Made by a program: the position numbers and the translations under genes
Shown here: positions 1 through 61,988 of the stretch, piece by piece
Position numbering within the stretch: the stretch's first letter is position 1
How the letters are laid out: each line of letters opens with the position of its first letter
Assembly (NCBI GenBank): GCA_026126125.1
Contig: JAHCJW010000004.1
Location: forward strand, 1 to 61,988
From: Devosia sp.
GTDB taxonomy: Bacteria > Pseudomonadota > Alphaproteobacteria > Rhizobiales > Devosiaceae
Direction: 5' to 3'
Length of the DNA: 61,988 nucleotides
The notes under the pieces: model-generated
The model's database searches: none
What the model was told of the DNA's origin: nothing
The model's input: the letters and a program-made list of their open reading frames with translations, nothing else

Positions 1-2
1 GG

Positions 3-1076
3 TTATACCCCGGGGGGGCGGCCCGGGCCCCCGGCGATGAGGGAAGCTTCCTCCATGCCGGCATGGATCAGTTCCTGTACGCGATCGAACTGGCGGGCGA
101 AGGCGACAGGGCCGATATGCGGCCCCTCCGCGCTTGCCGGGCCGACCGCAACCGATTGGGCGACACGGCGCGCGACATCGACCGCTCGGTCATAGATGGA
201 ACGCTCGACAAGCATGCGGGTCGGCGCATTGCAACTCTGGCCGCTATTCATGAAGCAGTGACGTACGCCTCGCTCCACTGCCATGTCGTCTGCGTCAGCA
301 AAGACGAGGTTTGCCCCTTTGCCGCCAAGCTCGAGCGACACACGCTTGAGGCTCGGGGCCGCGGCCTGGCTGATGGCAATGCCCGCCCGGGTCGAGCCGG
401 TAAAGCTCACCATGTCGATGTCGGGATGAGTGGCGAGGCGCTGTCCCGCCCCCTCCCCGTCGCCGTGCACGAGATTGAAAACGCCGGGAGGAAGGCCGGC
501 GCTATCCATAATTTCGGCGAAGAGATTGGCGGAGAGCGGCGCGATCTCCGAGGGCTTCAGCACGAGTGTGCAGCCAGCCAGCAGCGCGGCAATGACCTTG
601 AGGGCGATCTGGCTGATCGGCCAGTTCCAAGGGGTAATCAATGCGGCAACGCCAATCGGTTCCAGCGCGATGCGGTCTTGGGGTGCATGCGGCCCCAAAG
701 GTTGCAGGAAACTAAAACCGTCCATTGCAGCGAGATAATTGCTCATGTGCCGCGGCCCCGCCATTGCCTGGCTCTGGCGCGCGAGATCGATTGGTGCGCC
801 CATTTCCTGCGAAATGGCCCGGGCCATTTCCTCGCTGCGCTCAAGCGAGATCTCGCGCATCCGCTCGACCAGCCGCATGCGCTGCGCTGGCTCGGTGTTG
901 GCCCAGGCAGGAAAAGCCGCCCGGGCCGCTGCAACGGCGTCATCGACACCTGTTTCGTCGGCCAGGGCCAGCGTGCCATAAGGCTCTTCGGTCGAGGGGT
1001 CGATCAGCACCTGCTCGCGCCCTGAATGAGCCGGCGTCCAACGCCCTCCAATATAGAAATGACGCAGGTTGAGCAT
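3..1076 (-). CDS. NAD(P)-dependent aldehyde dehydrogenase, C-terminus cut by window edge
   Basis: Aldehyde dehydrogenase superfamily enzyme, oxidising an aldehyde to its acid with NAD(P). The 357 visible residues hold the cofactor segment TPWNWP, the general-base motif LELGGKG (Glu near 249) and the nucleophile motif NSGQSC (Cys near 282). The frame runs off the left edge; family members are about 470-490 residues, so roughly a quarter of the protein is missing from view. It is the last visible gene of a minus-strand run after a binding protein and two permeases, suggesting that the imported compound or a product of it is an aldehyde. Substrate unknown. Confidence 0.9.
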   Translation of the reverse strand: MLNLRHFYIGGRWTPAHSGREQVLIDPSTEEPYGTLALADETGVDDAVAAARAAFPAWANTEPAQRMRLVERMREISLERSEEMARAISQEMGAPIDLARQSQAMAGPRHMSNYLAAMDGFSFLQPLGPHAPQDRIALEPIGVAALITPWNWPISQIALKVIAALLAGCTLVLKPSEIAPLSANLFAEIMDSAGLPPGVFNLVHGDGEGAGQRLATHPDIDMVSFTGSTRAGIAISQAAAPSLKRVSLELGGKGANLVFADADDMAVERGVRHCFMNSGQSCNAPTRMLVERSIYDRAVDVARRVAQSVAVGPASAEGPHIGPVAFARQFDRVQELIHAGMEEASLIAGGPGRPPGV

Positions 1077-1102
1077 CGGCCCATTCTCCTATTTGCGGCG
1101 AC

Positions 1103-1945
1103 CTAACCCTTGGTGGCGCCGTCTGCCATGCCCTGAATGAGCCACTTCTGTACAAGCAGTGCAAAGACCACGACCGGCACGACCGTGATGGTACCGACCG
1201 CCGTCAGCGCGCCCCAATTGGCGCCGTTCACCGTATCCTGCGCAATGCCGGCCATGGCGATCGGAATGGTGGAGGCATTGCGGTTGGTGAGCACAAGGGC
1301 GAACAGCAATTCTTCCCAGGCAAGGATCATGCTGGCGATCAGCGTCGAGAGCAGAGCCGGCAGAGAGATCGGCACGATGATGCGGAAAAAGGCGCCAAGC
1401 CGGCTGCACCCATCGATCATCGCCGCTTCTTCCAGTTCCTTGGGCAAGGCAAGGAAGAAACCGCGCATCAGCCACATCACATAGGGAATGAGGAAGGTGC
1501 AGTAGGCAAGGATGAGGGTGATGTGCTTGTCCGTCAGGCCAAGCTTTCGCGCCACGAGGAACATGGGCACGGCCAGAGCAACCGGCGGCACGCCGCGCGA
1601 GAGCAGCATGAGCACGCCGATAGTGCCGGCGCCGCGGATCTTGATCCGGGCCAGAGCATAGCCTGCCATGGCGCCCGCGACCACCGAAAGCAGGCCCGAC
1701 CCCACCGCCACAATGACGGTATTGAGCAGGCGATGCGGCACCTCGGCGGGCCGGATGCCTTCCAGATAATGGATGAGCGTGGGCGCGAAAATGAAAGTCG
1801 GCGGCGAGGTGAAAATGTCCGTCTGCTGCTTGAACGAGGTCAGCACCATCCAGATGATGGGAAAGAGGAAGGTGAGACAGGCCAGCGCCCCAACCCAGAT
1901 GCGGATGGTCCGGCCCCAGCGGAATGATTTGACGGCAGTGGTCAT
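1103..1945 (-). CDS. Sugar ABC transporter permease, MalG-type (CUT1)
   Basis: Inner-membrane permease half of a carbohydrate importer, 280 residues, the normal size for MalG-like subunits. About six hydrophobic segments are visible, beginning with one near residues 15-35. The ATPase-docking EAA loop appears as EEAAMIDGCSRLGAFFRII at about residues 180-200. Its start overlaps the stop of the upstream MalF-like gene, so the two are co-translated partners. No ATPase gene accompanies this transporter in the window, so it must borrow one encoded elsewhere. Confidence 0.92.
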   Translation of the reverse strand: MTTAVKSFRWGRTIRIWVGALACLTFLFPIIWMVLTSFKQQTDIFTSPPTFIFAPTLIHYLEGIRPAEVPHRLLNTVIVAVGSGLLSVVAGAMAGYALARIKIRGAGTIGVLMLLSRGVPPVALAVPMFLVARKLGLTDKHITLILAYCTFLIPYVMWLMRGFFLALPKELEEAAMIDGCSRLGAFFRIIVPISLPALLSTLIASMILAWEELLFALVLTNRNASTIPIAMAGIAQDTVNGANWGALTAVGTITVVPVVVFALLVQKWLIQGMADGATKG

Positions 1946-2871
1946 GGCTCGTTCTCCAGGCGGCGGCTACCCCATAGGAAAATACCGGTCAATATGGTCG
2001 TGCCGACCAGAACGAGGACCGCCATGGCCGAAGATTCGGCAAAGCGCAGGGAGCGGAAGGCCTCTTCATAGATGAAGAGATTGATGACTTTGGTGGCGGC
2101 GCCGGGACCGCCAAGCGTCGCCGAGAGCACGATATCAAACATCTTCACGGCACCGAGCCAACGCACCACAAAGGTGGCGGCGATAATCGGAGCGAGGAGC
2201 GGCAAGGCAATGTAGCAGAGCATCTGCCACCAATTGGCGCCATCGATCTCCGCCGCTTCGAACACGTCGCGGGGCAGCGACAACAGGGCGGCGGAAGCGA
2301 TGAGGACGATGAAGGGGGTCCAGCGCCAGGTGTCGATGATGACGACCGAGGCCATGGCCAGGTTCGGATCGCCGAACCAGTCGAACGGGCCGATGCCGAA
2401 AAAGCCGAGGAAATAGTTGGCGATGCCCCAAAGCGGATCGAGCATCATGCGCCAGATACCGCCGGCGACGACGGGCGCCACGACCATGGGGATGATGAAG
2501 AGGCCGCGAATGAGCCCCCGGCCCCGCCATTCGGCGTGGATGAGATAGGCAATGCCGAAACCAAGGATGATCTGCAGCGGCAATGCAAAGACGAGATAGA
2601 CAGCCGTGACGCGAAGCGATGACCAGAACCGGTAGTCGGCAAGCACTTTTGCATAATTGTCCCAGCCAACCCACTCGCCGGGGCTAAAGGTCATGAGGTC
2701 GAAGCGCGAGAAGCTGATCTGCGTCATATAGGAGATCGGATAGGCAAGCATGGCGATCATGATAATCGCGGCGGGCAACATGAAGGTCCAGCGCGACGCA
2801 AAATCGCCAATCCTGGCAAAAGCCAGGGAGCGCACGCGGCGCTCCCTGTAGGTAGTGGTCTCAGTCGTCAT
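1942..2871 (-). CDS. Sugar ABC transporter permease, MalF-type (CUT1)
   Basis: Partner permease of the MalG-like subunit, 309 residues. A basic N-terminal stretch precedes the first membrane segment (about residues 30-50). The EAA loop is EAAEIDGANWWQMLCYIALP near residues 205-225. It lies 27 bp downstream of the binding-protein gene and overlaps the next permease by 4 bp, giving the usual order binding protein, MalF, MalG. Substrate cannot be read from the sequence. Confidence 0.92.
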   Translation of the reverse strand: MTTETTTYRERRVRSLAFARIGDFASRWTFMLPAAIIMIAMLAYPISYMTQISFSRFDLMTFSPGEWVGWDNYAKVLADYRFWSSLRVTAVYLVFALPLQIILGFGIAYLIHAEWRGRGLIRGLFIIPMVVAPVVAGGIWRMMLDPLWGIANYFLGFFGIGPFDWFGDPNLAMASVVIIDTWRWTPFIVLIASAALLSLPRDVFEAAEIDGANWWQMLCYIALPLLAPIIAATFVVRWLGAVKMFDIVLSATLGGPGAATKVINLFIYEEAFRSLRFAESSAMAVLVLVGTTILTGIFLWGSRRLENEP

Positions 2872-2898
2872 GACGATCCGATCTCCTTGCTTGTGAGA

Positions 2899-4248
2899 TT
2901 ACTGCAGCGCTTCTGGAATCCTGTCGGCAGCGATCTGCAAGGCTTCGGCCACCGGGATTTCGTTTGCAAGAGCGCGCGCTGTTTCATCGGTGATGACCTG
3001 CAGGGCAGCATCCGAACGCGGGTGACGCAGAGTCCACATCTCACCCTGGGCGGCAACCTCGAAACCCTGACGCATGGCCGTGAAGACCGGCACGAGCCAA
3101 TCATATTTCGGGGTGCTATTGAGCGTTGACTGGCGGGCGGGCGCAATGCCCAGTTCGTTGGCGTAGAACTGTTCGCCTTCCTTCGAGCTCAGCCACTGCA
3201 GGAAAGCCCAGGCGGCCTGCTTGTTCTGGCTGTTGGCCGGCACGGTGCCGTTCCAGACGCCGCGATAGGTGCCACCGCTGACCGAACCCACCGGCAGGGC
3301 CTGAACGCCGACTTCCTCGGGCTTGAGCGTGGTCGTGGCCGCATCGATGGCGGTGCCCTTATAGACGCTGACCCAGTTGAAGAGCGTGGCCACCTGGCCC
3401 TGGCGGAAGGCCTGGAGGGATTCGGTGAAACCGTGGCTCAGCGCACCGGGCGGCGCGTAGTCGAGCAGCTTCTTGTGCGTTTCGAGAGCAGAAATGCCAG
3501 CTTCATTGTTGAAGGCGGGCTGCGCGTTTTCGTCGAAGAACCGACCGCCATTGCCGCTCAGGATTGCCTGCCAGATCGCGGGCGTATTGGGCTCGCGAAT
3601 GAAGTAGGTGTCGATGCCCCAGGCGTCGACCTGGCCGTCGCCATTGGTGTCCTGCACCAGCTTGGGCAATTGTTCGAGATATTCCGTCCAGGTCAGCTCG
3701 GGGGTAGGAGCAGGCAGGCCGGCCTTCTCGAAAAGCGTCTTGTTGTAGAACATCAACAACAGGTTCGAGCGCAGCGGCACGCCATATTGGACGCCGCTCC
3801 ATTCGCCGGACGAAAGCGCTGCCTGATAGAAATCATCCCAATCATAGCCGACGTCAGTCCAGGCGGCGATGTCTCCAGACTTGAGATCGGCAAGACCACC
3901 GGTGGAGGCGAGTTGGGGAACCCACTTCTCATCGACGATAGCAACGTCATAAAGCGGCGAGGGGCTGGTGATGTCGAGCATGGCTTTTGCCAGATATTCG
4001 ACGAAGGGGACGCTATCGACCGTCACCTTGATGTTTGGGTAGACCTTGTTGAATTCAGGGACCACAAGGGTCTGCATCTGATTGGCGAACGATTCATTGG
4101 CCGAGACGCGGATTTCAACGGGGTGTTCGGCCGTACCCAGTCCAGCATCTTGAGCCGATGCACCGGCGCCGAGCGCGGCGGCAGCCATCACGGCCAGACC
4201 GCTGACGACCACAGTTCGCCGCCCAATCTTCTGTATCTTACGTGTCAT
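2899..4248 (-). CDS. Extracellular solute-binding protein, family 1
   Basis: Periplasmic receptor of the importer encoded immediately downstream. The 449-residue protein opens with a twin-arginine-like basic region and hydrophobic core ending near ASAQ, a signal peptide of about 33 residues. The mature part has CUT1 receptor features: an N-terminal lobe with EFNKVYPNIKVTVD, a central NWVSVYKG segment and a C-terminal lobe with AWAFLQWLSSKEGEQF. It is first in the minus-strand operon and is preceded by a promoter element shared with the divergent DUF2804 genes, so these genes probably respond to the same signal. Confidence 0.9.
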   Translation of the reverse strand: MTRKIQKIGRRTVVVSGLAVMAAAALGAGASAQDAGLGTAEHPVEIRVSANESFANQMQTLVVPEFNKVYPNIKVTVDSVPFVEYLAKAMLDITSPSPLYDVAIVDEKWVPQLASTGGLADLKSGDIAAWTDVGYDWDDFYQAALSSGEWSGVQYGVPLRSNLLLMFYNKTLFEKAGLPAPTPELTWTEYLEQLPKLVQDTNGDGQVDAWGIDTYFIREPNTPAIWQAILSGNGGRFFDENAQPAFNNEAGISALETHKKLLDYAPPGALSHGFTESLQAFRQGQVATLFNWVSVYKGTAIDAATTTLKPEEVGVQALPVGSVSGGTYRGVWNGTVPANSQNKQAAWAFLQWLSSKEGEQFYANELGIAPARQSTLNSTPKYDWLVPVFTAMRQGFEVAAQGEMWTLRHPRSDAALQVITDETARALANEIPVAEALQIAADRIPEALQ

Positions 4249-4310
4249 GCTGGTTCCTCCTCAGGCATGCTGGTTCCGCGGCACTCATCTGACCGCTCGC
4301 GCCAAGCGCC

Positions 4311-4345
4311 TGCATTACTTACTGTCTGGCCGGTAAGGTGTCAAT
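4311..4345 (-). promoter_or_regulatory. Promoter element of the ABC/aldehyde dehydrogenase operon (inverted twin of 4554-4588)
   Basis: Read on the minus strand this 35-bp segment begins ATTGACAC, a good -35 box, and ends with TAAGTAATG about 17-19 bp further on. It matches the plus-strand element at 4554-4588 at 27 of 35 positions, including the core TTACCGGC. It lies about 60 bp before the binding-protein start. The shared core is a candidate operator. The rest of the 4249-4669 gap contains no gene that I can recognise. Confidence 0.6.
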
Positions 4346-4553
4346 CGGCAGCAAATCGTGCAATTGAGAAAGTTCTTTGCCACGTTCCAGGCTTTCACTT
4401 GCGCCTGCAAAGCGCACGTCTTGCGGCCGTTTTGACGGACCTCTGCCACTTGCGCGCGAGCGATTTTGAGGGCGGCACTGCTCAGGCCAGTATGCCGCGC
4501 CAATGCGGTTGTACGCCGGCATCCGCAAAGGCCATGAAGCTGCTGTCGCGACC

Positions 4554-4588
4554 ATTGACACTTTACCGGCTGACCAGTTAATAATGAA
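4554..4588 (+). promoter_or_regulatory. Promoter element of the DUF2804 pair (inverted twin of 4311-4345)
   Basis: Begins ATTGACAC (-35 box TTGACA at 4555-4560) and ends AATAATGAA, with AATAAT at 4580-4585 as the best -10 match. It is 82 bp upstream of the first DUF2804 start. Eight of its 35 positions differ from the reverse complement of 4311-4345, so the two divergent operons use nearly the same promoter sequence and probably the same regulator, which is not encoded next to them. Confidence 0.6.
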
Positions 4589-4669
4589 ACTAATTGCGCG
4601 AAGTCACTTTTCGCACCGTCAACCCTGCCCCAACAATCCCAATAAAATCCGATGACTAGGGAGAAACCG

Positions 4670-5695
4670 ATGCAACATGAGGTCACGTCTGAGCACGACC
4701 TGCTGGACCAGAACGGCAATCTGATCGAGCCCGGCTGGGCCCGCCGGCCGCTCCAGCACTATAACCGCGAGGCCGTCGCCCACCCTGCCGATCGGATCAA
4801 GGAGTGGAACTACTTCTTCTTCGGCGACGAACAGTATGGCATCGGCCTCTCCATGGCGGATGTGGGCGCTTTCCATCGTCTCTCCTGTGCCTTCCTCGAT
4901 TTCAAGAACGACTGGCAGGTCAATAACATGGCCTTCTCGGCTTCCGCCGAAGGCGCAGTCGAGATGACGGCCTCGCCTTATGGCGACGTGCATTTCCGCA
5001 ATGATCAGGCCGAGGGCCACCACCGCTATCGTCCCAACGGGCTCGACATCACGGTGCGATTCAAAAATTTCTCCGACGGCAATGATCTCATCGTCGATGT
5101 CAGCCTCGAAACCCCGCCCGGCGACTCGATCGAGCACGCTTTCCACTTCGCCGAGGAACCGGGCCTGTTTTTCCACTGCCACAAGCAGACCTGCATCCGC
5201 GTGAGCGGCACTGTCCGCCTCGGCGATCTGACCCATACCTATGACCCGGCCAGCGCTTACGCGGTCAAGGACTGGGGGCGCGGGGTCTGGCCGCGGCACA
5301 CGACGCCCTATTGGGGCGCAGCCAATGCCGTCGTCGACGGCAAGGATTTCGGCTTCAATATCGGCTATCGCTATAGCGACGTCGAACCGGCCACCGAAAA
5401 CGTCATCTTCTATGACGGCGTCGCCCACAAGCTCGAGCATGTGGTCTTCCATATCCAGGACAATGAAACCGCCTGGATGAAGCCCTGGACCTTCACCTCG
5501 TCGGATGGCCGTTTCGAAATGACCATGGAGCCGGTGCTTGATCGCTCCTCGGTTGCCCCCAAGGACATCAAATACAGCGCCGTGCAGCACCAGACCTTCG
5601 GCTATTTCTCCGGAACCGTCATCCTTGATGATGGCCGCAAACTCAAGATCGACCGGGCCTTCGGCTTTGCCGAAAAGCTCATCAACGACTGGTAA
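4670..5695 (+). CDS. DUF2804 family protein, first tandem copy
   Basis: A 341-residue soluble protein of the DUF2804 family, whose biochemical role is not known to me. I chose the start at 4670 because a good AGGGAG ribosome site precedes it; an in-frame ATG 18 bp upstream is less likely. Family-type motifs include KEWNYFFFGD near the N-terminus, DWGRGVWP in the centre, WGAANAVVDGKDFGFNIGY, and a C-terminal IDRAFGFAEKLINDW. No signal peptide or membrane segment is seen, so it is probably cytoplasmic. It is followed after 26 bp by a paralogue and faces a sugar-importer operon with the same promoter element. Confidence 0.8.
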   Translation: MQHEVTSEHDLLDQNGNLIEPGWARRPLQHYNREAVAHPADRIKEWNYFFFGDEQYGIGLSMADVGAFHRLSCAFLDFKNDWQVNNMAFSASAEGAVEMTASPYGDVHFRNDQAEGHHRYRPNGLDITVRFKNFSDGNDLIVDVSLETPPGDSIEHAFHFAEEPGLFFHCHKQTCIRVSGTVRLGDLTHTYDPASAYAVKDWGRGVWPRHTTPYWGAANAVVDGKDFGFNIGYRYSDVEPATENVIFYDGVAHKLEHVVFHIQDNETAWMKPWTFTSSDGRFEMTMEPVLDRSSVAPKDIKYSAVQHQTFGYFSGTVILDDGRKLKIDRAFGFAEKLINDW

Positions 5696-5721
5696 GAGGC
5701 CGCGAGGGCGGATCGACTGCA

Positions 5722-6756
5722 ATGCAATACGAAATCACCAAACCCCAGAACCTGCTGAATGCCGACGGAAGCCTGGTCGCGCCCGGCTGGGCACGACAGC
5801 CGCTGATCGCCTACAACAAGCCGTTCATCAGCCACCCGCCGAGCAAGCACAAGGAGTGGCACTATTTCTTTGCCGGTGACGACACCTATGGCTTGGGTTT
5901 CTCGGTCGCCAATCTTGGGTTCGTCCATCGCTTCTCGATGAGCTTCATGGACTACCGCAACGGCACCCAGGTCAATAACGGCGCGCTGTGCAATCCTGAA
6001 GACAGCATTTATCAGCCGCCGGCCGATTCCTATGGCTCGTTCAGCTTCCGCAATGACCATGCCAGCTACGAATATTCGGGCGGCAAGGACAGGGTGACCA
6101 TCCGCGCCGAGTTCCGCAAGTTCCGGGGCGATGAAACGCTCAAGATGGATCTCGTGCTCGATATGCCGGAAGGGGACACATTGTTCCACGCCTTCCCCTT
6201 CCCCGATGAGCCCGGTCAGTTCTTCTACTGCCACAAGATGCCCTGCATCCGCGTCAGTGGCACCGTCTCGCTGGGCGAGCTTGAATATCGCTATAACCCC
6301 GACGTCGCCTTTGCCGTGCAGGACTGGGGACGTGGCGTCTGGCCTGCCTACACCAACCCGTATTGGGGCGCAGGCTCCGGCATGGTCAACGGCAAGCCCT
6401 TCGGCTTCAATATCGGCTATGAATATGGCGATGTCGCCGCCGCAACTGAAAACGCGTTGTTCTATGACGGCCGCATCCACAAGCTCGATGACGTCGTGTT
6501 CCACATTCAGGACAACGAAACGGCCTGGATGAAGACCTGGACCTTCACCTCTTCGGACGGCCGCTTCGAAATGGAGATGGAACCGGTTCTCGATCGCCAT
6601 AGCATGGGCACATCAATCGGCCCGCAGCACCAGGTCTTCGGCCACTTCACCGGCAAGGTGATCCTCGATAGTGGCGAAAAGCTCACCATCGATCGCATGT
6701 TCGGCTTTGCCGAAAAATGCGTCTATCGCTGGGAGAACTTCCAAAAACCCGAATAA
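5722..6756 (+). CDS. DUF2804 family protein, second tandem copy
   Basis: A 344-residue paralogue of the preceding gene, collinear along its whole length: KEWHYFFAGD, CIRVSGTVSLGELEYRYNPD, DWGRGVWP, FGFNIGYEYGD, FHIQDNETAWMK and IDRMFGFAEKCVYRW all have direct counterparts. The most conserved stretches lie in the central and C-terminal thirds, while the segment around residues 75-110 differs. This suggests a duplication followed by divergence in specificity, or formation of a heterodimer. Function unknown; no signal peptide. Confidence 0.8.
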   Translation: MQYEITKPQNLLNADGSLVAPGWARQPLIAYNKPFISHPPSKHKEWHYFFAGDDTYGLGFSVANLGFVHRFSMSFMDYRNGTQVNNGALCNPEDSIYQPPADSYGSFSFRNDHASYEYSGGKDRVTIRAEFRKFRGDETLKMDLVLDMPEGDTLFHAFPFPDEPGQFFYCHKMPCIRVSGTVSLGELEYRYNPDVAFAVQDWGRGVWPAYTNPYWGAGSGMVNGKPFGFNIGYEYGDVAAATENALFYDGRIHKLDDVVFHIQDNETAWMKTWTFTSSDGRFEMEMEPVLDRHSMGTSIGPQHQVFGHFTGKVILDSGEKLTIDRMFGFAEKCVYRWENFQKPE

Positions 6757-6852
6757 TGGCGGGTTGATCCATGTCGGATGGGGCGTCCCACCGCACCCGG
6801 CATGGTGTGATCAGCCTGGCCAGCCACGCGCCCGTGGAAGGAGTTTTGGACA

Positions 6853-6917
6853 ACATCTGCCGATGCGGCGCGTGCGCCCGTCGGCAGATGTCTGCATTCG
6901 CCGGCACGTCTGCCGGC
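6853..6917. other. Two consecutive hairpins downstream of the DUF2804 genes
   Basis: Perfect 11-bp arms ACATCTGCCGA (6853-6863) and TCGGCAGATGT (6881-6891) enclose a GC-rich loop that can itself pair. A second hairpin follows with GCCGGC arms at 6900-6905 and 6912-6917. There is no T-run, so this is not a classical intrinsic terminator; it may end or stabilise the upstream transcript. The surrounding gap (6757-7073) contains no gene. Confidence 0.5.
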
Positions 6918-6979
6918 TCATGACTTGGGCTCAGGGCGGCTGTGATCGCAAAGTCAGCAAGCTCATCATTGGCTCACTT

Positions 6980-6997
6980 GCTATACTCTAGTATAGC
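6980..6997. promoter_or_regulatory. Palindrome upstream of chaA
   Basis: GCTATACTCTAGTATAGC has 8-bp perfect inverted arms with a 2-bp centre, about 77 bp before the chaA start. It contains TATACT, a plausible -10 box, so it may be an operator overlapping the promoter. Between it and the gene, 7019-7041 can fold as CAAGGCAG/CTGCTTG with one bulged G, a small leader hairpin. I could not convince myself of a known metal riboswitch here. Confidence 0.45.
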
Positions 6998-7073
6998 TCA
7001 TTCCCCTTGCCTGTTTTTCCCAAGGCAGTTTTGTGCTGCTTGTCTTCGGAGCTGAGGCAAACGGGGACAGAGT

Positions 7074-8153
7074 ATGACCGCAAACAGTTTCAATCCTTTA
7101 TGGACAATAGTCGTTCCGCTCGTGGTGTGGGGCGTTCTGATTATATCCTGGTTCTTGCCTTCAACATTGCCTTTCGTGACGCTGTTAGGATTGTGCCTGA
7201 TCGCAAGCGTCATCGTTGCCGTCCACCATGCAGAGGTAATCGCACTCAAGGTGGGCGAGCCGTTCGGAACGCTTATTCTCGCTCTGTCTGTCGCCATTAT
7301 CGAAGTGTCACTGATCGTCTCGATGATCTTGTCGGGCGGGCCGGAGGCGATGGCTTTGCCGCGTGACACCATCTTCGCCGCGGTGATGATCGTGCTCAAC
7401 GGCATGATCGGCGTTAGCCTGTTTGTTGGCGGCATCAAGCACAAGACGCAATTGTTCAATGTCGAAGGGATGACCGACGCCATCGGCGTGGTTACCGTCA
7501 TTGTCGGATTGATTTTGGTGTTTCCAAATTTCTCTGCCGCGGCCCCTGGACCGATCTATTCGCCGCTGCAATTGATGTTCGTGGCCCTCGCCACCCTGGC
7601 GATATTCGTGGGCTTCATCCTGTTTCAGACGGTGCTGCACCGCGAGTATTTCCAGTCAGATGATGCCGATGACGGGCATGGCAGGGATCACCCGGACAGC
7701 TCGACGACACTGATCAGCTTGGCGCTCCTGGTGCTGTCGCTGACTGCTGTCGTTCTGGCGGCCAAGGCAGTATCGCCGACGCTTGAAAGTTTCCTCGGGC
7801 AAGTGGGAGCGCCAGCGGCAACGCTGGGGATCGTGATCGCTGCCCTGGTGCTCATGCCCGAGTTTGGCGCCTCCCTGCGTGCAGCGAGGGAGAACAGGAT
7901 GCAGTCCAGCCTGAACCTCGCCATGAGTTCGGTAATCGCAAGCATCGGCCTCACCGTGCCCGTTGTGGCGGCTCTGGGCATTTTCCTGGGTTGGCCGCTC
8001 GAGCTGGGGCTTGAACCTGCATCCATGGTTCTGCTGACCATGACGCTTTTTCTGACCGCTCTCAGCCTCAGGACCGGCAATACAACATTGCAGCCAGGCC
8101 TGGCCCATCTGGTGCTGTTTGCGATCTATATTTTCTTCAGCTTCGTGCCGTAA
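7074..8153 (+). CDS. chaA: Calcium/proton antiporter, ChaA type
   Basis: Inner-membrane cation/proton exchanger of the CaCA superfamily, 359 residues, about eleven hydrophobic segments. The two inverted repeats are visible: GEPFGTLILALSVAIIEVSL in the first half (about residues 63-82) and ATLGIVIAALVLMPEF in the second (about 246-261), each with the conserved membrane-embedded Glu. A hydrophilic loop with YFQSDDADDGHGRDH joins the halves. It probably exports Ca2+ or Na+/K+ at alkaline pH. It stands alone with its own leader and converges on the hupE gene, separated by a terminator. Confidence 0.9.
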   Translation: MTANSFNPLWTIVVPLVVWGVLIISWFLPSTLPFVTLLGLCLIASVIVAVHHAEVIALKVGEPFGTLILALSVAIIEVSLIVSMILSGGPEAMALPRDTIFAAVMIVLNGMIGVSLFVGGIKHKTQLFNVEGMTDAIGVVTVIVGLILVFPNFSAAAPGPIYSPLQLMFVALATLAIFVGFILFQTVLHREYFQSDDADDGHGRDHPDSSTTLISLALLVLSLTAVVLAAKAVSPTLESFLGQVGAPAATLGIVIAALVLMPEFGASLRAARENRMQSSLNLAMSSVIASIGLTVPVVAALGIFLGWPLELGLEPASMVLLTMTLFLTALSLRTGNTTLQPGLAHLVLFAIYIFFSFVP

Positions 8154-8197
8154 AACGCGTCGCGACTTTCCGGATTTGCTCTTTGTGGCCAAGAAGA

Positions 8198-8227
8198 AGG
8201 CCGCCTCTCCGGTCGGTGAGGCGGCCT
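8198..8227. terminator. Bidirectional terminator between chaA and hupE
   Basis: Perfect 10-bp arms AGGCCGCCTC (8198-8207) and GAGGCGGCCT (8218-8227) around a 10-nt loop, lying between two convergent genes. The minus-strand exit is T-rich (TTCTTCTT); the plus-strand exit has only TATTTG. Confidence 0.75.
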
Positions 8228-8235
8228 ATTTGCGG

Positions 8236-8808
8236 TCAGAGGGCGACAGCGAGCGAGACGCCGACTACGGCGATAGAGGCTCCGACGAGACGGGCGGCCA
8301 GGACCGGAACACGCCGGCCAATCAGGAGGCCGGCCAGATGCAGGCCGGCTGTGGTGAGGACAAATCCGAAAAGATAACCGGCGACAGACCCGCCCTGTGG
8401 CACCTCCAGCCCATGGGCAAAACCGTGGAAAAGCCCGAAGATCGCGGTAAGCGCCACCACGCCATACCGGGGGACGAACCGGGCCGGGACCAGGACGAGA
8501 ACGCCCAGGGCAATGACCGAGGCAACGATGGCAGTCTCCACGCCGGGCAAGGTCAGACCCGCCAAACCGAGTGCAGCACCGGCCAGCATGGCACCGAGAA
8601 AGGCGGCGGGCATCAGCCACAGCATGCGACCACCGCAGATGGCGGCAATGAGCCCCACCGCGACCATGGCCAGGAGGTGGTCCATGCCGGTAATGGGGTG
8701 CAGAATCCCACTGGCGAAGCCGGATGTTTCGGGGTGCCCGGTATGGGCAAAAACCGCAGTTGGCAGCAGAACCAGCCCGGCGGCGGTCAGAGTCAGAAAT
8801 TTGCGCAT
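8236..8808 (-). CDS. hupE: HupE/UreJ family nickel permease
   Basis: Small membrane protein, 190 residues from ATG 8808, which has an AGGTGA ribosome site; a longer reading frame upstream has no such support. A signal peptide ends at VFAHTGHPE. About six membrane segments follow, with the family motifs HPITGMDHLLAMVAVG and GLFHGFAHGLE, whose histidines are the proposed Ni2+ ligands, and a late TTAGLHLAG. HupE/UreJ proteins accompany nickel enzymes (hydrogenase, urease). Here neither is present; the partner is an arginase-fold enzyme resembling Ni-dependent guanidine hydrolase, which supports nickel supply as its role. Confidence 0.85.
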   Translation of the reverse strand: MRKFLTLTAAGLVLLPTAVFAHTGHPETSGFASGILHPITGMDHLLAMVAVGLIAAICGGRMLWLMPAAFLGAMLAGAALGLAGLTLPGVETAIVASVIALGVLVLVPARFVPRYGVVALTAIFGLFHGFAHGLEVPQGGSVAGYLFGFVLTTAGLHLAGLLIGRRVPVLAARLVGASIAVVGVSLAVAL

Positions 8809-8812
8809 GAGT

Positions 8813-9343
8813 TCACCTGTCGGGGGTTTCTGCTGAGGGAAAGTCGATCCTGGATGCACCGCTGTCGTCCTCCAGGCGTCGGGCTTCGGCAAAGGTCAGA
8901 TGGATTTGCGAACGGCCGTCGTGATAGACGAAAGCCAAGGCTTTGCGATGCGAAACCAGATGTGCAGGCAAGGGGTCGTAGAGGACGGCGCCGCCCCCCA
9001 GCATGGGCGTGACGGAGCCAACATCGGCATTTGCGGTGGTTTCGACCCGCAGCAAATGCAGCCGCTGCCCGTCAGGGGCTATGCCAACGAAGGGAATGCG
9101 CGCCAGGCGCAGGAAGCTCGTGACATCCTTTGTGGCCTTGAAGCCTTCGAGAAAGCTGGTTTCCACGAGGTCCAGGTCGCGTTCGCGGTCGGAGACCGGC
9201 GGGACATGGCTTCCGGGCAGATGTGGCATTTGCCACTGGCTGGGCGCGTCCTGCCGGTTGTGCCCCTTTGTGAAAGCAAGCGCATGGTCATGATCATGGT
9301 GATGATGGTCGTGCGGGTGCGAATGGCTTTTGTGATCGTGCAT
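8813..9343 (-). CDS. Protein with histidine-rich N-terminus, putative nickel handling
   Basis: A 176-residue protein of no family known to me. From ATG 9343 (chosen because GTGAGG sits six bases upstream; GTG 9355 and ATG 9349 are alternatives) the first 20 residues contain 11 histidines interleaved with Asp, a metal-binding tail like those of HypB or UreE. The remainder looks like one compact domain with SFLRLARIPFVGIAP and RKALAFVYHDGRSQIHLTF. It lies between the guanidine-hydrolase-like gene, whose stop overlaps the alternative GTG start, and the nickel permease gene, 4 bp away, so a nickel store or chaperone is the likeliest role. That is inference. Confidence 0.7.
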   Translation of the reverse strand: MHDHKSHSHPHDHHHHDHDHALAFTKGHNRQDAPSQWQMPHLPGSHVPPVSDRERDLDLVETSFLEGFKATKDVTSFLRLARIPFVGIAPDGQRLHLLRVETTANADVGSVTPMLGGGAVLYDPLPAHLVSHRKALAFVYHDGRSQIHLTFAEARRLEDDSGASRIDFPSAETPDR

Positions 9344-9351
9344 CGTCATCC

Positions 9352-10557
9352 TCACAGTATTACCGGCTTGTCGATAATGGCCTTGTGAGCGCCCATCTTG
9401 CCATTGGCGACCATGGCTCCGAGTGCTTCGACGACGACGCGCGTAGCAAACAGGGAGGTAATATCGGAGGTATCGTAGCTTGGCGCCACTTCAACAACCT
9501 CCATGCCGCAAAGACCTTCGGCCGCCACCAGGCCAACGAGCTTGAGCACTTCGCGCGGCAGGAACCCGCCCGGCTCAGGCCAGCCCGTCCCGGGCACGAA
9601 ACCGCAATCGACACAGTCGATGTCGAACGAGAGATAGACCGCGTCCGTGCCGTCCCAAGCCTTCTCGAGCGCCATTTCGGCGGTCTTTGACAGCCCGATC
9701 CGCTCGATATCCTCGATCGTCAGGACGTTGCTGTTGCGCTTGCGGACTTCCTCGACGGCAACGCGCGGCACCTGCCAGCCGCCAATGCCCAACTGAACAA
9801 GGTTTTTCGCCGAAACATTGGGCAAATTGGTCGCCCAGAAATAGGGCGTATTGTGCATCTTCTCATCCATATCGGATTCCTGCATGTCGATATGACGATC
9901 GAAATGGATGATGCCGATCTTCTTGGACGTGCATTCGGCGATGCCGCGAATGGTTGGGTAGCCGATGGAGTGATCGCCGCCCAGGATCACCGGCATGGCG
10001 CCGGATGAAAAGACGTGACCGATGCCGCGGCTGATCTGGTCGAAGCACTTTTCGACATTGCCGGGGATGGTGAAGATGTCCCCCGCGTCGCACATGGTCA
10101 TCTGCTCGCGCAAGTCGACGCCCAGTTCGAAATTGTAAGGCGAATAGAGCCCCGAAATGCGGCGAATGCCTTGCGGTCCAAAGCGGGCGCCAGGCCGATA
10201 GGTAGCGCCACCATCGAAGGGGACGCCAACCACGGCGGCGTCATAACGACCGACATCGCGGACTTTTTCGACATAGGGCGCTTTGAGGAAGGTGTTGATA
10301 CCGGCAAAGTGCGGGTTTTCGCCCCGCGCAAATGTCGGGATCGAGCGATCCTTGAGGCTTTCAGCGCCCGGCAGGCCCATTTCGAGGGCCCACTCCAGTT
10401 CGCGCTTCAGCGCTGCGTTGGGCAGCTTGGATTCCGCCTCGATCGCATGCCAGGCCTGATGGCCGAGCTTTTCAAAGTCGCCATGGTGGCCGCGATGCGT
10501 GATTGGCCGTGCCGATGACCCCGCATAGCGATGCCCCCGAGCTCGTGAAAAATGCAT
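9352..10557 (-). CDS. gdmH: Arginase-family hydrolase, probable Ni2+-dependent guanidine hydrolase
   Basis: A 401-residue ureohydrolase, longer than typical agmatinase (about 310) because of an extended N-terminus. Metal-ligand motifs are GGDHSIGY, the second motif as FDRHID (the usual DAHxD with Arg for Ala), and SFDIDCVD. The stretch DRSIPTFARGENPHFAGINT and the tail FVPGTGWPEPGGFLPRE match, as I remember them, the cyanobacterial Sll1077-type guanidine hydrolases that split guanidine into urea and ammonia. The genes after it encode a His-rich protein and a HupE nickel permease, consistent with a nickel enzyme. The start has an AAGAGGAG ribosome site. Agmatinase or another guanidino-acid hydrolase is the alternative. 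No guanidine riboswitch was recognised upstream. Confidence 0.7.
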   Translation of the reverse strand: MHFSRARGHRYAGSSARPITHRGHHGDFEKLGHQAWHAIEAESKLPNAALKRELEWALEMGLPGAESLKDRSIPTFARGENPHFAGINTFLKAPYVEKVRDVGRYDAAVVGVPFDGGATYRPGARFGPQGIRRISGLYSPYNFELGVDLREQMTMCDAGDIFTIPGNVEKCFDQISRGIGHVFSSGAMPVILGGDHSIGYPTIRGIAECTSKKIGIIHFDRHIDMQESDMDEKMHNTPYFWATNLPNVSAKNLVQLGIGGWQVPRVAVEEVRKRNSNVLTIEDIERIGLSKTAEMALEKAWDGTDAVYLSFDIDCVDCGFVPGTGWPEPGGFLPREVLKLVGLVAAEGLCGMEVVEVAPSYDTSDITSLFATRVVVEALGAMVANGKMGAHKAIIDKPVIL

Positions 10558-10615
10558 GTCCAGATCTCCTCTTGCAAATACTTCGCCCTAAACTGCTGTA
10601 TTATTCGGATGGCGC

Positions 10616-10639
10616 GCCCTGTTGGCCCTGTTTGCCCTG
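10616..10639. repeat. Three GCCCTG repeats at 9-bp spacing
   Basis: GCCCTG occurs at 10616, 10625 and 10634, exactly 9 bp apart, in the 112-bp gap upstream of the guanidine-hydrolase-like gene. It may be a small regulatory repeat or chance in GC-rich DNA. Confidence 0.3.
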
Positions 10640-10669
10640 CATGACCATCGGAGGCGCTTGGCTGATCGG

Positions 10670-11791
10670 TCAGACTTTGTAACGAAGGATGGCGGCGAGC
10701 TCGCCATTGTCGGGCAGGTCCTCGCGGCGAACGCCGAGAATACGGGCACCGCTGGCCAGGGCGCGCACGGCGACCTCGTCGATTACCCCATAAGCAAAGG
10801 GTTCATCGGGTTCAGCGAAGGTGATGGCGCCTGTCTCGTCATCAACCGTGCCGGGCACGACGATGTCGATATTGACGAGAAGAGTATCGATGGCGCCTTG
10901 CGTTGCCGCGCGTGCGGCGAGCGAGACATCGGTAGTGGTGCGGTGTTCGCCCGTACGCCGGTCGAAAAGAGCGCGAAGCGAAGCCAGTTCACGCTGATAA
11001 GCGGCATCCAGGATCGGCCGAGCGGCCTGTGCAAGCTCGCCATCGCTCAGCTTTTCCGGGCTATCGACGATCCCGTCGGGCAAGAGGTTGGAATAGGAGC
11101 AGACCTGACGGAACAGATCGGCGAGCCGGCCAGTGGCGGCCAGGATAAGGGGCGCCTGGCGATCGATCAGCAATGGGCGCAAAGCGGCATCGACCTGTCG
11201 CAGATACTGGGTCAGGCGCACATTCTTGCCCTCGCTGCCGTGAATGCGACGGCTATGGCTGCGATCATTGAGCGTGGATTTTCCCACCGATGATGCGGCA
11301 TCCTCGGGCATGCCCAAGACCTTGATCTCTTCAGCAGGCAGGTCGGAATTAACGGCAACGAGGCGGACGGCATTTTCCGAAAGCGCCAGGACCAACCCCT
11401 CATTGGCAAAGGTCACCGACCTGAACAGGGGCTTGAGGTGGAAGCGATCCGTCACCATCAGCAATGGCTTGAGATCGTTCGGCAGGCGGTAGGCGCGTAT
11501 TTGGTGGTGTGTCGCAAACACGGCCAGGCTATGCGCCTGATAAGCCCAGAATCCGTCGTCGTCGGCCAGATCGAAAAGCTCGTCGGTGACGGCCTCACGC
11601 TGGCGGGTGGAGAGCCCGCGCGTCTCAAGCTGTTTGTCCACAGCCCTGATGAAGTTGCCAAAGGCAATCCTGGTGCCGGCAGTCTCGTGCGTAACGGGGG
11701 TGGTCGGCAGGTAAATCGACACACAGGCATCGTCACGGACCTGCGCCATGCTCGAGATTTCCTGAAGTGTCGGCATTTCAATGTATAACAT
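10670..11791 (-). CDS. baeRF-family protein (bacterial relative of archaeo-eukaryotic release factor 1)
   Basis: A 373-residue soluble protein resembling the baeRF group, bacterial proteins with the eRF1/Pelota core fold proposed to act on stalled ribosomes or in stress. Features I rely on: N-terminal VSIYLPTTP, the central DRFHLKPLFRS, a segment GAIDTLLVNIDIVVPG and the eRF1-C-like ending GARILGVRREDLP...LAAILRY. No GGQ loop is obvious. Start ATG 11791 follows AGAAG. It is 112 bp upstream of the guanidine hydrolase gene in the same direction, probably a separate unit. The AT-rich region 11830-11910 upstream is its likely promoter zone. Confidence 0.65.
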   Translation of the reverse strand: MLYIEMPTLQEISSMAQVRDDACVSIYLPTTPVTHETAGTRIAFGNFIRAVDKQLETRGLSTRQREAVTDELFDLADDDGFWAYQAHSLAVFATHHQIRAYRLPNDLKPLLMVTDRFHLKPLFRSVTFANEGLVLALSENAVRLVAVNSDLPAEEIKVLGMPEDAASSVGKSTLNDRSHSRRIHGSEGKNVRLTQYLRQVDAALRPLLIDRQAPLILAATGRLADLFRQVCSYSNLLPDGIVDSPEKLSDGELAQAARPILDAAYQRELASLRALFDRRTGEHRTTTDVSLAARAATQGAIDTLLVNIDIVVPGTVDDETGAITFAEPDEPFAYGVIDEVAVRALASGARILGVRREDLPDNGELAAILRYKV

Positions 11792-11975
11792 TTAGCTTCT
11801 CTGTATTATTCCCGAGACACTCACACTCAGGAAATCACTCAACCCGTTTTATTGCCATGCGTTCCAATAAATTATCTTAATAAGAAATTTTTATTATTAG
11901 GCTATATGGAAATATTTGCGCGACGAGGCGCCACTCGTTCGTGTTTTGCTTTATTCGCTCAATTGCGGCCTGGAT

Positions 11976-12016
11976 CGCATTCCCCGGGCAATGCCAGAGG
12001 CGCAGCGAGGAATGCG
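11976..12016. terminator. Inverted repeat downstream of the NmrA-type gene
   Basis: CGCATTCC at 11976-11983 and GGAATGCG at 12009-12016 form an 8-bp stem just beyond the stop of the 12031-12891 gene. The loop is long (25 nt) and there is no strong T-run. Possible terminator. Confidence 0.4.
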
Positions 12017-12030
12017 ACGGAAGGCTCCGG

Positions 12031-12891
12031 TCAGGCGGGGAAGACCACCTGCATCATACTGTCCAGCTTGGCGGGAGCCCGACCGAGCAGGTTGGCGAGA
12101 TCATCCGAAGGCAGATCATATTGTTGCGCCTTGATGTCTCTCAGCGTGCCCAGGGTCAGCCAGATCATGAATTCCGGTAGCTCCGCTGCCTTAAGAGCCT
12201 GCTGCAGCGCCGCCGGGGAAATATCCTGGTACCGCAGCGGCCGGCCGGCCTGTTTGGAGAGGCTCTCAGCGACATCGCCATAGGTCCAGGACCCCAGTCC
12301 GGTAATGTCGTAAGTCTTGCCGATATGCCCGCTCTGGAGCAGGACATTGGCGGCGGCCTCTGCCATCTCGCTCCTCAGCGCATAGGGCACGCGCCCATCG
12401 CCACCGGGCAGGAATATGCCGTCGCTGGGGGCCTTGGGCCCGGCGATCTGGGGGATCGCCTCGGCATACATTGTGTTGCGCATGAAGGTATAAGCCATGC
12501 CGCTGGCCCGAATATGATCCTCGGTCTGGAAATGACTGAGCATCAGGTCGCGTACCGCCGAGGTGTCGATGTCTTTGATGGCAAGGCCTGTGTAGACAAT
12601 GCGCTTGATGCCGTTTGCCGCCGCGATATCGACGGCACGCATCTGCTGGCGGGCGCGATCATGCGAGGTGGTGGAAACGAACAGGAATGTGTCGATGCCC
12701 TTGAAGGCAGCGGACAGGGAATCCGGATCGTCGAAATCGGCGATCCGCACGGCGATACCCTGGTCAATGAAATGGCCCGCCTTGTCGGCGTCTCTGGCCA
12801 GAACGACGAAGTCACCAGCGGGAATTTGGGTCTTAAGTTGGGCAACAACCTCGCGACCGAGGTTTCCGGTTGCGCCGGAAATGAGGATCAT
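12031..12891 (-). CDS. NAD(P)H-binding NmrA/QorB-type oxidoreductase
   Basis: Atypical short-chain dehydrogenase of 286 residues from ATG 12891, which has AAGGAG seven bases upstream; an ATG eight codons earlier lacks this. The nucleotide-binding loop is SGATGNLG at the N-terminus, followed by a DFDDPDSL segment and FVSTTSHDRAR. It resembles E. coli YtfG (quinone oxidoreductase 2), which reduces quinones with NADPH. The divergent neighbour is an HxlR regulator, as in the ytfG/ytfH pair, supporting a role in electrophile or quinone defence. Confidence 0.85.
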   Translation of the reverse strand: MILISGATGNLGREVVAQLKTQIPAGDFVVLARDADKAGHFIDQGIAVRIADFDDPDSLSAAFKGIDTFLFVSTTSHDRARQQMRAVDIAAANGIKRIVYTGLAIKDIDTSAVRDLMLSHFQTEDHIRASGMAYTFMRNTMYAEAIPQIAGPKAPSDGIFLPGGDGRVPYALRSEMAEAAANVLLQSGHIGKTYDITGLGSWTYGDVAESLSKQAGRPLRYQDISPAALQQALKAAELPEFMIWLTLGTLRDIKAQQYDLPSDDLANLLGRAPAKLDSMMQVVFPA

Positions 12892-12932
12892 CACAGTCTC
12901 CTTATCACCCATCACAGATAGGAGCCGCGGGC

Positions 12933-12948
12933 TGACAGGAAACTGTCA
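12933..12948. promoter_or_regulatory. Candidate HxlR operator
   Basis: TGACAGGAAACTGTCA, a 6-bp inverted repeat around GAAA, lies in the 96-bp divergent region between the reductase gene and the HxlR gene, where a shared operator is expected. Confidence 0.45.
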
Positions 12949-12987
12949 AAGTGTATAGTGAACTTTCTAGAATTCCGGGTGTTACCT

Positions 12988-13371
12988 ATGACCGCTGACG
13001 CTGAAATCGTGGATGTGAACGATGTTGATCGTGACTTGTGCAAACGTGCTTTCGTCATGGCGATCAAAGACGCGCTGAACGTCGTTAGTGGCAAATGGAA
13101 GCTGGCCATTGTCTGCACCATGCTCACGGGCCCCAAAGGCTTCGCGGAGATTGAACGTCTTCTGCCCGCGATAACAGCCAGAATGCTCTCACGCGAACTT
13201 CGCGAACTGGAGATCAATGCCGTAGTCGAGCATGTTTGTACCGGCGATGCAGGCGGCGGAAAAAAATACAAACTGACAGATTCTGGAAAACAACTGGAAC
13301 CCGTGATCTTCACCCTGGCTGGCTGGGGACAAGAACACCGGGCACTCACGTTAAATGGAGCGAAGATCTAA
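12988..13371 (+). CDS. HxlR-family transcriptional regulator
   Basis: Winged-helix MarR/HxlR regulator, 127 residues from ATG 12988 (GTG 12958 is an alternative). The HxlR core is clear: VVSGKWKLAIVCTML, GFAEIERLLPAITARMLSREL and YKLTDSGKQLEPVI. A cysteine lies N-terminal of the GKW motif but farther from it than usual; in relatives such as HypR the nearby Cys senses thiol-reactive stress. Divergent from an NmrA-type reductase with a palindrome between them, it probably controls that gene and itself. Confidence 0.88.
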   Translation: MTADAEIVDVNDVDRDLCKRAFVMAIKDALNVVSGKWKLAIVCTMLTGPKGFAEIERLLPAITARMLSRELRELEINAVVEHVCTGDAGGGKKYKLTDSGKQLEPVIFTLAGWGQEHRALTLNGAKI

Positions 13372-13400
13372 GGGTCTTTAGTTGCGAAATATTTTTCGTT

Positions 13401-13705
13401 TGTCCGCCATCAAGACGTATGTCCCAGAATTGGGTTTGAGCTTTAAGGAGAGTTCTGGTCTCGCCTGAGAGACGAAAGACCCAGAATGATGACGAAAACC
13501 ACAAAGCCACAGAAGCCCGCTGAACAGGTAGTCAAAGATATCCGCCGCGCGACCAGACAGCATTGCCGCGTTGTGCCGCGAGGAGGGCATCGCGCAAAGT
13601 CTCTCTTACACCTGGTCGAAGGCGTTCATGATGGCCGGCAAGCCCTGCCTGGCGGGTGATACAGCCCCGGCTGCGACCAATAATGAGGTCAAGGATTTGC
13701 GCTGA
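13401..13705 (+). mobile_element. IS3-family relic, left end and deleted orfA (copy 1)
   Basis: The left end TGTCCGCCATCA and about 85 bp of leader match 54903 onward. The orfA start (13486, M-M-T-K-T-T-K-P-Q-K-P-A-E-Q) reads to VKDIRRATRQH. An internal deletion and frameshift then join it to the later orfA part, IAALCREEGIAQSLSYTW through NEVKDLR and a stop at 13703-13705. No orfB, no right end. Not capable of transposition. Confidence 0.75.
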
Positions 13706-13745
13706 TGACACCCGCGGGAAACCCCATGGGCGTCGCACAGATCCG

Positions 13746-13783
13746 CGAGGCGAGTGCCTGTCAGCGACAAGACGCTCGCCTCG
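13746..13783. terminator. Inverted repeat beside the SIS gene
   Basis: CGAGGCGAG (13746-13754) and CTCGCCTCG (13775-13783) form a perfect 9-bp stem with a 20-nt loop, 34 bp past the end of the SIS gene. Likely terminates or protects the 3' end of the sugar operon that runs leftward to 13817. The remainder of 13372-13816 is IS relic or shows nothing. Confidence 0.5.
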
Positions 13784-13816
13784 AGAGTGGTGAGGTTCAG
13801 AGAACCGCAGAGGCCG

Positions 13817-14611
13817 CTATTTTTCGTTGGCCATGGTTTTCTTGAATTGAGCCAGATGCTTGGACTGCGCGTCGATCATCTTTTCGCGGTATTGGCCATA
13901 GATGATGTCGGTGTCGTGCAGGGTCACGCCCGGAATGGTCGGCGAGGCGAAAACCGGCAGTTCGATGCCCTTGTCGGCCAGCTTCTGCGCCGTGCGCGAC
14001 ACCAGCTCATGCATCATGATCATGGCGAGCACAGTCGAAGAGCCCGACACGGGACGGCTCCAGCCCTTGATATCGACAATGGCGTCTTCCACCGGCGCGC
14101 CGGTATCGATGACGATGTCGGCCGCATGCGGCAGGCGCTTTCCCGAGCTGTGCGTCGCCGGCTTGCTGGCATTGGACTTCGCCGTGATGGCGATCACCGT
14201 CAGGCCGCGCTCCTTGGCGTAAAGGGCGGTGTCGATACCCGAGGCATTGCTGCCCGAATGGCCGAAGATGACGATGGTGTCACCGGCATTGAGCGGCTGA
14301 TGATCGAGGAATTTTTCAGCGTATTTTTCGGTGCGTTCGAGCCAGAGCAGTTCGCGCACACCACCGGCACCGAGAATATTGTGCCACATGACGCGCGGGT
14401 CGGTCAGTGGATTGAAACCCAGATAGGAGCCATAGCGCGGATAGGTTTCCTGCACCGGCAGCACCGAGTGCCCCGAACCATAAAGATGCACGAGGCCGCC
14501 ATTGGCCAGGGTGTCGCTCATGGCCTTGGACGCGGCCTCGAAAGCGGCTTCGTTTTCGCCGGCGGTTTTTTCGGCGATGGCCGCGAGCTTGGAAATAAAG
14601 AGAGTGGACAT
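13817..14611 (-). CDS. SIS-domain sugar isomerase-like protein
   Basis: A 264-residue protein with one sugar-isomerase (SIS) domain, which binds phosphosugars. Visible motifs are GGLVHLYGSGHSVL (phosphate-loop region, about residues 38-51), GDTIVIFGHSGSNASGI, and a C-terminal helix HELVSRTAQKLADKGIELPVF. It belongs to the same group (UPF0309-like) as the protein at 34909-35685. Last gene of a minus-strand operon with an importer, ROK kinase and GntR regulator, so it may isomerise or sense the phosphorylated imported sugar. Confidence 0.8.
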   Translation of the reverse strand: MSTLFISKLAAIAEKTAGENEAAFEAASKAMSDTLANGGLVHLYGSGHSVLPVQETYPRYGSYLGFNPLTDPRVMWHNILGAGGVRELLWLERTEKYAEKFLDHQPLNAGDTIVIFGHSGSNASGIDTALYAKERGLTVIAITAKSNASKPATHSSGKRLPHAADIVIDTGAPVEDAIVDIKGWSRPVSGSSTVLAMIMMHELVSRTAQKLADKGIELPVFASPTIPGVTLHDTDIIYGQYREKMIDAQSKHLAQFKKTMANEK

Positions 14612-14629
14612 GGGATTTGGCCTTTCAAG

Positions 14630-15379
14630 CTAGACGTAAAGGGTTGAGCGGATTTCGTAGCGATCTGCCCGCATGGTGGAGACCGCGAATTCAAAGGGGC
14701 TGCGCTGATCGAAGGTGATGCGCTCGACCTCGAAGGCCGGCGTGCCGGCTGGCAGTTCGAGATCGGCAGCATCGCCAGCCGCGACAGCGCCGACGCGATA
14801 GACCTCCTTGGCCTTGACCGGGACAATGCCGGCATTGTCCTTGAGCCAGCGATAGAGCGAGGTCACGTTCGAAGCGGCTTCGAAGAGGCCCGGTACCCGG
14901 GCGGAAGGCAAATGGGTTGTCTGGATGCCGATGGGCTGGCCATTGCCGAGACGGAGGCGGCGGAGCTGCACAACGCTGTCGCCCTCGGCAATTTCAAGGG
15001 CTTCGGCAATCTGTGCGCTGGCTGGAATGACCTGGGCGAGCAGGAGACGCGTGCCCGGCGCGACGGCCAGCGTCTGCATTTCATCGGTAAAACTTGTGAG
15101 CCCCCGCACGCCGGCAACCATGGTAGCAGAGCGCACGAAGGTGCCACGACCATGTTCGCGGCGCAGCATGCCGGCTTCTTCGAGATTGCGCAGGGCATGG
15201 CGCAGGGTGATGCGGGAAATGCCGAGCATTTCGCACAAGCGGTCCTCATTGGGGATTTGCAGCCCGGGCGCCCACGCGCCCTGGTCGATGAGGTCGCGAA
15301 GTGCCATTTCCGCCTGGTGCCACAGCGGTTCGGGCCGACGCCGATCGGGACGCACCAGCCCCGCAGGTTCGTCGCTCAT
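14630..15379 (-). CDS. GntR-family regulator with UTRA ligand domain
   Basis: HutC/GntR-type repressor of 249 residues. The N-terminal winged helix is recognisable (LRDLIDQGAWAPGLQIPNE, then GISRITLRHALRNLEEAGML and REHGRGTFV). The C-terminal two thirds is a UTRA domain (residues about 95-240) that binds a small effector, often a sugar phosphate. It overlaps the ROK gene by 4 bp and lies inside the sugar operon it presumably controls; a direct repeat at 19403-19423 is a possible binding site. Confidence 0.9.
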   Translation of the reverse strand: MSDEPAGLVRPDRRRPEPLWHQAEMALRDLIDQGAWAPGLQIPNEDRLCEMLGISRITLRHALRNLEEAGMLRREHGRGTFVRSATMVAGVRGLTSFTDEMQTLAVAPGTRLLLAQVIPASAQIAEALEIAEGDSVVQLRRLRLGNGQPIGIQTTHLPSARVPGLFEAASNVTSLYRWLKDNAGIVPVKAKEVYRVGAVAAGDAADLELPAGTPAFEVERITFDQRSPFEFAVSTMRADRYEIRSTLYV

Positions 15380-16251
15380 TCTGTCCTCCTCCAGTTCGGG
15401 CCGAGCGCTCCGGCATAGGCAGCCCCGACCAGTCCCGCTTTGGCCCCGTGCCGAGCCGGCAACAGGGCGACGCCGCGCAAATGCGGCGGCAGGCGCCGAT
15501 CCACTTGGCTGCGCAAGAGGCTTTCCATGACATCAAAAGCATCGGCAACGCCGCCGGCAATGATGATGGCCGCCGGATCGAGCAAAGCCACGGCGGAGCC
15601 GATGGCGGCGCCCAGTGCGGCCATCGGGCGAGTTAGCAGCGCCAACGCCGCCGGATCGCCGCAGCGGGCGGCGGCAATGAGGTCGTGGCCTTTGGCAAGG
15701 CCGAGTGTCTGTGCCAACTGGTCAAGCGCCCTGCCCGCCGCTTGGCGCTCCAGCCAGCCGCTGACATCCTCCCCGCTATCGGCAAGATCGGCCGTGGCCC
15801 AGCCAAACGAACAGGCGCCGCCCGCATGGCCGGAAATGATCGTGCCCGAGGCCAGCACGGCCGAGCCGATGCCGGTGCCGATGGCAAGGAGAAGAGCGTC
15901 GGAAAGTCCCGTGGCGGCGCCGGCGCGCACTTCCGCGAGAAGACACAATTGCGCATCATTGCCAAGACCGATGAGCGTCCCGGCAAAAGCCTCGGCGAGA
16001 TCGAGCCCATCGAGATAGGGCAGGTTCGGCACCCAGCGGCACACCGTGCCCTGGGCGAGCCCCGGTATGCCGACTCCAAGAGCGCTCGCGCCATGCTGTG
16101 CCAGCAGGGGCCGGACCAGATCCAGAAATTCGGCGCGCGATTGGGGGGCGGGAACATCTTCGAGAAGCGTCACGCCGGCCGGATCGGCGCTATCGGCCAG
16201 GCCGACGCGGCAACGGGTACCGCCCAGGTCGATGGCAAGAACCGCACTCAT
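15376..16251 (-). CDS. ROK-family sugar kinase lacking the zinc-finger motif
   Basis: A 291-residue ROK kinase: N-terminal phosphate loop DLGGTRCRVGL, catalytic-base region GLGNDAQLCLLAE and second phosphate motif LAIGTGIGSAVL. The cysteine-rich zinc motif (CxCGxxGC) expected after the ISGHAGG segment is absent; the sequence reads SFGWATADL there. It phosphorylates a hexose or amino sugar, probably the imported substrate. Overlaps by 4 bp with both neighbours (permease and GntR genes), so expression is tightly coupled. Confidence 0.82.
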   Translation of the reverse strand: MSAVLAIDLGGTRCRVGLADSADPAGVTLLEDVPAPQSRAEFLDLVRPLLAQHGASALGVGIPGLAQGTVCRWVPNLPYLDGLDLAEAFAGTLIGLGNDAQLCLLAEVRAGAATGLSDALLLAIGTGIGSAVLASGTIISGHAGGACSFGWATADLADSGEDVSGWLERQAAGRALDQLAQTLGLAKGHDLIAAARCGDPAALALLTRPMAALGAAIGSAVALLDPAAIIIAGGVADAFDVMESLLRSQVDRRLPPHLRGVALLPARHGAKAGLVGAAYAGALGPNWRRTE

Positions 16252-17105
16252 CCCTTGACCCCCGTGGCGACGATGGAATCGACGAAGAAGCGCTGGAGGA
16301 AGACGAAGAGGATGACCGGCGGCAGCACCGCCAGGGTCGCCCCGGCCATGACCAGGCCGGTATTCATGGCGCCGCGATTATAGCTCAGGAGCCGGCTGAG
16401 CGAGATGACGATGGGATATTGATCCGTATTGCCCTGCAACACGGTCAGCGGCCACAGATAGCTGTTCCAGTGATAGACGAAGGCAAAAAGGGTTAGCGCG
16501 GCAATGGCCGGCAGCACCGAGGGCGCGACGATCTTGAAGAGGATCATAAACTCGGAGGCGCCATCCACACGAGCGGCGTCGATGAGATCATCGGGCACGC
16601 CCTTGATATATTGGCGCATGAGAAAAATGCCGAAGGCATTGGCCAGATTGGGCACCACGACGCCGAGCAGGCTGGCATTGAGCCCAAGATAGCCGGTGAG
16701 CCGATAGAGCGGGATCAGCGTCACGATGGGCGGCAGGAACATGGTGGCAATCAGGAGCGCAAACAGCCAGTCGCGGCCCTTGAAGCGGTATTTGGCAAAA
16801 GCATAGCCCGCCATCAGGCTGGTGACGACGATAGCGCTGGTGGTCACCAGAGCGATAAAGGCCGAATTGATGAAGGAACGGCCCAGATTGACCACGTCTG
16901 CAACTTCGGCATAGGCATTGAGATTGGGCGAGCCGGGCCACCAGACCGGCGGCACCTGCATGCTTTCTGAGGGCGTCTTGAGGCTTGAGAGCACCATCCA
17001 GACGAGGGGAAAGGCGGCAGCCACGGCAATTGCAAGGATGAGAAGGCTAACCAGCGTCCAGCGCCAGGTCGCCGGATAGCGCCGATAGGGACGCATGGCG
17101 CTCAT
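16248..17105 (-). CDS. Sugar ABC transporter permease, MalG-type
   Basis: A 285-residue permease with six hydrophobic segments and the EAA loop IDAARVDGASEFMILFKIVA near residues 185-205. It ends in FVDSIVATGVKG, the usual MalG-like tail. Overlaps by 4 bp with the MalF-like gene before it and the ROK gene after it. No ATPase is encoded in this operon. Confidence 0.92.
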   Translation of the reverse strand: MSAMRPYRRYPATWRWTLVSLLILAIAVAAAFPLVWMVLSSLKTPSESMQVPPVWWPGSPNLNAYAEVADVVNLGRSFINSAFIALVTTSAIVVTSLMAGYAFAKYRFKGRDWLFALLIATMFLPPIVTLIPLYRLTGYLGLNASLLGVVVPNLANAFGIFLMRQYIKGVPDDLIDAARVDGASEFMILFKIVAPSVLPAIAALTLFAFVYHWNSYLWPLTVLQGNTDQYPIVISLSRLLSYNRGAMNTGLVMAGATLAVLPPVILFVFLQRFFVDSIVATGVKG

Positions 17106-17995
17106 TTTTGTTCTCCCCGGTCGCGGAGCAGGGTGAACAATAGGACGATGACCACGATCAGCGACAGCATGAGGGTGACGGCCATAGCCGAGCCCAATCC
17201 GCCTTGGGCGCGTTCGATCCCGACACGGCGGATATGGTAGGTCATGACATTGGTCGAGTTGACTGGCCCGCCCTGGGTGATCAGGGCCACCGGCTCGAAC
17301 ACCTGCACCGCATTGATGACGGCGATGACGGCCGAGAACAGCAGCGTGTTGCGCAGCAGCGGCAGGGTGATTTTCCAGAATTGCATCCAGGCCGAGGCGC
17401 CATCGACCAGCGCCGCTTCATATAGGGAGCGCGGAATCTGGGTGAGCCCGGCCACCGCCAGCACGGTGAAATAGCCCACTTGCTGCCAGACATTGAGAAT
17501 GACGATGGAAACCAGAGCGGTTCTTGGCGAGGACAGCCAGGTCTGTGGCGGAATGCCGATCCAGCCCAGCATCTGGTTGATCGGCCCTTCGGTGGGCGAA
17601 TAGAGCTTGGACCACACCAGCGCGACGGCGATCATCGGTACCATATAGGTCGAGAACAGCACGGTGCGCAGCAGGATGCCGCCGGGGGCGAAGGTCTGGT
17701 GCACGAGCAGGCCCAGCATCACCGAGAGCGGCAGGATGAGGGCCACCGAGAGCAGCGTATAGATCGCCGTATTGCCGAAGGCGGCGCGGAAATCGCGGCC
17801 AATGGAGCTCGACCCCAAAAGATCGAAGAAATTGGCGAGACCCACGAAGGCGGCGGTTTCAAAGCCGGTTTGCGTCGACCATTGCGTGAACGAGAGGCCA
17901 ATGGTCAGCACCATGGGCACGAGAACGAATATGGCGATGAGCCCCGTAGCGGGCGCGAGCATGCCGATGGTCGAGCGAGTCTGGCTGCCTGTCAT
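17102..17995 (-). CDS. Sugar ABC transporter permease, MalF-type
   Basis: A 297-residue permease from ATG 17995; the frame is open for 38 more codons upstream, but those run across a hairpin and lack the character of a permease N-terminus. EAA loop YEAALVDGASAWMQFWKITL around residues 198-217. Partner of the following MalG-like subunit. It lies 67 bp after the binding-protein gene, with a strong hairpin in that gap. Confidence 0.9.
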   Translation of the reverse strand: MTGSQTRSTIGMLAPATGLIAIFVLVPMVLTIGLSFTQWSTQTGFETAAFVGLANFFDLLGSSSIGRDFRAAFGNTAIYTLLSVALILPLSVMLGLLVHQTFAPGGILLRTVLFSTYMVPMIAVALVWSKLYSPTEGPINQMLGWIGIPPQTWLSSPRTALVSIVILNVWQQVGYFTVLAVAGLTQIPRSLYEAALVDGASAWMQFWKITLPLLRNTLLFSAVIAVINAVQVFEPVALITQGGPVNSTNVMTYHIRRVGIERAQGGLGSAMAVTLMLSLIVVIVLLFTLLRDRGEQK

Positions 17996-18023
17996 CCGGA
18001 AAATCTGCTTGGGGATAAGAGAT

Positions 18024-18050
18024 GCGGGCGGGGCACGAGCCCCCGCCCGC
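18024..18050. terminator. Intercistronic hairpin after the binding-protein gene
   Basis: Perfect 10-bp arms GCGGGCGGGG (18024-18033) and CCCCGCCCGC (18041-18050) with a 7-nt loop and no T-run. In importer operons such hairpins stabilise the binding-protein mRNA or attenuate read-through, so receptor is made in excess over membrane subunits. Confidence 0.65.
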
Positions 18051-18062
18051 AAGGATGGATGA

Positions 18063-19348
18063 CTATTTGGCGTTACGCTCGAGGATTTCCGTGGCGTCCG
18101 CCTGGGCATTGGCCTGAGCTTCGGCGGCGGTCACCTGGCCGAACTGCAGCGCTTCCAGCGTCTGCTGCAGGGATTCGGAAAACTCCTGGCCGCCCAACAC
18201 CACCGGGAAGGGCTTTGCGTCAGACAATGTCTGCGTGTAGCCGAGAAGGAACGGATCGCTGGAGAGACGCTGGCCAAAGGCACCCACATCCGAGGTGCGC
18301 GAGGGCAGAATGCCCATGGACATCAGGATATCGCCCATCGCCGAAGCGCCGTTTTCGCCCGAATCCGGCCCATTAAGCCAGGAGAGGAATTTCCAGGCCG
18401 CTTCCCGTTCTTCGGGCGCGGCCTGGGCGTTGACCACGGTCATCCAGGAATAGGAAATCGAGCGGGCCGTGTCGCCCGATGGGCCGACCGGAATCGGCGC
18501 GGTGGCGATATCGGCGAAGGCGTCGCCCATACCGCCCTTGAGGGCCGATTCCCACCAATTGGCCATGATGATCATGCCGGTCTTGCCCGAAACGAAATTG
18601 TCGAGGAAGGGACCGGTTGTATTCGCGTCGGCGGTGGCCATGGCCGGATCGGAATAGCCTGAGGTGATCAGCTTTTCATAAAGCTCGAAGGTTTCCTTGG
18701 CCGCCTGGCTGTCGAGCACCGGCTTGCCATCGACGATCAGATCACCGCCATTGGATACGAGCAGCGAGGCAAAGGGATGGAGCACACCTGCAGCCCAGGA
18801 ATTGATCAGCCCGAACCCCTGCTGGCCCTTAGAGCTATCGGTCAGTTTTTCGGCGGCGGCAAGGAATTCGTCCCAGGTCTTGGGCGGCTCGGCAATGCCG
18901 GCCTCGGCAAAGAGGCGCTTGTTGTAATTGAGCGCATAGACGTCAATTTCGTTGGGAATGCCGTAGAGCGAACCGCCAACCGAGGCAGCGCTGACGACGC
19001 CCCCGGGCCAATTGGCCGTCGTGTCGCTGGCAATGGCTTCCGGCGCAGCGCTGACGAGGCTGTCACGCACCAGGTCCAAATCAGTGTCGTAGATGGCGAT
19101 GGTCGCGTTACTCCGCACCTCCAATCTGAGTGGAGGGCGGTCAGCAGATCACCAAAAGGTACGGCGCGGACGGTAATGCTGTCGCCGGCATTGGCGGCTT
19201 CATATTTGTCGATAGCAGCATCGAGCAGCGCCACCGTATCCGGGCCCCAATGCGTCAGAAACGAAATCTCGGCTGCCTGCGTCCCCACGCCGGTCGCCAT
19301 CATGAGCGCGCCAATTGTGGCCAGGTGCCATCCCTTGCATGCTTTCAT
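18063..19348 (-). pseudogene. Solute-binding protein gene with a frameshift near 19120-19135
   Basis: The first 80 or so codons (from ATG 19348) encode a signal peptide ending near GTQAAEIS and the N-terminal lobe up to AVPFGDLLTALHS. Reading then has to move to another frame to continue ATIAIYDTDLDLVRD through to the C-terminus at 18063. One missing base near CACTC/AGATTGG would restore a 428-residue receptor. The remainder (NYNKRLFAEAGI, GKTGMIIMANWWESAL, AAWKFLSWLNGPDSGENG) is intact with no further stops, so this is either a very recent lesion or a base-calling error. The rest of the operon looks functional. Confidence 0.75.
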
Positions 19349-19402
19349 TGTCGTTCTCCCATCCTCTTGCCAGCGGCTTCTCCAAACCCCTGCAAGGGAT
19401 AG

Positions 19403-19423
19403 TGTTATGACGTTATAATGACT
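19403..19423. promoter_or_regulatory. Candidate GntR operator upstream of the sugar operon
   Basis: On the minus strand this AT-rich block reads as two near-direct repeats, GTCATTATAAC then GTCATAACA, 55-75 bp before the binding-protein start and in an otherwise GC-rich gap. It is where an operator or -10 region for the operon would be expected. Confidence 0.35.
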
Positions 19424-19742
19424 ATGGCAATATGCTGTCTGTAAGGGTAACCGGACCCGGCCGGCAGGCGTGCGCGCAGGGAACGCCCTTGTGGCGGGCG
19501 GTTACTCCGGCCCATGCGTGGCCGTTACTGTGGGTAAGTCCTCTGGACGCAGTGGGGTCAGGAGAGACGACCGCCCCTACGCAATATCGCGGCGATGCCC
19601 TGTGCGGGCGAAAACGTGGCCTACAGCGTGGGAAAACATCGTACCACCACGCGCAGGGACGCTATCCGCACAACTCGGCCCCCGTGGTGCAGTTCAAAAA
19701 GGAGCGAGGCTGCTGCGTGGTCCAAGATGGAGCATGCCTCCA

Positions 19743-19796
19743 GAAAGTGGCAACCGGTTTCGGGAAACATGCGCAAAAACAAAGAGCTAAAGCGCC
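19743..19796. repeat. Short intergenic repeat resembling those common in Hyphomicrobiales
   Basis: GAAAGTGGCAACCGGTTT followed by CATGCGCAAAAACAAAGAG and CTAAAGCG resembles, from memory, a short intergenic element scattered in rhizobial and Mesorhizobium-like genomes. It lies in the 19349-19924 gap, where apart from the candidate operator I see no gene; a 150-codon open frame there has no ribosome site or recognisable protein. Confidence 0.45.
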
Positions 19797-19924
19797 TGGA
19801 GCCAATCTGAAAGAAACGCGACGCGCCTTAGTCTCGCCGCGGCCGCCTTGCTCACACACCCCATCACCCCAACATGACCATTGATGCCACTGCCGGTGAT
19901 CGCGACACAGATAGTGCCGGTTGT

Positions 19925-20782
19925 CTATCGTTTACGGGTTTCTTCCGCGAGGGGTACCATGACGAAATCGAAGACCGAGCGCCATTCGGTTTCGCCACCT
20001 GTACGCTCGAAAGGCGCGACCAGCGTTTCTTTGACCCCGAAGACCGTATCGTCAGCCAGATAGGGATCATCGCCAACGAATGTATGCGTGATGATCGTTT
20101 CATGCCCCGGAGCCGTCACCTTGAAGTGCATATGCGCCGGGCGGTAGGGATGCCGCCCCAGATGGCTCAGCATCTTGCCCACCGGCCCATCATCCGGGAT
20201 CGGATAGCTGACCGGCTTGACCCCGCGATACCGATAGGTGCCCTCCGGCCCGGTGAGAAAGCGACCGCGATTGTTCCACTTTGGCTGAATACCGGGCTGC
20301 TGCACATCGTAGAATCCATCGGCATTGTCGCACCAGACATCGACGCAAGCCCCTTCGAGCGGATAACCGTCGAGGTTGAGCACCCGGCCCTCGAAAGTGC
20401 AACTTTCGCCCTTGCCGTCGAGCGAGATATTCTCGCCCATTGCGCGGATCGGAGCCCCCTCAACATAGAACGGGCCGAAGACGGTGTTCTCGGTCGCCTT
20501 GGGCGGGCGGCGGTTGTTGATGGCATCGACCAGCATCGAGAAGCCCAGCGTATCGGACAACAGGATGAATTCCTGCCGCTCCGCTGAACAGATCTGGCCG
20601 GTCGCCGTGAGGAACTCGATGGCCACATCCCATTCCGCCTGGGTCAACTCCACCTCTTTGGCAAAGGCGTGCAGGTGCCGCACAAGGCTCGCCATGACCT
20701 GCCGCAGACGCGGATCGGCATGTTCACCCATACGGGCGTTCACGGCATCGGCCGAATGTTCTTCGGTGAAAAATTCCGCCAT
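19925..20782 (-). CDS. Hydroxyquinol 1,2-dioxygenase (intradiol ring cleavage)
   Basis: A 285-residue intradiol dioxygenase opening 1,2,4-trihydroxybenzene to maleylacetate. The N-terminal helical dimer domain (to about residue 95) is followed by the catalytic beta core. Fe(III) ligands are in GFYDVQQ (Tyr), VSYPIPDDGPVG (Tyr) and the pair of His in RPAHMHFKV. The TENTVFGPFYVEGAP segment and overall length favour hydroxyquinol over catechol enzymes. It is last in a four-gene minus-strand operon with an FAD hydroxylase and maleylacetate reductase, which fits that substrate. Confidence 0.9.
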   Translation of the reverse strand: MAEFFTEEHSADAVNARMGEHADPRLRQVMASLVRHLHAFAKEVELTQAEWDVAIEFLTATGQICSAERQEFILLSDTLGFSMLVDAINNRRPPKATENTVFGPFYVEGAPIRAMGENISLDGKGESCTFEGRVLNLDGYPLEGACVDVWCDNADGFYDVQQPGIQPKWNNRGRFLTGPEGTYRYRGVKPVSYPIPDDGPVGKMLSHLGRHPYRPAHMHFKVTAPGHETIITHTFVGDDPYLADDTVFGVKETLVAPFERTGGETEWRSVFDFVMVPLAEETRKR

Positions 20783-20812
20783 TGGGAGCCTCCCTGCAGT
20801 AACGACCGGGGT

Positions 20813-21889
20813 TCAGCGCGCAGTCAGGCGCGCGGCGAACCAGTCTGCGGCCAGTGTGGTCCGGTCGAAGCTGTGATTATAGATCGTGTGATCGCCCTCA
20901 GGCCATGTTTCCAGTGTGGCCTCGCCGGTGGCGGCATCGAGAAATGGCTGCTGGTCCGCCAGGTTGACCAGAGGATCGGCGCCGCCATGCAGAACCAGAA
21001 GCGGGCAATGGATGGGCATTGTCGCAGGCTCGAAACGCAGCCGCGCGAAATTGGCTTCGATGGCGTCGTGGTCCTCGGTGCCCAGCATTGCCGCCGATTG
21101 CTCGAAAGCCGAGCGGAAAGGCAATATGCCGGGCTTAGCGAAGGAACCGTTGACACAGCAGGCCACGATCCGGCTGTCATGCGCCGCCGTCCGCGCGGCG
21201 AAGAGCCCGCCATAGCTGTTGCCCCAGATCCCCGGCGCCCCCAGCGTCGGATCGTCAAGGATCGTGTCGACGCAGGCGCTGAAGGCGGCGTCGATATCTA
21301 CATCGAGATAAATCCCCTGTTCGATCCGGGTTTCGCCCTGTCCGGGGCCTTCGATCAGCAACGTCGCCAGGTTACGCCGGGCAAGCGCTTGCGCTATCGG
21401 CAGATAGGCAACGCCCCAACCGGTCTGGCCGCCGAACAGGATCACCGTTCCGTTGGCGCCCGATGTCGACGGGCGCAGCAGCCAGCCGATCAGATGCTTG
21501 TCCCCAAAGGAAATTTCGCGACGGCTGAAGGGCCGATCGCTGACTCGGGCAAGCGCTTGGCAGGCCCCCGTCAGTTCACGGTAGAGCATGCGTTTTTCGG
21601 GAATGTCGAAGTTGAAAGCCATCTGGGCGAAGACCAAAGCCGCGATGCCGCGCTGGCGCTCCTCCGAGGCGGAGAGGCACCGCCCCTCCGCCTCGGCGAG
21701 ATCGGCCCTGGCCAGCCGCACGCGACCGCGTTCCGCCGCGACCGCGTCCCAGGGTTCGCCCGCATTGCTACGGGCGAAAAGAGCGGTCGCGTCTGCGAAA
21801 TCCAGGCCATAGTCCAGCAGCCGGGGCATCGACATGGCCCGCTGGTGCGCGGCATTGGCCTTGGCGATGGCCGTCTGGTCATCCTGCAT
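20813..21889 (-). CDS. Alpha/beta hydrolase related to 2,6-dihydroxypseudooxynicotine hydrolase
   Basis: A 358-residue hydrolase with a helical N-terminal domain (about residues 1-120) and a C-terminal alpha/beta fold. Catalytic elements are the nucleophile elbow GNSYGG, an acid in HGGADPLV and the histidine in EGDHTIYNH. The layout matches the FrsA/2,6-dihydroxypseudooxynicotine hydrolase group, which splits carbon-carbon bonds of acyl-dihydroxyarenes. Its start overlaps the FAD hydroxylase stop (TAATG). In this operon it may release resorcinol from an acyl-resorcinol before hydroxylation. The substrate is inference. Confidence 0.75.
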   Translation of the reverse strand: MQDDQTAIAKANAAHQRAMSMPRLLDYGLDFADATALFARSNAGEPWDAVAAERGRVRLARADLAEAEGRCLSASEERQRGIAALVFAQMAFNFDIPEKRMLYRELTGACQALARVSDRPFSRREISFGDKHLIGWLLRPSTSGANGTVILFGGQTGWGVAYLPIAQALARRNLATLLIEGPGQGETRIEQGIYLDVDIDAAFSACVDTILDDPTLGAPGIWGNSYGGLFAARTAAHDSRIVACCVNGSFAKPGILPFRSAFEQSAAMLGTEDHDAIEANFARLRFEPATMPIHCPLLVLHGGADPLVNLADQQPFLDAATGEATLETWPEGDHTIYNHSFDRTTLAADWFAARLTAR

Positions 21890-23535
21890 TATGCGGCACT
21901 CACCTCAGATATTTTCAAGGGCCGATCGGCTTTCCAGCACAATTTGACGCGCAGTTCCTCTATCAAACCCGGCAATTGCGACAGCTCGGAAACGCCTCCG
22001 AAAAGCAGGAAATCAGGCCGCCGCAGATAGGCCGCAAAGCCGTTCTGCGAAAGGTATCGGAACTGATCGCCGTCGATATCCTGCATGATCTCGGAGTTTG
22101 TGTCAGCCTCATCCACCAAGATCCAGCGACAGCCAAGATCCTCCAGAAAAGCCTGCGCCGTCGCATCCAGCACAACAGAGGGGTCCTCTCGGCTGACGAT
22201 CAGGAAACCGTTGCCGAGCACATCATCCATCCGGCCCTCACGCCCGCCGACACGCACCCGCCCCTGCGGCGTCGGAGCGCCGGTGGCCGGATGCAGACCG
22301 CCATCGGCTTCGACATGAACCACCCCCGCCTCGACACGGGGAAATGCCGGCGGAGGCGGCATGTTGCCCGAACGGAACATCGTGTTCCGCGCCGCGACCT
22401 TTTCCAGGTCGTCCTCATTGGCCACCGCACCCAGCATGTTCGAGGTTTCGGTGATGACCGTCACATGGGGGCGACGCTCGGTCTCGTAGGTTTCCAATAG
22501 CGCGGGATCGGCTTTGCCCTTCAGCACCAGATCCAGCTTCCAGGCCAGATTTGCACCGTCCCGGATACCCGAGCAGGCTCCCTGCCCCATATAGGGCATC
22601 ATCGTATGTGCCGCATCACCGGCCAGAACGATATTGCCCTGCTTCCAGCTTTTGGCGATCGCCGGATCGAATGTATAAACCACGTTGCGGATCGGCTTCA
22701 CGTCGTCCAGCGTCAGGTCGTGCTGTTTCTTCAGCCAGGCCAGGCCGTTCTTGATGTCTTCCCAATGCGCGGTTTCCTCACCCGGCAGCAGCCGGACTTC
22801 GAAGCGCACGCGGGACTTGCCGATGGGGATGAACATATGTGCGCGGGCCGGATCGCAATAGATCGCGCCCTTGGTGAAGCGGTCACCCAGATCGCGGACA
22901 TATTCGGAGTCAAGGTTTAACCAGCGCTCATGCTTGCCATAGCTGAACCGCTCGATCCCCAGACTGCGCCGGGTAAAGCTGTTGGCCCCGTCCGCACCGA
23001 TTACGTAATCGACCTCGAAACTGCGTGTCTCTTCAGGTTGGTCGGATGCACCCTTCCAGGCGCCCTCCCAGGGTTGTGCCGAAACAGTGACGGTCCCGCC
23101 ATTCTGTTCGATCCCGTTGACCTGCCAGCCGCGCAGAAATTCGACATTGGGCAGCGACTGCGCCCGGAGATACATCGCTTCTTCGATTTCGGGCTGGAAA
23201 ATGGCTATATGGGCCGGAAAACCGCTGTTGTCGCCGCGCCAGTCCATGTCGATCAGCACATCACCCTGATCGTCATAGAAGAAGTACTGTTGCAGCGTCG
23301 AAGCATCGCGCAGGGCATGTTCAATGTCGCCTGCCGATTGCACCAGCCGCGCGGTCTCGCCGTCGATATGGGACAGGCGCGGCAAGCCATAGGCCTCGGG
23401 CCAGCGTTCGATAACGATCACGTTATGCCCGGCCTGCCCCAGCAGTGACGCGGCGGTCAGGCCAGTCGGGCCGCAGCCGATAATGGCGATGTTACGGCGA
23501 TAGTTGCCCGCTTGTGTTTCTTTAGGAATGTTCAT
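21889..23535 (-). CDS. FAD-dependent aromatic hydroxylase, likely resorcinol-type
   Basis: A 548-residue flavoprotein monooxygenase of the p-hydroxybenzoate hydroxylase group. I start it at ATG 23535, behind GGGAGAAG; about 93 upstream codons are open but not protein-like. FAD motifs are IIGCGPTGLTAASLLGQAG at the N-terminus, DYVIGADGANSFTRR mid-protein and LAGDAAHTMMPYMGQGACSG. A thioredoxin-like C-terminal domain extends beyond residue 400 as in MhpA and resorcinol hydroxylases. With the adjacent hydroxyquinol dioxygenase and maleylacetate reductase it most likely hydroxylates resorcinol to hydroxyquinol; a 3-hydroxyphenylpropionate hydroxylase is the alternative. Confidence 0.85.
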   Translation of the reverse strand: MNIPKETQAGNYRRNIAIIGCGPTGLTAASLLGQAGHNVIVIERWPEAYGLPRLSHIDGETARLVQSAGDIEHALRDASTLQQYFFYDDQGDVLIDMDWRGDNSGFPAHIAIFQPEIEEAMYLRAQSLPNVEFLRGWQVNGIEQNGGTVTVSAQPWEGAWKGASDQPEETRSFEVDYVIGADGANSFTRRSLGIERFSYGKHERWLNLDSEYVRDLGDRFTKGAIYCDPARAHMFIPIGKSRVRFEVRLLPGEETAHWEDIKNGLAWLKKQHDLTLDDVKPIRNVVYTFDPAIAKSWKQGNIVLAGDAAHTMMPYMGQGACSGIRDGANLAWKLDLVLKGKADPALLETYETERRPHVTVITETSNMLGAVANEDDLEKVAARNTMFRSGNMPPPPAFPRVEAGVVHVEADGGLHPATGAPTPQGRVRVGGREGRMDDVLGNGFLIVSREDPSVVLDATAQAFLEDLGCRWILVDEADTNSEIMQDIDGDQFRYLSQNGFAAYLRRPDFLLFGGVSELSQLPGLIEELRVKLCWKADRPLKISEVSAA

Positions 23536-23578
23536 GTCTTCTCCCTGAAATCTCGGTTGATATCGTACCCTGCAAGCT

Positions 23579-24646
23579 TCAGCCTCGTGGTCTCTCCCCC
23601 CTCCATGCGGCGTCGAGCAATGCGCGTATCCGATCACGATCGATCTGGCGCGGGTTCCAATAGGCGTTGCGGGTCGCAATCTCGGCGGCCCGGTCGAGGT
23701 CTGTTTCCGCCAGCCCGATGTCGCGCAGGGCGAGCGGCGACCCCAGATCCTTCGCGAAGTCGTAGAGCCCCTCACCCGCCGACGCTCGCCCCAGCATGGC
23801 TGCAAGCGGGGCAAGTTCCGCGCCCGCCGCTACCTCGTTGAAGCGGATCGCATGGGGCAGGACGATGGCATGGGTTTGGGCATGGGGCAGATCAAAAGAC
23901 CCGCCCAGAACGTGGCAAAGTTTGTGATGCAAAGACATGCCGACCTGCCCCAGAACCGTCCCGCACAGCCAGGCGCCGTAAAGCGCGCCAGCGCGCGCCG
24001 CCATGTCTCGTGGCGTCTGCTTCAGCACCGGCAGAGCCGTTACGAAGGCGCGCAGTCCTTCGACTGCCATCAATGTGGACATCGGGTTGCGGTCTTTGGC
24101 ATAAAGCGCCTCGGCGGCATGGGCCATGGCGTTCAGCCCACTGGTGAGGGTCATCGCATAGGGCAGGTCCTGACTAAGCTCAGGGTCGTAAATGACTGCC
24201 TCGGGCAGAACCGCATTATCGCGTAGGGTGGTCTTTTCGCCGCCCTGCGTCTGACCCAGGATCGGCGTCGCCTCCGACCCGGCATAGGTCGTGGGAATGG
24301 CGATCTGGGGAGTATCCAGACGATAGGCGATGGCCTTGCCGAGACCAACGGTCGAGCCGCCGCCGAAGGCCAGCGTGCAATCGGCGCCGCTGCTTCGCAT
24401 CACCCGCAGCGCCTCTTCAGTGGTCCCGACCGGTGTATGCATGACGGCCTTTGCAAAGACCCCCACCGAGAGCGGGCCAAGTGCGCTCGACAGGCGTTCG
24501 GCATCCTCTGCCTGCTGCGGCGTCGAGAGCACCAACACACGTTGGCAACCAAGCGCGGCAATTACTTCGGCCGCCCGGCTCAGCGCGCCGCGACCGAAAA
24601 CAATCTGCGCTGACGATCCCTGATAACTGAAATCCCGAATATCCAT
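23579..24646 (-). CDS. Maleylacetate reductase (iron-containing alcohol dehydrogenase family)
   Basis: A 355-residue enzyme reducing maleylacetate to 3-oxoadipate with NAD(P)H. ATG 24646 follows a perfect AAGGAGG; an in-frame start 10 codons earlier is less likely. It begins with DFSYQGSSAQIVFGRGAL and carries the nucleotide-binding DCTLAFGGGSTVGLGKAIA, AIPTTYAGSEATPILGQT and the metal-site region MSLHHKLCHVLGGSFDLPHA. First gene of the hydroxyquinol operon and divergent from the LysR gene 143 bp away. Confidence 0.9.
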   Translation of the reverse strand: MDIRDFSYQGSSAQIVFGRGALSRAAEVIAALGCQRVLVLSTPQQAEDAERLSSALGPLSVGVFAKAVMHTPVGTTEEALRVMRSSGADCTLAFGGGSTVGLGKAIAYRLDTPQIAIPTTYAGSEATPILGQTQGGEKTTLRDNAVLPEAVIYDPELSQDLPYAMTLTSGLNAMAHAAEALYAKDRNPMSTLMAVEGLRAFVTALPVLKQTPRDMAARAGALYGAWLCGTVLGQVGMSLHHKLCHVLGGSFDLPHAQTHAIVLPHAIRFNEVAAGAELAPLAAMLGRASAGEGLYDFAKDLGSPLALRDIGLAETDLDRAAEIATRNAYWNPRQIDRDRIRALLDAAWRGERPRG

Positions 24647-24789
24647 CCGGTCCTCCTTGATGGCGGAAGTAGCCAATTCTGCCGCCGCGTCGGCACGCGG
24701 CCTCCCCGCCGCTCAGTACGGAGTGTTTCTGCCAGATCGGGTGTGATATCATCAAATAATAAGAATGAGAGACAGCATACCGAATTGAT

Positions 24790-25719
24790 ATGAATATCGA
24801 GCCACGTCACCTTGTTCAGATCTGGGCCATCGTCGAAGCTGGCGGCATGACCGAGGCTGCGGCACTGGTCGGCGCCACACAGCCCGGCCTGTCACGCACT
24901 GTCGCTTTATTGGAGAAGCGGCTAAAGGAGCCGCTGTTCGTGCGCGGCCGCCGCCCGCTGGAGCCGACGCCGTTAGGACGCGATCTGGCCGAACAGGGAG
25001 CGGCGATCCGTCATGCGGTGCAGCGTGCACAAAACGCGATTGAAGCTTTTACCCGCGGCGAGCGCGGAACGGTACGGATCGGCGGCACGCCGTTCTTCAT
25101 GGACGCCCTGATCTCCTCGATGATCGGAGAATTCCAGAGGCGTCGGCCGAATGTGCGTGTTGCCCAGGCCTACGGCTATGCCGGTGACCTGGCAGAGAAA
25201 ATCCGGGCCGGGCAGTTAGACATGGCCATCTGTCCGATCACGGTTTTCGACGTGGAAAGCGATCTGAGCTTCGAAGAGATCTTGCCGGGGCGCAACGTCA
25301 TCGCCTGCCGTAGTGCCCACCCGCTTCTTCAAACCGGGCAGTTCCGCTCATCCGATGTGCTCAACTACTCCTGGATCGAACCACCGCCGGGCAGCCCGCT
25401 CAGCGCCGACCTGCAAACCGCGCTTATCGGGCTCGGTGCCGACCGCGTGCGGATCAGCTATTCCGGTGCATCCCTGGCCGGGATCCTGGAACATCTGCGC
25501 GCCTCCAACAGCCTGGCAGTGCTCCCGTTCGGCGTCGTCTTCGCACAGCGTCGGTTCGGTGAGATTGTCGAACTGCCACTCGCATTGGCCCATCCGCCGC
25601 GCTCGCTCGGGATATTGCAATCGGGCACGATGCCCCCCAGTCCAGCCGCGCTTCAGCTCAAGATGCATATCCTCGGGGAATTCTCTGTTCTCAAGGGCAA
25701 GATGGAGAAGAGCCCCTAA
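24790..25719 (+). CDS. LysR-family regulator of the hydroxyquinol operon
   Basis: A 309-residue LysR-type regulator. The N-terminal winged helix (HLVQIWAIVEAGGMTEAAAL, then ATQPGLSRTVALLEKRL) is followed by a substrate-binding domain starting GTVRIGGTPFF. It resembles GbpR/GstR-like members. Divergent transcription from maleylacetate reductase implies it activates that operon when a pathway intermediate binds. The 143-bp gap between them contains GATATCATC and AT-rich sequence where a LysR box would lie, but I could not fix a convincing T-N11-A site. The 246 bp after this gene show nothing. Confidence 0.9.
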   Translation: MNIEPRHLVQIWAIVEAGGMTEAAALVGATQPGLSRTVALLEKRLKEPLFVRGRRPLEPTPLGRDLAEQGAAIRHAVQRAQNAIEAFTRGERGTVRIGGTPFFMDALISSMIGEFQRRRPNVRVAQAYGYAGDLAEKIRAGQLDMAICPITVFDVESDLSFEEILPGRNVIACRSAHPLLQTGQFRSSDVLNYSWIEPPPGSPLSADLQTALIGLGADRVRISYSGASLAGILEHLRASNSLAVLPFGVVFAQRRFGEIVELPLALAHPPRSLGILQSGTMPPSPAALQLKMHILGEFSVLKGKMEKSP

Positions 25720-25965
25720 CCCGACGCCTTGCACGCGGCGCACGAAGCCATCATGGCAGGAGCGGTGGTCACGTTCTACTGGCGGGAGCAATTGATCGAC
25801 GCAGTATAGACGAAGCCTCAGAAAAATATGTGCCGGAGCCAAAGTTTGCTGCCGATTGGCAGTTGCGCACTCTTTCGAGCCAAACCGATTCAGAAACTCC
25901 CACAGGGCCGCCGCATAAGAGGCCAACTAAGCGCGATATAGATGCGGGAGCGAGTTTGCCATTTC

Positions 25966-26985
25966 TCAAAGCCGGATCGGCCGTCCTCGAGAATTGATGA
26001 TCGCGGCGATCAAGTGGTGAACGGCCAGTACATCACGGCCGGACACTGCCGGCTTCCGCCCTTGAGCGACCGCTTCGGCGAAGTCCGCAATAAGCGCACG
26101 ATGGGCTTGGCTGGAAAAAGCCATCGGATCGGCTCCCCATCCGGAACCAGAGTCGGTTCCTGAAGAATCGATATTGGTGCCGTCGTGCAGTCGCACTTGC
26201 AGTTGCGTGCCGTTGAGCGCGGCAGTTCCCTGATCTCCAATGATCTCGATCACGTCTGCGTGCCCCGGAAAGGCGCAGGTGGTGGCCGTAACGCTGCCCA
26301 GCGCGCCATTGGGGAAATGTAATATAGCCGCCGCAACATCTTCGCCCTCCATAACGTGGACCGGGCTGGTGGCCACGTAGCCTGTCACAATTTCGGGCGA
26401 TCCGACGAGCGAGATCATCAAATCAAGGTTGTGGATGGCTTGGGTAAGCAGGACGCCGCCGCCGTCGCGAGCCAAAGTGCCGCGACCGGGTTCATCATAA
26501 TAACTCTGCGGACGCCAATATCTCGAGCGAGCGCTTACTTGCACCAGTTGCCCGAGGCGCCCCGCATCCATGATTGCCTTGAGTTCCAGAGCTGCCGACC
26601 GAAACCGGTTTTGCAGGACGGTGCCCAACGTGATCCCCGCCGCCTCGGCTACAGCGACCAACTGCTCGGCTCGCTCGACGTTGACTTCAAGGGGCTTTTC
26701 CAACAATACGTGCTTGCCGGCCGAGGCAGCCATTTGCACGATGTTCAGGTGAGTATTGGGCGGCGTCAGCACCAGGACGGCATTGACGCGCGGATCGCTG
26801 AAGATCGCCTCGATCGTATCGGTCGTCGGCAGACCATGGGCCTTGGCAAAGGCCGCACGACGGTCGGCCGATGGGCTGAAGGCATGGAGGACCTCGACCT
26901 GATCACCCAGCGCCTGGAGCGCGTGCGCGTGTGGGAGAGAAGCCATTCCCAGGCCGATAATGCCAATGCCGAGTTTTCTTGTCAT
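25966..26985 (-). CDS. Gfo/Idh/MocA-family oxidoreductase
   Basis: A 339-residue NAD(P)-dependent sugar oxidoreductase. Rossmann motif GIGIIGLGMASLPHA at the N-terminus, then LTPPNTHL, the signature EKPLEVN with its catalytic-region Lys, and a C-terminal domain with GGGVLLTQAIHNLDLM (conserved His near 185). It closes the operon running from 32443, eleven bp after the transporter ATPase, so it likely oxidises or epimerises the imported sugar or amino sugar. Confidence 0.9.
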   Translation of the reverse strand: MTRKLGIGIIGLGMASLPHAHALQALGDQVEVLHAFSPSADRRAAFAKAHGLPTTDTIEAIFSDPRVNAVLVLTPPNTHLNIVQMAASAGKHVLLEKPLEVNVERAEQLVAVAEAAGITLGTVLQNRFRSAALELKAIMDAGRLGQLVQVSARSRYWRPQSYYDEPGRGTLARDGGGVLLTQAIHNLDLMISLVGSPEIVTGYVATSPVHVMEGEDVAAAILHFPNGALGSVTATTCAFPGHADVIEIIGDQGTAALNGTQLQVRLHDGTNIDSSGTDSGSGWGADPMAFSSQAHRALIADFAEAVAQGRKPAVSGRDVLAVHHLIAAIINSRGRPIRL

Positions 26986-26996
26986 CCCAAGGCCCG

Positions 26997-28076
26997 TCAG
27001 GCGCTGACCAGGCGCTTGGTCGTCGCGCTGTCAAAAAGGTGCGTCGTGCCTGCCTGTGGCGCGAGCCAGAGTTCATCGCCAATGCTCGCCGTTAGCCGCT
27101 GCCGCAGCAGCGCCGAAATCTTGTCAGCACCCAGTTGCACGACAACGAACGTCTCCGACCCCGTTGGTTCAATGGTGACGATCTTGCCGCCAAGGCCCTC
27201 GCCCCGGCTCGAAAGCGTCAGATGCTCAGGCCTGATGCCCAGTGTCGCCGCCAGGCCATTCGAAGCGCCAGCGCCGGCAGCGACCGGCAGGCGGAAGCCG
27301 CTCCCGGTTTCAAACACCTGCTGGCCGTCATGCTGGCGCACGGTGCCAGTCAGAAAATTCATGGCTGGCGAGCCGATGAAACTGCCCACGAACATATTGG
27401 CCGGAAAATCATAGAGGTCGAGGGGACTGCCGATCTGCTCCACCACCCCGTCGCGCATCACCACGATCAGATCGGCCATGGTCATGGCTTCGATCTGGTC
27501 ATGCGTCACATAGATGGTCGTGGTCTTGAAGCGCGCATGCATGTCCTTGAGTTCGCCGCGCATCTGCACGCGCAGCTTGGCATCGAGGTTGGACAGAGGC
27601 TCATCGAACAGGAACACCTGCGGCTGGCGCACGATGGCACGCCCCATGGCAACACGCTGACGCTGCCCTCCGGAAAGCTGCTTGGGAAAGCGATGGAGAT
27701 AGTCGGTCAGCCCGAGAATACGCGCCGCATCACCAACGCGCCGGGCAATCTCCGTCTTCGACTGCTTGGCCAACCGCAACGAGAATCCCATATTCTCGGC
27801 AATCGTCATATGCGGATAGAGCGCATAGTTCTGGAACACCATGGCGATGTCCCTGTGCTTGGGCTCGACATCGTTGATGACCCGGCCGCCAATGACGATC
27901 TCACCCTTATCGATGTCCTCGAGCCCCGCGATCATGCGCAGCAGGGTCGATTTCCCGCATCCCGACGGTCCCACCAGCACCACGAAAGCGCCATCGGGAA
28001 CCTCAACATTGACGTTGCGGATAATGTCCGTGGGGCCGAAGGACTTGGCTACGTTGCGGATTTCTACAGCAGCCAT
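26997..28076 (-). CDS. Sugar ABC transporter ATP-binding protein, UgpC/MalK type
   Basis: A 359-residue ATPase with Walker A GPSGCGKST, Q-loop MVFQNYALYP, signature LSGGQRQRVAMGRA, Walker B VFLFDEPLSNLDAKL and switch His in VTHDQIEAMT. The C-terminal TOBE/OB regulatory domain (from about 240) is typical of MalK/UgpC. It energises the permease pair at 29321-31074 and could also serve transporters in the window that lack their own ATPase. Confidence 0.95.
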   Translation of the reverse strand: MAAVEIRNVAKSFGPTDIIRNVNVEVPDGAFVVLVGPSGCGKSTLLRMIAGLEDIDKGEIVIGGRVINDVEPKHRDIAMVFQNYALYPHMTIAENMGFSLRLAKQSKTEIARRVGDAARILGLTDYLHRFPKQLSGGQRQRVAMGRAIVRQPQVFLFDEPLSNLDAKLRVQMRGELKDMHARFKTTTIYVTHDQIEAMTMADLIVVMRDGVVEQIGSPLDLYDFPANMFVGSFIGSPAMNFLTGTVRQHDGQQVFETGSGFRLPVAAGAGASNGLAATLGIRPEHLTLSSRGEGLGGKIVTIEPTGSETFVVVQLGADKISALLRQRLTASIGDELWLAPQAGTTHLFDSATTKRLVSA

Positions 28077-29324
28077 TCATGCACCTATTTGGGTTTTGCC
28101 GGCGCCGTGCGCGCCCATGCGACCGACAGCCTCGATGGCTGCCAGGAGGCTCAGGCCGGTGTGGTAGCCGGGATCGAGATCGGGAGTGGCCGGAACGAAA
28201 TCGACCGGGCCGTCATCAGTCATTGTCTGGTAGGCAAGCGCGGGTTCGCCGCGCCAATAGGTGTCGAAAAACGCTCCATGCGCCCGCCGCCAGACATCGA
28301 GCACCCGCGGATTGCCGGTACGTTCAAGGCAAAGCGCCGCGCTGCGGATAGTTTCGGGCAGCGACCACCATGGGCTATAAGGGCTCGTCGGCTCGCCACT
28401 TTCGAGGGACACTGACAGCCTGATGCCCGGCCCCCTAAAACCAGCATCGAACGACGCAATGAGAATGGTTTCGAGTGCTTTGACCAGCGCAGGATCAGCA
28501 TTGTCAGGCAAATAGTCGAAAGCAAAACCGACCAGTTCGATGCCATGGCCGACATTGCAGGCATCTTCCCCCGGCACATTGCGCAACAGGCCGGTGATCG
28601 GGTCAAAGTGCCGATCCAGCACATGGGCAATGATACGGTCGGCAAAGTCTGCGGCCTGGCTGTGGCCAATCCGGTTGAGCATGCCGGCGGCGCCGAGCAG
28701 GATCATGCGCGGCCCCAAGTCGTCGGGCTGCCCGGCTGCGGCCGTGGTCGACAATGCGCGCCGTTCGTCCATCTGGAACCGCCCACCCTCAATGGCTTTT
28801 ACAAGCTCGGACAACTGACCGAGATAGCCTGCAAGGCTTGCCCGATCATAGCGCGCCGCGGCCGCAATCAACCCCTTGAGTACGAAAATATCGGAATAGG
28901 TGTAGATGTCAGCGGGTTGCGCCTGCGGCGCAGTGCTGCCATCTGGCGCCGCAATCACTGGCCTCAAATCGGCATCGTAGCAGAAATAGGCATGCCCACT
29001 CCGTGCCCAAAGCCCCTGCAGGACCGTATAAAGGCGACGCGCCACGACATCCAAGGATTGAGCCAGTTCCGGATCCGACCCGGCAAAAAACGCGGCATGC
29101 GTGACCAGCGCCTCAAGGCCCCGCCCTTGGATCCAGCCATAGGTGAAGGCGGGACTACGGAGACCATCGGCCGGACCATAGTCGGCCAGCGTAATACTGT
29201 TCTGTTTGCTGTTCAAAAATCCCGGGCCCAGCAGCGGCCGCGCCAGGAGCCAGCGAAGGCTTGCCGCATTGGCGTCGACATAGACCCGCCGCGCCTCTTC
29301 CAGGAAGTCCATTGCTCCGCTCAT
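28077..29324 (-). CDS. AGE-family (N-acylglucosamine 2-epimerase-like) sugar isomerase
   Basis: A 415-residue protein of the N-acylglucosamine 2-epimerase superfamily, an (alpha/alpha)6 barrel interconverting sugars at C2 or between aldose and ketose. Conserved pieces are FTYGWIQGRGLEALVTHAAF, the His/Glu motif NVGHGIELVGFAFDY and the final PGYHTGLSLLAAIEA. Overlaps by 4 bp with the permease gene upstream. Its place in a NagA/NagB-linked regulon suggests an N-acetylated amino sugar, for example ManNAc to GlcNAc, but mannose- and cellobiose-type epimerases share these motifs. Confidence 0.82.
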   Translation of the reverse strand: MSGAMDFLEEARRVYVDANAASLRWLLARPLLGPGFLNSKQNSITLADYGPADGLRSPAFTYGWIQGRGLEALVTHAAFFAGSDPELAQSLDVVARRLYTVLQGLWARSGHAYFCYDADLRPVIAAPDGSTAPQAQPADIYTYSDIFVLKGLIAAAARYDRASLAGYLGQLSELVKAIEGGRFQMDERRALSTTAAAGQPDDLGPRMILLGAAGMLNRIGHSQAADFADRIIAHVLDRHFDPITGLLRNVPGEDACNVGHGIELVGFAFDYLPDNADPALVKALETILIASFDAGFRGPGIRLSVSLESGEPTSPYSPWWSLPETIRSAALCLERTGNPRVLDVWRRAHGAFFDTYWRGEPALAYQTMTDDGPVDFVPATPDLDPGYHTGLSLLAAIEAVGRMGAHGAGKTQIGA

Positions 29325-30190
29325 TCCTTGAGCCCCGTGCTGGCAACGCCCTGCACGAAATTGCGTCGCAAGATGACGAAGAGGCTGATCGAGGGAATGA
29401 GCACCAGTGCCGATGCGGCGCTGAGACGACCCAGATCCACGGTGAATCCGGTCTGGAAAAGCGCCAGCCCGACTTCAATCGTATAGGCTTCGCGATTGGT
29501 CGCCACGATCATCGGCCATGCGAACGCCGTCCAGGCCTGGAAGAAGGCCAGCACGCCCAACGCCCCCAAGGCCCCGCGCAACAGCGGCAGGACGATGCGG
29601 AAGAAAATCCAGAGTTCACCCGCACCATCGATCCGCGCCGCTTCCAGCAGCTCGTCGGGAATGGAATGGATGACATTCTGCCGGATCAAAAAGATCCCAA
29701 AACTCATGACCAGGTAGCCGAGCAGCAGACCCCAGAGGGAATTGAGGATGCCCAGGCTCTGCGCCTGGAAATAGAGCGGGATCATATAGACTTCGAACGG
29801 CACGATGGCGGTTGCCAGCACCAGGGCGAAGATGACGTTGAGCGAGCGATAGCGAAATTTGGCCAGGATATAGCCGGCAATCGAAGATGTCGCGAGGATC
29901 GCCAAGGTCGAGAGCACCGCAAAGGCGATGCTGTTAAAAATCCAGCGCAGCAGCGGGGTACCCTGCAACACGGCCGCAAAATTGTCGATCGTGGGATTGG
30001 CGGGAATGATAGTGGGCGGCCAAGCGAGCATTTCCTGCGGCGTCTTGAAGCCGTTGGAAACCAGAAACACCAATGGCAGCAGCATTAAAAGGCTGAACAC
30101 CAGCAGCACGACGTCAATGCCACGATCGACGAGCATCTTGCGGATACGGCGGCGCTTGCCGCCCGGGTTCGACGACGGATTGGCGCTCAT
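29321..30190 (-). CDS. Sugar ABC transporter permease, MalG-type
   Basis: A 289-residue permease beginning with a basic cytoplasmic tail and a membrane segment (VLLVFSLLMLLPLVFLVSNG). EAA loop LLEAARIDGAGELWIFFRIV near residues 185-205; ends FVQGVASTGLKE. Overlaps both neighbours by 4 bp. Subunit of the amino-sugar-regulon importer. Confidence 0.92.
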   Translation of the reverse strand: MSANPSSNPGGKRRRIRKMLVDRGIDVVLLVFSLLMLLPLVFLVSNGFKTPQEMLAWPPTIIPANPTIDNFAAVLQGTPLLRWIFNSIAFAVLSTLAILATSSIAGYILAKFRYRSLNVIFALVLATAIVPFEVYMIPLYFQAQSLGILNSLWGLLLGYLVMSFGIFLIRQNVIHSIPDELLEAARIDGAGELWIFFRIVLPLLRGALGALGVLAFFQAWTAFAWPMIVATNREAYTIEVGLALFQTGFTVDLGRLSAASALVLIPSISLFVILRRNFVQGVASTGLKE

Positions 30191-31074
30191 GCGCGCCCCC
30201 TTTCGCGCAACAGGGAGAACTGAATGAGCGTCAACACCAGCACGATCAGCAACAGCACGACCGCTTCGGATGCCGCATAGCCAACACGATAGTTGCGGAA
30301 ACTATTCTCCAGCATATCGAGCACCAGCACGCGCACCTGCCGCCCCGGCGCGCCCTGCGCGTCGGAGGCCAGCACAAAGGCCTGCGCATAAACGTTAAAC
30401 CCGGACACCAATGTCACCACCGACACATAGAGCGTGATAGGCTTCAGCATCGGCATCGACAGGAACCAGAAGGATTGCGGACCAGACGCGCCATCCAGCT
30501 TCGCCGCCTCGAACAGAGAAACCGGCAGGCTCTTAAAGCCCACAAGATAGATCAGCACCGCATAGCCAAGCGCCTGCCAGGAACAGAGCACGATGACGCT
30601 GATGATCGAGAGCGTTGGATCGAAAAGCCAGGCCTGTGGCTCGAAGCCGAAAAAGGTCAGCACGGCATTGAGCGGCCCAAGCCTTGCGTCGAAAATCCAT
30701 TTCCAGGCCATGGCGGCGGGAACCAGCGACACCACGTGAGGCAGGAAGATCGCCGTCTCGTAAAAGCCCGACACCCGCGAGCGCGTCCGATAGTGGATCA
30801 GCGCCGCCAAAACCATGGCCGTGGGGATGGTGATGATCAACACCCCGAAAGCAATGATGGTGGTGTTCAGAAGCGCCTCATGAAAGAGGCGGTCTTTCAG
30901 CAGTTCCTGAAAATTGGCGAGGCCAATGAATGGCTTATTCTTGGACAAAATATCCCATTTGTGCAGGCTCAGCCGCAATGTCTCAAAAATGGGATACATG
31001 CGCAGCCAGGCAAAGATTGCCAGCGTGGGCAGGATGGCGAGGATCGCAAAAAGCCATCTCTTGCGCCGCAGCAT
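30187..31074 (-). CDS. Sugar ABC transporter permease, MalF-type
   Basis: A 295-residue permease; first membrane segment LFAILAILPTLAIFAWLRMY and EAA loop FEAAKLDGASGPQSFWFLSM near residues 190-210. Follows the binding-protein gene after a 73-bp gap that holds a hairpin. Partner of the next MalG-like gene. Confidence 0.92.
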   Translation of the reverse strand: MLRRKRWLFAILAILPTLAIFAWLRMYPIFETLRLSLHKWDILSKNKPFIGLANFQELLKDRLFHEALLNTTIIAFGVLIITIPTAMVLAALIHYRTRSRVSGFYETAIFLPHVVSLVPAAMAWKWIFDARLGPLNAVLTFFGFEPQAWLFDPTLSIISVIVLCSWQALGYAVLIYLVGFKSLPVSLFEAAKLDGASGPQSFWFLSMPMLKPITLYVSVVTLVSGFNVYAQAFVLASDAQGAPGRQVRVLVLDMLENSFRNYRVGYAASEAVVLLLIVLVLTLIQFSLLRERGRA

Positions 31075-31093
31075 TGCATTCTCCGCTAATGGA

Positions 31094-31120
31094 GCCTGGG
31101 AGAAGCAAACCCTCCCAGGC
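31094..31120. terminator. Intercistronic hairpin after the binding-protein gene
   Basis: Perfect 9-bp arms GCCTGGGAG (31094-31102) and CTCCCAGGC (31112-31120), no T-run, between receptor and permease genes. Same position and style as the hairpin at 18024-18050; likely adjusts receptor-to-permease ratio. Confidence 0.65.
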
Positions 31121-31147
31121 AGAATGTGGGATTATCGGGTGCGAGCT

Positions 31148-32443
31148 TTATTCGGCCAGCAGACCTTCGCGCTGCAACAGGCCGTTGATCTCATCCTGTG
31201 TGGCGACCAGAACGGCATCGATACCCGCATCGTCGGTCGCCAGCGCCGCATTGGCAAAGGCTTCCGTCAGGCGCGCTGCCGTACGGGTGAGGATTTCTTC
31301 TACCGGCCCGATATTAGGCAGCGAGAAGAACTCATAGGTGTCGGGATATTCGACGAATGCAGCGAGCGCCGGCTTGGCGGCGAGAATAGCGCTGTAATCG
31401 AGACCGGCACGGTTCGGGAGCCAACCCACATTGTCCAGCAGCCACAGGAGGTTATCGGGCTCGTTGGCCGCCTGGGCAAAGGCCCATGCAGCTTCCGCTT
31501 CGGCACCTTCGCCGCTGATCCAGAGCGAAACCGGAGCAACGATCGACCCACGCGGCAGCGTCGTCGTGGCATATTTCAGGTCCGGCGCCTTGGCGGCGAT
31601 ATCCCCGATCACCCAGGATTCACGGATGAACATGGCCGTCTGTTCACGCTCGAATGCTTCGGCATCGGCCGGCATTTCGATTGTCACGGTCTTCAGCGTG
31701 TGGACGTTCTCCAGATATTGCTTGAGCGCAGCGCGACCATTCTCATTGGCAAAGTCAGCCTTCCACTTGCCGTCGGCATTCTGCTCGACGAGGCTCTCGC
31801 CGTACTGGAACATGTTGATCCAGAATTTTTCGGCAATACCCTGGCCACCGCCCGAAAGGCGCATGCTCCAACCCGAGACCGTCGGCACGCCATTTGCGTC
31901 CCGCTGGGTCAACGCCTCGGCATATTTAGTGTAGTCGGCCATGGTCGCCGGCGGCTCGGTCAAGCCGGCAGCGGTGAACATTTCGGTATTGTAGTAAAGC
32001 GCGCTCTGGCCGCGGAACAGCGGCAGGCCATAGACCGTGCCGCCATAGCTGGCCGAGTCACGGAAGAAGTCGTTGAAATTGGTTGGATCCTGAACGAAAG
32101 CGGCAATTTCAGCCGGAGCTTCGTTGAACAACTCGTTTTCGAGGTAGCGGGTCGCCGTCGAGGTGCCGAGCTCAATGACTTCCGCAGCTTCGCCCGAGGT
32201 CAGGCCCAGCGCCAGGCGCTTTTCGTGCTCGCGCAGCGCAATCGCCTCGACCTTGACGCTCAGGTTCGGAAAGTCGGCCTTCATCCCCTCGGCGACGTGT
32301 TCATAAAACGGCGCCATTTCCGGATATCCGCTCCACACCCGGATTTCCTGTGCGTTGACGGCCGGCATGGCCAGAGCGGCAATGCTCATGGCCGAGCCGA
32401 GCAGCGCGAGACGGACTGCGCTTGGCTTCAGTTGATAGTTCAT
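31148..32443 (-). CDS. Extracellular solute-binding protein, family 1 (amino-sugar regulon)
   Basis: A 431-residue periplasmic receptor from ATG 32443, which has AAGGGGA upstream; the frame is open 19 codons farther but crosses the promoter. The signal peptide ends at AVNAQEIRVW. Receptor features include RVWSGYPEMAPFYEHVAEG, LYYNTEMFTAAGLTEPP and AAWAFAQAANEPDNLLWLL. It starts the operon that runs to 25966 and lies 44 bp behind a LacI-type operator inside its promoter. Confidence 0.9.
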   Translation of the reverse strand: MNYQLKPSAVRLALLGSAMSIAALAMPAVNAQEIRVWSGYPEMAPFYEHVAEGMKADFPNLSVKVEAIALREHEKRLALGLTSGEAAEVIELGTSTATRYLENELFNEAPAEIAAFVQDPTNFNDFFRDSASYGGTVYGLPLFRGQSALYYNTEMFTAAGLTEPPATMADYTKYAEALTQRDANGVPTVSGWSMRLSGGGQGIAEKFWINMFQYGESLVEQNADGKWKADFANENGRAALKQYLENVHTLKTVTIEMPADAEAFEREQTAMFIRESWVIGDIAAKAPDLKYATTTLPRGSIVAPVSLWISGEGAEAEAAWAFAQAANEPDNLLWLLDNVGWLPNRAGLDYSAILAAKPALAAFVEYPDTYEFFSLPNIGPVEEILTRTAARLTEAFANAALATDDAGIDAVLVATQDEINGLLQREGLLAE

Positions 32444-32486
32444 GAAAGTTCCCCTTGTTCGCTCGTTCCCTACAGGCGACAAATTT

Positions 32487-32516
32487 AGTGTCTTATGCAA
32501 CCGGTTGCGTTGTCAA
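32487..32516 (-). promoter_or_regulatory. Promoter with LacI-type operator in its spacer (transporter operon)
   Basis: On the minus strand: -35 box TTGACA (32511-32516), 18-bp spacer, -10 box GACACT (32487-32492). The spacer contains the operator ATGCAACCGGTTGCGT (32495-32510 on the plus strand), one base from the perfect palindrome at 36521-36536. The element also overlaps the last codons of the ceramidase-like gene. Confidence 0.75.
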
Positions 32517-33764
32517 GTAGCGCTCGTGGAGCATGGCCCGCGCCGCATCTGCCAGCGCCTCAGCCGATCCCGGTGCAAAGACCCCCGGCATGCCGATAAA
32601 GCGATGCGCTTCTTCCACCTCGTAGCCGCCAAACGGAAATTCGCTGCGCGGCGGGATATAGCCGGGCGTACCGTCGGCATAGGCGAGGATGAAGGCAGGC
32701 CGCGCCCCACAGGCGTCGCGCACCGACAGTCCGGTTTCGCTAAAAATCTCGCCCGGCATCGCCACGATTGGAATGCCACCCCAATCGAGCAGACTGACCC
32801 GGGCCCGCCAGCTCCCGGGCACCACATCCCGATTGCGCTCGGCCCAGGCGATCCAATGCCCAAGCAAGATGGCGCGCACCGGCTCAGCCGTTTCCTGTTC
32901 TGCACGCCAACGCGCTGCAAGCTCCGGCAGCGGCGCATCTTCAAGACGCGTCAAAGCCAGATCGATCTCCCGGTGCGCAGCGCCGACAGGGTCGGCGAAT
33001 GCCTGCTCCCCGGCCTCCAGGGCCGCTGCAGCGATGCGCTCGCCAAGGCGTTTCGCCGTACCAAAGGTGCGGGCACTATTGGCCGCAAGCGTCCAGGACG
33101 CTTGCGCGGTGTGACCGGTATTGGCGTCGCCGGCACAGCCGGTGAGAAACAACGCCACAGCGCCCGGATGCGCCGCCTCCAGCGCCTGTCGGAGATAAAA
33201 TGGGTAGTCCGCGGTCATTTCCAGATTGTCGGCCGCCAGCACCACGGGGTGACAGGCATAGGACGCCATCACGGCAAAGCACTGCCCTTCCAGATCACGA
33301 ATGCGGATCATCGGTACAGATCGATCCAAAAGACCATCGGCATGACGCCTGTTCCAGGCCACGCCCGGGTCACCGCCTATTCCGGCGGCAATCGTCGCCG
33401 GCCGCCGGTTTTCGCAGGCCAGTCTCAGCGCCTCGACGGCACCGTCCTCGATCCGTTGCAGGAATGCAGGATCGGCCGCCCGCCCCAGTCGCCCTTTCAT
33501 GGATATCGGCGCGCCATGGGTATGTGTTGCGGCCACAATGATATTGTCGTCCGGCAAACTACTGCGCTGGCGGATGCGCGCCGACATATCCTCGTGCAAG
33601 CCGATCACATCGAGCACCACGACCGCAGTTTCGTCAACCACGATTGCCCGTGCAGTCAGCGGGTCATGTGTGCCTGTCGCTGGCAGGGTTCGAGCGGCAA
33701 AGCCGGCAAGATGCAACCCTGTAGGTGGCGTGATATCGACGCTCGCCACGCCCGCTCGGATCAT
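32493..33764 (-). CDS. Neutral/alkaline ceramidase N-terminal-domain protein
   Basis: A 423-residue cytoplasmic-looking protein (no signal peptide) resembling the metal-binding N-terminal domain of neutral ceramidase. It shows GVASVDITPPTGLHLAG at the N-terminus, the zinc-site motif ATHTHGAP, SYACHPVVL and TGCAGDANTG. In true ceramidases the last region contains the nucleophilic Ser (GDVSPN); here that Ser is absent, so the classical amidase mechanism is doubtful. Such proteins recur in sugar-catabolic operons with unknown role. Start overlaps the nagA stop (ATGA). Its 3' end overlaps the promoter of the next operon. Confidence 0.78.
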   Translation of the reverse strand: MIRAGVASVDITPPTGLHLAGFAARTLPATGTHDPLTARAIVVDETAVVVLDVIGLHEDMSARIRQRSSLPDDNIIVAATHTHGAPISMKGRLGRAADPAFLQRIEDGAVEALRLACENRRPATIAAGIGGDPGVAWNRRHADGLLDRSVPMIRIRDLEGQCFAVMASYACHPVVLAADNLEMTADYPFYLRQALEAAHPGAVALFLTGCAGDANTGHTAQASWTLAANSARTFGTAKRLGERIAAAALEAGEQAFADPVGAAHREIDLALTRLEDAPLPELAARWRAEQETAEPVRAILLGHWIAWAERNRDVVPGSWRARVSLLDWGGIPIVAMPGEIFSETGLSVRDACGARPAFILAYADGTPGYIPPRSEFPFGGYEVEEAHRFIGMPGVFAPGSAEALADAARAMLHERYLTTQPVA

Positions 33765-34912
33765 ACCAATACCCTTTCACCACCCAAAAAAACGTCATCG
33801 ATCGTCAGAGTGTCGTCGCCTGGCGTCCACGAGAACAGCGTGACATCCGCCCGCTGACCCGGGGCAAGCACGCCGCGCCGCGCCATGAACCGTCCCGGAT
33901 TGCGGGTCGCCAGGTTCAGCGCCTCCACCAGCGATATCCCCGTTGCTTGAATGGTATGGGCAATATTGCGGTCCAGCAGATGCCCGGCACCAGCCAGATA
34001 GGGCGTATCGGCGACGCTGAGCCGCCCATCGGCCGAGACATCAACGTCCCCTCCAATAGGGCTCCGATAGCGCCCCGGCGGCTGGCCACCCAAAGCAGCA
34101 GCGTCCGAAACCAGAATCGAATTGTCGAGGGTCTTGGCCCGCAGCATGGCCTTGAGCGTTGCAGCCGGCAGATGATGCCCATCCGCAATGAAACTGGCCG
34201 TCAGTCGATCATCGGACAGCTGCGCCCAAATGAAATTGGGATGACGTGGCAGCATGCTGGCGGCACCATTGCCCAAATGGGTCGACAGGCTCGCGCCGGC
34301 ATCCACCGCTGCCGTGATCTGGTCCGGCGTCGCGCCGGTATGACCGATCGAAACCAAAACGCCCTGAGCGTGCAACGCCCGGATGTAGTCCGGCGCCTCC
34401 GGGTAGTGCGGCGACAGGGTTACCAGCCCGACCATGCCTTCGGCGGCGCGCTGCCAACGAGAAAATTCGTCAAGGTTTGGCGGCCGCACATTCCCGAGCG
34501 GATGCGCGCCGCGCGGGCCATCCGCCGGATCGAGTGAGGGCCCTTCGACATGCACGAAACCGATCATCCGAGCGAGCAGCGGGCTATTGCGCGTTGCCGC
34601 AGCGATGCCACTGAGGGACTGGCACAGTGAGTGCTCGCTCGCGGTGATCAGCGTCGGCGCAAAGCTGGTGACGCCTGCTCGCAGCAGATGGCGCGCCAGT
34701 TGCTCCAGCACTTCCACATCGGGCACACCGGCATTCAAATCATGCCCCGCATACCCGTTTACCTGCAGGTCGACGAAGCCGGCCGACAGGAACGGCGTCG
34801 TGTCATCGATTGCTGCCGGCCCCATGGAGGCAACGCGTCCGTCGACGCAGTCTATCGCGACACCCCGCCCGGTTGCCGGATCGCGGCCAACAATGCGGGC
34901 AGGTTTACTCAC
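33761..34912 (-). CDS. nagA: N-acetylglucosamine-6-phosphate deacetylase
   Basis: A 383-residue amidohydrolase removing acetate from GlcNAc-6-phosphate. I place the start at GTG 34912, which overlaps the SIS stop as GTGA; a TTG two codons earlier is possible. Landmarks: SAGFVDLQVNGYAGHDLN (beta-strand 1), HVEGPSLDP (metal-binding Glu), IGHTGATPDQI (His), STHLGNG (His), IADGHHLP (His) and VSDAAAL (catalytic Asp). Product would be glucosamine-6-phosphate, the substrate for the NagB-like gene upstream in the operon. Confidence 0.9.
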   Translation of the reverse strand: MSKPARIVGRDPATGRGVAIDCVDGRVASMGPAAIDDTTPFLSAGFVDLQVNGYAGHDLNAGVPDVEVLEQLARHLLRAGVTSFAPTLITASEHSLCQSLSGIAAATRNSPLLARMIGFVHVEGPSLDPADGPRGAHPLGNVRPPNLDEFSRWQRAAEGMVGLVTLSPHYPEAPDYIRALHAQGVLVSIGHTGATPDQITAAVDAGASLSTHLGNGAASMLPRHPNFIWAQLSDDRLTASFIADGHHLPAATLKAMLRAKTLDNSILVSDAAALGGQPPGRYRSPIGGDVDVSADGRLSVADTPYLAGAGHLLDRNIAHTIQATGISLVEALNLATRNPGRFMARRGVLAPGQRADVTLFSWTPGDDTLTIDDVFLGGERVLV

Positions 34913-35685
34913 AGCCAACGCACCCGATCGCGGAACCGCGCCAGGAAGCGCCCATTGGCTTCATCCCCGCCTGGCGCATTGCCGCTGCGCCAGATCGGCG
35001 GCTCAATGCCACGCTCGGCCAGCTTGGCGACCGTGCGAATAACCAGGCAGTTGAGCGCGAAGGCGTTGGCAAAGGTGGAGACCGCGGCGATGCTCTCGCC
35101 AACCCCGTCCACCGTGACCAGCGCATCTCCGATCGGCACCTTGGTATCGATGGCGATATCGACGATATCGTGCAGGTTCTGCCGGGTCGGGTGCCGCGCC
35201 GGATGAGTTGGCGCGCTGCCATCGGCATGGGCGTGAGAGTTGAACCCGATCAGGAATGCGCCGCGCTGGCGCGCCGTGATGGCCGCATCGATCAGCGCTG
35301 CGTTGATGCCATAGGCGTTGGTAAGAAGCAGCAGATCCCCCTCCCCCAGACGCTGGTCATCGATGACGATCTTGCCATAGCCCGGGGTGCGCTCCACGGC
35401 CATCGAGCGGAGCGCGCCATTCGATAGCAAGGTACCTTCATCGAGGATGGCGCTAACATGCATCAGCCCGCCGGCACGGAAAAAGATTTCCTGCGCTGCC
35501 AGATTGGAATGCCCGCCCGGCCCATAGACATAAACCAGCCGATCGGCCGCAATCTGCTCGGACACCCGCGTCGCCGCGCGATCAAGGGCATCACGCTCCT
35601 CGACCAGGATAGACTGCATCAACGCAGTTACGCCCGACAGATAGCCCGCGCACAGGGCATCGACGTCGACGGGATTATTGAGCAT
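34909..35685 (-). CDS. SIS-domain protein, paralogue of 13817-14611
   Basis: A 258-residue single-SIS-domain protein from ATG 35685, which overlaps the end of the nagB-like gene by 11 bp; a start 29 codons earlier would lie deep inside that gene. Sugar-phosphate motifs: LVYVYGPGGHSNLAAQE and GDLLLLTNAYGINAAL, with the C-terminal CLVIRTVAKLAERGIEPPIW that also ends its paralogue. The family is the UPF0309-like SIS group; exact reaction unknown. Sandwiched between NagB-like and NagA genes, so an amino-sugar phosphate is the expected ligand. Confidence 0.8.
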   Translation of the reverse strand: MLNNPVDVDALCAGYLSGVTALMQSILVEERDALDRAATRVSEQIAADRLVYVYGPGGHSNLAAQEIFFRAGGLMHVSAILDEGTLLSNGALRSMAVERTPGYGKIVIDDQRLGEGDLLLLTNAYGINAALIDAAITARQRGAFLIGFNSHAHADGSAPTHPARHPTRQNLHDIVDIAIDTKVPIGDALVTVDGVGESIAAVSTFANAFALNCLVIRTVAKLAERGIEPPIWRSGNAPGGDEANGRFLARFRDRVRWL

Positions 35686-36475
35686 CGGGGTCCGACTCCG
35701 TATCAAGATAAAGCCTGCAATTGGGGTGCTCGCGCAAGATGCTCGCAGGACATTCTGTGCTGATCGGACCATAGAGGGCTGCGCGCACAGCGTCCCGCTT
35801 CAACTGGCCCGGCACCACGCAAAACAGTTTGCCGGCACGCATCAGGCGCGGCACCGTCAGGGTAATGGCCTTTTCGGGCACATCATCGAAGCGCGCAAAG
35901 CAATTGTCATCGACCTGCTGCTGCCGGCACTGGTCATCAAGCGTCACCACCTTGACGTCGAGCGGATCCGCGAAATCAGCGACCGGCGGGTCGTTGAAGG
36001 CGATGTGTCCGTTCACGCCGATCCCCAGACATACGAAGTCGATTGGAGCCGCAGCCAGCAACTGGGCATAGGCTTCAGCGGCAGCGGCCGGGTCCGGCGC
36101 GGGCACCAGGCGATGCACACGAGCAAACGGCAAGCGGTCGAAAAGATTGTCATCAAGCCATCTGGCGAAACGCTCCGGCGCATCGGCGGGAAGCCCGATA
36201 TATTCATCCATGTGAAAGACCGTCACGCGCGTCCAGTCGATGCCCGGCGCCGAGCACAGCGCGGCGAGCATCTGAGCCTGGCTAGGCGCCGCCGCAAAGA
36301 TCATGCGCACCTCGCGCTGGCGAGACAACGCATCGCGCAGCGCATCGGCAATATCGCGCGCCGCAGCGTCGCCCATCAAGCTTCTCGTCGCAAAGGACTG
36401 AACGCTCATCAGGCCAGCCTTGCGAGCGATATTAGACGGGTTTGAAGCATTAAGCGTCACAGAAAGCCTCCACAT
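35675..36475 (-). CDS. Glucosamine-6-phosphate deaminase-like protein (NagB family, altered active site)
   Basis: A 266-residue member of the NagB/6-phosphogluconolactonase superfamily (M at 36409 is an alternative start giving 244 residues). It has FHMDEYIGLP, which carries the catalytic Asp equivalent to E. coli NagB Asp72. The second active-site loop reads GIGVNGHIAFNDPP, whereas E. coli NagB has NDGH and NEP, so the positions of Asp141 and Glu148 hold Asn and Asp. The change may mark a subfamily with another substrate. First gene of a LacI-controlled operon with SIS, NagA and a ceramidase-like protein. Confidence 0.8.
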   Translation of the reverse strand: MWRLSVTLNASNPSNIARKAGLMSVQSFATRSLMGDAAARDIADALRDALSRQREVRMIFAAAPSQAQMLAALCSAPGIDWTRVTVFHMDEYIGLPADAPERFARWLDDNLFDRLPFARVHRLVPAPDPAAAAEAYAQLLAAAPIDFVCLGIGVNGHIAFNDPPVADFADPLDVKVVTLDDQCRQQQVDDNCFARFDDVPEKAITLTVPRLMRAGKLFCVVPGQLKRDAVRAALYGPISTECPASILREHPNCRLYLDTESDPDAQ

Positions 36476-36512
36476 GCCGGGCTCCCGATGGAATGTGCGC
36501 CCAGTTTCGGAA

Positions 36513-36541
36513 ACTATTTAATGCAACCGGTTGCATGTCAA
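36513..36541 (-). promoter_or_regulatory. Promoter with perfect LacI-type operator in its spacer (nagB-like operon)
   Basis: Minus strand: -35 TTGACA (36536-36541), exactly 17 bp spacer, -10 AATAGT (36513-36518). The spacer is almost filled by ATGCAACCGGTTGCAT (36521-36536), a perfect 16-bp palindrome of the LacI/PurR type with the central CG. A repressor here would block RNA polymerase. It lies between the nagB-like gene and the lacI gene. Confidence 0.85.
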
Positions 36542-36604
36542 GTGGCCATGGCTATCCTTGTGGAACCGACCGTGCCAGTTTAGGGCAAGCCAGAGACCTC
36601 TTAG

Positions 36605-37627
36605 ATGCCGCCTCGCCAAAACCGACCTACGATCAACCAAGTTGCCGCCGCCGCAGGCGTTACCAAATCGAGCGTGTCCCGCGCCTTCTCACGGCCGGAA
36701 ATGCTGAGCGAGGAAACGGTTCGCAAGATATTTGCTGCGGCCGAACAGCTTGGCTATGTGCCCAATCACACGGCCCGCGCGCTGAGCACCGGACGGCACG
36801 GCAACATTGCCCTCATCGTACCCGACGTGGCCAACCCATTTTTCCCTCCTTTGATCCGTGCGGCGCAATCGGAGGCGGATCGCTCCGACTACTGCGTTTT
36901 CCTGGGAAATTCGGATGAAGACCCCAAGCAGGAGGACAGGCTGATCGGCCGCTTCGCCGGTCAGGTCGAAGGCTTCGTGCTGGTTTCCTCACGCTTGAGC
37001 GACGCGCAGATCATCGCGCATGCAAGCCGTCGGCCCGTGGTTCTGATCAATCGCGATGTGAAGGGAATTTCCCGCATCCTGATCGACAGCGCGACGGGCG
37101 TCGCCGAGGCCGTCGCCCATCTCGCGAACCTTGGTCATAAGAAGCTGGTCTATGTGGGCGGGCCACACGGCTCATGGTCCAACAAGCAGCGGCGAAATGC
37201 CGTGCGACGCTCAGCCAGAGAGTTGGGTCTCGACGTCACCGTCATCGCCAACGAATTCGCCGCATTCGAAGCCGGCCGCAGGATTGCGGCCAGCGTCCTG
37301 GCCACCGGGGCAACAGCTGCCATCGCCTTCGACGACCTGACAGCCCAGGGCATGCTGGCTGAATTCGCAGATCAGGGCGTGGCGGTGCCCGCCGATTTTG
37401 CCGTGGTTGGTTGCGATGACGTTCTGGGGGCTGCCACCTATCCTTCCCTGACCACTGTCTCGAACCGATCGGCGGCGGCTGGCAAGGCAGCCTTGAACCT
37501 CCTGATAGATATCTTCCAAAACCACGCTATCCGCGACGTTCGCTACGTTCTGGACACAAGTTTGGTGATCCGCAAAACGACCGGCCCGGCAAGGAACACG
37601 CGTTTGAACGGCGACGTGCAGTCCTGA
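36605..37627 (+). CDS. LacI-family repressor of the amino-sugar regulon
   Basis: A 340-residue LacI/GalR regulator. Helix-turn-helix TINQVAAAAGVTKSSVSRAF and hinge helix NHTARALSTGRHGNIALIVP are followed by a periplasmic-binding-protein-like effector domain (VANPFFPPLIRAAQ, then SRRPVVLINRDV and VPADFAVVGCDDV). It is divergent from the nagB-like operon with a perfect palindromic operator between, and an almost identical operator controls the transporter operon at 32487-32516. Expected to release both promoters when an amino sugar or its phosphate binds. Confidence 0.93.
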   Translation: MPPRQNRPTINQVAAAAGVTKSSVSRAFSRPEMLSEETVRKIFAAAEQLGYVPNHTARALSTGRHGNIALIVPDVANPFFPPLIRAAQSEADRSDYCVFLGNSDEDPKQEDRLIGRFAGQVEGFVLVSSRLSDAQIIAHASRRPVVLINRDVKGISRILIDSATGVAEAVAHLANLGHKKLVYVGGPHGSWSNKQRRNAVRRSARELGLDVTVIANEFAAFEAGRRIAASVLATGATAAIAFDDLTAQGMLAEFADQGVAVPADFAVVGCDDVLGAATYPSLTTVSNRSAAAGKAALNLLIDIFQNHAIRDVRYVLDTSLVIRKTTGPARNTRLNGDVQS

Positions 37628-37649
37628 TATCATGCCTGCGCTGGAAGTG

Positions 37650-37880
37650 GCCGCCTATTGCGCGACCCAGTGGCCGCGAAAGCAGGGTGCATAATTAGCC
37701 CACGATTGCAGAAGAATTGTCCCGCTTCGGACGTCGTAAAAGTCGTCCACCTTTGCGGCAATCTCGGCCACTGCGGCGAGAAAGCTTTATTAAAATCCTC
37801 AATGGTTTGAGGATCATGAGCATGCTGTTTTGGCCGGAAGGCAAGCGTGCGATAGTCCATGGCCCGGACTTCGCCGTTCA
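37650..37880 (-). mobile_element. Possible IS630-like transposase fragment
   Basis: The minus strand encodes RPKQHAHDPQTIEDFNKAF and, one frame away, AAVAEIAAKVDDFYDV, reminiscent of the IS630-type helix that reads roughly EAIEDFKKNFPA..VAEI. Frameshifted, without catalytic motifs. Weak call. With the following relic it fills the 37628-38204 gap, where I see no intact gene. Confidence 0.3.
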
Positions 37881-37998
37881 TCGTTTACTCGCTCACCGAA
37901 ACGCGGAACTCTTCCCCAGCCATTGCGCCAGATCGCACAGTCGCCAGCGAACGACGCCGCCGAGATAGGGTGTGGGCGATGTCATGGCGAAGTTCTCC

Positions 37999-38129
37999 AT
38001 GTCGGAGCGCTTTGCCTGCAAGGCTCTCGGCCAGCATCGTTCGACCCAGCGCAGAAAGCCACTGGCCGGCCCGATGAAGAGGCGTTGATCACCTACATCA
38101 TCGGGCTTGCTTCCCGGTATGGCCGCTAG
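37999..38129 (+). mobile_element. IS3-family orfB N-terminal fragment
   Basis: MSERFACKALGQHRSTQR is the typical beginning of an IS3-group orfB. After a one-base frameshift it continues DEEALITYIIGLASRYGR, matching the usual DEEALTADI..LASQYGRYGYRR, and then stops. Only about 44 codons remain. This is a different IS3 subgroup from the relics at 13401 and 54903. Confidence 0.65.
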
Positions 38130-38204
38130 CTAACGGTCAGAATTCCATACCTTCCTCAGCCCTATCAAAGGGCATTTAGTTCCTGCGTTTGCAGTAGCAG
38201 ACCG

Positions 38205-39251
38205 CTAACCGATCCGCTGACCCGCCGCGTCGAAGGCGTGCAGGTTGGCGTCGTCGAAGGCGAGGCGGATGGGGGCACCGCGGGCGATGTCGAGCTGGCC
38301 GTCAAGGACGGTAATGATCTGCCCTGCCCCTTCCACATTGGCATGGAGGACGGTTTCGGCGCCAAGAGACTCGATCAGGAAAACCTCGGCGGCGATGGCA
38401 CGCTCCTCGGGCTGGGCCAGGCGCAAATGCTGGGGGCGAAGGCCCAGGGTCACCGGGCCCTCATGGACGACGGCGATCTGGGCGCCGCCGGGCAGCTCGG
38501 CCTTGCCGCTTTTGACCTCGACCTTGAAGAAATTCATGTTCGGCGCGCCGATAAAGCCGGCGACGAACAGGTTTTGCGGCTTGTTGTAGAGATTGAGTGG
38601 GGTATCGACCTGCTCGATCACGCCCTTGCGCAGCACCACGATGCGGTCGGCCAGCGTCATGGCCTCGACCTGATCGTGGGTGACGTAAATCATGGTGGTA
38701 GAGAGCCGGGCGTGAAGGGCCGAAAGCTCGGCCCGCATGGTGCCGCGCAGTTCAGCATCGAGGTTGGAGAGGGGTTCGTCGAGCAGGAACGCGGTGGGAT
38801 TGCGCACGATGGCCCTGCCGATGGCGACGCGCTGGCGCTGCCCGCCCGATAGCTGCGTGGGGCGGCGTCCGAGCAGTTCGTCGATCTCCAGCATGCGCGC
38901 CGCCTCATCGACGCGGGCGGCGATCTCCGCCTTGGGCATGCGCTGGTTTTCAAGCCCGAAGGAAAGGTTCTGGCGCACGGTCATATGCGGATAAAGCGCA
39001 TAGGACTGGAACACCATGGCCAGGCCCCGGTCGGCGGCGCCGGCCTTGGTTACGTCGCGGCCATCGATCTCGATACTGCCCGATGTCGGCGTGTCGAGTC
39101 CGGCGATCAGGCGCAAAAGCGTCGATTTTCCGCAGCCCGAGGGACCGACAAAAACCACCAGCTCGCCCTCCTTGATCTCAAGATCGACCCCGTGGATCAC
39201 CTCGACGGCGTCGAAGGCCTTGCGGATATTCTTCAAGACAATGCGGCCCAT
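38205..39251 (-). CDS. Sugar ABC transporter ATP-binding protein (sulfoquinovose cluster)
   Basis: A 348-residue MalK/UgpC-type ATPase: Walker A GPSGCGKST, Q-loop MVFQSYALYP, signature LSGGQRQRVAIGRA, Walker B AFLLDEPLSNLDAEL, switch VTHDQVEAMT, then a C-terminal TOBE domain. Last gene of the transporter half of the cluster, 9 bp after the MalG-like permease. Predicted to drive uptake of sulfoquinovose or its glycosides. Confidence 0.94.
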   Translation of the reverse strand: MGRIVLKNIRKAFDAVEVIHGVDLEIKEGELVVFVGPSGCGKSTLLRLIAGLDTPTSGSIEIDGRDVTKAGAADRGLAMVFQSYALYPHMTVRQNLSFGLENQRMPKAEIAARVDEAARMLEIDELLGRRPTQLSGGQRQRVAIGRAIVRNPTAFLLDEPLSNLDAELRGTMRAELSALHARLSTTMIYVTHDQVEAMTLADRIVVLRKGVIEQVDTPLNLYNKPQNLFVAGFIGAPNMNFFKVEVKSGKAELPGGAQIAVVHEGPVTLGLRPQHLRLAQPEERAIAAEVFLIESLGAETVLHANVEGAGQIITVLDGQLDIARGAPIRLAFDDANLHAFDAAGQRIG

Positions 39252-39260
39252 GCGCCCCTC

Positions 39261-40316
39261 CTATTTGATGCCTGCGCCGGCAATGCCGGTGGTGATGAAG
39301 CGCTGCAGGAAAATGAATACCAGGACCACCGGGATCATGGTCACCACGGTCATGGCAAGAATATAGTGCCACTGCACGTTGAGCTCGCCGGCATAGGTGT
39401 TGAGCCCGATCTGCAACGTGTAGAGCTCGCGCCGCGACAAGACGATCAGCGGCCAGAGGAAGTCGTTCCAGCGCCAGACCACCGAGAAGATGGCCAGCAC
39501 CGCCAGGGCGGGCGCCGCCAGCGGCAGGATGATGCGCCAATAGATCTGCCATTCGGAAGCGTGGTCCATGCGCGCCGCCTCGATCAATTCGTCGGGGATG
39601 GTGAGCATGTACTGGCGCAGCAGGAACACGCCGGTGGGTGTGGCGATGGTGGGCAGGATCACCCCCCAGAGCGAGTTGAGCAGCCCCACGGAACTGACCA
39701 CGGAATAGAGCGGCACGAGGATGACCGAGAGCGGAACCATCAGCGTCGCCACGATCAGCAGCATCACCGCGTCGCGCCCCTTGAAGCGGTATTTCGACAG
39801 GGCGAAAGCCGCCATGGAATTGGTCAGCAGCGTAAGCAGGGTGGCCATGACGGTGACGAAGACCGAATTGCCCAGGTAGCGCATGAAATCGAAGGCGAGG
39901 AACGGATCGGTATAATTGTTGATCGCCAGCCCCACCTCGCGCACCGGCTGCCTATCGGTGAGGCGGACGCTGACCCGCTCCTCCGGATTGGCCGGATCGA
40001 CCATCTGCGCCGAGGTGCCGATACGGCGGATCTCGGCCATCACGCGGGTGGAGCCGTCTTCCTGGGTCACCTGATAGAGCGGCAGCGGCGCGTCATAGCC
40101 TTCGACCTTGGCGACCTCCTGCACATAGGGTAGCAGGGTGGGCGGAAATTCGGCCAGCTGCGCCGGGCCCTTGAAGGAGGATGAGATCAGCCACAGGGCC
40201 GGGCCGAACATGATGATGGTTCCACCGATCAGCCAGATCCAGGTGACGATGTCGGTCCAGTGCCATTTGCCGGCGCGGCCGCGCCGGGCGAAGACGAAAT
40301 TGCGAACGGCGTTCAT
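39261..40316 (-). CDS. ABC permease, MalG-type with enlarged periplasmic loop (sulfoquinovose cluster)
   Basis: A 351-residue permease, about 65 residues longer than the other MalG-like subunits here. The extra length is a hydrophilic loop after the first membrane segment (about residues 60-130, with SRTRV-like and ADPANPEERVSVRL character). EAA loop LIEAARMDHASEWQIYWRII near residue 250. Overlaps the MalF-like gene by 4 bp. The enlarged loop may contact the binding protein. Confidence 0.92.
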   Translation of the reverse strand: MNAVRNFVFARRGRAGKWHWTDIVTWIWLIGGTIIMFGPALWLISSSFKGPAQLAEFPPTLLPYVQEVAKVEGYDAPLPLYQVTQEDGSTRVMAEIRRIGTSAQMVDPANPEERVSVRLTDRQPVREVGLAINNYTDPFLAFDFMRYLGNSVFVTVMATLLTLLTNSMAAFALSKYRFKGRDAVMLLIVATLMVPLSVILVPLYSVVSSVGLLNSLWGVILPTIATPTGVFLLRQYMLTIPDELIEAARMDHASEWQIYWRIILPLAAPALAVLAIFSVVWRWNDFLWPLIVLSRRELYTLQIGLNTYAGELNVQWHYILAMTVVTMIPVVLVFIFLQRFITTGIAGAGIK

Positions 40317-41323
40317 CGCGCATTCCCCTTTTCTGCCCGCCGCGACAGGCCCAGTTGGATGAGCGTCAGCACCACCAGCACCAGCCCCATGAGAATGGAA
40401 GCGGCGGCCGCCAGGCCCGGATTGCGCAGGAAGGAGGCAAAGCCGACTTCGTAGATATATTGGGTGATGAACAGCGTGCTGGTGCCCGGGCCACCGCCCG
40501 TCAGCACATAGGCTTCATCGAAAATCTGCACGCCCCGGATCAGCGCCAGCACCAGAACTACGGCCAGGTTTGGCCCCAGCAGCGGCAGGGTGATGCGCCA
40601 GAAGACGCGGCTGGCCGGGGTCGCGTCCATTTCGGCGGCCTCGTAAAGATCCTTGGGAATGGCCTGCAAACCGGCCAACAGGATCAGCGTGTAAAAACCC
40701 ATATGCGCCCAGGTCGAGACGCCGATGGCAGCCGAAAAAGCAAAGAAGCGGTCATTGAGCCAGACCACGGGATCGAAACCGAGCTGGGTGACGATCAGAT
40801 TCATCAGCCCCTGGCGTTGCAGGATCCAGCGCCAGATCAGCCCAACCACGACCGGGGAGAGCAGCACGGGGAAAAAGAAGACGGCCCGGAAGAAGCCGCG
40901 CCCGGCGATCTTGCGGTTGAGGATCAGTGCCGTGATCATGCTGACGCACACCATCAGGCTCACCTGGAACAGAACGAAGGTGCCGGTATTGCGCACGGCG
41001 GTCCAGAACTGGTCCTCCCGGCAGGTGGTGGACACCAGATAATCCTGGCATTCCAGCAGCCTTCCATATTGCCCGAGGCCGATGAAGCTGCGGTCCTTGA
41101 GCAGGATGTCGACCCCGCCCGTCATCGAATAGATGATGTTGAGCACCAGCGGAATGATGACGAACACCCCGAAGATCGCCATGTTGGGCAAGAGGAAGAA
41201 GGTGATCATGCCGCCGGTGCCCGTGCAGCGCTGCCACAGGCGCAGCACCGGATCGAGCCCCCGGGCGATGAGGACGAGTGGCAATGTTGCCACCCGTCCA
41301 GCAGTTTTCCCAAACCGCGCCAT
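40313..41323 (-). CDS. ABC permease, MalF-type (sulfoquinovose cluster)
   Basis: A 336-residue permease with a basic N-terminal tail, first membrane helix near residues 40-60, and EAA loop YEAAEMDATPASRVFWRITL near residues 230-250. A short periplasmic stretch contains two Cys (GRLLECQDYLVSTTCRED) that could form a disulfide, unusual for this family. Two bp after the binding-protein gene. Confidence 0.92.
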   Translation of the reverse strand: MARFGKTAGRVATLPLVLIARGLDPVLRLWQRCTGTGGMITFFLLPNMAIFGVFVIIPLVLNIIYSMTGGVDILLKDRSFIGLGQYGRLLECQDYLVSTTCREDQFWTAVRNTGTFVLFQVSLMVCVSMITALILNRKIAGRGFFRAVFFFPVLLSPVVVGLIWRWILQRQGLMNLIVTQLGFDPVVWLNDRFFAFSAAIGVSTWAHMGFYTLILLAGLQAIPKDLYEAAEMDATPASRVFWRITLPLLGPNLAVVLVLALIRGVQIFDEAYVLTGGGPGTSTLFITQYIYEVGFASFLRNPGLAAAASILMGLVLVVLTLIQLGLSRRAEKGNAR

Positions 41324-41325
41324 CC

Positions 41326-42600
41326 TTACTGACCGGCGGCTTCGACTTGGTCGGCGATGTCGCGGTCCATCATCTCGCGCGCCTGATCGATGGTGAGTTC
41401 ACCGGCCATGACCTGGCTGATGCGGGTGACGATTGCACCATAGACCGTGTTGCCCCAGACCCAGGCGGGCATGCGGTCGGCTTCCGGCAGGGTTTCGGCG
41501 GAGGCCGCGACATAGGCGTTCATGGCCGGCGGCACCATGGGATCGTCGGACTGGAAGTTCAGCCCGCCCTTGGCGACGATGCCGGAATGGGCCGGCAGGA
41601 ACAGGGTGCGCTCGCTGAATTCACGCACGATGTCTTCCGAAGCCAAATAGTCCATCACCCGCGCCACCTCTTCGGGATGCTTGGTGTATTTGACGGCGAC
41701 CATGGCCGCACCGCCTGCCATGCCCGAGCAACCGGCCGGGCCGCAAGGCGAGCCGACCACGACCCAGTCGAAGGCGTCGCCGATCTTGCCCGACAGGTTG
41801 GCGACCTGCCAGGAGCCCGAATAGTAGAACGGGATCTGGGCGTTGATGAAGTCGTCGGCTGCGGCGCGATAGGTCGTGCCGGCCGCCGAGACCCAGACTT
41901 CGGGCAGCATGAGGCCCTGGGCGGTCCAGTCGGTGAGGCGGGTGAAGAAATCCATGGCGCCGTCATTCATCGGCGCCGGCTTGCCGTCCTCACCGATGAA
42001 CTTGGCGCCATAGGAAATCGCCGGGCCCGCGACGCGGTGGCCGGAGCGGTCGATGGCGAAGGCGGCGGGCAGGCCCTGATCTTCCATCACTTTGCGGCTG
42101 GCCTCGGCCCATTCGTCCCAGGTGGCGCCATGGGCCGGCAGCTCGACGCCGGCCTGCTCAAACAGGGTGGCGTTGGCAAAGCCCCCGGTCAGGGTCAGCT
42201 GGGTCATGTAGCCGGGGATCGCATTGCTGCCATCCTCGCGCATCCAGTCGAAGCGGTCGCCGAAATTGGCGTCCCAATAGGCCGGATCGGCCACATAGGG
42301 GCGCAAATCGAGCCAGTGCTCGGCCTGGGCCTTGAGATTGGTGACGCGTGCGATATCGGGGCCGGCGCCAGAGGCCAGCTGGATCGGCAATTGCTCCTGG
42401 ATCACCTGATAGGCGACATTGTCGAGGATGATGTCGATATCGGGGTTCGCTTGCTCGAACCGGTCCAGCAGGTCGGCGATCACCTCGCCCTCGATGCCGT
42501 CGGAATACCACATGATGCGCACCTGGGTCGCATCTTGGGCAAAGGCGCTGGTGGCCATGGCGGCCAGAGCGATACCGGAAAGCCAAATCTTCGTTTTCAT
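41326..42600 (-). CDS. Solute-binding protein, probable sulfoquinovose/sulfoquinovosyl-glycerol receptor
   Basis: A 424-residue periplasmic receptor with signal peptide ending SAFAQDATQ. Typical CUT1 lobes: MWYSDGIEGEVIADLLDRFE at the start of the mature protein and FYYSGSWQVANL and GSPCGPAGCSGMAGGAAMVA later; the CGPAGC pair may be a disulfide. Substrate is assigned only from linkage to the sulfoquinovose pathway genes; SmoF-like receptors perform this role in Agrobacterium. The start is preceded by GGGAGGAG. The bases next to it contain CGCTACGAT, half of the operator found at 46362. Confidence 0.85.
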   Translation of the reverse strand: MKTKIWLSGIALAAMATSAFAQDATQVRIMWYSDGIEGEVIADLLDRFEQANPDIDIILDNVAYQVIQEQLPIQLASGAGPDIARVTNLKAQAEHWLDLRPYVADPAYWDANFGDRFDWMREDGSNAIPGYMTQLTLTGGFANATLFEQAGVELPAHGATWDEWAEASRKVMEDQGLPAAFAIDRSGHRVAGPAISYGAKFIGEDGKPAPMNDGAMDFFTRLTDWTAQGLMLPEVWVSAAGTTYRAAADDFINAQIPFYYSGSWQVANLSGKIGDAFDWVVVGSPCGPAGCSGMAGGAAMVAVKYTKHPEEVARVMDYLASEDIVREFSERTLFLPAHSGIVAKGGLNFQSDDPMVPPAMNAYVAASAETLPEADRMPAWVWGNTVYGAIVTRISQVMAGELTIDQAREMMDRDIADQVEAAGQ

Positions 42601-42615
42601 CGTAGCGTCTCCTCC

Positions 42616-45123
42616 CTAAGACGGGCGGCCCAAGTGGGCCTCAAGCAAAACCCTGCGCGTTTGGATGGGGCCGCGAGGCAGGGTGTCCCGCGTTCCCAGA
42701 ACCGTAAAATCCTCCGGCGCGATGCGGCGGCCTTCGCCCAGCACCGTGCCATCGGCATGAAATTCGATCCTGCCGTAATCGGGGTCATCGACCACGATCC
42801 TTTCGCCATCGTCGCGCAGCTTGAGCGGGGCGAAACGCGCCCGGAATTGATCGACACCGCCATGCAGCGCCGCCGAGCCCAGCCGCACCAGCCACCAGGA
42901 TTTGCGGCCGGCAAGGCGCAATTCATGATTGGCGGTCGGGCCGTCCGAAACCTGTTCAAAGGCACTCGAGCCGCAGATGAACACGAGCCCTGCCCCGGAA
43001 GCTGCCCAGGCGCTGTCGCCCTCCACCCCGGCGGCGTCGAAATCAGGAGTCGGAAACCAGCAATGGGTGAAATCGGGCTGCGGGGGCATCCCGTCGAACA
43101 GCACGATGGAGAGGTCGCGATATTGCTGCACGCGCGGCACCGAGGCCGAACCGCCCCAATAGGATGGGCGCCCATTGCCGGAATGGATGATTTCGCCCGG
43201 ATGGTTGATCCAGATTTGCGCCTGCGGGTTGCTGCCAAGCCGCAAATGGAGCAGCGTTTCCTGATAGCCCCATTCGCCCCAGCGATAGAGCACGGCGCTG
43301 CCCATGGCGTGGTCGGCGCTCTTGTGATGATAAAGGCGGGCAAAGCCGCCCTCCCCTTGCGCGAAACGCCATTCCTCGGCGTCCTCGCCGGCCAGGCAGG
43401 CGCGCCCGCCCAGATCGGGAAGTTCCAATCCATGATCGCGCAGGCACAGGGCCAGCAGCGATGTCGCGTGGAAATGGCTGCCGAAACTGCCCCTGCCCCA
43501 GACCAGCCGGGCGATGGCGGACAGCTCCTGCGTTTGGGTGCTGCGCAGGCTGTGTTCATAGCTGCGCCCCTGCGCAGCGGTGAGCGCGCCGTGATGGGCC
43601 GAATTGGCGACGATTTCGAGCAGCCGGATGATGGCGCGGCCGGCGCGTTCGCGCAAGCCGGCATCGGGCGACAGTGCGAACAGCGCCGCCAGGCCTTTGA
43701 GATCGATGGGGAAATAGGGCGCGGAATTGAATTCGGCCATTTCCCAACACTCGAAATGGTCGAACCAGCCCTCCAGCCGCGCCAGGCCTACGGCGGATTG
43801 CTCGCGCCCGCTCCGCCCCGAGCGCGTGAACGTTGCATCGGGCAGCAGGGCCCCGGCCAGATGCGCCGCCGTATGGAACAACAGGGCATGATTTTCGGAG
43901 AAATACCACTGCACGTCATTGCCGGGCTCATCGAGCCAATAGCGATAGGAGAGGATCGCGCGGTCGATGCGGGCGCAGTCGGCCTCGCCTAACAGCTCCG
44001 GCCAACGCATGCGACACCAGAGCAGCGGCACCAGCGCGAAATCGGCACAATCCCAGCATTCCTCGATCTGGCGCAGTGCGGGATCGAGCAGGGCCCTGGT
44101 TTCGGCCCCGCCCTCGCCCAGGGCCAGAAGCGCCAGCAAGGCGGTCGTGCCAGATTCAGCATCGTCCGCCACCGCTGCCAGCGCCTCATCGATCCGCGCC
44201 TCGAGCGATGACGGCGCCTTGCCTTCACGGCTGGCATGGGAAATTTCCGTGCCATAGACCCGGCTGGCGCTAAAGCCATCGACGCCGAGGCGCAATGTAA
44301 GCTGGCGGACGCCCGCCGGCAGGGCGTCGGCCGGACCGATCTCGATCACGCGGCAATCGGGCGGCAATTCGCGCCGGATCACCAGCCCACCATCGAGCTT
44401 GATTTCCGCCGTGGCCGCCACGCCCAGCGGCTGTGCAAGCATGAGACGCAGATCGATGCCGTCATGGCTGGCGCGTTCGAAATGGGCGGATGCGAGCGCA
44501 GTCTCGATCGCGCTGGCCGCTTCGGGAGCGCAATCGATGGGAATAGCCTGCACCGCGCGCGGGCCGTCCACATAGTCGAGCTGGACATAAAAGCGCGCGT
44601 CCCGCTCGGCCAGATCATCGAAGAAGATTTCGATCCGGTTCTGGCCCTGGCCGAACTCGACCTCGGCCTCCACTGCGTGTTCGAAATTGCGGCGATATTC
44701 CGCCACAAAGGCCACTTCGCGTCCATTGACCCGCAGGATGGCGCCGCCGCAACTGGCCAGCCGCAGCACGCCGCGCCCCGCCTTCTCGGCCAGAATGACG
44801 GTTTCGGCGCGGGCGGCGATGCGCGTGGCGCGAAACCAGAAGCCGGACAGATCGAGCCGCGGCGAGCCGAAACCCAGCCAGACCTCGTCGGGCGCAGCGG
44901 TGGCGCGCTCATCGGGCCGGTTATGGCGGTAGCGCGCGGCAAATTCGATGCGGCAGGGATATTCGTGCGGGATGAAGTTCTTTTCTTTGGCGAGAAAGAA
45001 GAACGGGTCCATCTCCCCTTCCATGGCGCGTTCGGGGCTGTGGAACAGCTCGGCCGCCACGGCGGAATGCCGCCATAGCGTGATCGGTTCGCCATGCTCC
45101 AGCGGGCGCCTCAGCAGGTTCAT
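42616..45123 (-). CDS. 835-residue protein of unknown function, predicted beta-sandwich plus alpha/alpha barrel
   Basis: Start ATG 45123 chosen by position after GGGGGGCG; 48 upstream open codons look non-coding. I do not recognise the family. The N-terminal third (to about residue 270) looks like beta-sandwich modules (ILRVNGREVAFVAEYRR, QNRIEIFFDDLAERDARFYV). The middle (about 310-620) is helical and resembles alpha/alpha-barrel lyases or hydrolases, with WYFSENHALLFHTAAHLAG, EMAEFNSAPYFPIDLKGL and AAQGRSYEHSL. The C-terminal part is beta-rich with GEIIHSGNGRPSYWGGSAS. This architecture recalls heparinase/alginate-lyase-like proteins. No signal peptide, so cytoplasmic. It heads the sulfoquinovose transporter operon and may process the imported glycoside. 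Confidence 0.75.
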   Translation of the reverse strand: MNLLRRPLEHGEPITLWRHSAVAAELFHSPERAMEGEMDPFFFLAKEKNFIPHEYPCRIEFAARYRHNRPDERATAAPDEVWLGFGSPRLDLSGFWFRATRIAARAETVILAEKAGRGVLRLASCGGAILRVNGREVAFVAEYRRNFEHAVEAEVEFGQGQNRIEIFFDDLAERDARFYVQLDYVDGPRAVQAIPIDCAPEAASAIETALASAHFERASHDGIDLRLMLAQPLGVAATAEIKLDGGLVIRRELPPDCRVIEIGPADALPAGVRQLTLRLGVDGFSASRVYGTEISHASREGKAPSSLEARIDEALAAVADDAESGTTALLALLALGEGGAETRALLDPALRQIEECWDCADFALVPLLWCRMRWPELLGEADCARIDRAILSYRYWLDEPGNDVQWYFSENHALLFHTAAHLAGALLPDATFTRSGRSGREQSAVGLARLEGWFDHFECWEMAEFNSAPYFPIDLKGLAALFALSPDAGLRERAGRAIIRLLEIVANSAHHGALTAAQGRSYEHSLRSTQTQELSAIARLVWGRGSFGSHFHATSLLALCLRDHGLELPDLGGRACLAGEDAEEWRFAQGEGGFARLYHHKSADHAMGSAVLYRWGEWGYQETLLHLRLGSNPQAQIWINHPGEIIHSGNGRPSYWGGSASVPRVQQYRDLSIVLFDGMPPQPDFTHCWFPTPDFDAAGVEGDSAWAASGAGLVFICGSSAFEQVSDGPTANHELRLAGRKSWWLVRLGSAALHGGVDQFRARFAPLKLRDDGERIVVDDPDYGRIEFHADGTVLGEGRRIAPEDFTVLGTRDTLPRGPIQTRRVLLEAHLGRPS

Positions 45124-45199
45124 CCACGCCCCCCGACAAACATCCTCACCCGATAATGAAGGCTTCCAAGTCCTCCTGTCACAATCAAGCCCTCCATGG

Positions 45200-46240
45200 T
45201 CAGCTCGTCTGGCGGTGCACGAGGCCGAAGCCGGTGTCGATGCTAGGATGCTCGCGTGCCTCGCCATCGGCGAGACTCTTGATGATGAGGCGGGCCGCTT
45301 CGCTGCCGATCAGATCGCCGAAGGGCTTGATGGTGGAGAGGGCCGGATTGCAGGAGGCGGCGAATTCAAGGTCGCCGAAGCCGATAATGGCGTATTGTGC
45401 GGGGATGGCGACCTGCCGCCGCTGCGCCTCGAAGATCGCGCCGAGCGCCAGCAGATCGTTGGAGCAGCCGATGCCGACCCCTTCCGCGCCCTCGAATTCC
45501 TTCAGCATGCGCGCGAAGAGAATGCCGCCCAATTCGGTGGTGGCCGGCGCGGGATGGCTCAGATGCTGCACGGCAAGGCCCATCTCGCGCCCGGCGGCGA
45601 GAAAGCCGGCGGCGCGCTGGGCCGCCCGTTTGTCGTCATTGGCGCGCCCGCTGAAAAACACCAGCCTGCGCCGACCCCGCGCCGCCAGATGCCGCGCTGC
45701 GGCCGCCCCGACCTCATAGTGGTGAAAGCCCACCGCCATATCGATGGGCGCCTCGCCGCCCAATTCCCACACCTGGACCACAGGCACCCTTGCCGCTTCG
45801 AGCAATTGGCGCGTCGTCTTGCCATGCTCGGTCCCCGCGATCACCAGTGCCGCCGGCGCCCAGGATAGGGCCGTGCGCACCAGTTCGGTTTCCACCGCCT
45901 GGTCATATTCGGTATGGCCCAGCATGATTTGCAGCCGCGCCTGCCCCAATTCGCGCTGCAAGGCCGCCACCGTCTCGGCGAAAAAGGCATTGCGCACCGA
46001 GGGAACGATCACCCCGACAACGCTGGAGCCGGCCGCCGCCAACCCGCCGGCCATCATATTGGGCACGTAATTGAGCTCGCGGATCGCCGCCTGCACGGCA
46101 TCGCTCGCCCGGGGCGAAACCGCCTCGGGTCGGCGCAGGAACAGCGACACCGTCGATGGCGACACGTCGGCCCGACGGGCGACATCGACCATCGTCACTC
46201 CCTGAATTTTCCGGCGCCTGCGCGGAACCGCTACTGCCAC
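45200..46240 (-). CDS. LacI-family regulator of the sulfoquinovose cluster
   Basis: A 346-residue LacI/GntR(gluconate)-type regulator starting at GTG 46240 behind GGAGTGACGG. Basic N-terminus, then helix-turn-helix VTMVDVARRADVSPSTVSLF, hinge YVPNMMAGGLAAAGSSVVGV and effector domain (SVRNAFFAETVAALQREL through AIIGFGDLEFAASCNPALS). It sits at the divergence point between the transporter operon and the catabolic operon. Candidate operators are at 46253-46266 and 46362-46377, so it probably controls both arms and itself in response to a sulfosugar. Confidence 0.92.
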   Translation of the reverse strand: MAVAVPRRRRKIQGVTMVDVARRADVSPSTVSLFLRRPEAVSPRASDAVQAAIRELNYVPNMMAGGLAAAGSSVVGVIVPSVRNAFFAETVAALQRELGQARLQIMLGHTEYDQAVETELVRTALSWAPAALVIAGTEHGKTTRQLLEAARVPVVQVWELGGEAPIDMAVGFHHYEVGAAAARHLAARGRRRLVFFSGRANDDKRAAQRAAGFLAAGREMGLAVQHLSHPAPATTELGGILFARMLKEFEGAEGVGIGCSNDLLALGAIFEAQRRQVAIPAQYAIIGFGDLEFAASCNPALSTIKPFGDLIGSEAARLIIKSLADGEAREHPSIDTGFGLVHRQTS

Positions 46241-46252
46241 CCGTCACTCCGT

Positions 46253-46266
46253 TCGTAGCGCAACAA
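46253..46266. promoter_or_regulatory. Candidate LacI operator, regulator side
   Basis: TCGTAGCGCAACAA shares TCGTAGCGC with the palindrome at 46362-46377. It lies 13 bp upstream of the regulator start, a position suited to autoregulation. Confidence 0.45.
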
Positions 46267-46361
46267 AAACTGTCATATCCGGCGAACTCCACTAAACCCC
46301 TCAAGGTTCCGGGCTCTCCGCCACCTCCCCCACGATCATCTTCTGCCATTGCAGGGATAAA

Positions 46362-46377
46362 ATCGTAGCGCTATGAT
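46362..46377. promoter_or_regulatory. Candidate LacI operator of the sulfo-ED operon
   Basis: ATCGTAGCGCTATGAT is an imperfect 16-bp palindrome (14 of 16 positions symmetric) with a central CG as usual for LacI-family operators, 45 bp before the dehydratase start. Confidence 0.6.
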
Positions 46378-46421
46378 AAAACTCATAGCAGCAGATTCAC
46401 CCCGCTGCAACAGAGGACGAC

Positions 46422-48167
46422 ATGACCCAGGACCGACCGCGCAAGACCCCGGACGAGTTGCGTTCGCAGCGCTGGTATGCCGCCGAGGACATGCGGGGTT
46501 TCGCCCATCGCCAGCGCAACCAGCAGATGGGCATGCGCCGCGAGGAATTCATGGGGCGCCCGGTCATCGGCGTCATCAATACCTGGAGCGATATGAGCCC
46601 CTGCCACAGCCATCTGCGCGAGCGGGCCGAGGCGGTGAAGCGCGGTGTGTGGCAGGCGGGGGGCTATCCGGTGGAGCTGCCGGCCCTGTCGGTAGGCGAG
46701 GTCATGGTCAAACCCACCACCATGCTCTACCGTAATTTCCTCGCCATGGAGACCGAGGAGCTATTGCGCTCCCACCCCATCGACGGCGCGGTGCTGCTCG
46801 GGGGATGCGATAAATCCACCCCCGGCTTGCTGATGGGCGCCATCTCCATGGATTTGCCGGTCATTTTCTGCCCGGCCGGGCCGATGTCGAACGGGCAATG
46901 GCGCGGCACCAAGACTGGGGCGGGCACCCATACGCGGAAATATTGGGACGAATTGCGCGCCGGCACCATCACCCCGCAGGATTGGGTGGATCTGGAAAGC
47001 CGCATGACCCGCTCCATCGGCACCTGCAACACCATGGGCACCGCCTCGACCATGACCTCCATCGTCGATGTCATGGGGCTGACCCTGCCCGGCGCCAGTT
47101 CCATCCCCGCCGCCGATTCGGGCCATGTGCGCATGGCCTCGGCCTGTGGCGTGCGCATCTGCGAGATGGTTTGGGAGGATTTGCGCCCCTCCACCATTCT
47201 CGACCGCGAAACCTTCCTCAATGGCGCGGTGGCCTATATGGCCATGGGCGGCTCGACCAATGCCGCCGTGCACCTGATCGCCATGGCGCGCCGGGCCGAG
47301 GTGGAGTTGACGCTGGACGATCTCTCGGAGGTGGCAGGGCGCATTCCGGTCGCCGCCAATCTCTTCCCCTCGGGGGAATATCTGATGGAGGATTTCTACT
47401 TCGCCGGCGGCATTCTGGCGCTGATGCGCAAATTCTCGCGTCACCTTTCGCTCGACCGGCCCACCGTCTCGGGCCAGACGCTGGGTGAGGCCATTGCCGG
47501 GGCCGAATGCTGGAATGACGATGTCATCCGCGACGAGACCAATCCGGTGGTGCCGCTCAAACGCGGCAAGACGCTGCAAGTGCTGCGCGGCAATCTGGCG
47601 CCCGATGGCGCGGTGATGAAATCCTCCGCCGCCAACCCTCGCTTCCTGCGCCATCGCGGCCCCGCCATCGTCTTCGATGATCCGGGCGAGATGAACCGGG
47701 CGCTGGACGATCCCGATCTGGACATCACCGAGGACTGGGTGATCGTCTTGCGCAATGCAGGCCCCGTCGGCGCGCCGGGCATGCCCGAATGGGGCAATCT
47801 GCCGATCCCGAAAAAGCTGCTCAAGCAGGGGGTGCGCGACATGGTCCGCATCTGCGATGGGCGCATGTCGGGCACCCATTACGGCACCTGCATATTGCAT
47901 GTCTCGCCCGAAGCCGCCGTGGGCGGGCCGCTTGGCCTGCTGCGTACCGGCGATATGGTGTTGCTCGACGTCGCCGCCGGCAAGCTCGACATGGAGGTGG
48001 ATGCGGAGGAACTGGCCCGCCGCCGCGCCGCCTGGGCCCCGGCCAAGCCGCTTTACGAGCGCTCCTATGCCGCGCTCTACCAGCGCCATGTCAGCCAGGC
48101 CGACAAGGGCTGCGATTTCGATTTTCTCGAAGGCACCGACAAGCTGCCCGACCCCGTGATCTACTAG
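46422..48167 (+). CDS. IlvD/EDD-family dehydratase, probable 6-deoxy-6-sulfo-D-gluconate dehydratase
   Basis: A 581-residue Fe-S dehydratase of the sugar-acid branch of the IlvD/EDD family. The three cluster-ligand cysteines are visible: Cys61 (SDMSPCHSH), Cys129 (LLGGCDKSTPG) and Cys202 (TCNTMGTAST). The C-terminal region has RICDGRMSGTHYGTCILHVSPEA, typical of pentonate/hexonate dehydratases rather than amino-acid-pathway IlvD. Within a sulfoquinovosidase-linked operon the substrate is likely sulfogluconate, giving 2-keto-3,6-dideoxy-6-sulfogluconate. First gene of the plus-strand operon, with a LacI-type operator upstream. Another sugar acid is the alternative. Confidence 0.85.
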   Translation: MTQDRPRKTPDELRSQRWYAAEDMRGFAHRQRNQQMGMRREEFMGRPVIGVINTWSDMSPCHSHLRERAEAVKRGVWQAGGYPVELPALSVGEVMVKPTTMLYRNFLAMETEELLRSHPIDGAVLLGGCDKSTPGLLMGAISMDLPVIFCPAGPMSNGQWRGTKTGAGTHTRKYWDELRAGTITPQDWVDLESRMTRSIGTCNTMGTASTMTSIVDVMGLTLPGASSIPAADSGHVRMASACGVRICEMVWEDLRPSTILDRETFLNGAVAYMAMGGSTNAAVHLIAMARRAEVELTLDDLSEVAGRIPVAANLFPSGEYLMEDFYFAGGILALMRKFSRHLSLDRPTVSGQTLGEAIAGAECWNDDVIRDETNPVVPLKRGKTLQVLRGNLAPDGAVMKSSAANPRFLRHRGPAIVFDDPGEMNRALDDPDLDITEDWVIVLRNAGPVGAPGMPEWGNLPIPKKLLKQGVRDMVRICDGRMSGTHYGTCILHVSPEAAVGGPLGLLRTGDMVLLDVAAGKLDMEVDAEELARRRAAWAPAKPLYERSYAALYQRHVSQADKGCDFDFLEGTDKLPDPVIY

Positions 48168-48179
48168 AAAGGCCCCGGC

Positions 48180-48962
48180 ATGAAAGCCTTCCAGGCGCTT
48201 CTTTCGACCAAAACGCCGCTCGGCACCTGGCTGATGGCCGCCGCGCCCAATACTGCCGAGGCGCTGGGCCATGCCGGCCTCGATTTCCTCGTGGTCGACA
48301 TGGAGCATGTCACCATCGAATTTTCCGACCTCGCCCACATCCTGCGCGCCATCGGCTGCACCCCATCCGTGCCGGTGGTGCGGCTGGCCTGGGCCGACAA
48401 GGTGCTGGTCAAGCGCGCCATGGATGCGGGAGCGGAAACGCTGATGCTGCCCTTCATCCAGACGACGGAAGAGGCCAGGGAGGCCGTGTCCTATATGCGC
48501 TATCCCCCCCACGGCGTCAGGGGCGTGGCGGCGGTGCATCGCGGCTCGCGCTTCGGCACCCTGCCCGGCTACCTGGTCGGCGCACATGAGCGGGCCTATT
48601 CCATATTGCAACTGGAAACGCCCGAGGCGGTCGCCAATCTCGATGCCATCGCCGCCGTCGAAGGTGTCGATGCCATCTTTGTTGGTCCCGGCGATCTCTC
48701 CGCCGCCATGGGCCATATCGGGGATATCGGTCATAAGGACGTGCAGGAATTGATCGCCCACGCCGCCAAAGCCGCTACCAAAGCCGGCAAGCCCATCGGC
48801 ATTGTCGGGCCCAATCCCACCATGGTGCGGCGCTTTCTCGATTATGGCTACAGCTTCGCCGCCGTTTCTTCCGACATGGGCATGATGACCAGCCGCGCCG
48901 GGGAATGGCTGGCCGAATTGCGCCAGGTGCAGGCGCCCGCCGCCAGCCAATCGGCCTATTGA
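48180..48962 (+). CDS. HpcH/HpaI-family class II aldolase, probable KDSG aldolase
   Basis: A 260-residue metal-dependent pyruvate aldolase. Active-site elements: catalytic His in VVDMEHVTIEF (near residue 43), Arg in VPVVRLAWAD, and metal ligands in LQLETPEAV (Glu) and VGPGDLSAAMG (Asp). Predicted to split the keto-deoxy sulfogluconate to pyruvate and 3-sulfolactaldehyde. Twelve bp after the dehydratase gene; its stop overlaps the lactonase start (TGATG). Confidence 0.88.
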   Translation: MKAFQALLSTKTPLGTWLMAAAPNTAEALGHAGLDFLVVDMEHVTIEFSDLAHILRAIGCTPSVPVVRLAWADKVLVKRAMDAGAETLMLPFIQTTEEAREAVSYMRYPPHGVRGVAAVHRGSRFGTLPGYLVGAHERAYSILQLETPEAVANLDAIAAVEGVDAIFVGPGDLSAAMGHIGDIGHKDVQELIAHAAKAATKAGKPIGIVGPNPTMVRRFLDYGYSFAAVSSDMGMMTSRAGEWLAELRQVQAPAASQSAY

Positions 48963-49843
48963 TGGACAGTCCCTTCCATTGCGTCGCCGATCTCGGCGCC
49001 CTTTTGGGCGAAAGCCCGGTCTGGGAGGCCGAACGGCAGACCCTGCGTTTCACCGATATCAACGGCAAGCGGTTGCATCGGTTCGACCCGCAGTCGGGGC
49101 GGATCGACACGCTCGATCTGTCCGAGGAACTGGGCTGTTTCGCTCCCCTCGCCGATGGCTCCATCGTCGCCGCCCAGCGCAGCGGCATTTACCGCATGGC
49201 GGCGGACGGCAGGCGGGAATTGCTCGCCACCAATCCCGAAACCTTCCCCGGCAGCCGCTTCAATGACGGCAGCACCGATCCGCGCGGGCGCTTGCTGGCC
49301 GGCACCATCGACCCCGAGCGGCAGGGCCGCGCCGCACTTTATCGTTTCGACCGGCGCGGGCTCGAAAAGCTCGCGGATGGGCTGATGACCTCCAATGGCC
49401 TGGCCTTTTCGCCCGATGGGCGCACGCTCTATCATTCCGATACGCTGCGCTACGTGATCCATGCCTATGATTACGACCTCGATCGCGGCGCGATTTCCAA
49501 CCGCCGGGTCTTCGCGCAACTCACCCCTACGGACACCGACCACGGCCGCCCCGATGGCGCGGCGGTAGACGCCGAGGGCTGCTACTGGTCGGCGCTCTAT
49601 CAGGGCGCGCGCGTGCATCGCTATGCGCCCTCGGGCGAATTGCTCGCCAGCTATCCCGTCCCCGCCCAATCGCCGACCATGCCCTGCTTTGGCGGGCCGG
49701 ACCTCAAAACCCTCTATGTCACCTCGGCCCGCGATGGCAGCAGTGACGAGCAGCTTGCCGCCTACCCGCTCTCGGGCGGTCTGTTTGCGCTGCGCGTCGA
49801 TGTGCCCGGCCTTCCCAAGACCTTTTTCGATCCGGAAGCCTGA
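48962..49843 (+). CDS. SMP-30/gluconolactonase-family lactonase, probable sulfogluconolactonase
   Basis: A 293-residue six-bladed beta-propeller lactonase. Metal ligands expected for SMP-30 are present: Glu in LLGESPVWE, Asn in FPGSRFNDGSTDP, Asn in LMTSNGLAFS and Asp in RPDGAAVDAEG. Start ATG 48962 overlaps the aldolase stop by one base. It would hydrolyse the lactone formed by the neighbouring SDR to the sugar acid used by the dehydratase. Confidence 0.88.
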   Translation: MDSPFHCVADLGALLGESPVWEAERQTLRFTDINGKRLHRFDPQSGRIDTLDLSEELGCFAPLADGSIVAAQRSGIYRMAADGRRELLATNPETFPGSRFNDGSTDPRGRLLAGTIDPERQGRAALYRFDRRGLEKLADGLMTSNGLAFSPDGRTLYHSDTLRYVIHAYDYDLDRGAISNRRVFAQLTPTDTDHGRPDGAAVDAEGCYWSALYQGARVHRYAPSGELLASYPVPAQSPTMPCFGGPDLKTLYVTSARDGSSDEQLAAYPLSGGLFALRVDVPGLPKTFFDPEA

Positions 49844-49844
49844 A

Positions 49845-50603
49845 ATGAATTATGATTCAGTCCGTTATGCCTCTCTTGCCGGCCAGCATGTGGTGATCAC
49901 CGGCGGCGCTTCGGGCATCGGCGCGGAAATGGTGCGCGCCTTCCGGGCGCAGGATGCATTGGTCAGCTTCCTCGATATCGACGCCGCCTCCGGCGCGGCG
50001 CTAGCAGCGGAAACCGGCGCCGGCTTCCACGCCTGCGACGTCACCGACATCGCTTCCCTGCGCGCAACGCTGGCCGCCGCCGAGGCCGAAACCGGCCCGG
50101 TTCGCGTCCTCGTCAACAATGCCGGCAGGGACGATCGGCACGAGTTGGACAGCGTCGAGCCAGACTATTGGCGCCGCATGCTGGCGCTCAATCTCGACCA
50201 CCAGTTTTTCGCCACCCAGGCGGTTCGCGCCGGCATGGCGACGGCGGGGGGCGGCTCGGTGATCATGTTGGGCTCGGTGTCGTGGATGCGCGGGCGGCCG
50301 GGCATGGTGGGCTATACCACCGCTAAGGCGGCGATCAACGGCATGACCCGCACGCTGGCGCGCGAGCTCGGCCCCCAGGCCATCCGCGTCAACTGCATCG
50401 TGCCCGGCGCCATCCTCACCGAGCGCCAGCAAAAGCTGTGGCTGACGCCCGAACTCAACCAGCAATTCATCGATTTGCAGGCCCTGAAATTCCGGCTCGA
50501 TGCCAGTCACGTCGCCCGCATGGCGCTGTTTTTGGGCTCCGAGGAAAGCGCCGGCGCCACCGGCGCCAATTTCATCGTCGATGCCGGCCTGACCCAGAAT
50601 TGA
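49845..50603 (+). CDS. SDR-family dehydrogenase, probable sulfoquinovose 1-dehydrogenase
   Basis: A 252-residue classical short-chain dehydrogenase starting at ATG 49845, one base after the lactonase stop; upstream open codons belong to the lactonase in another frame. Cofactor motif VVITGGASGIGAEM, an Asp (SFLDID) at the end of beta-2 favouring NAD+, structural LVNNAGRDD, and catalytic Ser/Tyr/Lys in GSVSWMRGRPGMVGYTTAK. Oxidises the C1 hydroxyl of the sugar to a lactone. Assignment to sulfoquinovose rests on operon context. Confidence 0.85.
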   Translation: MNYDSVRYASLAGQHVVITGGASGIGAEMVRAFRAQDALVSFLDIDAASGAALAAETGAGFHACDVTDIASLRATLAAAEAETGPVRVLVNNAGRDDRHELDSVEPDYWRRMLALNLDHQFFATQAVRAGMATAGGGSVIMLGSVSWMRGRPGMVGYTTAKAAINGMTRTLARELGPQAIRVNCIVPGAILTERQQKLWLTPELNQQFIDLQALKFRLDASHVARMALFLGSEESAGATGANFIVDAGLTQN

Positions 50604-50613
50604 GCGACACGCC

Positions 50614-52605
50614 ATGATCCGCCTCCACACCACGCCCAGCGGCTTTACCCTCCATCTCGGCGACAGGCTGCTGATCGCCCATGACGCGGCGGCGCCGGCC
50701 CTGTTCGTGGGACACGGCGATGCGCGCATGGACATGTATCGCGGCAATTTCGACATCGAGGATTATGTCAGCGAGCGCATCGCGCTACGCGGCGCGAAGA
50801 TCGAGGGCAATCGCGTCACTTTCTCGGCCAGCGCTGACAGCCCGCCGCTGCTGGCGCTCGAAGTGAGCGATGCCGGCCTGCAATTTGCCCCCCTCGATGT
50901 TAGCATCAACCGCTTCTGGCTGCGCATCGCCGCCGAGGCGGATGAGCATGTCTGGGGCGGCGGCGAGCAGATGTCCTATCTCGATTTGCGCGGCCGCCGC
51001 TTTCCGCTTTGGACCTCCGAGCCCGGCGTCGGCCGCGACAAGAGCACCGAGATCACCCGCCTCTCCGACCTGCACAACAAGGCCGGCGGGGATTATTGGA
51101 ACACCAATTATCCGCAGCCCACCTGGCTGTCCTCGCGCCGCTATAGCCTGCATGTGGACACCACTGCCTATTCGGCCTTCGATTTCCGCCACGCCGATTT
51201 CCACGAAATCGAGGTCTGGGAAATCCCGTCCCGCATCGAGCTGTTCGCCGGCGAAAATCTCGTCGACCTGGTCGGCGCGCTGTCGAGCCGTTTCGGCCGC
51301 CAGCCCGAAATGCCCGACTGGGTCTATCGCGGCGCCATTATCGGGCTCAAGGATGGCGAGAATTCCTTTGCGCGGCTGGAGAACATGCTCGCGGCGGGGG
51401 TCGAGGTGTCCGGGCTCTGGTGCGAGGACTGGGTGGGGCTGCGCCACACCAGTTTCGGCGCGCGCCTCTTCTGGGACTGGCAGGCCAATGAGAGCCGCTA
51501 TCCCCAGCTGTCCCGCCGCATCGCCGACTTGGACGCGCGCGGCATCAAATTCCTGGGCTATGTGAACCCCTATCTCGCCGCCGATGGCCCGCTCTTTACG
51601 GAAGCCGAGGCCGGCGGTTATTTCGCCACCAACGATGAGGGAAAGACGGCGCTGGTCGATTTCGGCGAGTTCGATTGCGGCGTGGTCGATTTCACCAATC
51701 AAGACGCCGCCGCATGGTTTGCCGAACGCGTCATCGGCCAGAACATGCTCGATTTCGGCCTCGCCGGCTGGATGGCCGATTTCGGCGAATATCTGCCCAT
51801 CGACGTGCATCTGGCCAATGGCGTTGATGCGCGACTGATGCACAATGCCTGGCCGACGCTGTGGGCCGAGGTCAATGCGCGCGCCGTCGCCAGCCGGGGC
51901 AAGACTGGCGAGGCGCTGTGGTTCATGCGTGCCGGCTTCACCGGCGTGCAGGCCCATTGCCCGCTGCTCTGGGGCGGCGACCAATCGGTGGATTTTTCCC
52001 GCCATGACGGACTGGTCACCGTCATCTGCGGTGCGCTGTCATCCGGCCTCGTCGGCAACGCCTATCACCACTCAGATATTGGCGGTTATACCAGCCTGTT
52101 CGGCAATCTGCGCACGCCGGAACTCATCATGCGCTGGTCTGAAATGGCGGCCTTCACCCCGGTCATGCGCAGCCATGAGGGCAATCGCCCCAAGGACAAT
52201 CTGCAACTCGACCAGGACGCGGACGTGCTCGCCCATTTCGCCCGCATGACACGGCTTTATCGCACCCTGGCGCCCTACCTTCGGCATCTTTCCGCCGAGG
52301 CGGCGTCGACGGGACTGCCGGTGCAGCGGCCGCTGTTCCTGCATTACGAGGCCGATGCGCAGACCCACACCATTCAGGACCAGTATCTCTACGGCGCCGA
52401 TATGCTCGTCGCCCCGGTGTGGCAGGCGGGCGCGGAAAGCCGCCAAGTCTATCTGCCCGCCGGCTCATGGGAACAGCTCTGGAGCGGCGAGAGCGTTCCT
52501 GGCGGAGACTGGATCGAGGCCCCTGCCCCGATCGGTTTTCCCGCGGTCTATTTCAATCCCGAAAGCCGCTTCGCGGACCTGTTCCGGCAGTTGCGCGCCC
52601 TATGA
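50614..52605 (+). CDS. yihQ: Sulfoquinovosidase, GH31 family (YihQ-like)
   Basis: A 663-residue alpha-glycosidase collinear with E. coli YihQ. Catalytic nucleophile Asp389 is in WMADFGEYLP and acid/base Asp456 in GGDQSVDF. Sulfonate-recognition positions read Lys246 (IIGLKDGEN), Glu271 (LWCEDWVG), Arg284 and Trp287 (ARLFWDW), that is the KERW variant I recall from the Agrobacterium enzyme, instead of QQRW in E. coli. It hydrolyses sulfoquinovosyl glycosides such as sulfoquinovosyl glycerol from plant sulfolipid. No signal peptide, so it acts after import. Ten bp after the SDR gene, 4-bp overlap with the exporter gene. Confidence 0.92.
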   Translation: MIRLHTTPSGFTLHLGDRLLIAHDAAAPALFVGHGDARMDMYRGNFDIEDYVSERIALRGAKIEGNRVTFSASADSPPLLALEVSDAGLQFAPLDVSINRFWLRIAAEADEHVWGGGEQMSYLDLRGRRFPLWTSEPGVGRDKSTEITRLSDLHNKAGGDYWNTNYPQPTWLSSRRYSLHVDTTAYSAFDFRHADFHEIEVWEIPSRIELFAGENLVDLVGALSSRFGRQPEMPDWVYRGAIIGLKDGENSFARLENMLAAGVEVSGLWCEDWVGLRHTSFGARLFWDWQANESRYPQLSRRIADLDARGIKFLGYVNPYLAADGPLFTEAEAGGYFATNDEGKTALVDFGEFDCGVVDFTNQDAAAWFAERVIGQNMLDFGLAGWMADFGEYLPIDVHLANGVDARLMHNAWPTLWAEVNARAVASRGKTGEALWFMRAGFTGVQAHCPLLWGGDQSVDFSRHDGLVTVICGALSSGLVGNAYHHSDIGGYTSLFGNLRTPELIMRWSEMAAFTPVMRSHEGNRPKDNLQLDQDADVLAHFARMTRLYRTLAPYLRHLSAEAASTGLPVQRPLFLHYEADAQTHTIQDQYLYGADMLVAPVWQAGAESRQVYLPAGSWEQLWSGESVPGGDWIEAPAPIGFPAVYFNPESRFADLFRQLRAL

Positions 52606-53381
52606 GTGGCGGCGTGCTCGATCTGGTGCTGGTCTGGCTGGTCGCCGGGGGCGCCGCCTGGGTGCAATCGCTCACCGGCTTTGCCTTTGGGCTGATCCTG
52701 GTCGGGGCCATCGGCCTCTTCCACCTGATCCCGCTGCCGGAGGCCGCGATCCTCTCCAGCCTGCTGGTTATCTTCAACGGCATGATGATGCTGCGCCGGG
52801 ATTGGCGCGCCATCGACCGGCAGGGCTTTGCGCTTCTGATGCTGGGGAGCCTGCCGGGGCTGCTGATCGGCTATGGGCTGCTGCTTTATCTGACCACCAG
52901 CGCGCTGTCGGCGCTGGCGCTTATCCTGGGCGCACTGATCATTTTCGGCGCGCTGCAATTGCTGCACCGTCCTGAGCCGCGCGAGCGGCGCAGCGGGCCG
53001 GTCTCCTTCATCACCACCGGCATGATCGGCGGCATCATGGGCGGGCTGTTTTCCACTGCCGGCCCGCCCATCATCTGGCAGATGTATCGCCAGCCTCTCA
53101 CCCATGTCATGGTGCGTTCCACGCTGGTCGCGGTTTTCTTCATCAATGCCGTGGCAAGGCTGGGGCTGGTCCTGGTCAGCACGGGCATTTCGGTGCGCGT
53201 GTGGCTGGCCGCTGCGGGGGCGCTGCCCATGGTGTTCCTGGGCACGCTGCTGGCCCAGAAATTTCCGCCCCCGGTCTCGTCCCTTGTCTTGCGGCGGAGC
53301 GCGGCCGCCCTGTTGCTGTTGTCCGGGCTGGCGCTGTGCCTGCCGCCGCTATTCACTCTCGCCAAGGAGATATTCTCATGA
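52602..53381 (+). CDS. TauE/SafE-family permease, probable sulfolactate exporter
   Basis: A 259-residue membrane protein with about eight hydrophobic segments and the two internal repeats of TauE/SafE: AAWVQSLTGFAFGLILVGAI in the first half and GMIGGIMGGLFSTAGPPIIW in the second. ATG 52602 overlaps the glycosidase stop (ATGA). In sulfo-ED bacteria a TauE-like permease is proposed to export the terminal C3 sulfonate, which suits its position next to the last enzyme. Confidence 0.88.
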   Translation: MSGGVLDLVLVWLVAGGAAWVQSLTGFAFGLILVGAIGLFHLIPLPEAAILSSLLVIFNGMMMLRRDWRAIDRQGFALLMLGSLPGLLIGYGLLLYLTTSALSALALILGALIIFGALQLLHRPEPRERRSGPVSFITTGMIGGIMGGLFSTAGPPIIWQMYRQPLTHVMVRSTLVAVFFINAVARLGLVLVSTGISVRVWLAAAGALPMVFLGTLLAQKFPPPVSSLVLRRSAAALLLLSGLALCLPPLFTLAKEIFS

Positions 53382-54838
53382 CCCAAGCGCTCAAGCTCGC
53401 CGACCCCAGCCTGCTCACCCACAATTGCCTGATCGGCGGGGTCTGGGTGGCGCCGGGCGAGGATGCCATCGCGGTGCGCGATCCCTTCGATAATGCGCTG
53501 ATCGCGCATGTGCCCGGGCTCGGGGCCGAGGCGGTCAACGAGGCCGTGGCCGCCGCCAAGGCGGCGATGCCGGCCTGGGCCGCGCGCCCCGCCAAGGAGC
53601 GCGCCGCCGTGCTGCGCCGCTGGTATGAGCTGATCCTCGCCAATGTCGAGGATCTGGCGCAGATCCTCACCGCCGAACAGGGCAAGCCGCTGGCCGAGGC
53701 CCGGGCCGAGATCACCTCCAATGCGGCGTATCTGGAATGGTTCGCCGAGGAGGCCAAGCGCGTCGAGGGCGACTTCATGGCCGGGCCCAATGCCAGCCAG
53801 CGCATCTTGGTGATGAAACAGCCCATCGGCGTCTGCGCCGCCATCACCCCGTGGAATTTCCCCAATGGCATGATTACCCGCAAGGCCGGCCCGGCGCTGG
53901 CCGCCGGCTGCGCCATGATCCTGAAACCCGCTAGCCAGACGCCGCTTTCGGCGCTGGCCCTGGCCGTGCTGGCCGAACGCGCCGGCGTGCCGCCCGGCAT
54001 ATTCTCGGTGATCACCGGCCCGGCCAAGCAGATCGGCGCCGCCATCACCTCCCATCCCGATATCGCCAAGATCAGCTTTACCGGCTCCACTGAAGTGGGC
54101 CGCTGGCTGCTCAAGGCGGCGGCCGACCAGGTCAAGCGCCTGTCGCTGGAACTGGGCGGCAATGCGCCCTTCCTGGTCTTCGACGATGCCGATCTCGATG
54201 CGGCCACCCAGGGCGCGCTGCTCTCCAAATTCCGCAATGCCGGCCAGACCTGCGTGTGCGCCAACCGCATCTATGTGCAGGAAAATGTGGCCGAAGCCTT
54301 CACCGAAAAGCTCATAGCGCATATGGACGGGCTGCGGCTGGGCCGGGGTACCGCGCCGGACGTCAATGTCGGCCCGCTGATCGACGAGCACGCCATGGCC
54401 AAGATGCAGGAGCATGTCAAGGATGCCCTCGCCCATGGCGCAGAGTTGCGCCGGGGCGGCAAGCCATCGGCGTTGGGCGGCACATTCTTTGAGCCGACCC
54501 TGATCACCGGGGTGACGCAGGAGATGAAGGTGGCGCGCGAGGAAACCTTCGCGCCGCTGGCCGCCATCATCACCTTCAAGGATGAAGCCGAGGGCGTGGC
54601 CATGGCCAACCAGTCCGAATTCGGCCTCGCCGCCTATTTCTACGCCCGCGACATCGGCCGCATCTTCCGCGTCGGGGAAGCGCTGGAAGCCGGCATGGTC
54701 GGCGTCAACACCCCCGCGCTTGCCAACGAAGTCGCCCCTTTCGGTGGCGTCAAGCAGTCCGGCATCGGCCGGGAGGGCTCCAAATACGGCATCGAGGAAT
54801 ATCTGGAGATCAAATATCTGGCGCTGGGCGGCATCTGA
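53378..54838 (+). CDS. Aldehyde dehydrogenase, probable 3-sulfolactaldehyde dehydrogenase
   Basis: A 486-residue GabD-like dehydrogenase from ATG 53378, behind AAGGAGA and overlapping the exporter stop. Motifs: TPWNFPNGMITRKAGPALAAG, FTGSTEVGRWLL, LELGGNAPFLVFDDADLD (general-base Glu) and FRNAGQTCVCANR (nucleophile Cys). The C-terminus GGVKQSGIGREGSKYGIEEY is typical of succinate-semialdehyde dehydrogenases. Within this operon it should oxidise sulfolactaldehyde to sulfolactate. Last gene of the operon. Confidence 0.88.
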   Translation: MTQALKLADPSLLTHNCLIGGVWVAPGEDAIAVRDPFDNALIAHVPGLGAEAVNEAVAAAKAAMPAWAARPAKERAAVLRRWYELILANVEDLAQILTAEQGKPLAEARAEITSNAAYLEWFAEEAKRVEGDFMAGPNASQRILVMKQPIGVCAAITPWNFPNGMITRKAGPALAAGCAMILKPASQTPLSALALAVLAERAGVPPGIFSVITGPAKQIGAAITSHPDIAKISFTGSTEVGRWLLKAAADQVKRLSLELGGNAPFLVFDDADLDAATQGALLSKFRNAGQTCVCANRIYVQENVAEAFTEKLIAHMDGLRLGRGTAPDVNVGPLIDEHAMAKMQEHVKDALAHGAELRRGGKPSALGGTFFEPTLITGVTQEMKVAREETFAPLAAIITFKDEAEGVAMANQSEFGLAAYFYARDIGRIFRVGEALEAGMVGVNTPALANEVAPFGGVKQSGIGREGSKYGIEEYLEIKYLALGGI

Positions 54839-54902
54839 AGCCCGGAAACAAACCGCAGCTATCCGCAAGGGGCTGTTCATGACAGCACCGCGTCCCATAG
54901 CG

Positions 54903-55340
54903 TGTCCGTCATCAGCACGTATGTCCCAGAATTGGGTTTGCGGCTTAAGGAGAGTTCTGGTCTCGTCTGAACGACGAAAGACACCAGAATGACAATGAAA
55001 ACCGTTAAGACGAGGAAGCCCGCCGAGCAGGCGGTCAAAGATATCTGCCGCGCGACGCTGCGGCACTTTTCTGCCGAAGACAAGATCCGGGTTGTTCTGG
55101 ATGGCCTGCGGTGGGAACAGCATTGCCGAACAAATTATCGACATGGCCCTGGAACACTCTGAGCTAAGTCCCCGCGAGTTGGCGGTGCGCTTCACCGACG
55201 AGAAGGGCTACTTCAACTCGGAAGCCAGTGTTTACAGGCTTCTCAAAGCCCATGATCTGATCACCAGCCCGGCCTAGATGGTGATCAAGGCAGCAGATCA
55301 GTTCCACACCAAGACTGCGCGTCTCAACCAGATGTGGCAG
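54903..55340 (+). mobile_element. IS3-family relic, left end, orfA start fused to orfB (copy 2)
   Basis: The left end TGTCCGTCATCA and leader match copy 1 at 13401, same strand. orfA begins at 54989 (MTMKTVKTRKPAEQAVKDI) and reads to VVLDGLR. After a one-base loss, SIAE is joined directly to orfB QIIDMALEHSELSPREL through LLKAHDLITSPA. A TAG then interrupts before MVIKAADQFHTKTARLNQMW. The internal deletion removes the end of orfA and the start of orfB; the catalytic DDE region is gone. Confidence 0.8.
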
Positions 55341-55613
55341 ATGGAGCAAGCTGGCAGCAGTAAAGGCAGCCCCACCGCCAAAGCTCAAGATGCGCGCGCA
55401 TCGTTCAGGCGCCTGGGCCCGGCGGTACTGCCCGTGGAAGGACCCACACCAAAACGAGTGATACTCCCATCCCGATTTCGAGCGACCAAAATGGGGGGAT
55501 AGTGGACTGACAGCTTGTGGACGACGTTGAGGCAATTGCGGGCGGCCATTATGTGCGTCCAGGGCGGCCCATGGCCATCGACCAGATGCCGGCCTTAGTC
55601 GTCAAAGTAATCG
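55341..55613. other. Intergenic, no gene recognised
   Basis: Between the IS3 relic and the truncated lacI. Short open frames on both strands have no ribosome site or recognisable protein; GC-rich with no clear repeat. Probably further IS debris. Confidence 0.5.
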
Positions 55614-56525
55614 TTAAGCGTCAGCTGGGCCAGTCGACTCACGAAGAACCAATTTCGTCTTCGTCGAAACGATCGTGGGTTCCCCCGCCGGGGTCTGGAT
55701 TAGTTCCAACGCCATAGTCACCGCGCGCTCACCCAATTCATCAATCGGCTGAGCGATACTGGTCAGTGCAGGCGTCAGAATTTCGGCCATCGAGTCGTCA
55801 TAGCCGATGATGGATATATCCTGCGGCACACGAAGGCCCGCTTCGCTGATTGCCTGAAGGGCTGCGGCGGCCAGAAGGTCGGAACCGCAGACAACGGCCG
55901 TCGGGCGTTCGGGGGATGCGAGGAACTGTTTCATCAGACGATGACCGGACTGCCGAACAGGCTTGCTGCCGTCATAACAAGGGCCGGAGAGGATTTGATC
56001 GGGGCGAACCTCTATCCCGTGTCTCTGCAGGTTTTCACGGAAGAGTCTTTCGCGGACCGCTTCGATCGCGTCCTCGGGACGGCCCTCCATGCGACGGGAG
56101 TCGGCCTCGCCCCCGAGATAGGCAAAGCGGCGATGGCCGAGGGCGTGGAGATGATCGATGGCCTCTCGCATACCATCATGCGCATCAACGGTGACGATCC
56201 CGCCGACATTGGCGATCCCGCGCTCGACCTGCACCGTGGGAATCCCATTGTCGGCGATCAGCCTAACATTGGTCGGATCGATGGCCGAACAGAAGATCAC
56301 GGCATCGACATGGTGTTCGAGAAAACGATGCATACCAGCAGCTTCGACTTCGGTGTCGGCATTGTTGTTCAAGGTGAGAACCGTGTATTCCTGCCTGAGG
56401 GCTTCGACCTGGACAGCATGCGCCACCGCAGGATGGAACGCGTTGAGGCGCGACTCGCTAACGACGAGGCCCAGCGTGTAGCTGCGGCTCGTGCCCGGTG
56501 GTTTGCCGGCCCGCAACTCGATCGC
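55614..56525 (-). pseudogene. LacI-family regulator lacking its DNA-binding domain
   Basis: About 300 residues of a LacI/GalR effector domain are intact: RSYTLGLVVSESRLNAFHP at the N-side, then FCSAIDPTNVRLI, RFAYLGGEADSRRM, AVVCGSDLLAAAAL and ISIIGYDDSMAEILTP. Homology continues upstream only to the end of the hinge (AIELRAGKPPG, near 56525), where the helix-turn-helix should begin but the sequence switches to a binding-protein fragment on the other strand. Without the DNA-binding domain it cannot be a normal repressor. Confidence 0.85.
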
Positions 56526-56754
56526 GGCCGAGCCCTACTTCCAGGAAAACGCCAACATCAAGTACATCATCGATACCTATCTGCCTGTTGCCAAGACCAT
56601 GTCCGCCACTGGCGGCGGCACGTTCCCGGCGCTCAATGAGGTGGATGGTGACGGCTTCCTGATGAGCCTGATGCAGGCGATCTGGCAAGGTCAGCCCATC
56701 GCAGAGCCGGCTGCCGCTGCACAGTCTCACCTCGAAGAAATCCTGGCAGACTGA
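56520..56754 (+). pseudogene. C-terminal fragment of a sugar-binding protein
   Basis: About 78 codons beginning SIAAEPYFQENANIKYI and ending AAAQSHLEEILAD match the last part of CUT1 receptors (helical C-lobe with DTYLPVAKTM and LMSLMQAIWQGQPIAE). The first roughly 330 codons, including the signal peptide, are missing. Its stop overlaps the MalF-like start (TGATG), showing it was the first gene of the downstream operon before the deletion. Confidence 0.8.
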
Positions 56755-57668
56755 TGAACGCCGCCCTTGATACCAAGGAGGCTTCTGCCTGGCGCATCCG
56801 CGCCAGGCAGTTCTTGGCCCCTGAATTCGTCACCCCGGCCATTTTGCTGGCGCCCTCGATCCTGCTGTTGCTGGTCGTGATCGCCTATCCCATGTTGCAG
56901 GGGTTCTATTTCAGCTTCACCGACGGCTTGCTGATGAAAAGCGGAGATTTCGTCGGCATCGCAAACTACACCAAGCTGCTGAGCCAGCCCGCCTTCTGGC
57001 ACTCGCTTCGTTTCAGCGCCATTTTTGCCGCTTGCAACATCGTCGGCTGCTATCTGCTGGGCCTGGGGCTTGCCCTGCTGCTGCAGATGGACATGCCGGG
57101 GCGTGGCGCTTTCCGCGTGCTCCTGCTGCTGCCATGGATCGTGCCGTCGCTGGTCTCGATCGTGTCCTGGCGCTGGATGGTCAATGACGAGCGCGCGCTC
57201 TTCAATCAGATCATCACGCTTTTCGGCGGCGATCCGATCTTTTTCCTGTCCGACAGCAATTGGGCAGTGACCATCGTCATCCTGATCAAGATCTGGCGCA
57301 GCTTTCCCTTCATGATGCTGTCACTGTTGGCAGCCCTCCAGAGCATTGACCGCAGCCTCTATGAAGCGGCAGCCATCGACGGTGCCACGCGTTGGCAATC
57401 GTTCTGGAACGTGACGCTGCCGCAGATCAAGAACATCTCGATCGTGCTGTGCCTGCTCATGACTATCTGGAGCGTCAACGACTTCGATACGCCATGGCTT
57501 CTTGCCCAGGGCGGTCCGGCCAATGCGACGGAAAACCTCGTGGTGCTCGCCTATCGCTACACCTTCGCCCGCAACGACGTCGGCATGGGCGCAGCGACAT
57601 CTTTCATCACCCTCTTCGTCCTGATGGCGCTGGTCTTCTTCCTGCTCCGTCTGCAGCGCAGGAGCTGA
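56754..57668 (+). CDS. Sugar ABC transporter permease, MalF-type (cluster 5)
   Basis: A 304-residue permease, membrane segments from about residue 27, EAA loop YEAAAIDGATRWQSFWNVTL near residues 200-220. Intact, but its receptor gene immediately upstream is reduced to a fragment and the original promoter is probably lost, so expression and function are uncertain. Confidence 0.9.
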   Translation: MNAALDTKEASAWRIRARQFLAPEFVTPAILLAPSILLLLVVIAYPMLQGFYFSFTDGLLMKSGDFVGIANYTKLLSQPAFWHSLRFSAIFAACNIVGCYLLGLGLALLLQMDMPGRGAFRVLLLLPWIVPSLVSIVSWRWMVNDERALFNQIITLFGGDPIFFLSDSNWAVTIVILIKIWRSFPFMMLSLLAALQSIDRSLYEAAAIDGATRWQSFWNVTLPQIKNISIVLCLLMTIWSVNDFDTPWLLAQGGPANATENLVVLAYRYTFARNDVGMGAATSFITLFVLMALVFFLLRLQRRS

Positions 57669-57670
57669 CC

Positions 57671-58498
57671 ATGACGAACGACACTTTCTTCAAGCGTTGG
57701 GGACTTGCCGGACTGATGGCGGTGATCTGTCTGTTGGTAAACCTGCCAATCATTCTGATGGCGCTCAATTCGCTGCAGACAACCGAGCAGATCCTCGCCT
57801 CGCGCAACATCATCCCGGCCTCGTTCTCACTGGCCAACTACCAGGGACTGACCAATACGCCGTTCTTTACCTATCTGCGCAATTCGCTGGTGGTGTCCCT
57901 AGGCGCCACGGCCTTCAGCGTCACCGCCGCCATTCTTGGGGGTTACGCCCTCTCCCGCTTCCGCAATGGACTGCTCAACGCGTACTCCACTGCGCTCTTT
58001 GCGGTGCAGATGTTCCCCATCATCCTGGCGCTCATCCCGCTCTTCCTGCTGTTCCGCCCTCTGGGCTTCATCAACTCGCCGGTCTCGGTGATCATCGTCT
58101 ATTCGGTGGTCAACCTGCCCTTCGTGACCTGGATGGCGCGCAGCTACTTCGACACCATTCCGCGTGAACTGGAGGAAGCCGCATTGATCGACGGCTGCGG
58201 ACACATCGAAGCCTTCTTCAGGATCGTCTTACCGCTTTCCGGGCCCGGCCTCGCCGCTGTCTCCATCTTCGCCTTCCTCTTTTCCTACAACGAGTTCTTC
58301 GTCGCCAATGTGTTCCTGCGGAACGCCGAGGCCATGACATTACCAGTCGGTATCCAGATGTTCATGCAGCAATTCTCGACCGACTGGGGAAGCCTGATGG
58401 CAGCCGCCACGCTCACCATGCTGCCCACGCTGGTTCTCTTCCTCTTCGTCCAGAAATTCATCACCCACGGTGCCATGGCCGGTGGGGTGAAAGGATAG
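57671..58498 (+). CDS. Sugar ABC transporter permease, MalG-type (cluster 5)
   Basis: A 275-residue permease starting at ATG 57671, two bp after the previous stop. EAA loop LEEAALIDGCGHIEAFFRIV near residues 170-190; ends in ITHGAMAGGVKG, as usual for MalG-like proteins. Followed after 3 bp by the ATPase gene. Confidence 0.92.
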   Translation: MTNDTFFKRWGLAGLMAVICLLVNLPIILMALNSLQTTEQILASRNIIPASFSLANYQGLTNTPFFTYLRNSLVVSLGATAFSVTAAILGGYALSRFRNGLLNAYSTALFAVQMFPIILALIPLFLLFRPLGFINSPVSVIIVYSVVNLPFVTWMARSYFDTIPRELEEAALIDGCGHIEAFFRIVLPLSGPGLAAVSIFAFLFSYNEFFVANVFLRNAEAMTLPVGIQMFMQQFSTDWGSLMAAATLTMLPTLVLFLFVQKFITHGAMAGGVKG

Positions 58499-58501
58499 AA
58501 A

Positions 58502-59569
58502 ATGGCTTCTCTCTCCGTTCAATCCGTCAAGAAGAGCTATGGCACAGTGCCGGTGCTGCATGGCGTCGATGTGGAAATCAAGGATGGCGAATTCCTGATC
58601 CTTGTCGGTCCTTCGGGATGCGGCAAGTCCACCCTGCTCCGCATGATTGCCGGTCTTGAATCGATCACTGGCGGCACGATCAAGATCGGCGACCGCGTGG
58701 TGAATGATCTGCCACCCAAGGCCCGCGACATCGCCATGGTGTTCCAGTCCTATGCGCTCTACCCGCATATGACGGTGGCGCAGAACATGGGCTTTTCGCT
58801 CAAACTGGCCAAGCGTCCAAAGGCCGAGATCGACGCTGCGGTCCGCAAGGCCGCCGATATTCTCGCCCTGGGGAGCCTGCTTGAGCGCACGCCAAAGCAG
58901 CTTTCAGGTGGCCAGCGGCAACGTGTGGCCATGGGGCGCGCCATCGTGCGCAACCCCGCGGTCTTCCTCTTCGATGAGCCCCTGAGCAATCTCGACGCAA
59001 AACTGCGCGTGCAGATGCGCGCCGAAATCAAGGAACTGCACCAGCGGCTGGGCACCACCATCGTCTATGTGACCCACGACCAGATCGAGGCCATGACCAT
59101 GGCTGACCGGATCGTCGTCATGCATGGCGGCGTCGTGGAACAGATTGGCCGACCGCTCGATCTCTATGATCGACCGGCCAACCTTTTCGTCGCCGGTTTC
59201 ATCGGCTCGCCATCGATGAACCTGATCGAGGGCGAAGCGAACGGGGCGGGCGGCTTTGTTGCCGGGGACGGCGCAGTCCTTCCCCTCTCCGGCCTCAAGG
59301 CCCCTGCTGGGCGTGACTTGGTCCTCGGCATTCGACCCGAGCACCTGGAACTGGCCGAGGCGGGCACTCCGGGCAGCATCGCCGGCAAGGTCGTCGTAAC
59401 CGAGCCGACGGGATCCGAGACCCAAGTCACCATTCGCGTGGGGAAAACAGATCTCCTCGCCCTGTTCCATAGCAGGCTCGATGCCGAGCCGGGTGATGAG
59501 ATCCATTTAAGAGCCATGCCTTCAACCATGCACCTTTTCGATAAGGCCAGTGGCAGGCGCCTCGATTAG
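58502..59569 (+). CDS. Sugar ABC transporter ATP-binding protein, UgpC/MalK type (cluster 5)
   Basis: A 355-residue ATPase: Walker A GPSGCGKST, Q-loop MVFQSYALYP, signature LSGGQRQRVAMGRA, Walker B VFLFDEPLSNLDAKL, switch VTHDQIEAMT, and C-terminal TOBE domain. Very like the protein at 26997-28076. It may still serve other transporters even if its own receptor is gone. Confidence 0.95.
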   Translation: MASLSVQSVKKSYGTVPVLHGVDVEIKDGEFLILVGPSGCGKSTLLRMIAGLESITGGTIKIGDRVVNDLPPKARDIAMVFQSYALYPHMTVAQNMGFSLKLAKRPKAEIDAAVRKAADILALGSLLERTPKQLSGGQRQRVAMGRAIVRNPAVFLFDEPLSNLDAKLRVQMRAEIKELHQRLGTTIVYVTHDQIEAMTMADRIVVMHGGVVEQIGRPLDLYDRPANLFVAGFIGSPSMNLIEGEANGAGGFVAGDGAVLPLSGLKAPAGRDLVLGIRPEHLELAEAGTPGSIAGKVVVTEPTGSETQVTIRVGKTDLLALFHSRLDAEPGDEIHLRAMPSTMHLFDKASGRRLD

Positions 59570-59651
59570 CTCAAAGACAACGGCTCCGGCCGTCGCGGGA
59601 CATCGACCTCCCAACGGTGCCCGCCCTCCCATTAAATCGAAAGTCAAAACC

Positions 59652-60536
59652 ATGAACCGTATGGCCTATAATCCCCTATCCTTCTCGCTGACGGCGGAAG
59701 GATGGAAGCCCGAACTCGCCCCGCCGCTCTCCACCATTCTGAGCATCGTCAAGAACGCCGGCTATGATGGTATCCATGCCGAAGTGCCGGCAGACAGCAC
59801 AGCCGAACGCTATGGCGCGCTGCTGCGCGACCATGGGCTCCTGCCCGCGCCGGGTTATTTCCAGGCGAGCTTTTCCGATACCGCGAACCTGGCTCACACG
59901 ATCGAAAATGCCCGCAAGGCGGCGTCCGATCATGCCAAGCTCGGTCTCGATCGGATTTTCATCGCCGAGCAATTTGGCGCCGAGCTCAGCCGTATCGACA
60001 CCCCCGCCATTGGCATCAACGGTGACAATGCGCGCCTCGAAAAGATTGCCGAGGGGCTCAACAAGGTTGCCCAGGCGATGGTCGCTGAAGGCGTTGTGCC
60101 CTGTCTCCATGCCCATGTCGGCACACTGATCGAGACCGTCGCCGAAACCGAGTTCGTACTCGACCGCATCGATGCCAAGCACCTGTTGCTCGGTCCCGAC
60201 ACCGGGCATCTGAGCTGGGCGGGCGCAGACCTGATCGCGTTTCTTACCAAGCATGCCGACCGCGTCGGCGCAGTCCATATCAAGGATTATCGGCGCTGGG
60301 TCGCCGACGAAGCCCGGACATCCGGCAAGGGTTACCATGATGCCGGCGCCGCTCATATCTGGACCGAGCCCGGCCGAGGCAGCATCGATCTCGATGCCGC
60401 ACTGGCAGCGCTCTCGAGCTTTGACGGCTGGTTCATCGTCGAAGTCGACATTGCCGATCAGCCGACCGTCGAGCAAAGCGCCCGCGTCGCAGCGCAATGG
60501 CTTCGTCCGCGCCTCGAAGCGAGGGTTTCGGCATGA
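59652..60536 (+). CDS. Sugar phosphate isomerase/epimerase, xylose-isomerase-like TIM barrel
   Basis: A 294-residue TIM-barrel protein of the AP-endonuclease-2/xylose-isomerase-like family. Candidate metal-site residues lie in GIHAEVPAD, CLHAHVGTLIE, GPDTGHLSWAG, VHIKDYRRW and IVEVDIAD. The last three resemble IolE/IolI and 3-keto sugar-processing isomerases. Next to a Gfo/Idh/MocA gene (4-bp overlap), a frequent pairing in inositol and keto-sugar degradation. Start ATG 59652; ATG 59661 is also possible. Confidence 0.85.
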   Translation: MNRMAYNPLSFSLTAEGWKPELAPPLSTILSIVKNAGYDGIHAEVPADSTAERYGALLRDHGLLPAPGYFQASFSDTANLAHTIENARKAASDHAKLGLDRIFIAEQFGAELSRIDTPAIGINGDNARLEKIAEGLNKVAQAMVAEGVVPCLHAHVGTLIETVAETEFVLDRIDAKHLLLGPDTGHLSWAGADLIAFLTKHADRVGAVHIKDYRRWVADEARTSGKGYHDAGAAHIWTEPGRGSIDLDAALAALSSFDGWFIVEVDIADQPTVEQSARVAAQWLRPRLEARVSA

Positions 60537-61567
60537 GCAAGTCAATCGGCATCGGTTTTCTCGGTGGAGGCCCCGTCACCCAGGCCATCCATCTTCCCGC
60601 CATCGCCACACTTGGCGAGAGCTTCCGCACTGTCCGTGTCATGGACGTCAATCCGGTCGTCGCCAATGAGGTTGCGGCGCGCTACGGCGCCATCGGCTCC
60701 ACCCACGCGGCCCCAATCTATGAAGATCCCGCAGTCGAGGTCGTCGCCATCTGCAGCCCCAATGCCTTCCACGCCGAGCAGGTTATGGCCTCCTGCCGTG
60801 CCGGCAAGAAGGCCGTGCTGTGCGAAAAACCGCTGGCCGTCTCAAAGGAGGAGGCTGCAGCCATTCGTGAGGCGGCGCTTAAAAGCGGCACCGCCATCTT
60901 CGTTGGCACCATGCACGCCTATGACCCTGCCTATGTCGAGGCCCGCGACGCCTGGCGGCAGACCGGCGACAGCGCCATACAGGTCCGCAACGCCATCTTC
61001 CTGCCGACCAACGATGTCTATACCGACCAAGCGACAGAACTTGTTCCTGTTCCGGCACCGCAGAGGCAGTCGGGACTGCTCGATGTGAGCATCAAGAAGA
61101 CGATGATGCGGGGGGCGATGCTTGGCCTCGCGATCCACGACATCCCGCTGGTCCGCGATTTCCACCCCAACATGGGCCAGCTCAAGTCGGCCAGCTTCCT
61201 GCCGCCTTTTGGATATTCGCTGGTCAGCGAGGCTGAGGACTCTACCGCCGAACTCACCGGCCTAATGCCCGGCGTCTGGCCACCCAAATGGACTTTTGAA
61301 GTCGTTGGACGCTCGCACCGGTGGTATGCGGAAATGCCGCCCTCCTACGTCATGGCGGGTTCCGCTCGCATCGAGCTGTCGGGCTCTTCCGGCACGCGCG
61401 TCTTCCAATCCGGGACCAATGGCTACCAGAAACTCTGGCAGGCCGTCAGCGACACCGTTCGTCATGGGGCGCCGCCGCCTATCCCGCTCGAGACAGCCAT
61501 CGACGATCTGGCCTTCGCGCTCGATCTGGCCGACGGCATCGACCATCTCCTGGAGAAAGCCGCATGA
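60533..61567 (+). CDS. Gfo/Idh/MocA-family oxidoreductase
   Basis: A 344-residue NAD(P)-dependent oxidoreductase from ATG 60533 (ATGA overlap with the isomerase stop). Rossmann start GIGFLGGGPVTQAIHLPAI, ICSPNAFHAEQVM, signature CEKPLAVSKEEA, and in the C-terminal domain GAMLGLAIHDIPLVRDF with the conserved His/Asp. Probably oxidises a sugar or cyclitol with the neighbouring isomerase. Overlaps the next frame by 4 bp. Confidence 0.88.
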   Translation: MSKSIGIGFLGGGPVTQAIHLPAIATLGESFRTVRVMDVNPVVANEVAARYGAIGSTHAAPIYEDPAVEVVAICSPNAFHAEQVMASCRAGKKAVLCEKPLAVSKEEAAAIREAALKSGTAIFVGTMHAYDPAYVEARDAWRQTGDSAIQVRNAIFLPTNDVYTDQATELVPVPAPQRQSGLLDVSIKKTMMRGAMLGLAIHDIPLVRDFHPNMGQLKSASFLPPFGYSLVSEAEDSTAELTGLMPGVWPPKWTFEVVGRSHRWYAEMPPSYVMAGSARIELSGSSGTRVFQSGTNGYQKLWQAVSDTVRHGAPPPIPLETAIDDLAFALDLADGIDHLLEKAA

Positions 61568-61988
61568 GCGCCCACCTCACTGTTCGTCAGTTCGGCCAGG
61601 TTGCCGCCGACCACCATGCCACGCTGGCAAGCCTTCCCGCGACCCTGCGCCTCATCGAAAACGGGCTTCCGGACATTGCTCTCGTCGGCCCGGACAAAGC
61701 CGCGCTGGACGAGGCACTGGCATTGTCGCCCAAGGCGATCGTGATTGCCGATCCCACCGCCATCGACGCAACCGTCTCGCAACAGTTGCTGCAGCCTTCG
61801 TGCCTGGTCATCCCAGCCATGACACTGGGGGCCAATCTCGGCCAGATCGACAAGAAAACCATCCCTGAAAAGATCGGTCTGATCCACAGCCGCCACACCT
61901 CGCAGGGCGACATGAAGGCTACCATTTTCGAGCATCTCGTCGGGCTGACGAGTGTAGTGGATGGGCTGACCGATCTGACGCTTCTGTC
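61564..61988 (+). CDS. Unknown protein, 3' end beyond window
   Basis: An open frame starting at ATG 61564 (ATGA overlap with the oxidoreductase) and running off the right edge, 141 residues visible. It begins MSAHLTVRQFGQVAADHHA and contains DIALVGPDKAALDEALALS, IVIADPTAIDATVSQQLL and KIGLIHSRHTSQGDMKATIF. The strand-helix alternation suggests an alpha/beta protein. I do not recognise the family; codon use and overlap say it is a real gene of the same operon. Confidence 0.7.
   Translation, partial: MSAHLTVRQFGQVAADHHATLASLPATLRLIENGLPDIALVGPDKAALDEALALSPKAIVIADPTAIDATVSQQLLQPSCLVIPAMTLGANLGQIDKKTIPEKIGLIHSRHTSQGDMKATIFEHLVGLTSVVDGLTDLTLL

What the first reader, a model, noticed from the sequence alone, without database searches (positions are those of the whole stretch)
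38205..54838. Complete sulfoglycolytic Entner-Doudoroff cluster with its own importer and regulator
The order dehydratase, aldolase, lactonase, SDR, YihQ-type GH31, TauE/SafE permease and aldehyde dehydrogenase is read directly, in one tight plus-strand operon divergent from a CUT1 importer and a LacI gene. Established knowledge: this set is the sulfo-ED route from sulfoquinovose to pyruvate and exported sulfolactate described in Pseudomonas putida SQ1 and Rhizobium leguminosarum. Inference: this organism grows on plant sulfolipid sugars. No mutarotase is present, and an extra large protein is, so this is a variant layout.
Basis: partly seen in the sequence, partly recalled or inferred. Interest (0 to 1): 0.8.

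Follow-up and report, generated by a model that had tools for sequence, protein, structure and literature searches.

The report
Sulfosugar-eating operon with a borrowed importer
The genes for breaking down the plant sulfolipid sugar sulfoquinovose are really there and are of a known kind, but the sugar importer beside them is not the usual one: it comes, with a large uncharacterised protein, from gene sets that break down uronic-acid sugars, which suggests that the sulfosugar pathway has taken over another pathway's uptake system.

Summary
Seven tightly coupled genes (46422-54838) encode a complete sulfo-ED route; sulfoquinovosidase, SQ dehydrogenase and sulfolactaldehyde dehydrogenase match solved sulfoglycolytic enzymes and keep their contact residues. 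Lack of a mutarotase is not a variant: three sulfo-ED plasmids searched whole have none.

"Its own importer" needs correcting. The binding protein is 22% identical to that of rhizobial sulfo-ED operons but 54-83% to those of another module, typically GH88-KduI-large protein-importer-KduD, for unsaturated uronides. The "extra large protein" belongs to it: GH88 stands nearby in 44 of 47 genome loci. It lacks Pfam, NCBIfam and PDB sequence relatives; its C-terminal part resembles uronate lyases (18 of 18 Foldseek hits at E<=0.001, TM 0.32-0.47).

Here GH88 and KduI were not found in the 91%-complete genome, and the module follows the SQ-type LacI gene, whose conserved operator lies at 46362-46377. 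Of 17 sulfo-ED clusters, 12 have the usual importer, 4 this type, none both adjacent.

Most likely a uronide importer was captured for sulfoquinovose glycosides. Transport is untested.

The parts
38205..39251 (-). ATPase of the CUT1 importer (uronide-module type)
   Evidence: PF00005, TOBE_2; 83% to L081, 48% to the usual sulfo-ED ATPase
39261..40316 (-). CUT1 permease 2
   Evidence: PF00528; 90% to L081, 32% to the usual sulfo-ED permease
40313..41323 (-). CUT1 permease 1
   Evidence: PF00528; 91% to L081, 36% to the usual sulfo-ED permease
41326..42600 (-). Solute-binding protein, N-terminus like a signal peptide; nested among uronide-module binding proteins
   Evidence: PF01547; 83% to L081, 54-78% to the other module SBPs, 22% to the usual sulfo-ED SBP; tree
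42616..45123 (-). Large protein (BIG), putative cytoplasmic uronate lyase family, about 835 aa
   Evidence: no Pfam, NCBIfam or PDB sequence match; GH88 nearby in 44 of 47 loci; AF2 pLDDT 87.5 and 87.0; Foldseek
45200..46240 (-). LacI-family regulator of the sulfoquinovose type
   Evidence: LacI HTH; 58% to LacI of the Rhizobium sulfo-ED cluster, 68% to that of L081
46252..46267 (.). Degenerate second operator-like site (3 mismatches) just upstream of the LacI start; uncertain, may be chance
46362..46377 (.). Conserved sulfoquinovose LacI operator ATCGTAGCGCTATGAT, upstream of the dehydratase gene
   Evidence: exact, the only exact site in the own genome; exact in 12 of the 16 other clusters
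46422..48167 (+). 6-deoxy-6-sulfogluconate dehydratase (IlvD/Edd family)
   Evidence: PF00920 + PF24877; 82% to the Rhizobium sulfo-ED dehydratase
48180..48962 (+). KDSG aldolase (HpcH/HpaI family)
   Evidence: PF03328; 69% to Rhizobium
48962..49843 (+). Sulfogluconolactonase (SMP-30/SGL family); start inferred
   Evidence: PF08450; 54% to Rhizobium
49845..50603 (+). Sulfoquinovose 1-dehydrogenase (SDR); start inferred
   Evidence: best PDB match 9gwu, Sulfoquinovose 1-dehydrogenase, with D99, R101, R152, R154, Q198 kept (residues)
50614..52605 (+). Sulfoquinovosidase, GH31, YihQ type
   Evidence: PRK10426 937.6 bits; best PDB matches 5ohy/5ohs, YihQ
52602..53381 (+). TauE/SafE (TSUP) permease, probable sulfolactate exporter; start inferred
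   Evidence: PF01925; 44% to Rhizobium
53378..54838 (+). Sulfolactaldehyde dehydrogenase (ALDH); start inferred
   Evidence: best PDB match 8c54, taken to be RlGabD because its numbering gives every residue the paper names; R171, R289, C295, E261 kept

Best explanation
A complete sulfo-ED operon whose usual ABC importer has been replaced by a uronide-type CUT1 importer. Sulfoquinovosyl glycerol or SQ enters through the importer at 38205-42600 (inferred); YihQ releases SQ in the cytoplasm; SDR, lactonase, dehydratase and aldolase turn it into pyruvate and sulfolactaldehyde; the ALDH makes sulfolactate, which the TauE/SafE permease exports (all inferred from homology and residues). The importer was taken over together with the large protein, a putative uronate lyase, from a GH88-KduI-BIG-importer locus such as the one that still stands beside sulfo-ED in Pelagibacterium sediminicola. 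GH88 and KduI were lost and the rest now follows the SQ-type LacI gene, so that SQ probably controls both. The large protein is either a passenger under weaker constraint or keeps a side role on uronides.
For: Enzyme identity with contact residues. SBP phylogeny: the window nests deep among uronide-module SBPs and is 22% identical to the usual one. Importer tally of 17 clusters with dehydratase, aldolase and YihQ: 12 usual, 4 uronide-type (window, L081, L087, L116), 1 symporter only, none with both beside the cluster (plus window). No GH88 in the own genome; its one PF04962 hit is only 25% to KduI over 153 aa; no close match to the usual SBP (best 36%). LacI is SQ-type, its operator is exact, and the large protein starts about 76 bases after the LacI stop on the same strand. 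The large protein's branch is 0.45 against 0.19 in its sister, while the SBP's is 0.12 against 0.10. SBP residue 131 is Tyr in the window, L081/L008, L087 and L116 but Phe in 32 of 32 relatives not beside sulfo-ED genes.
Against: No transport or expression data. The exact operator faces the enzyme operon; the site near LacI has 3 mismatches and may be chance. The large protein is intact and its pairwise dN/dS is 0.22, so it is not a plain relic; permease 1 is also faster in the window (ratio 2.12 against 1.72 for the large protein). The association rests on two or three lineages (Devosiaceae, Microvirga, perhaps L111, which has Leu at SBP 131). In P. sediminicola the importer is still in a full uronide module. 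Some plasmids carry both systems apart (Shinella WSC3-e and HZN7: uronide module and YihQ on one plasmid), so a shared genome alone means little. The genome is 91% complete, so GH88 could be missed.
Confidence: 0.6

Rival explanations
1. Two unrelated neighbouring operons: the importer and large protein still take up and cut uronic-acid oligosaccharides, and SQ enters by some other transporter.
For: The importer and large protein are most similar to GH88/KduI modules; the lyase-like residues N412, H413 and Y471 are kept in the window; two other importer-bearing loci, L009 and L028, also lack GH88 nearby.
Against: GH88 is absent from the genome as held and KduI was not found; the LacI gene directly upstream is SQ-type; no close match to the usual SQ importer was found elsewhere; among the 17 clusters counted, the uronide-type importer stands only beside those without the usual one (4 of 17, plus window).
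Confidence: 0.22
2. The large protein is functionally part of the operon: a working uronate lyase, so that one SQ-responsive regulon scavenges sulfonated and carboxylated plant glycosides together through one importer for sugars with an acidic C6.
For: Uronide and SQ genes stand together in two lineages: a full GH88-KduI module beside sulfo-ED in P. sediminicola and importer-GH31-UxuA-sulfo-ED-GlpK-GlpD in two Microvirga plasmids. The window protein differs at only four columns that are invariant in the other 38 rows (columns with more than two gaps left out).
Against: No GH88 or KduI found to use a lyase product; faster evolution of the protein.
Confidence: 0.12
3. One reading: the importer is the ordinary, orthologous SQ importer of sulfo-ED operons.
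For: It is a CUT1 importer in the expected neighbourhood beside a LacI gene; SmoF is among its remote PDB matches (E 8.8e-08).
Against: 22% SBP identity to the usual sulfo-ED SBP against 54-83% to uronide-module SBPs; SmoF ranks fourth behind other sugar SBPs.
Confidence: 0.03
4. The pathway degrades another sulfosugar, such as sulfofucose.
For: The sulfofucolytic ED route uses mostly the same families (PMC12421959, passages).
Against: Its dehydratase is PF13378/PF02746, whereas this one is PF00920; SQ dehydrogenase contacts and a YihQ-type SQase are present, and the E. coli and Agrobacterium SQases are reported inactive on PNP alpha-sulfofucoside.
Confidence: 0.02

Closest known systems
Sulfo-ED operon of rhizobia (Rhizobium sp. 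WSM4643 L088, Shinella sp. WSC3-e L086; R. leguminosarum SRDI565 in print)
   Same: Same seven-gene order dehydratase-aldolase-lactonase-SDR-SQase-TSUP-SLADH, same type of divergent LacI, same operator, no mutarotase
   Different: There the importer (ATPase-SBP-permease-permease) leads the operon on the same strand; here it is absent and a non-orthologous uronide-type importer with a large extra protein stands on the other strand behind the LacI gene
GH88-KduI-BIG-CUT1 uronide module (Phyllobacterium zundukense L054, Shinella sp. HZN7 L051, Gemmobacter fulvus L052, Pannonibacter L055)
   Same: Homologous large protein and all four importer genes in the same order
   Different: Here GH88, KduI and the module's own LacI are missing and the module follows the SQ-type LacI gene
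Pelagibacterium sediminicola locus (L008/L081, genome handle G128)
   Same: Same large protein, importer and sulfo-ED set side by side
   Different: Complete uronide module in convergent orientation at the far end of the enzyme operon; no close ALDH gene in the cluster; LacI gene without the module behind it
Uronate lyases Alg17c (PL17), Atu3025 and heparinase III (families PL15 and PL12 recalled)
   Same: Predicted alpha/alpha toroid plus beta sheet; H413 and Y471 spaced much as H202/Y258 of Alg17c (58 against 56 residues)
   Different: No detectable sequence similarity, modest TM-scores (0.34-0.46 to the model), extra N-terminal beta domains, no activity known

Membership tests
Sulfo-ED pathway gene cluster | PF00920 sulfogluconate dehydratase (marker against the sulfofucose route) | tested here: met
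   PF00920 E 5e-102; 82% to the Rhizobium cluster enzyme
Sulfo-ED pathway gene cluster | SQ dehydrogenase with SQ-contact residues D99, R101, R152, R154, Q198 | tested here: met
   alignment to 9gwu, residues named in PMC12133307
Sulfo-ED pathway gene cluster | Lactonase and KDSG aldolase in the operon | tested here: met
   PF08450, PF03328
Sulfo-ED pathway gene cluster | Sulfoquinovosidase of the YihQ type | tested here: met
   PRK10426 over cut-off; the five sulfoquinovoside-binding positions (K, E, R, W, Y; labels recalled) identical in the alignment to 5ohy
Sulfo-ED pathway gene cluster | SLA dehydrogenase with R171/R289 pair | tested here: met
   alignment to 8c54, residues from PMC10599462
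Sulfo-ED pathway gene cluster | Usual sulfo-ED ABC importer | tested here: not met
   SBP 22%; not found elsewhere in the genome (best 36%). Not essential to the pathway definition: 5 of 17 clusters lack it (plus window)
Sulfo-ED pathway gene cluster | Growth on SQ with release of sulfolactate | not testable with these tools
   needs culture
GH88/KduI uronide utilisation module | Large protein and CUT1 importer | tested here: met
GH88/KduI uronide utilisation module | GH88 unsaturated uronyl hydrolase | tested here: not met
   no PF07470 match in the 91%-complete genome
GH88/KduI uronide utilisation module | KduI | tested here: not met
   only PF04962 hit is 25% to KduI over 153 aa, E 0.013; it may be IolB, same Pfam family (recalled)
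GH88/KduI uronide utilisation module | KduD | not tested
   not searched genome-wide
Uronate lyase superfamily (large protein) | Alpha/alpha toroid with antiparallel beta sheet | tested here: met
   18 of 18 Foldseek hits at E<=0.001 act on uronates; but TM only 0.32-0.47, and the full-length model's top hits are mostly GH2-type proteins
Uronate lyase superfamily (large protein) | Catalytic Asn/His and Tyr | tested here: inconclusive
   N412, H413, Y471 invariant in 39 of 39 aligned rows; role inferred from spacing, not from superposition
Uronate lyase superfamily (large protein) | Lyase activity | not testable with these tools
   needs enzyme assay

The most novel reading that the evidence does not exclude
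One SQ-responsive regulon has fused two salvage systems: a single importer for sugars with an acidic C6 carries both sulfoquinovosyl and glucuronosyl glycosides of plant lipids or cell walls, the sulfo-ED enzymes consume the first, and a so far undescribed uronate lyase family (the large protein) acts on the second. Uronide importers would then have been recruited to sulfoquinovose more than once (Devosiaceae, Microvirga), with Phe131 to Tyr in the binding protein as a possible specificity switch.
Probability: 0.15. Interest if true: 0.72.

Novelty: new variant of a known kind. Interest (0 to 1): 0.42.

Why it matters
The enzymatic part adds a Devosiaceae member to a known pathway. The uptake part matters more: it suggests that importers for carboxylated sugars can be taken over for the sulfonated one, which can be tested with one purified binding protein. 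It warns against naming a sugar importer by its neighbour. It also points to a protein family without any Pfam, NCBIfam or PDB sequence relative found here, with 47 genome loci and 115 plasmid records matched over at least 80% of its length (of 199 with any match), that looks like a new family of uronate lyases. And it offers a DNA operator by which sulfoquinovose regulons could be searched for.

Tried and rejected
Rejected: sulfofucose route (wrong dehydratase family). Rejected: the large protein as a mis-called ORF; it is open, has the codon-position G+C pattern of coding DNA, and 46 of its 47 genome relatives match over most of its length (L048 in part). Rejected: missing mutarotase as a variant feature. 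Rejected as too weak: a 'hybrid' SQ/uronide operator near LacI. The one-mismatch form of the operator says nothing genome-wide: 17 rows against 122 for the control pattern; only the exact match counts. Considered: the large protein as dead relic; not supported, since it is intact with pairwise dN/dS 0.22. Led nowhere: MR_MLE genes in the Merri strain; distant ORFs of L111 (five of six without a Pfam match, one a protease-like RTX protein); the YihQ plasmid of Novosphingobium (no sulfo-ED genes annotated around it); literature on importer or operator.
Full report
Observation. With inferred starts, lactonase overlaps aldolase by one base, TauE overlaps YihQ and ALDH overlaps TauE by four bases, and the other gaps are 1 to 12 bases. 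The window is bases 1-61988 of contig C237 of a 3.9 Mb, 302-contig assembly, 91% complete.

The enzymes. GH31 scores 937.6 bits on PRK10426 (cut-off 553) and aligns end to end with the solved YihQ proteins 5ohy and 5ohs (1133 and 1131 bits). The SDR's best PDB match is sulfoquinovose 1-dehydrogenase 9gwu (E 1.2e-83). The residues that PMC12133307 (passages) names as touching SQ (D99, R101, R152, Q198, and R154 through water) and the catalytic N119, S147, Y160, K164 are all kept (counted by me on the printed alignment, whose numbering runs 13 ahead). The ALDH's best PDB match is 8c54 (E 1.5e-229); its own numbering gives every residue that PMC10599462 (passages) names for RlGabD (W162-N163-F164, R171, E261, R289, C295), so I take it to be that protein, and the window keeps them all. 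The dehydratase is PF00920, the family that PMC12421959 (passages) names as the mark of the SQ route against the sulfofucose route. The steps from SQ to pyruvate and sulfolactate thus follow from homology and residues; activity is not shown.

Comparison with ordinary sulfo-ED clusters. Annotated Rhizobium WSM4643 (L088) and Shinella WSC3-e (L086) plasmids read LacI, then ATPase-SBP-permease-permease-dehydratase-aldolase-lactonase-SDR-SQase-TSUP-SLADH. The core order is that of the window. The plasmids of L086, L087 and L088, searched whole, have no aldose epimerase (PF01263; 0 of 3), although plasmids are not whole genomes; the window's genome has three, none in its contig. The seven enzymes and permease of the window are 44-82% identical to L088 (LacI 58%), but the importer's SBP only 22%, permeases 32% and 36%, ATPase 48%.

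Where the importer comes from. The large protein has no Pfam, NCBIfam or PDB sequence match (among its 39 aligned members the most frequent Pfam hit is a weak PA14 match in 7, best E 0.0012). It has 47 relatives in genome contigs and matches in 199 plasmid records, 115 of them over at least 80%. In annotated examples the order is GH88-KduI-large protein-SBP-permease-permease-ATPase(-KduD, not in Pannonibacter), or a TRAP version. Of the 47 loci, 44 have GH88 in the fetched stretch (not L009, L028, L048), 31 KduI, 28 the same importer, 6 the TRAP type, and one, L008, sulfo-ED genes. The window SBP is 83% identical to that of P. sediminicola and 54-78% to the other module SBPs; in the tree of 38 SBPs it nests deep inside them. 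In P. sediminicola (L081) the complete module LacI-GH88-KduI-large protein-importer runs into the sulfo-ED operon tail to tail, with ends overlapping by four bases.

What is lost here. The own genome has no PF07470 (GH88) match. Its single PF04962 hit is only 25% identical to KduI over 153 residues. It has no close relative of the usual sulfo-ED SBP (best 36%). KduD was not searched. The large protein and importer now follow the LacI gene on the same strand, about 76 bases after its stop, and that LacI is the SQ type (58% to L088, 68% to L081's sulfo-ED LacI).

The operator. By eye on L088, L122, L086, L081 and the window I wrote the pattern ATMRTAGCGCTAYKAW. In a shorter form it occurs exactly at one place in the own genome, 46362-46377; with one mismatch it is rarer than its control (17 rows against 122), so only the exact match counts. 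It is exact in 12 of the 16 other clusters (L081, L086, L088, L109, L117-L124), of which L109, L117-L121, L123 and L124 were not used to write it; it is also in L110 and L051. It is missing from L083, whose stretch ends inside the ATPase gene, and from L087, L089 and L116. A second site at 46252-46267 has three mismatches and may be chance: 11 matches at up to three mismatches against 3.5 expected in the window, several of them one palindrome read on both strands.

Importer tally. I fetched 13 of the 20 plasmid records with a YihQ match of 60-80% and one below that, and stretches of 13 genomes by handle, 12 of which have a YihQ match; 7 of the 18 order-wide matches were not fetched. Of these 26 YihQ stretches, 16 have dehydratase, aldolase and YihQ (L089 without SDR in the stretch). 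With the window they are 17: usual importer 12 (L083, L086, L088, L089, L109, L117-L123; L089 also a symporter), uronide-type 4 (window, L081, L087, L116), symporter only 1 (L124), both usual and uronide-type none. The 10 dropped, for lack of the dehydratase in the stretch, are L084, L090, L107, L108, L110, L111 and L112-L115. Of these L110 has the usual importer, L111 a distant uronide-type one (SBP 42% to the window) beside SDR, lactonase and YihQ, and L084 (55% complete) broken pieces of a window-like locus. Rows from one lineage are not independent; the uronide-type cases are two lineages, perhaps three. Some plasmids hold both systems apart: Shinella WSC3-e has YihQ at 255560 and the large protein's relative at 292685, HZN7 at 456477 and 430241.

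Signs of a changed role. In the tree of 39 large proteins the window's end branch is 0.45 and its sister's 0.19; in the SBP tree they are 0.12 and 0.10. By counted dN the ratio window to sister is 1.72 for the large protein, 1.41 SBP, 2.12 permease 1, 1.10 permease 2, 1.25 ATPase, and 1.08-1.23 for three sulfo-ED enzymes. The speed-up is therefore moderate and not confined to the large protein. SBP residue 131 is Tyr in the window, L081/L008 (one genome), L087 and L116, Phe in all 32 rows not beside sulfo-ED genes, and Leu in L111. The usual SQ SBPs also show Tyr there, but that alignment is at 22% identity.

The large protein's nature. AlphaFold2 gave pLDDT 87.5 (whole) and 87.0 (C-terminal 541 residues). 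Foldseek of the whole model is led mostly by GH2-type proteins (50 of 152 hits at E<=0.001 shown). The C-terminal part has 18 hits at E<=0.001, and all 18 are uronate lyases or a uronate epimerase (alginate lyases, heparinase III, GAG lyases, chondroitin and hyaluronate lyases, dermatan sulfate epimerase), with TM 0.32-0.47. The PDB titles name H202 and Y258 of Alg17c as mutated; H413 and Y471 of the large protein are similarly spaced and, like N412, invariant in 39 of 39. That these are catalytic is inference.

Literature. Read in passages only: PMC12133307, PMC10599462, PMC12421959, PMC12890257, PMC13372026. The two founding papers on P. putida SQ1 and R. leguminosarum were not held. Four searches of the held library listed no paper, judged by title and start of abstract, on a uronide-type importer in sulfo-ED clusters, on this protein family, or on the operator; most subscription papers are not in that library.

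Verdict. A sulfo-ED operon of known kind, with an importer and a lyase-like protein taken from another pathway. The origin of the importer is well supported; what it carries is inferred.

Noticed in passing
L087:1211-20036 and L116 (two Microvirga plasmids): A 47-48%-identical uronide-type importer SBP, a non-SQase GH31, mannonate dehydratase UxuA, the sulfo-ED genes, GlpK and GlpD run in one direction; uronide and sulfoquinovose genes together in a second lineage, without the SQ operator.
   Followed up: partly
L081:248-19106 (Pelagibacterium sediminicola): Complete KduD/LacI/GH88/KduI/large protein/importer module tail to tail with a sulfo-ED operon, ends overlapping by 4 bases; no close ALDH gene in the cluster.
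   Followed up: yes
28 of 54 module loci scanned, upstream of GH88 (for example L010-L016, L029-L033, L051, L054, L085): A site like TCRNNTTGCGCA lies about 57-107 bases before GH88, probably the operator of the module's own LacI.
   Followed up: partly
The genome search, (for example L066-L080): More distant relatives of the large protein (28-34% identity) occur in 31 further genomes of the 136 searched in the family, and as a second copy in G130; their neighbours were not studied.
   Followed up: no
L084 (G068, 55% complete genome of the same genus): ALDH and TauE followed by a YihQ gene lacking its middle, the end of an SDR gene and, on the other strand, the end of a window-type ATPase: a deletion-ridden copy of a window-like locus, or misassembly.
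   Followed up: partly
window 55614-56516, 56754-61567: LacI-type sugar-binding domain ORF without a recognisable HTH (Pfam), next to another CUT1 importer, a xylose-isomerase-like TIM barrel and a Gfo/Idh/MocA gene.
   Followed up: no
window 31148-37627: Binding protein, ceramidase-like, amidohydrolase, SIS-domain and glucosamine-6-phosphate-isomerase-like genes with a LacI gene: probably an amino-sugar cluster directly beside the importer.
   Followed up: no
window 19925-25719: Intradiol dioxygenase, alpha/beta hydrolase and FAD monooxygenase genes with a LysR gene: an aromatic degradation cluster.
   Followed up: no
window 4652-6756: Two adjacent DUF2804 genes in tandem.
   Followed up: no
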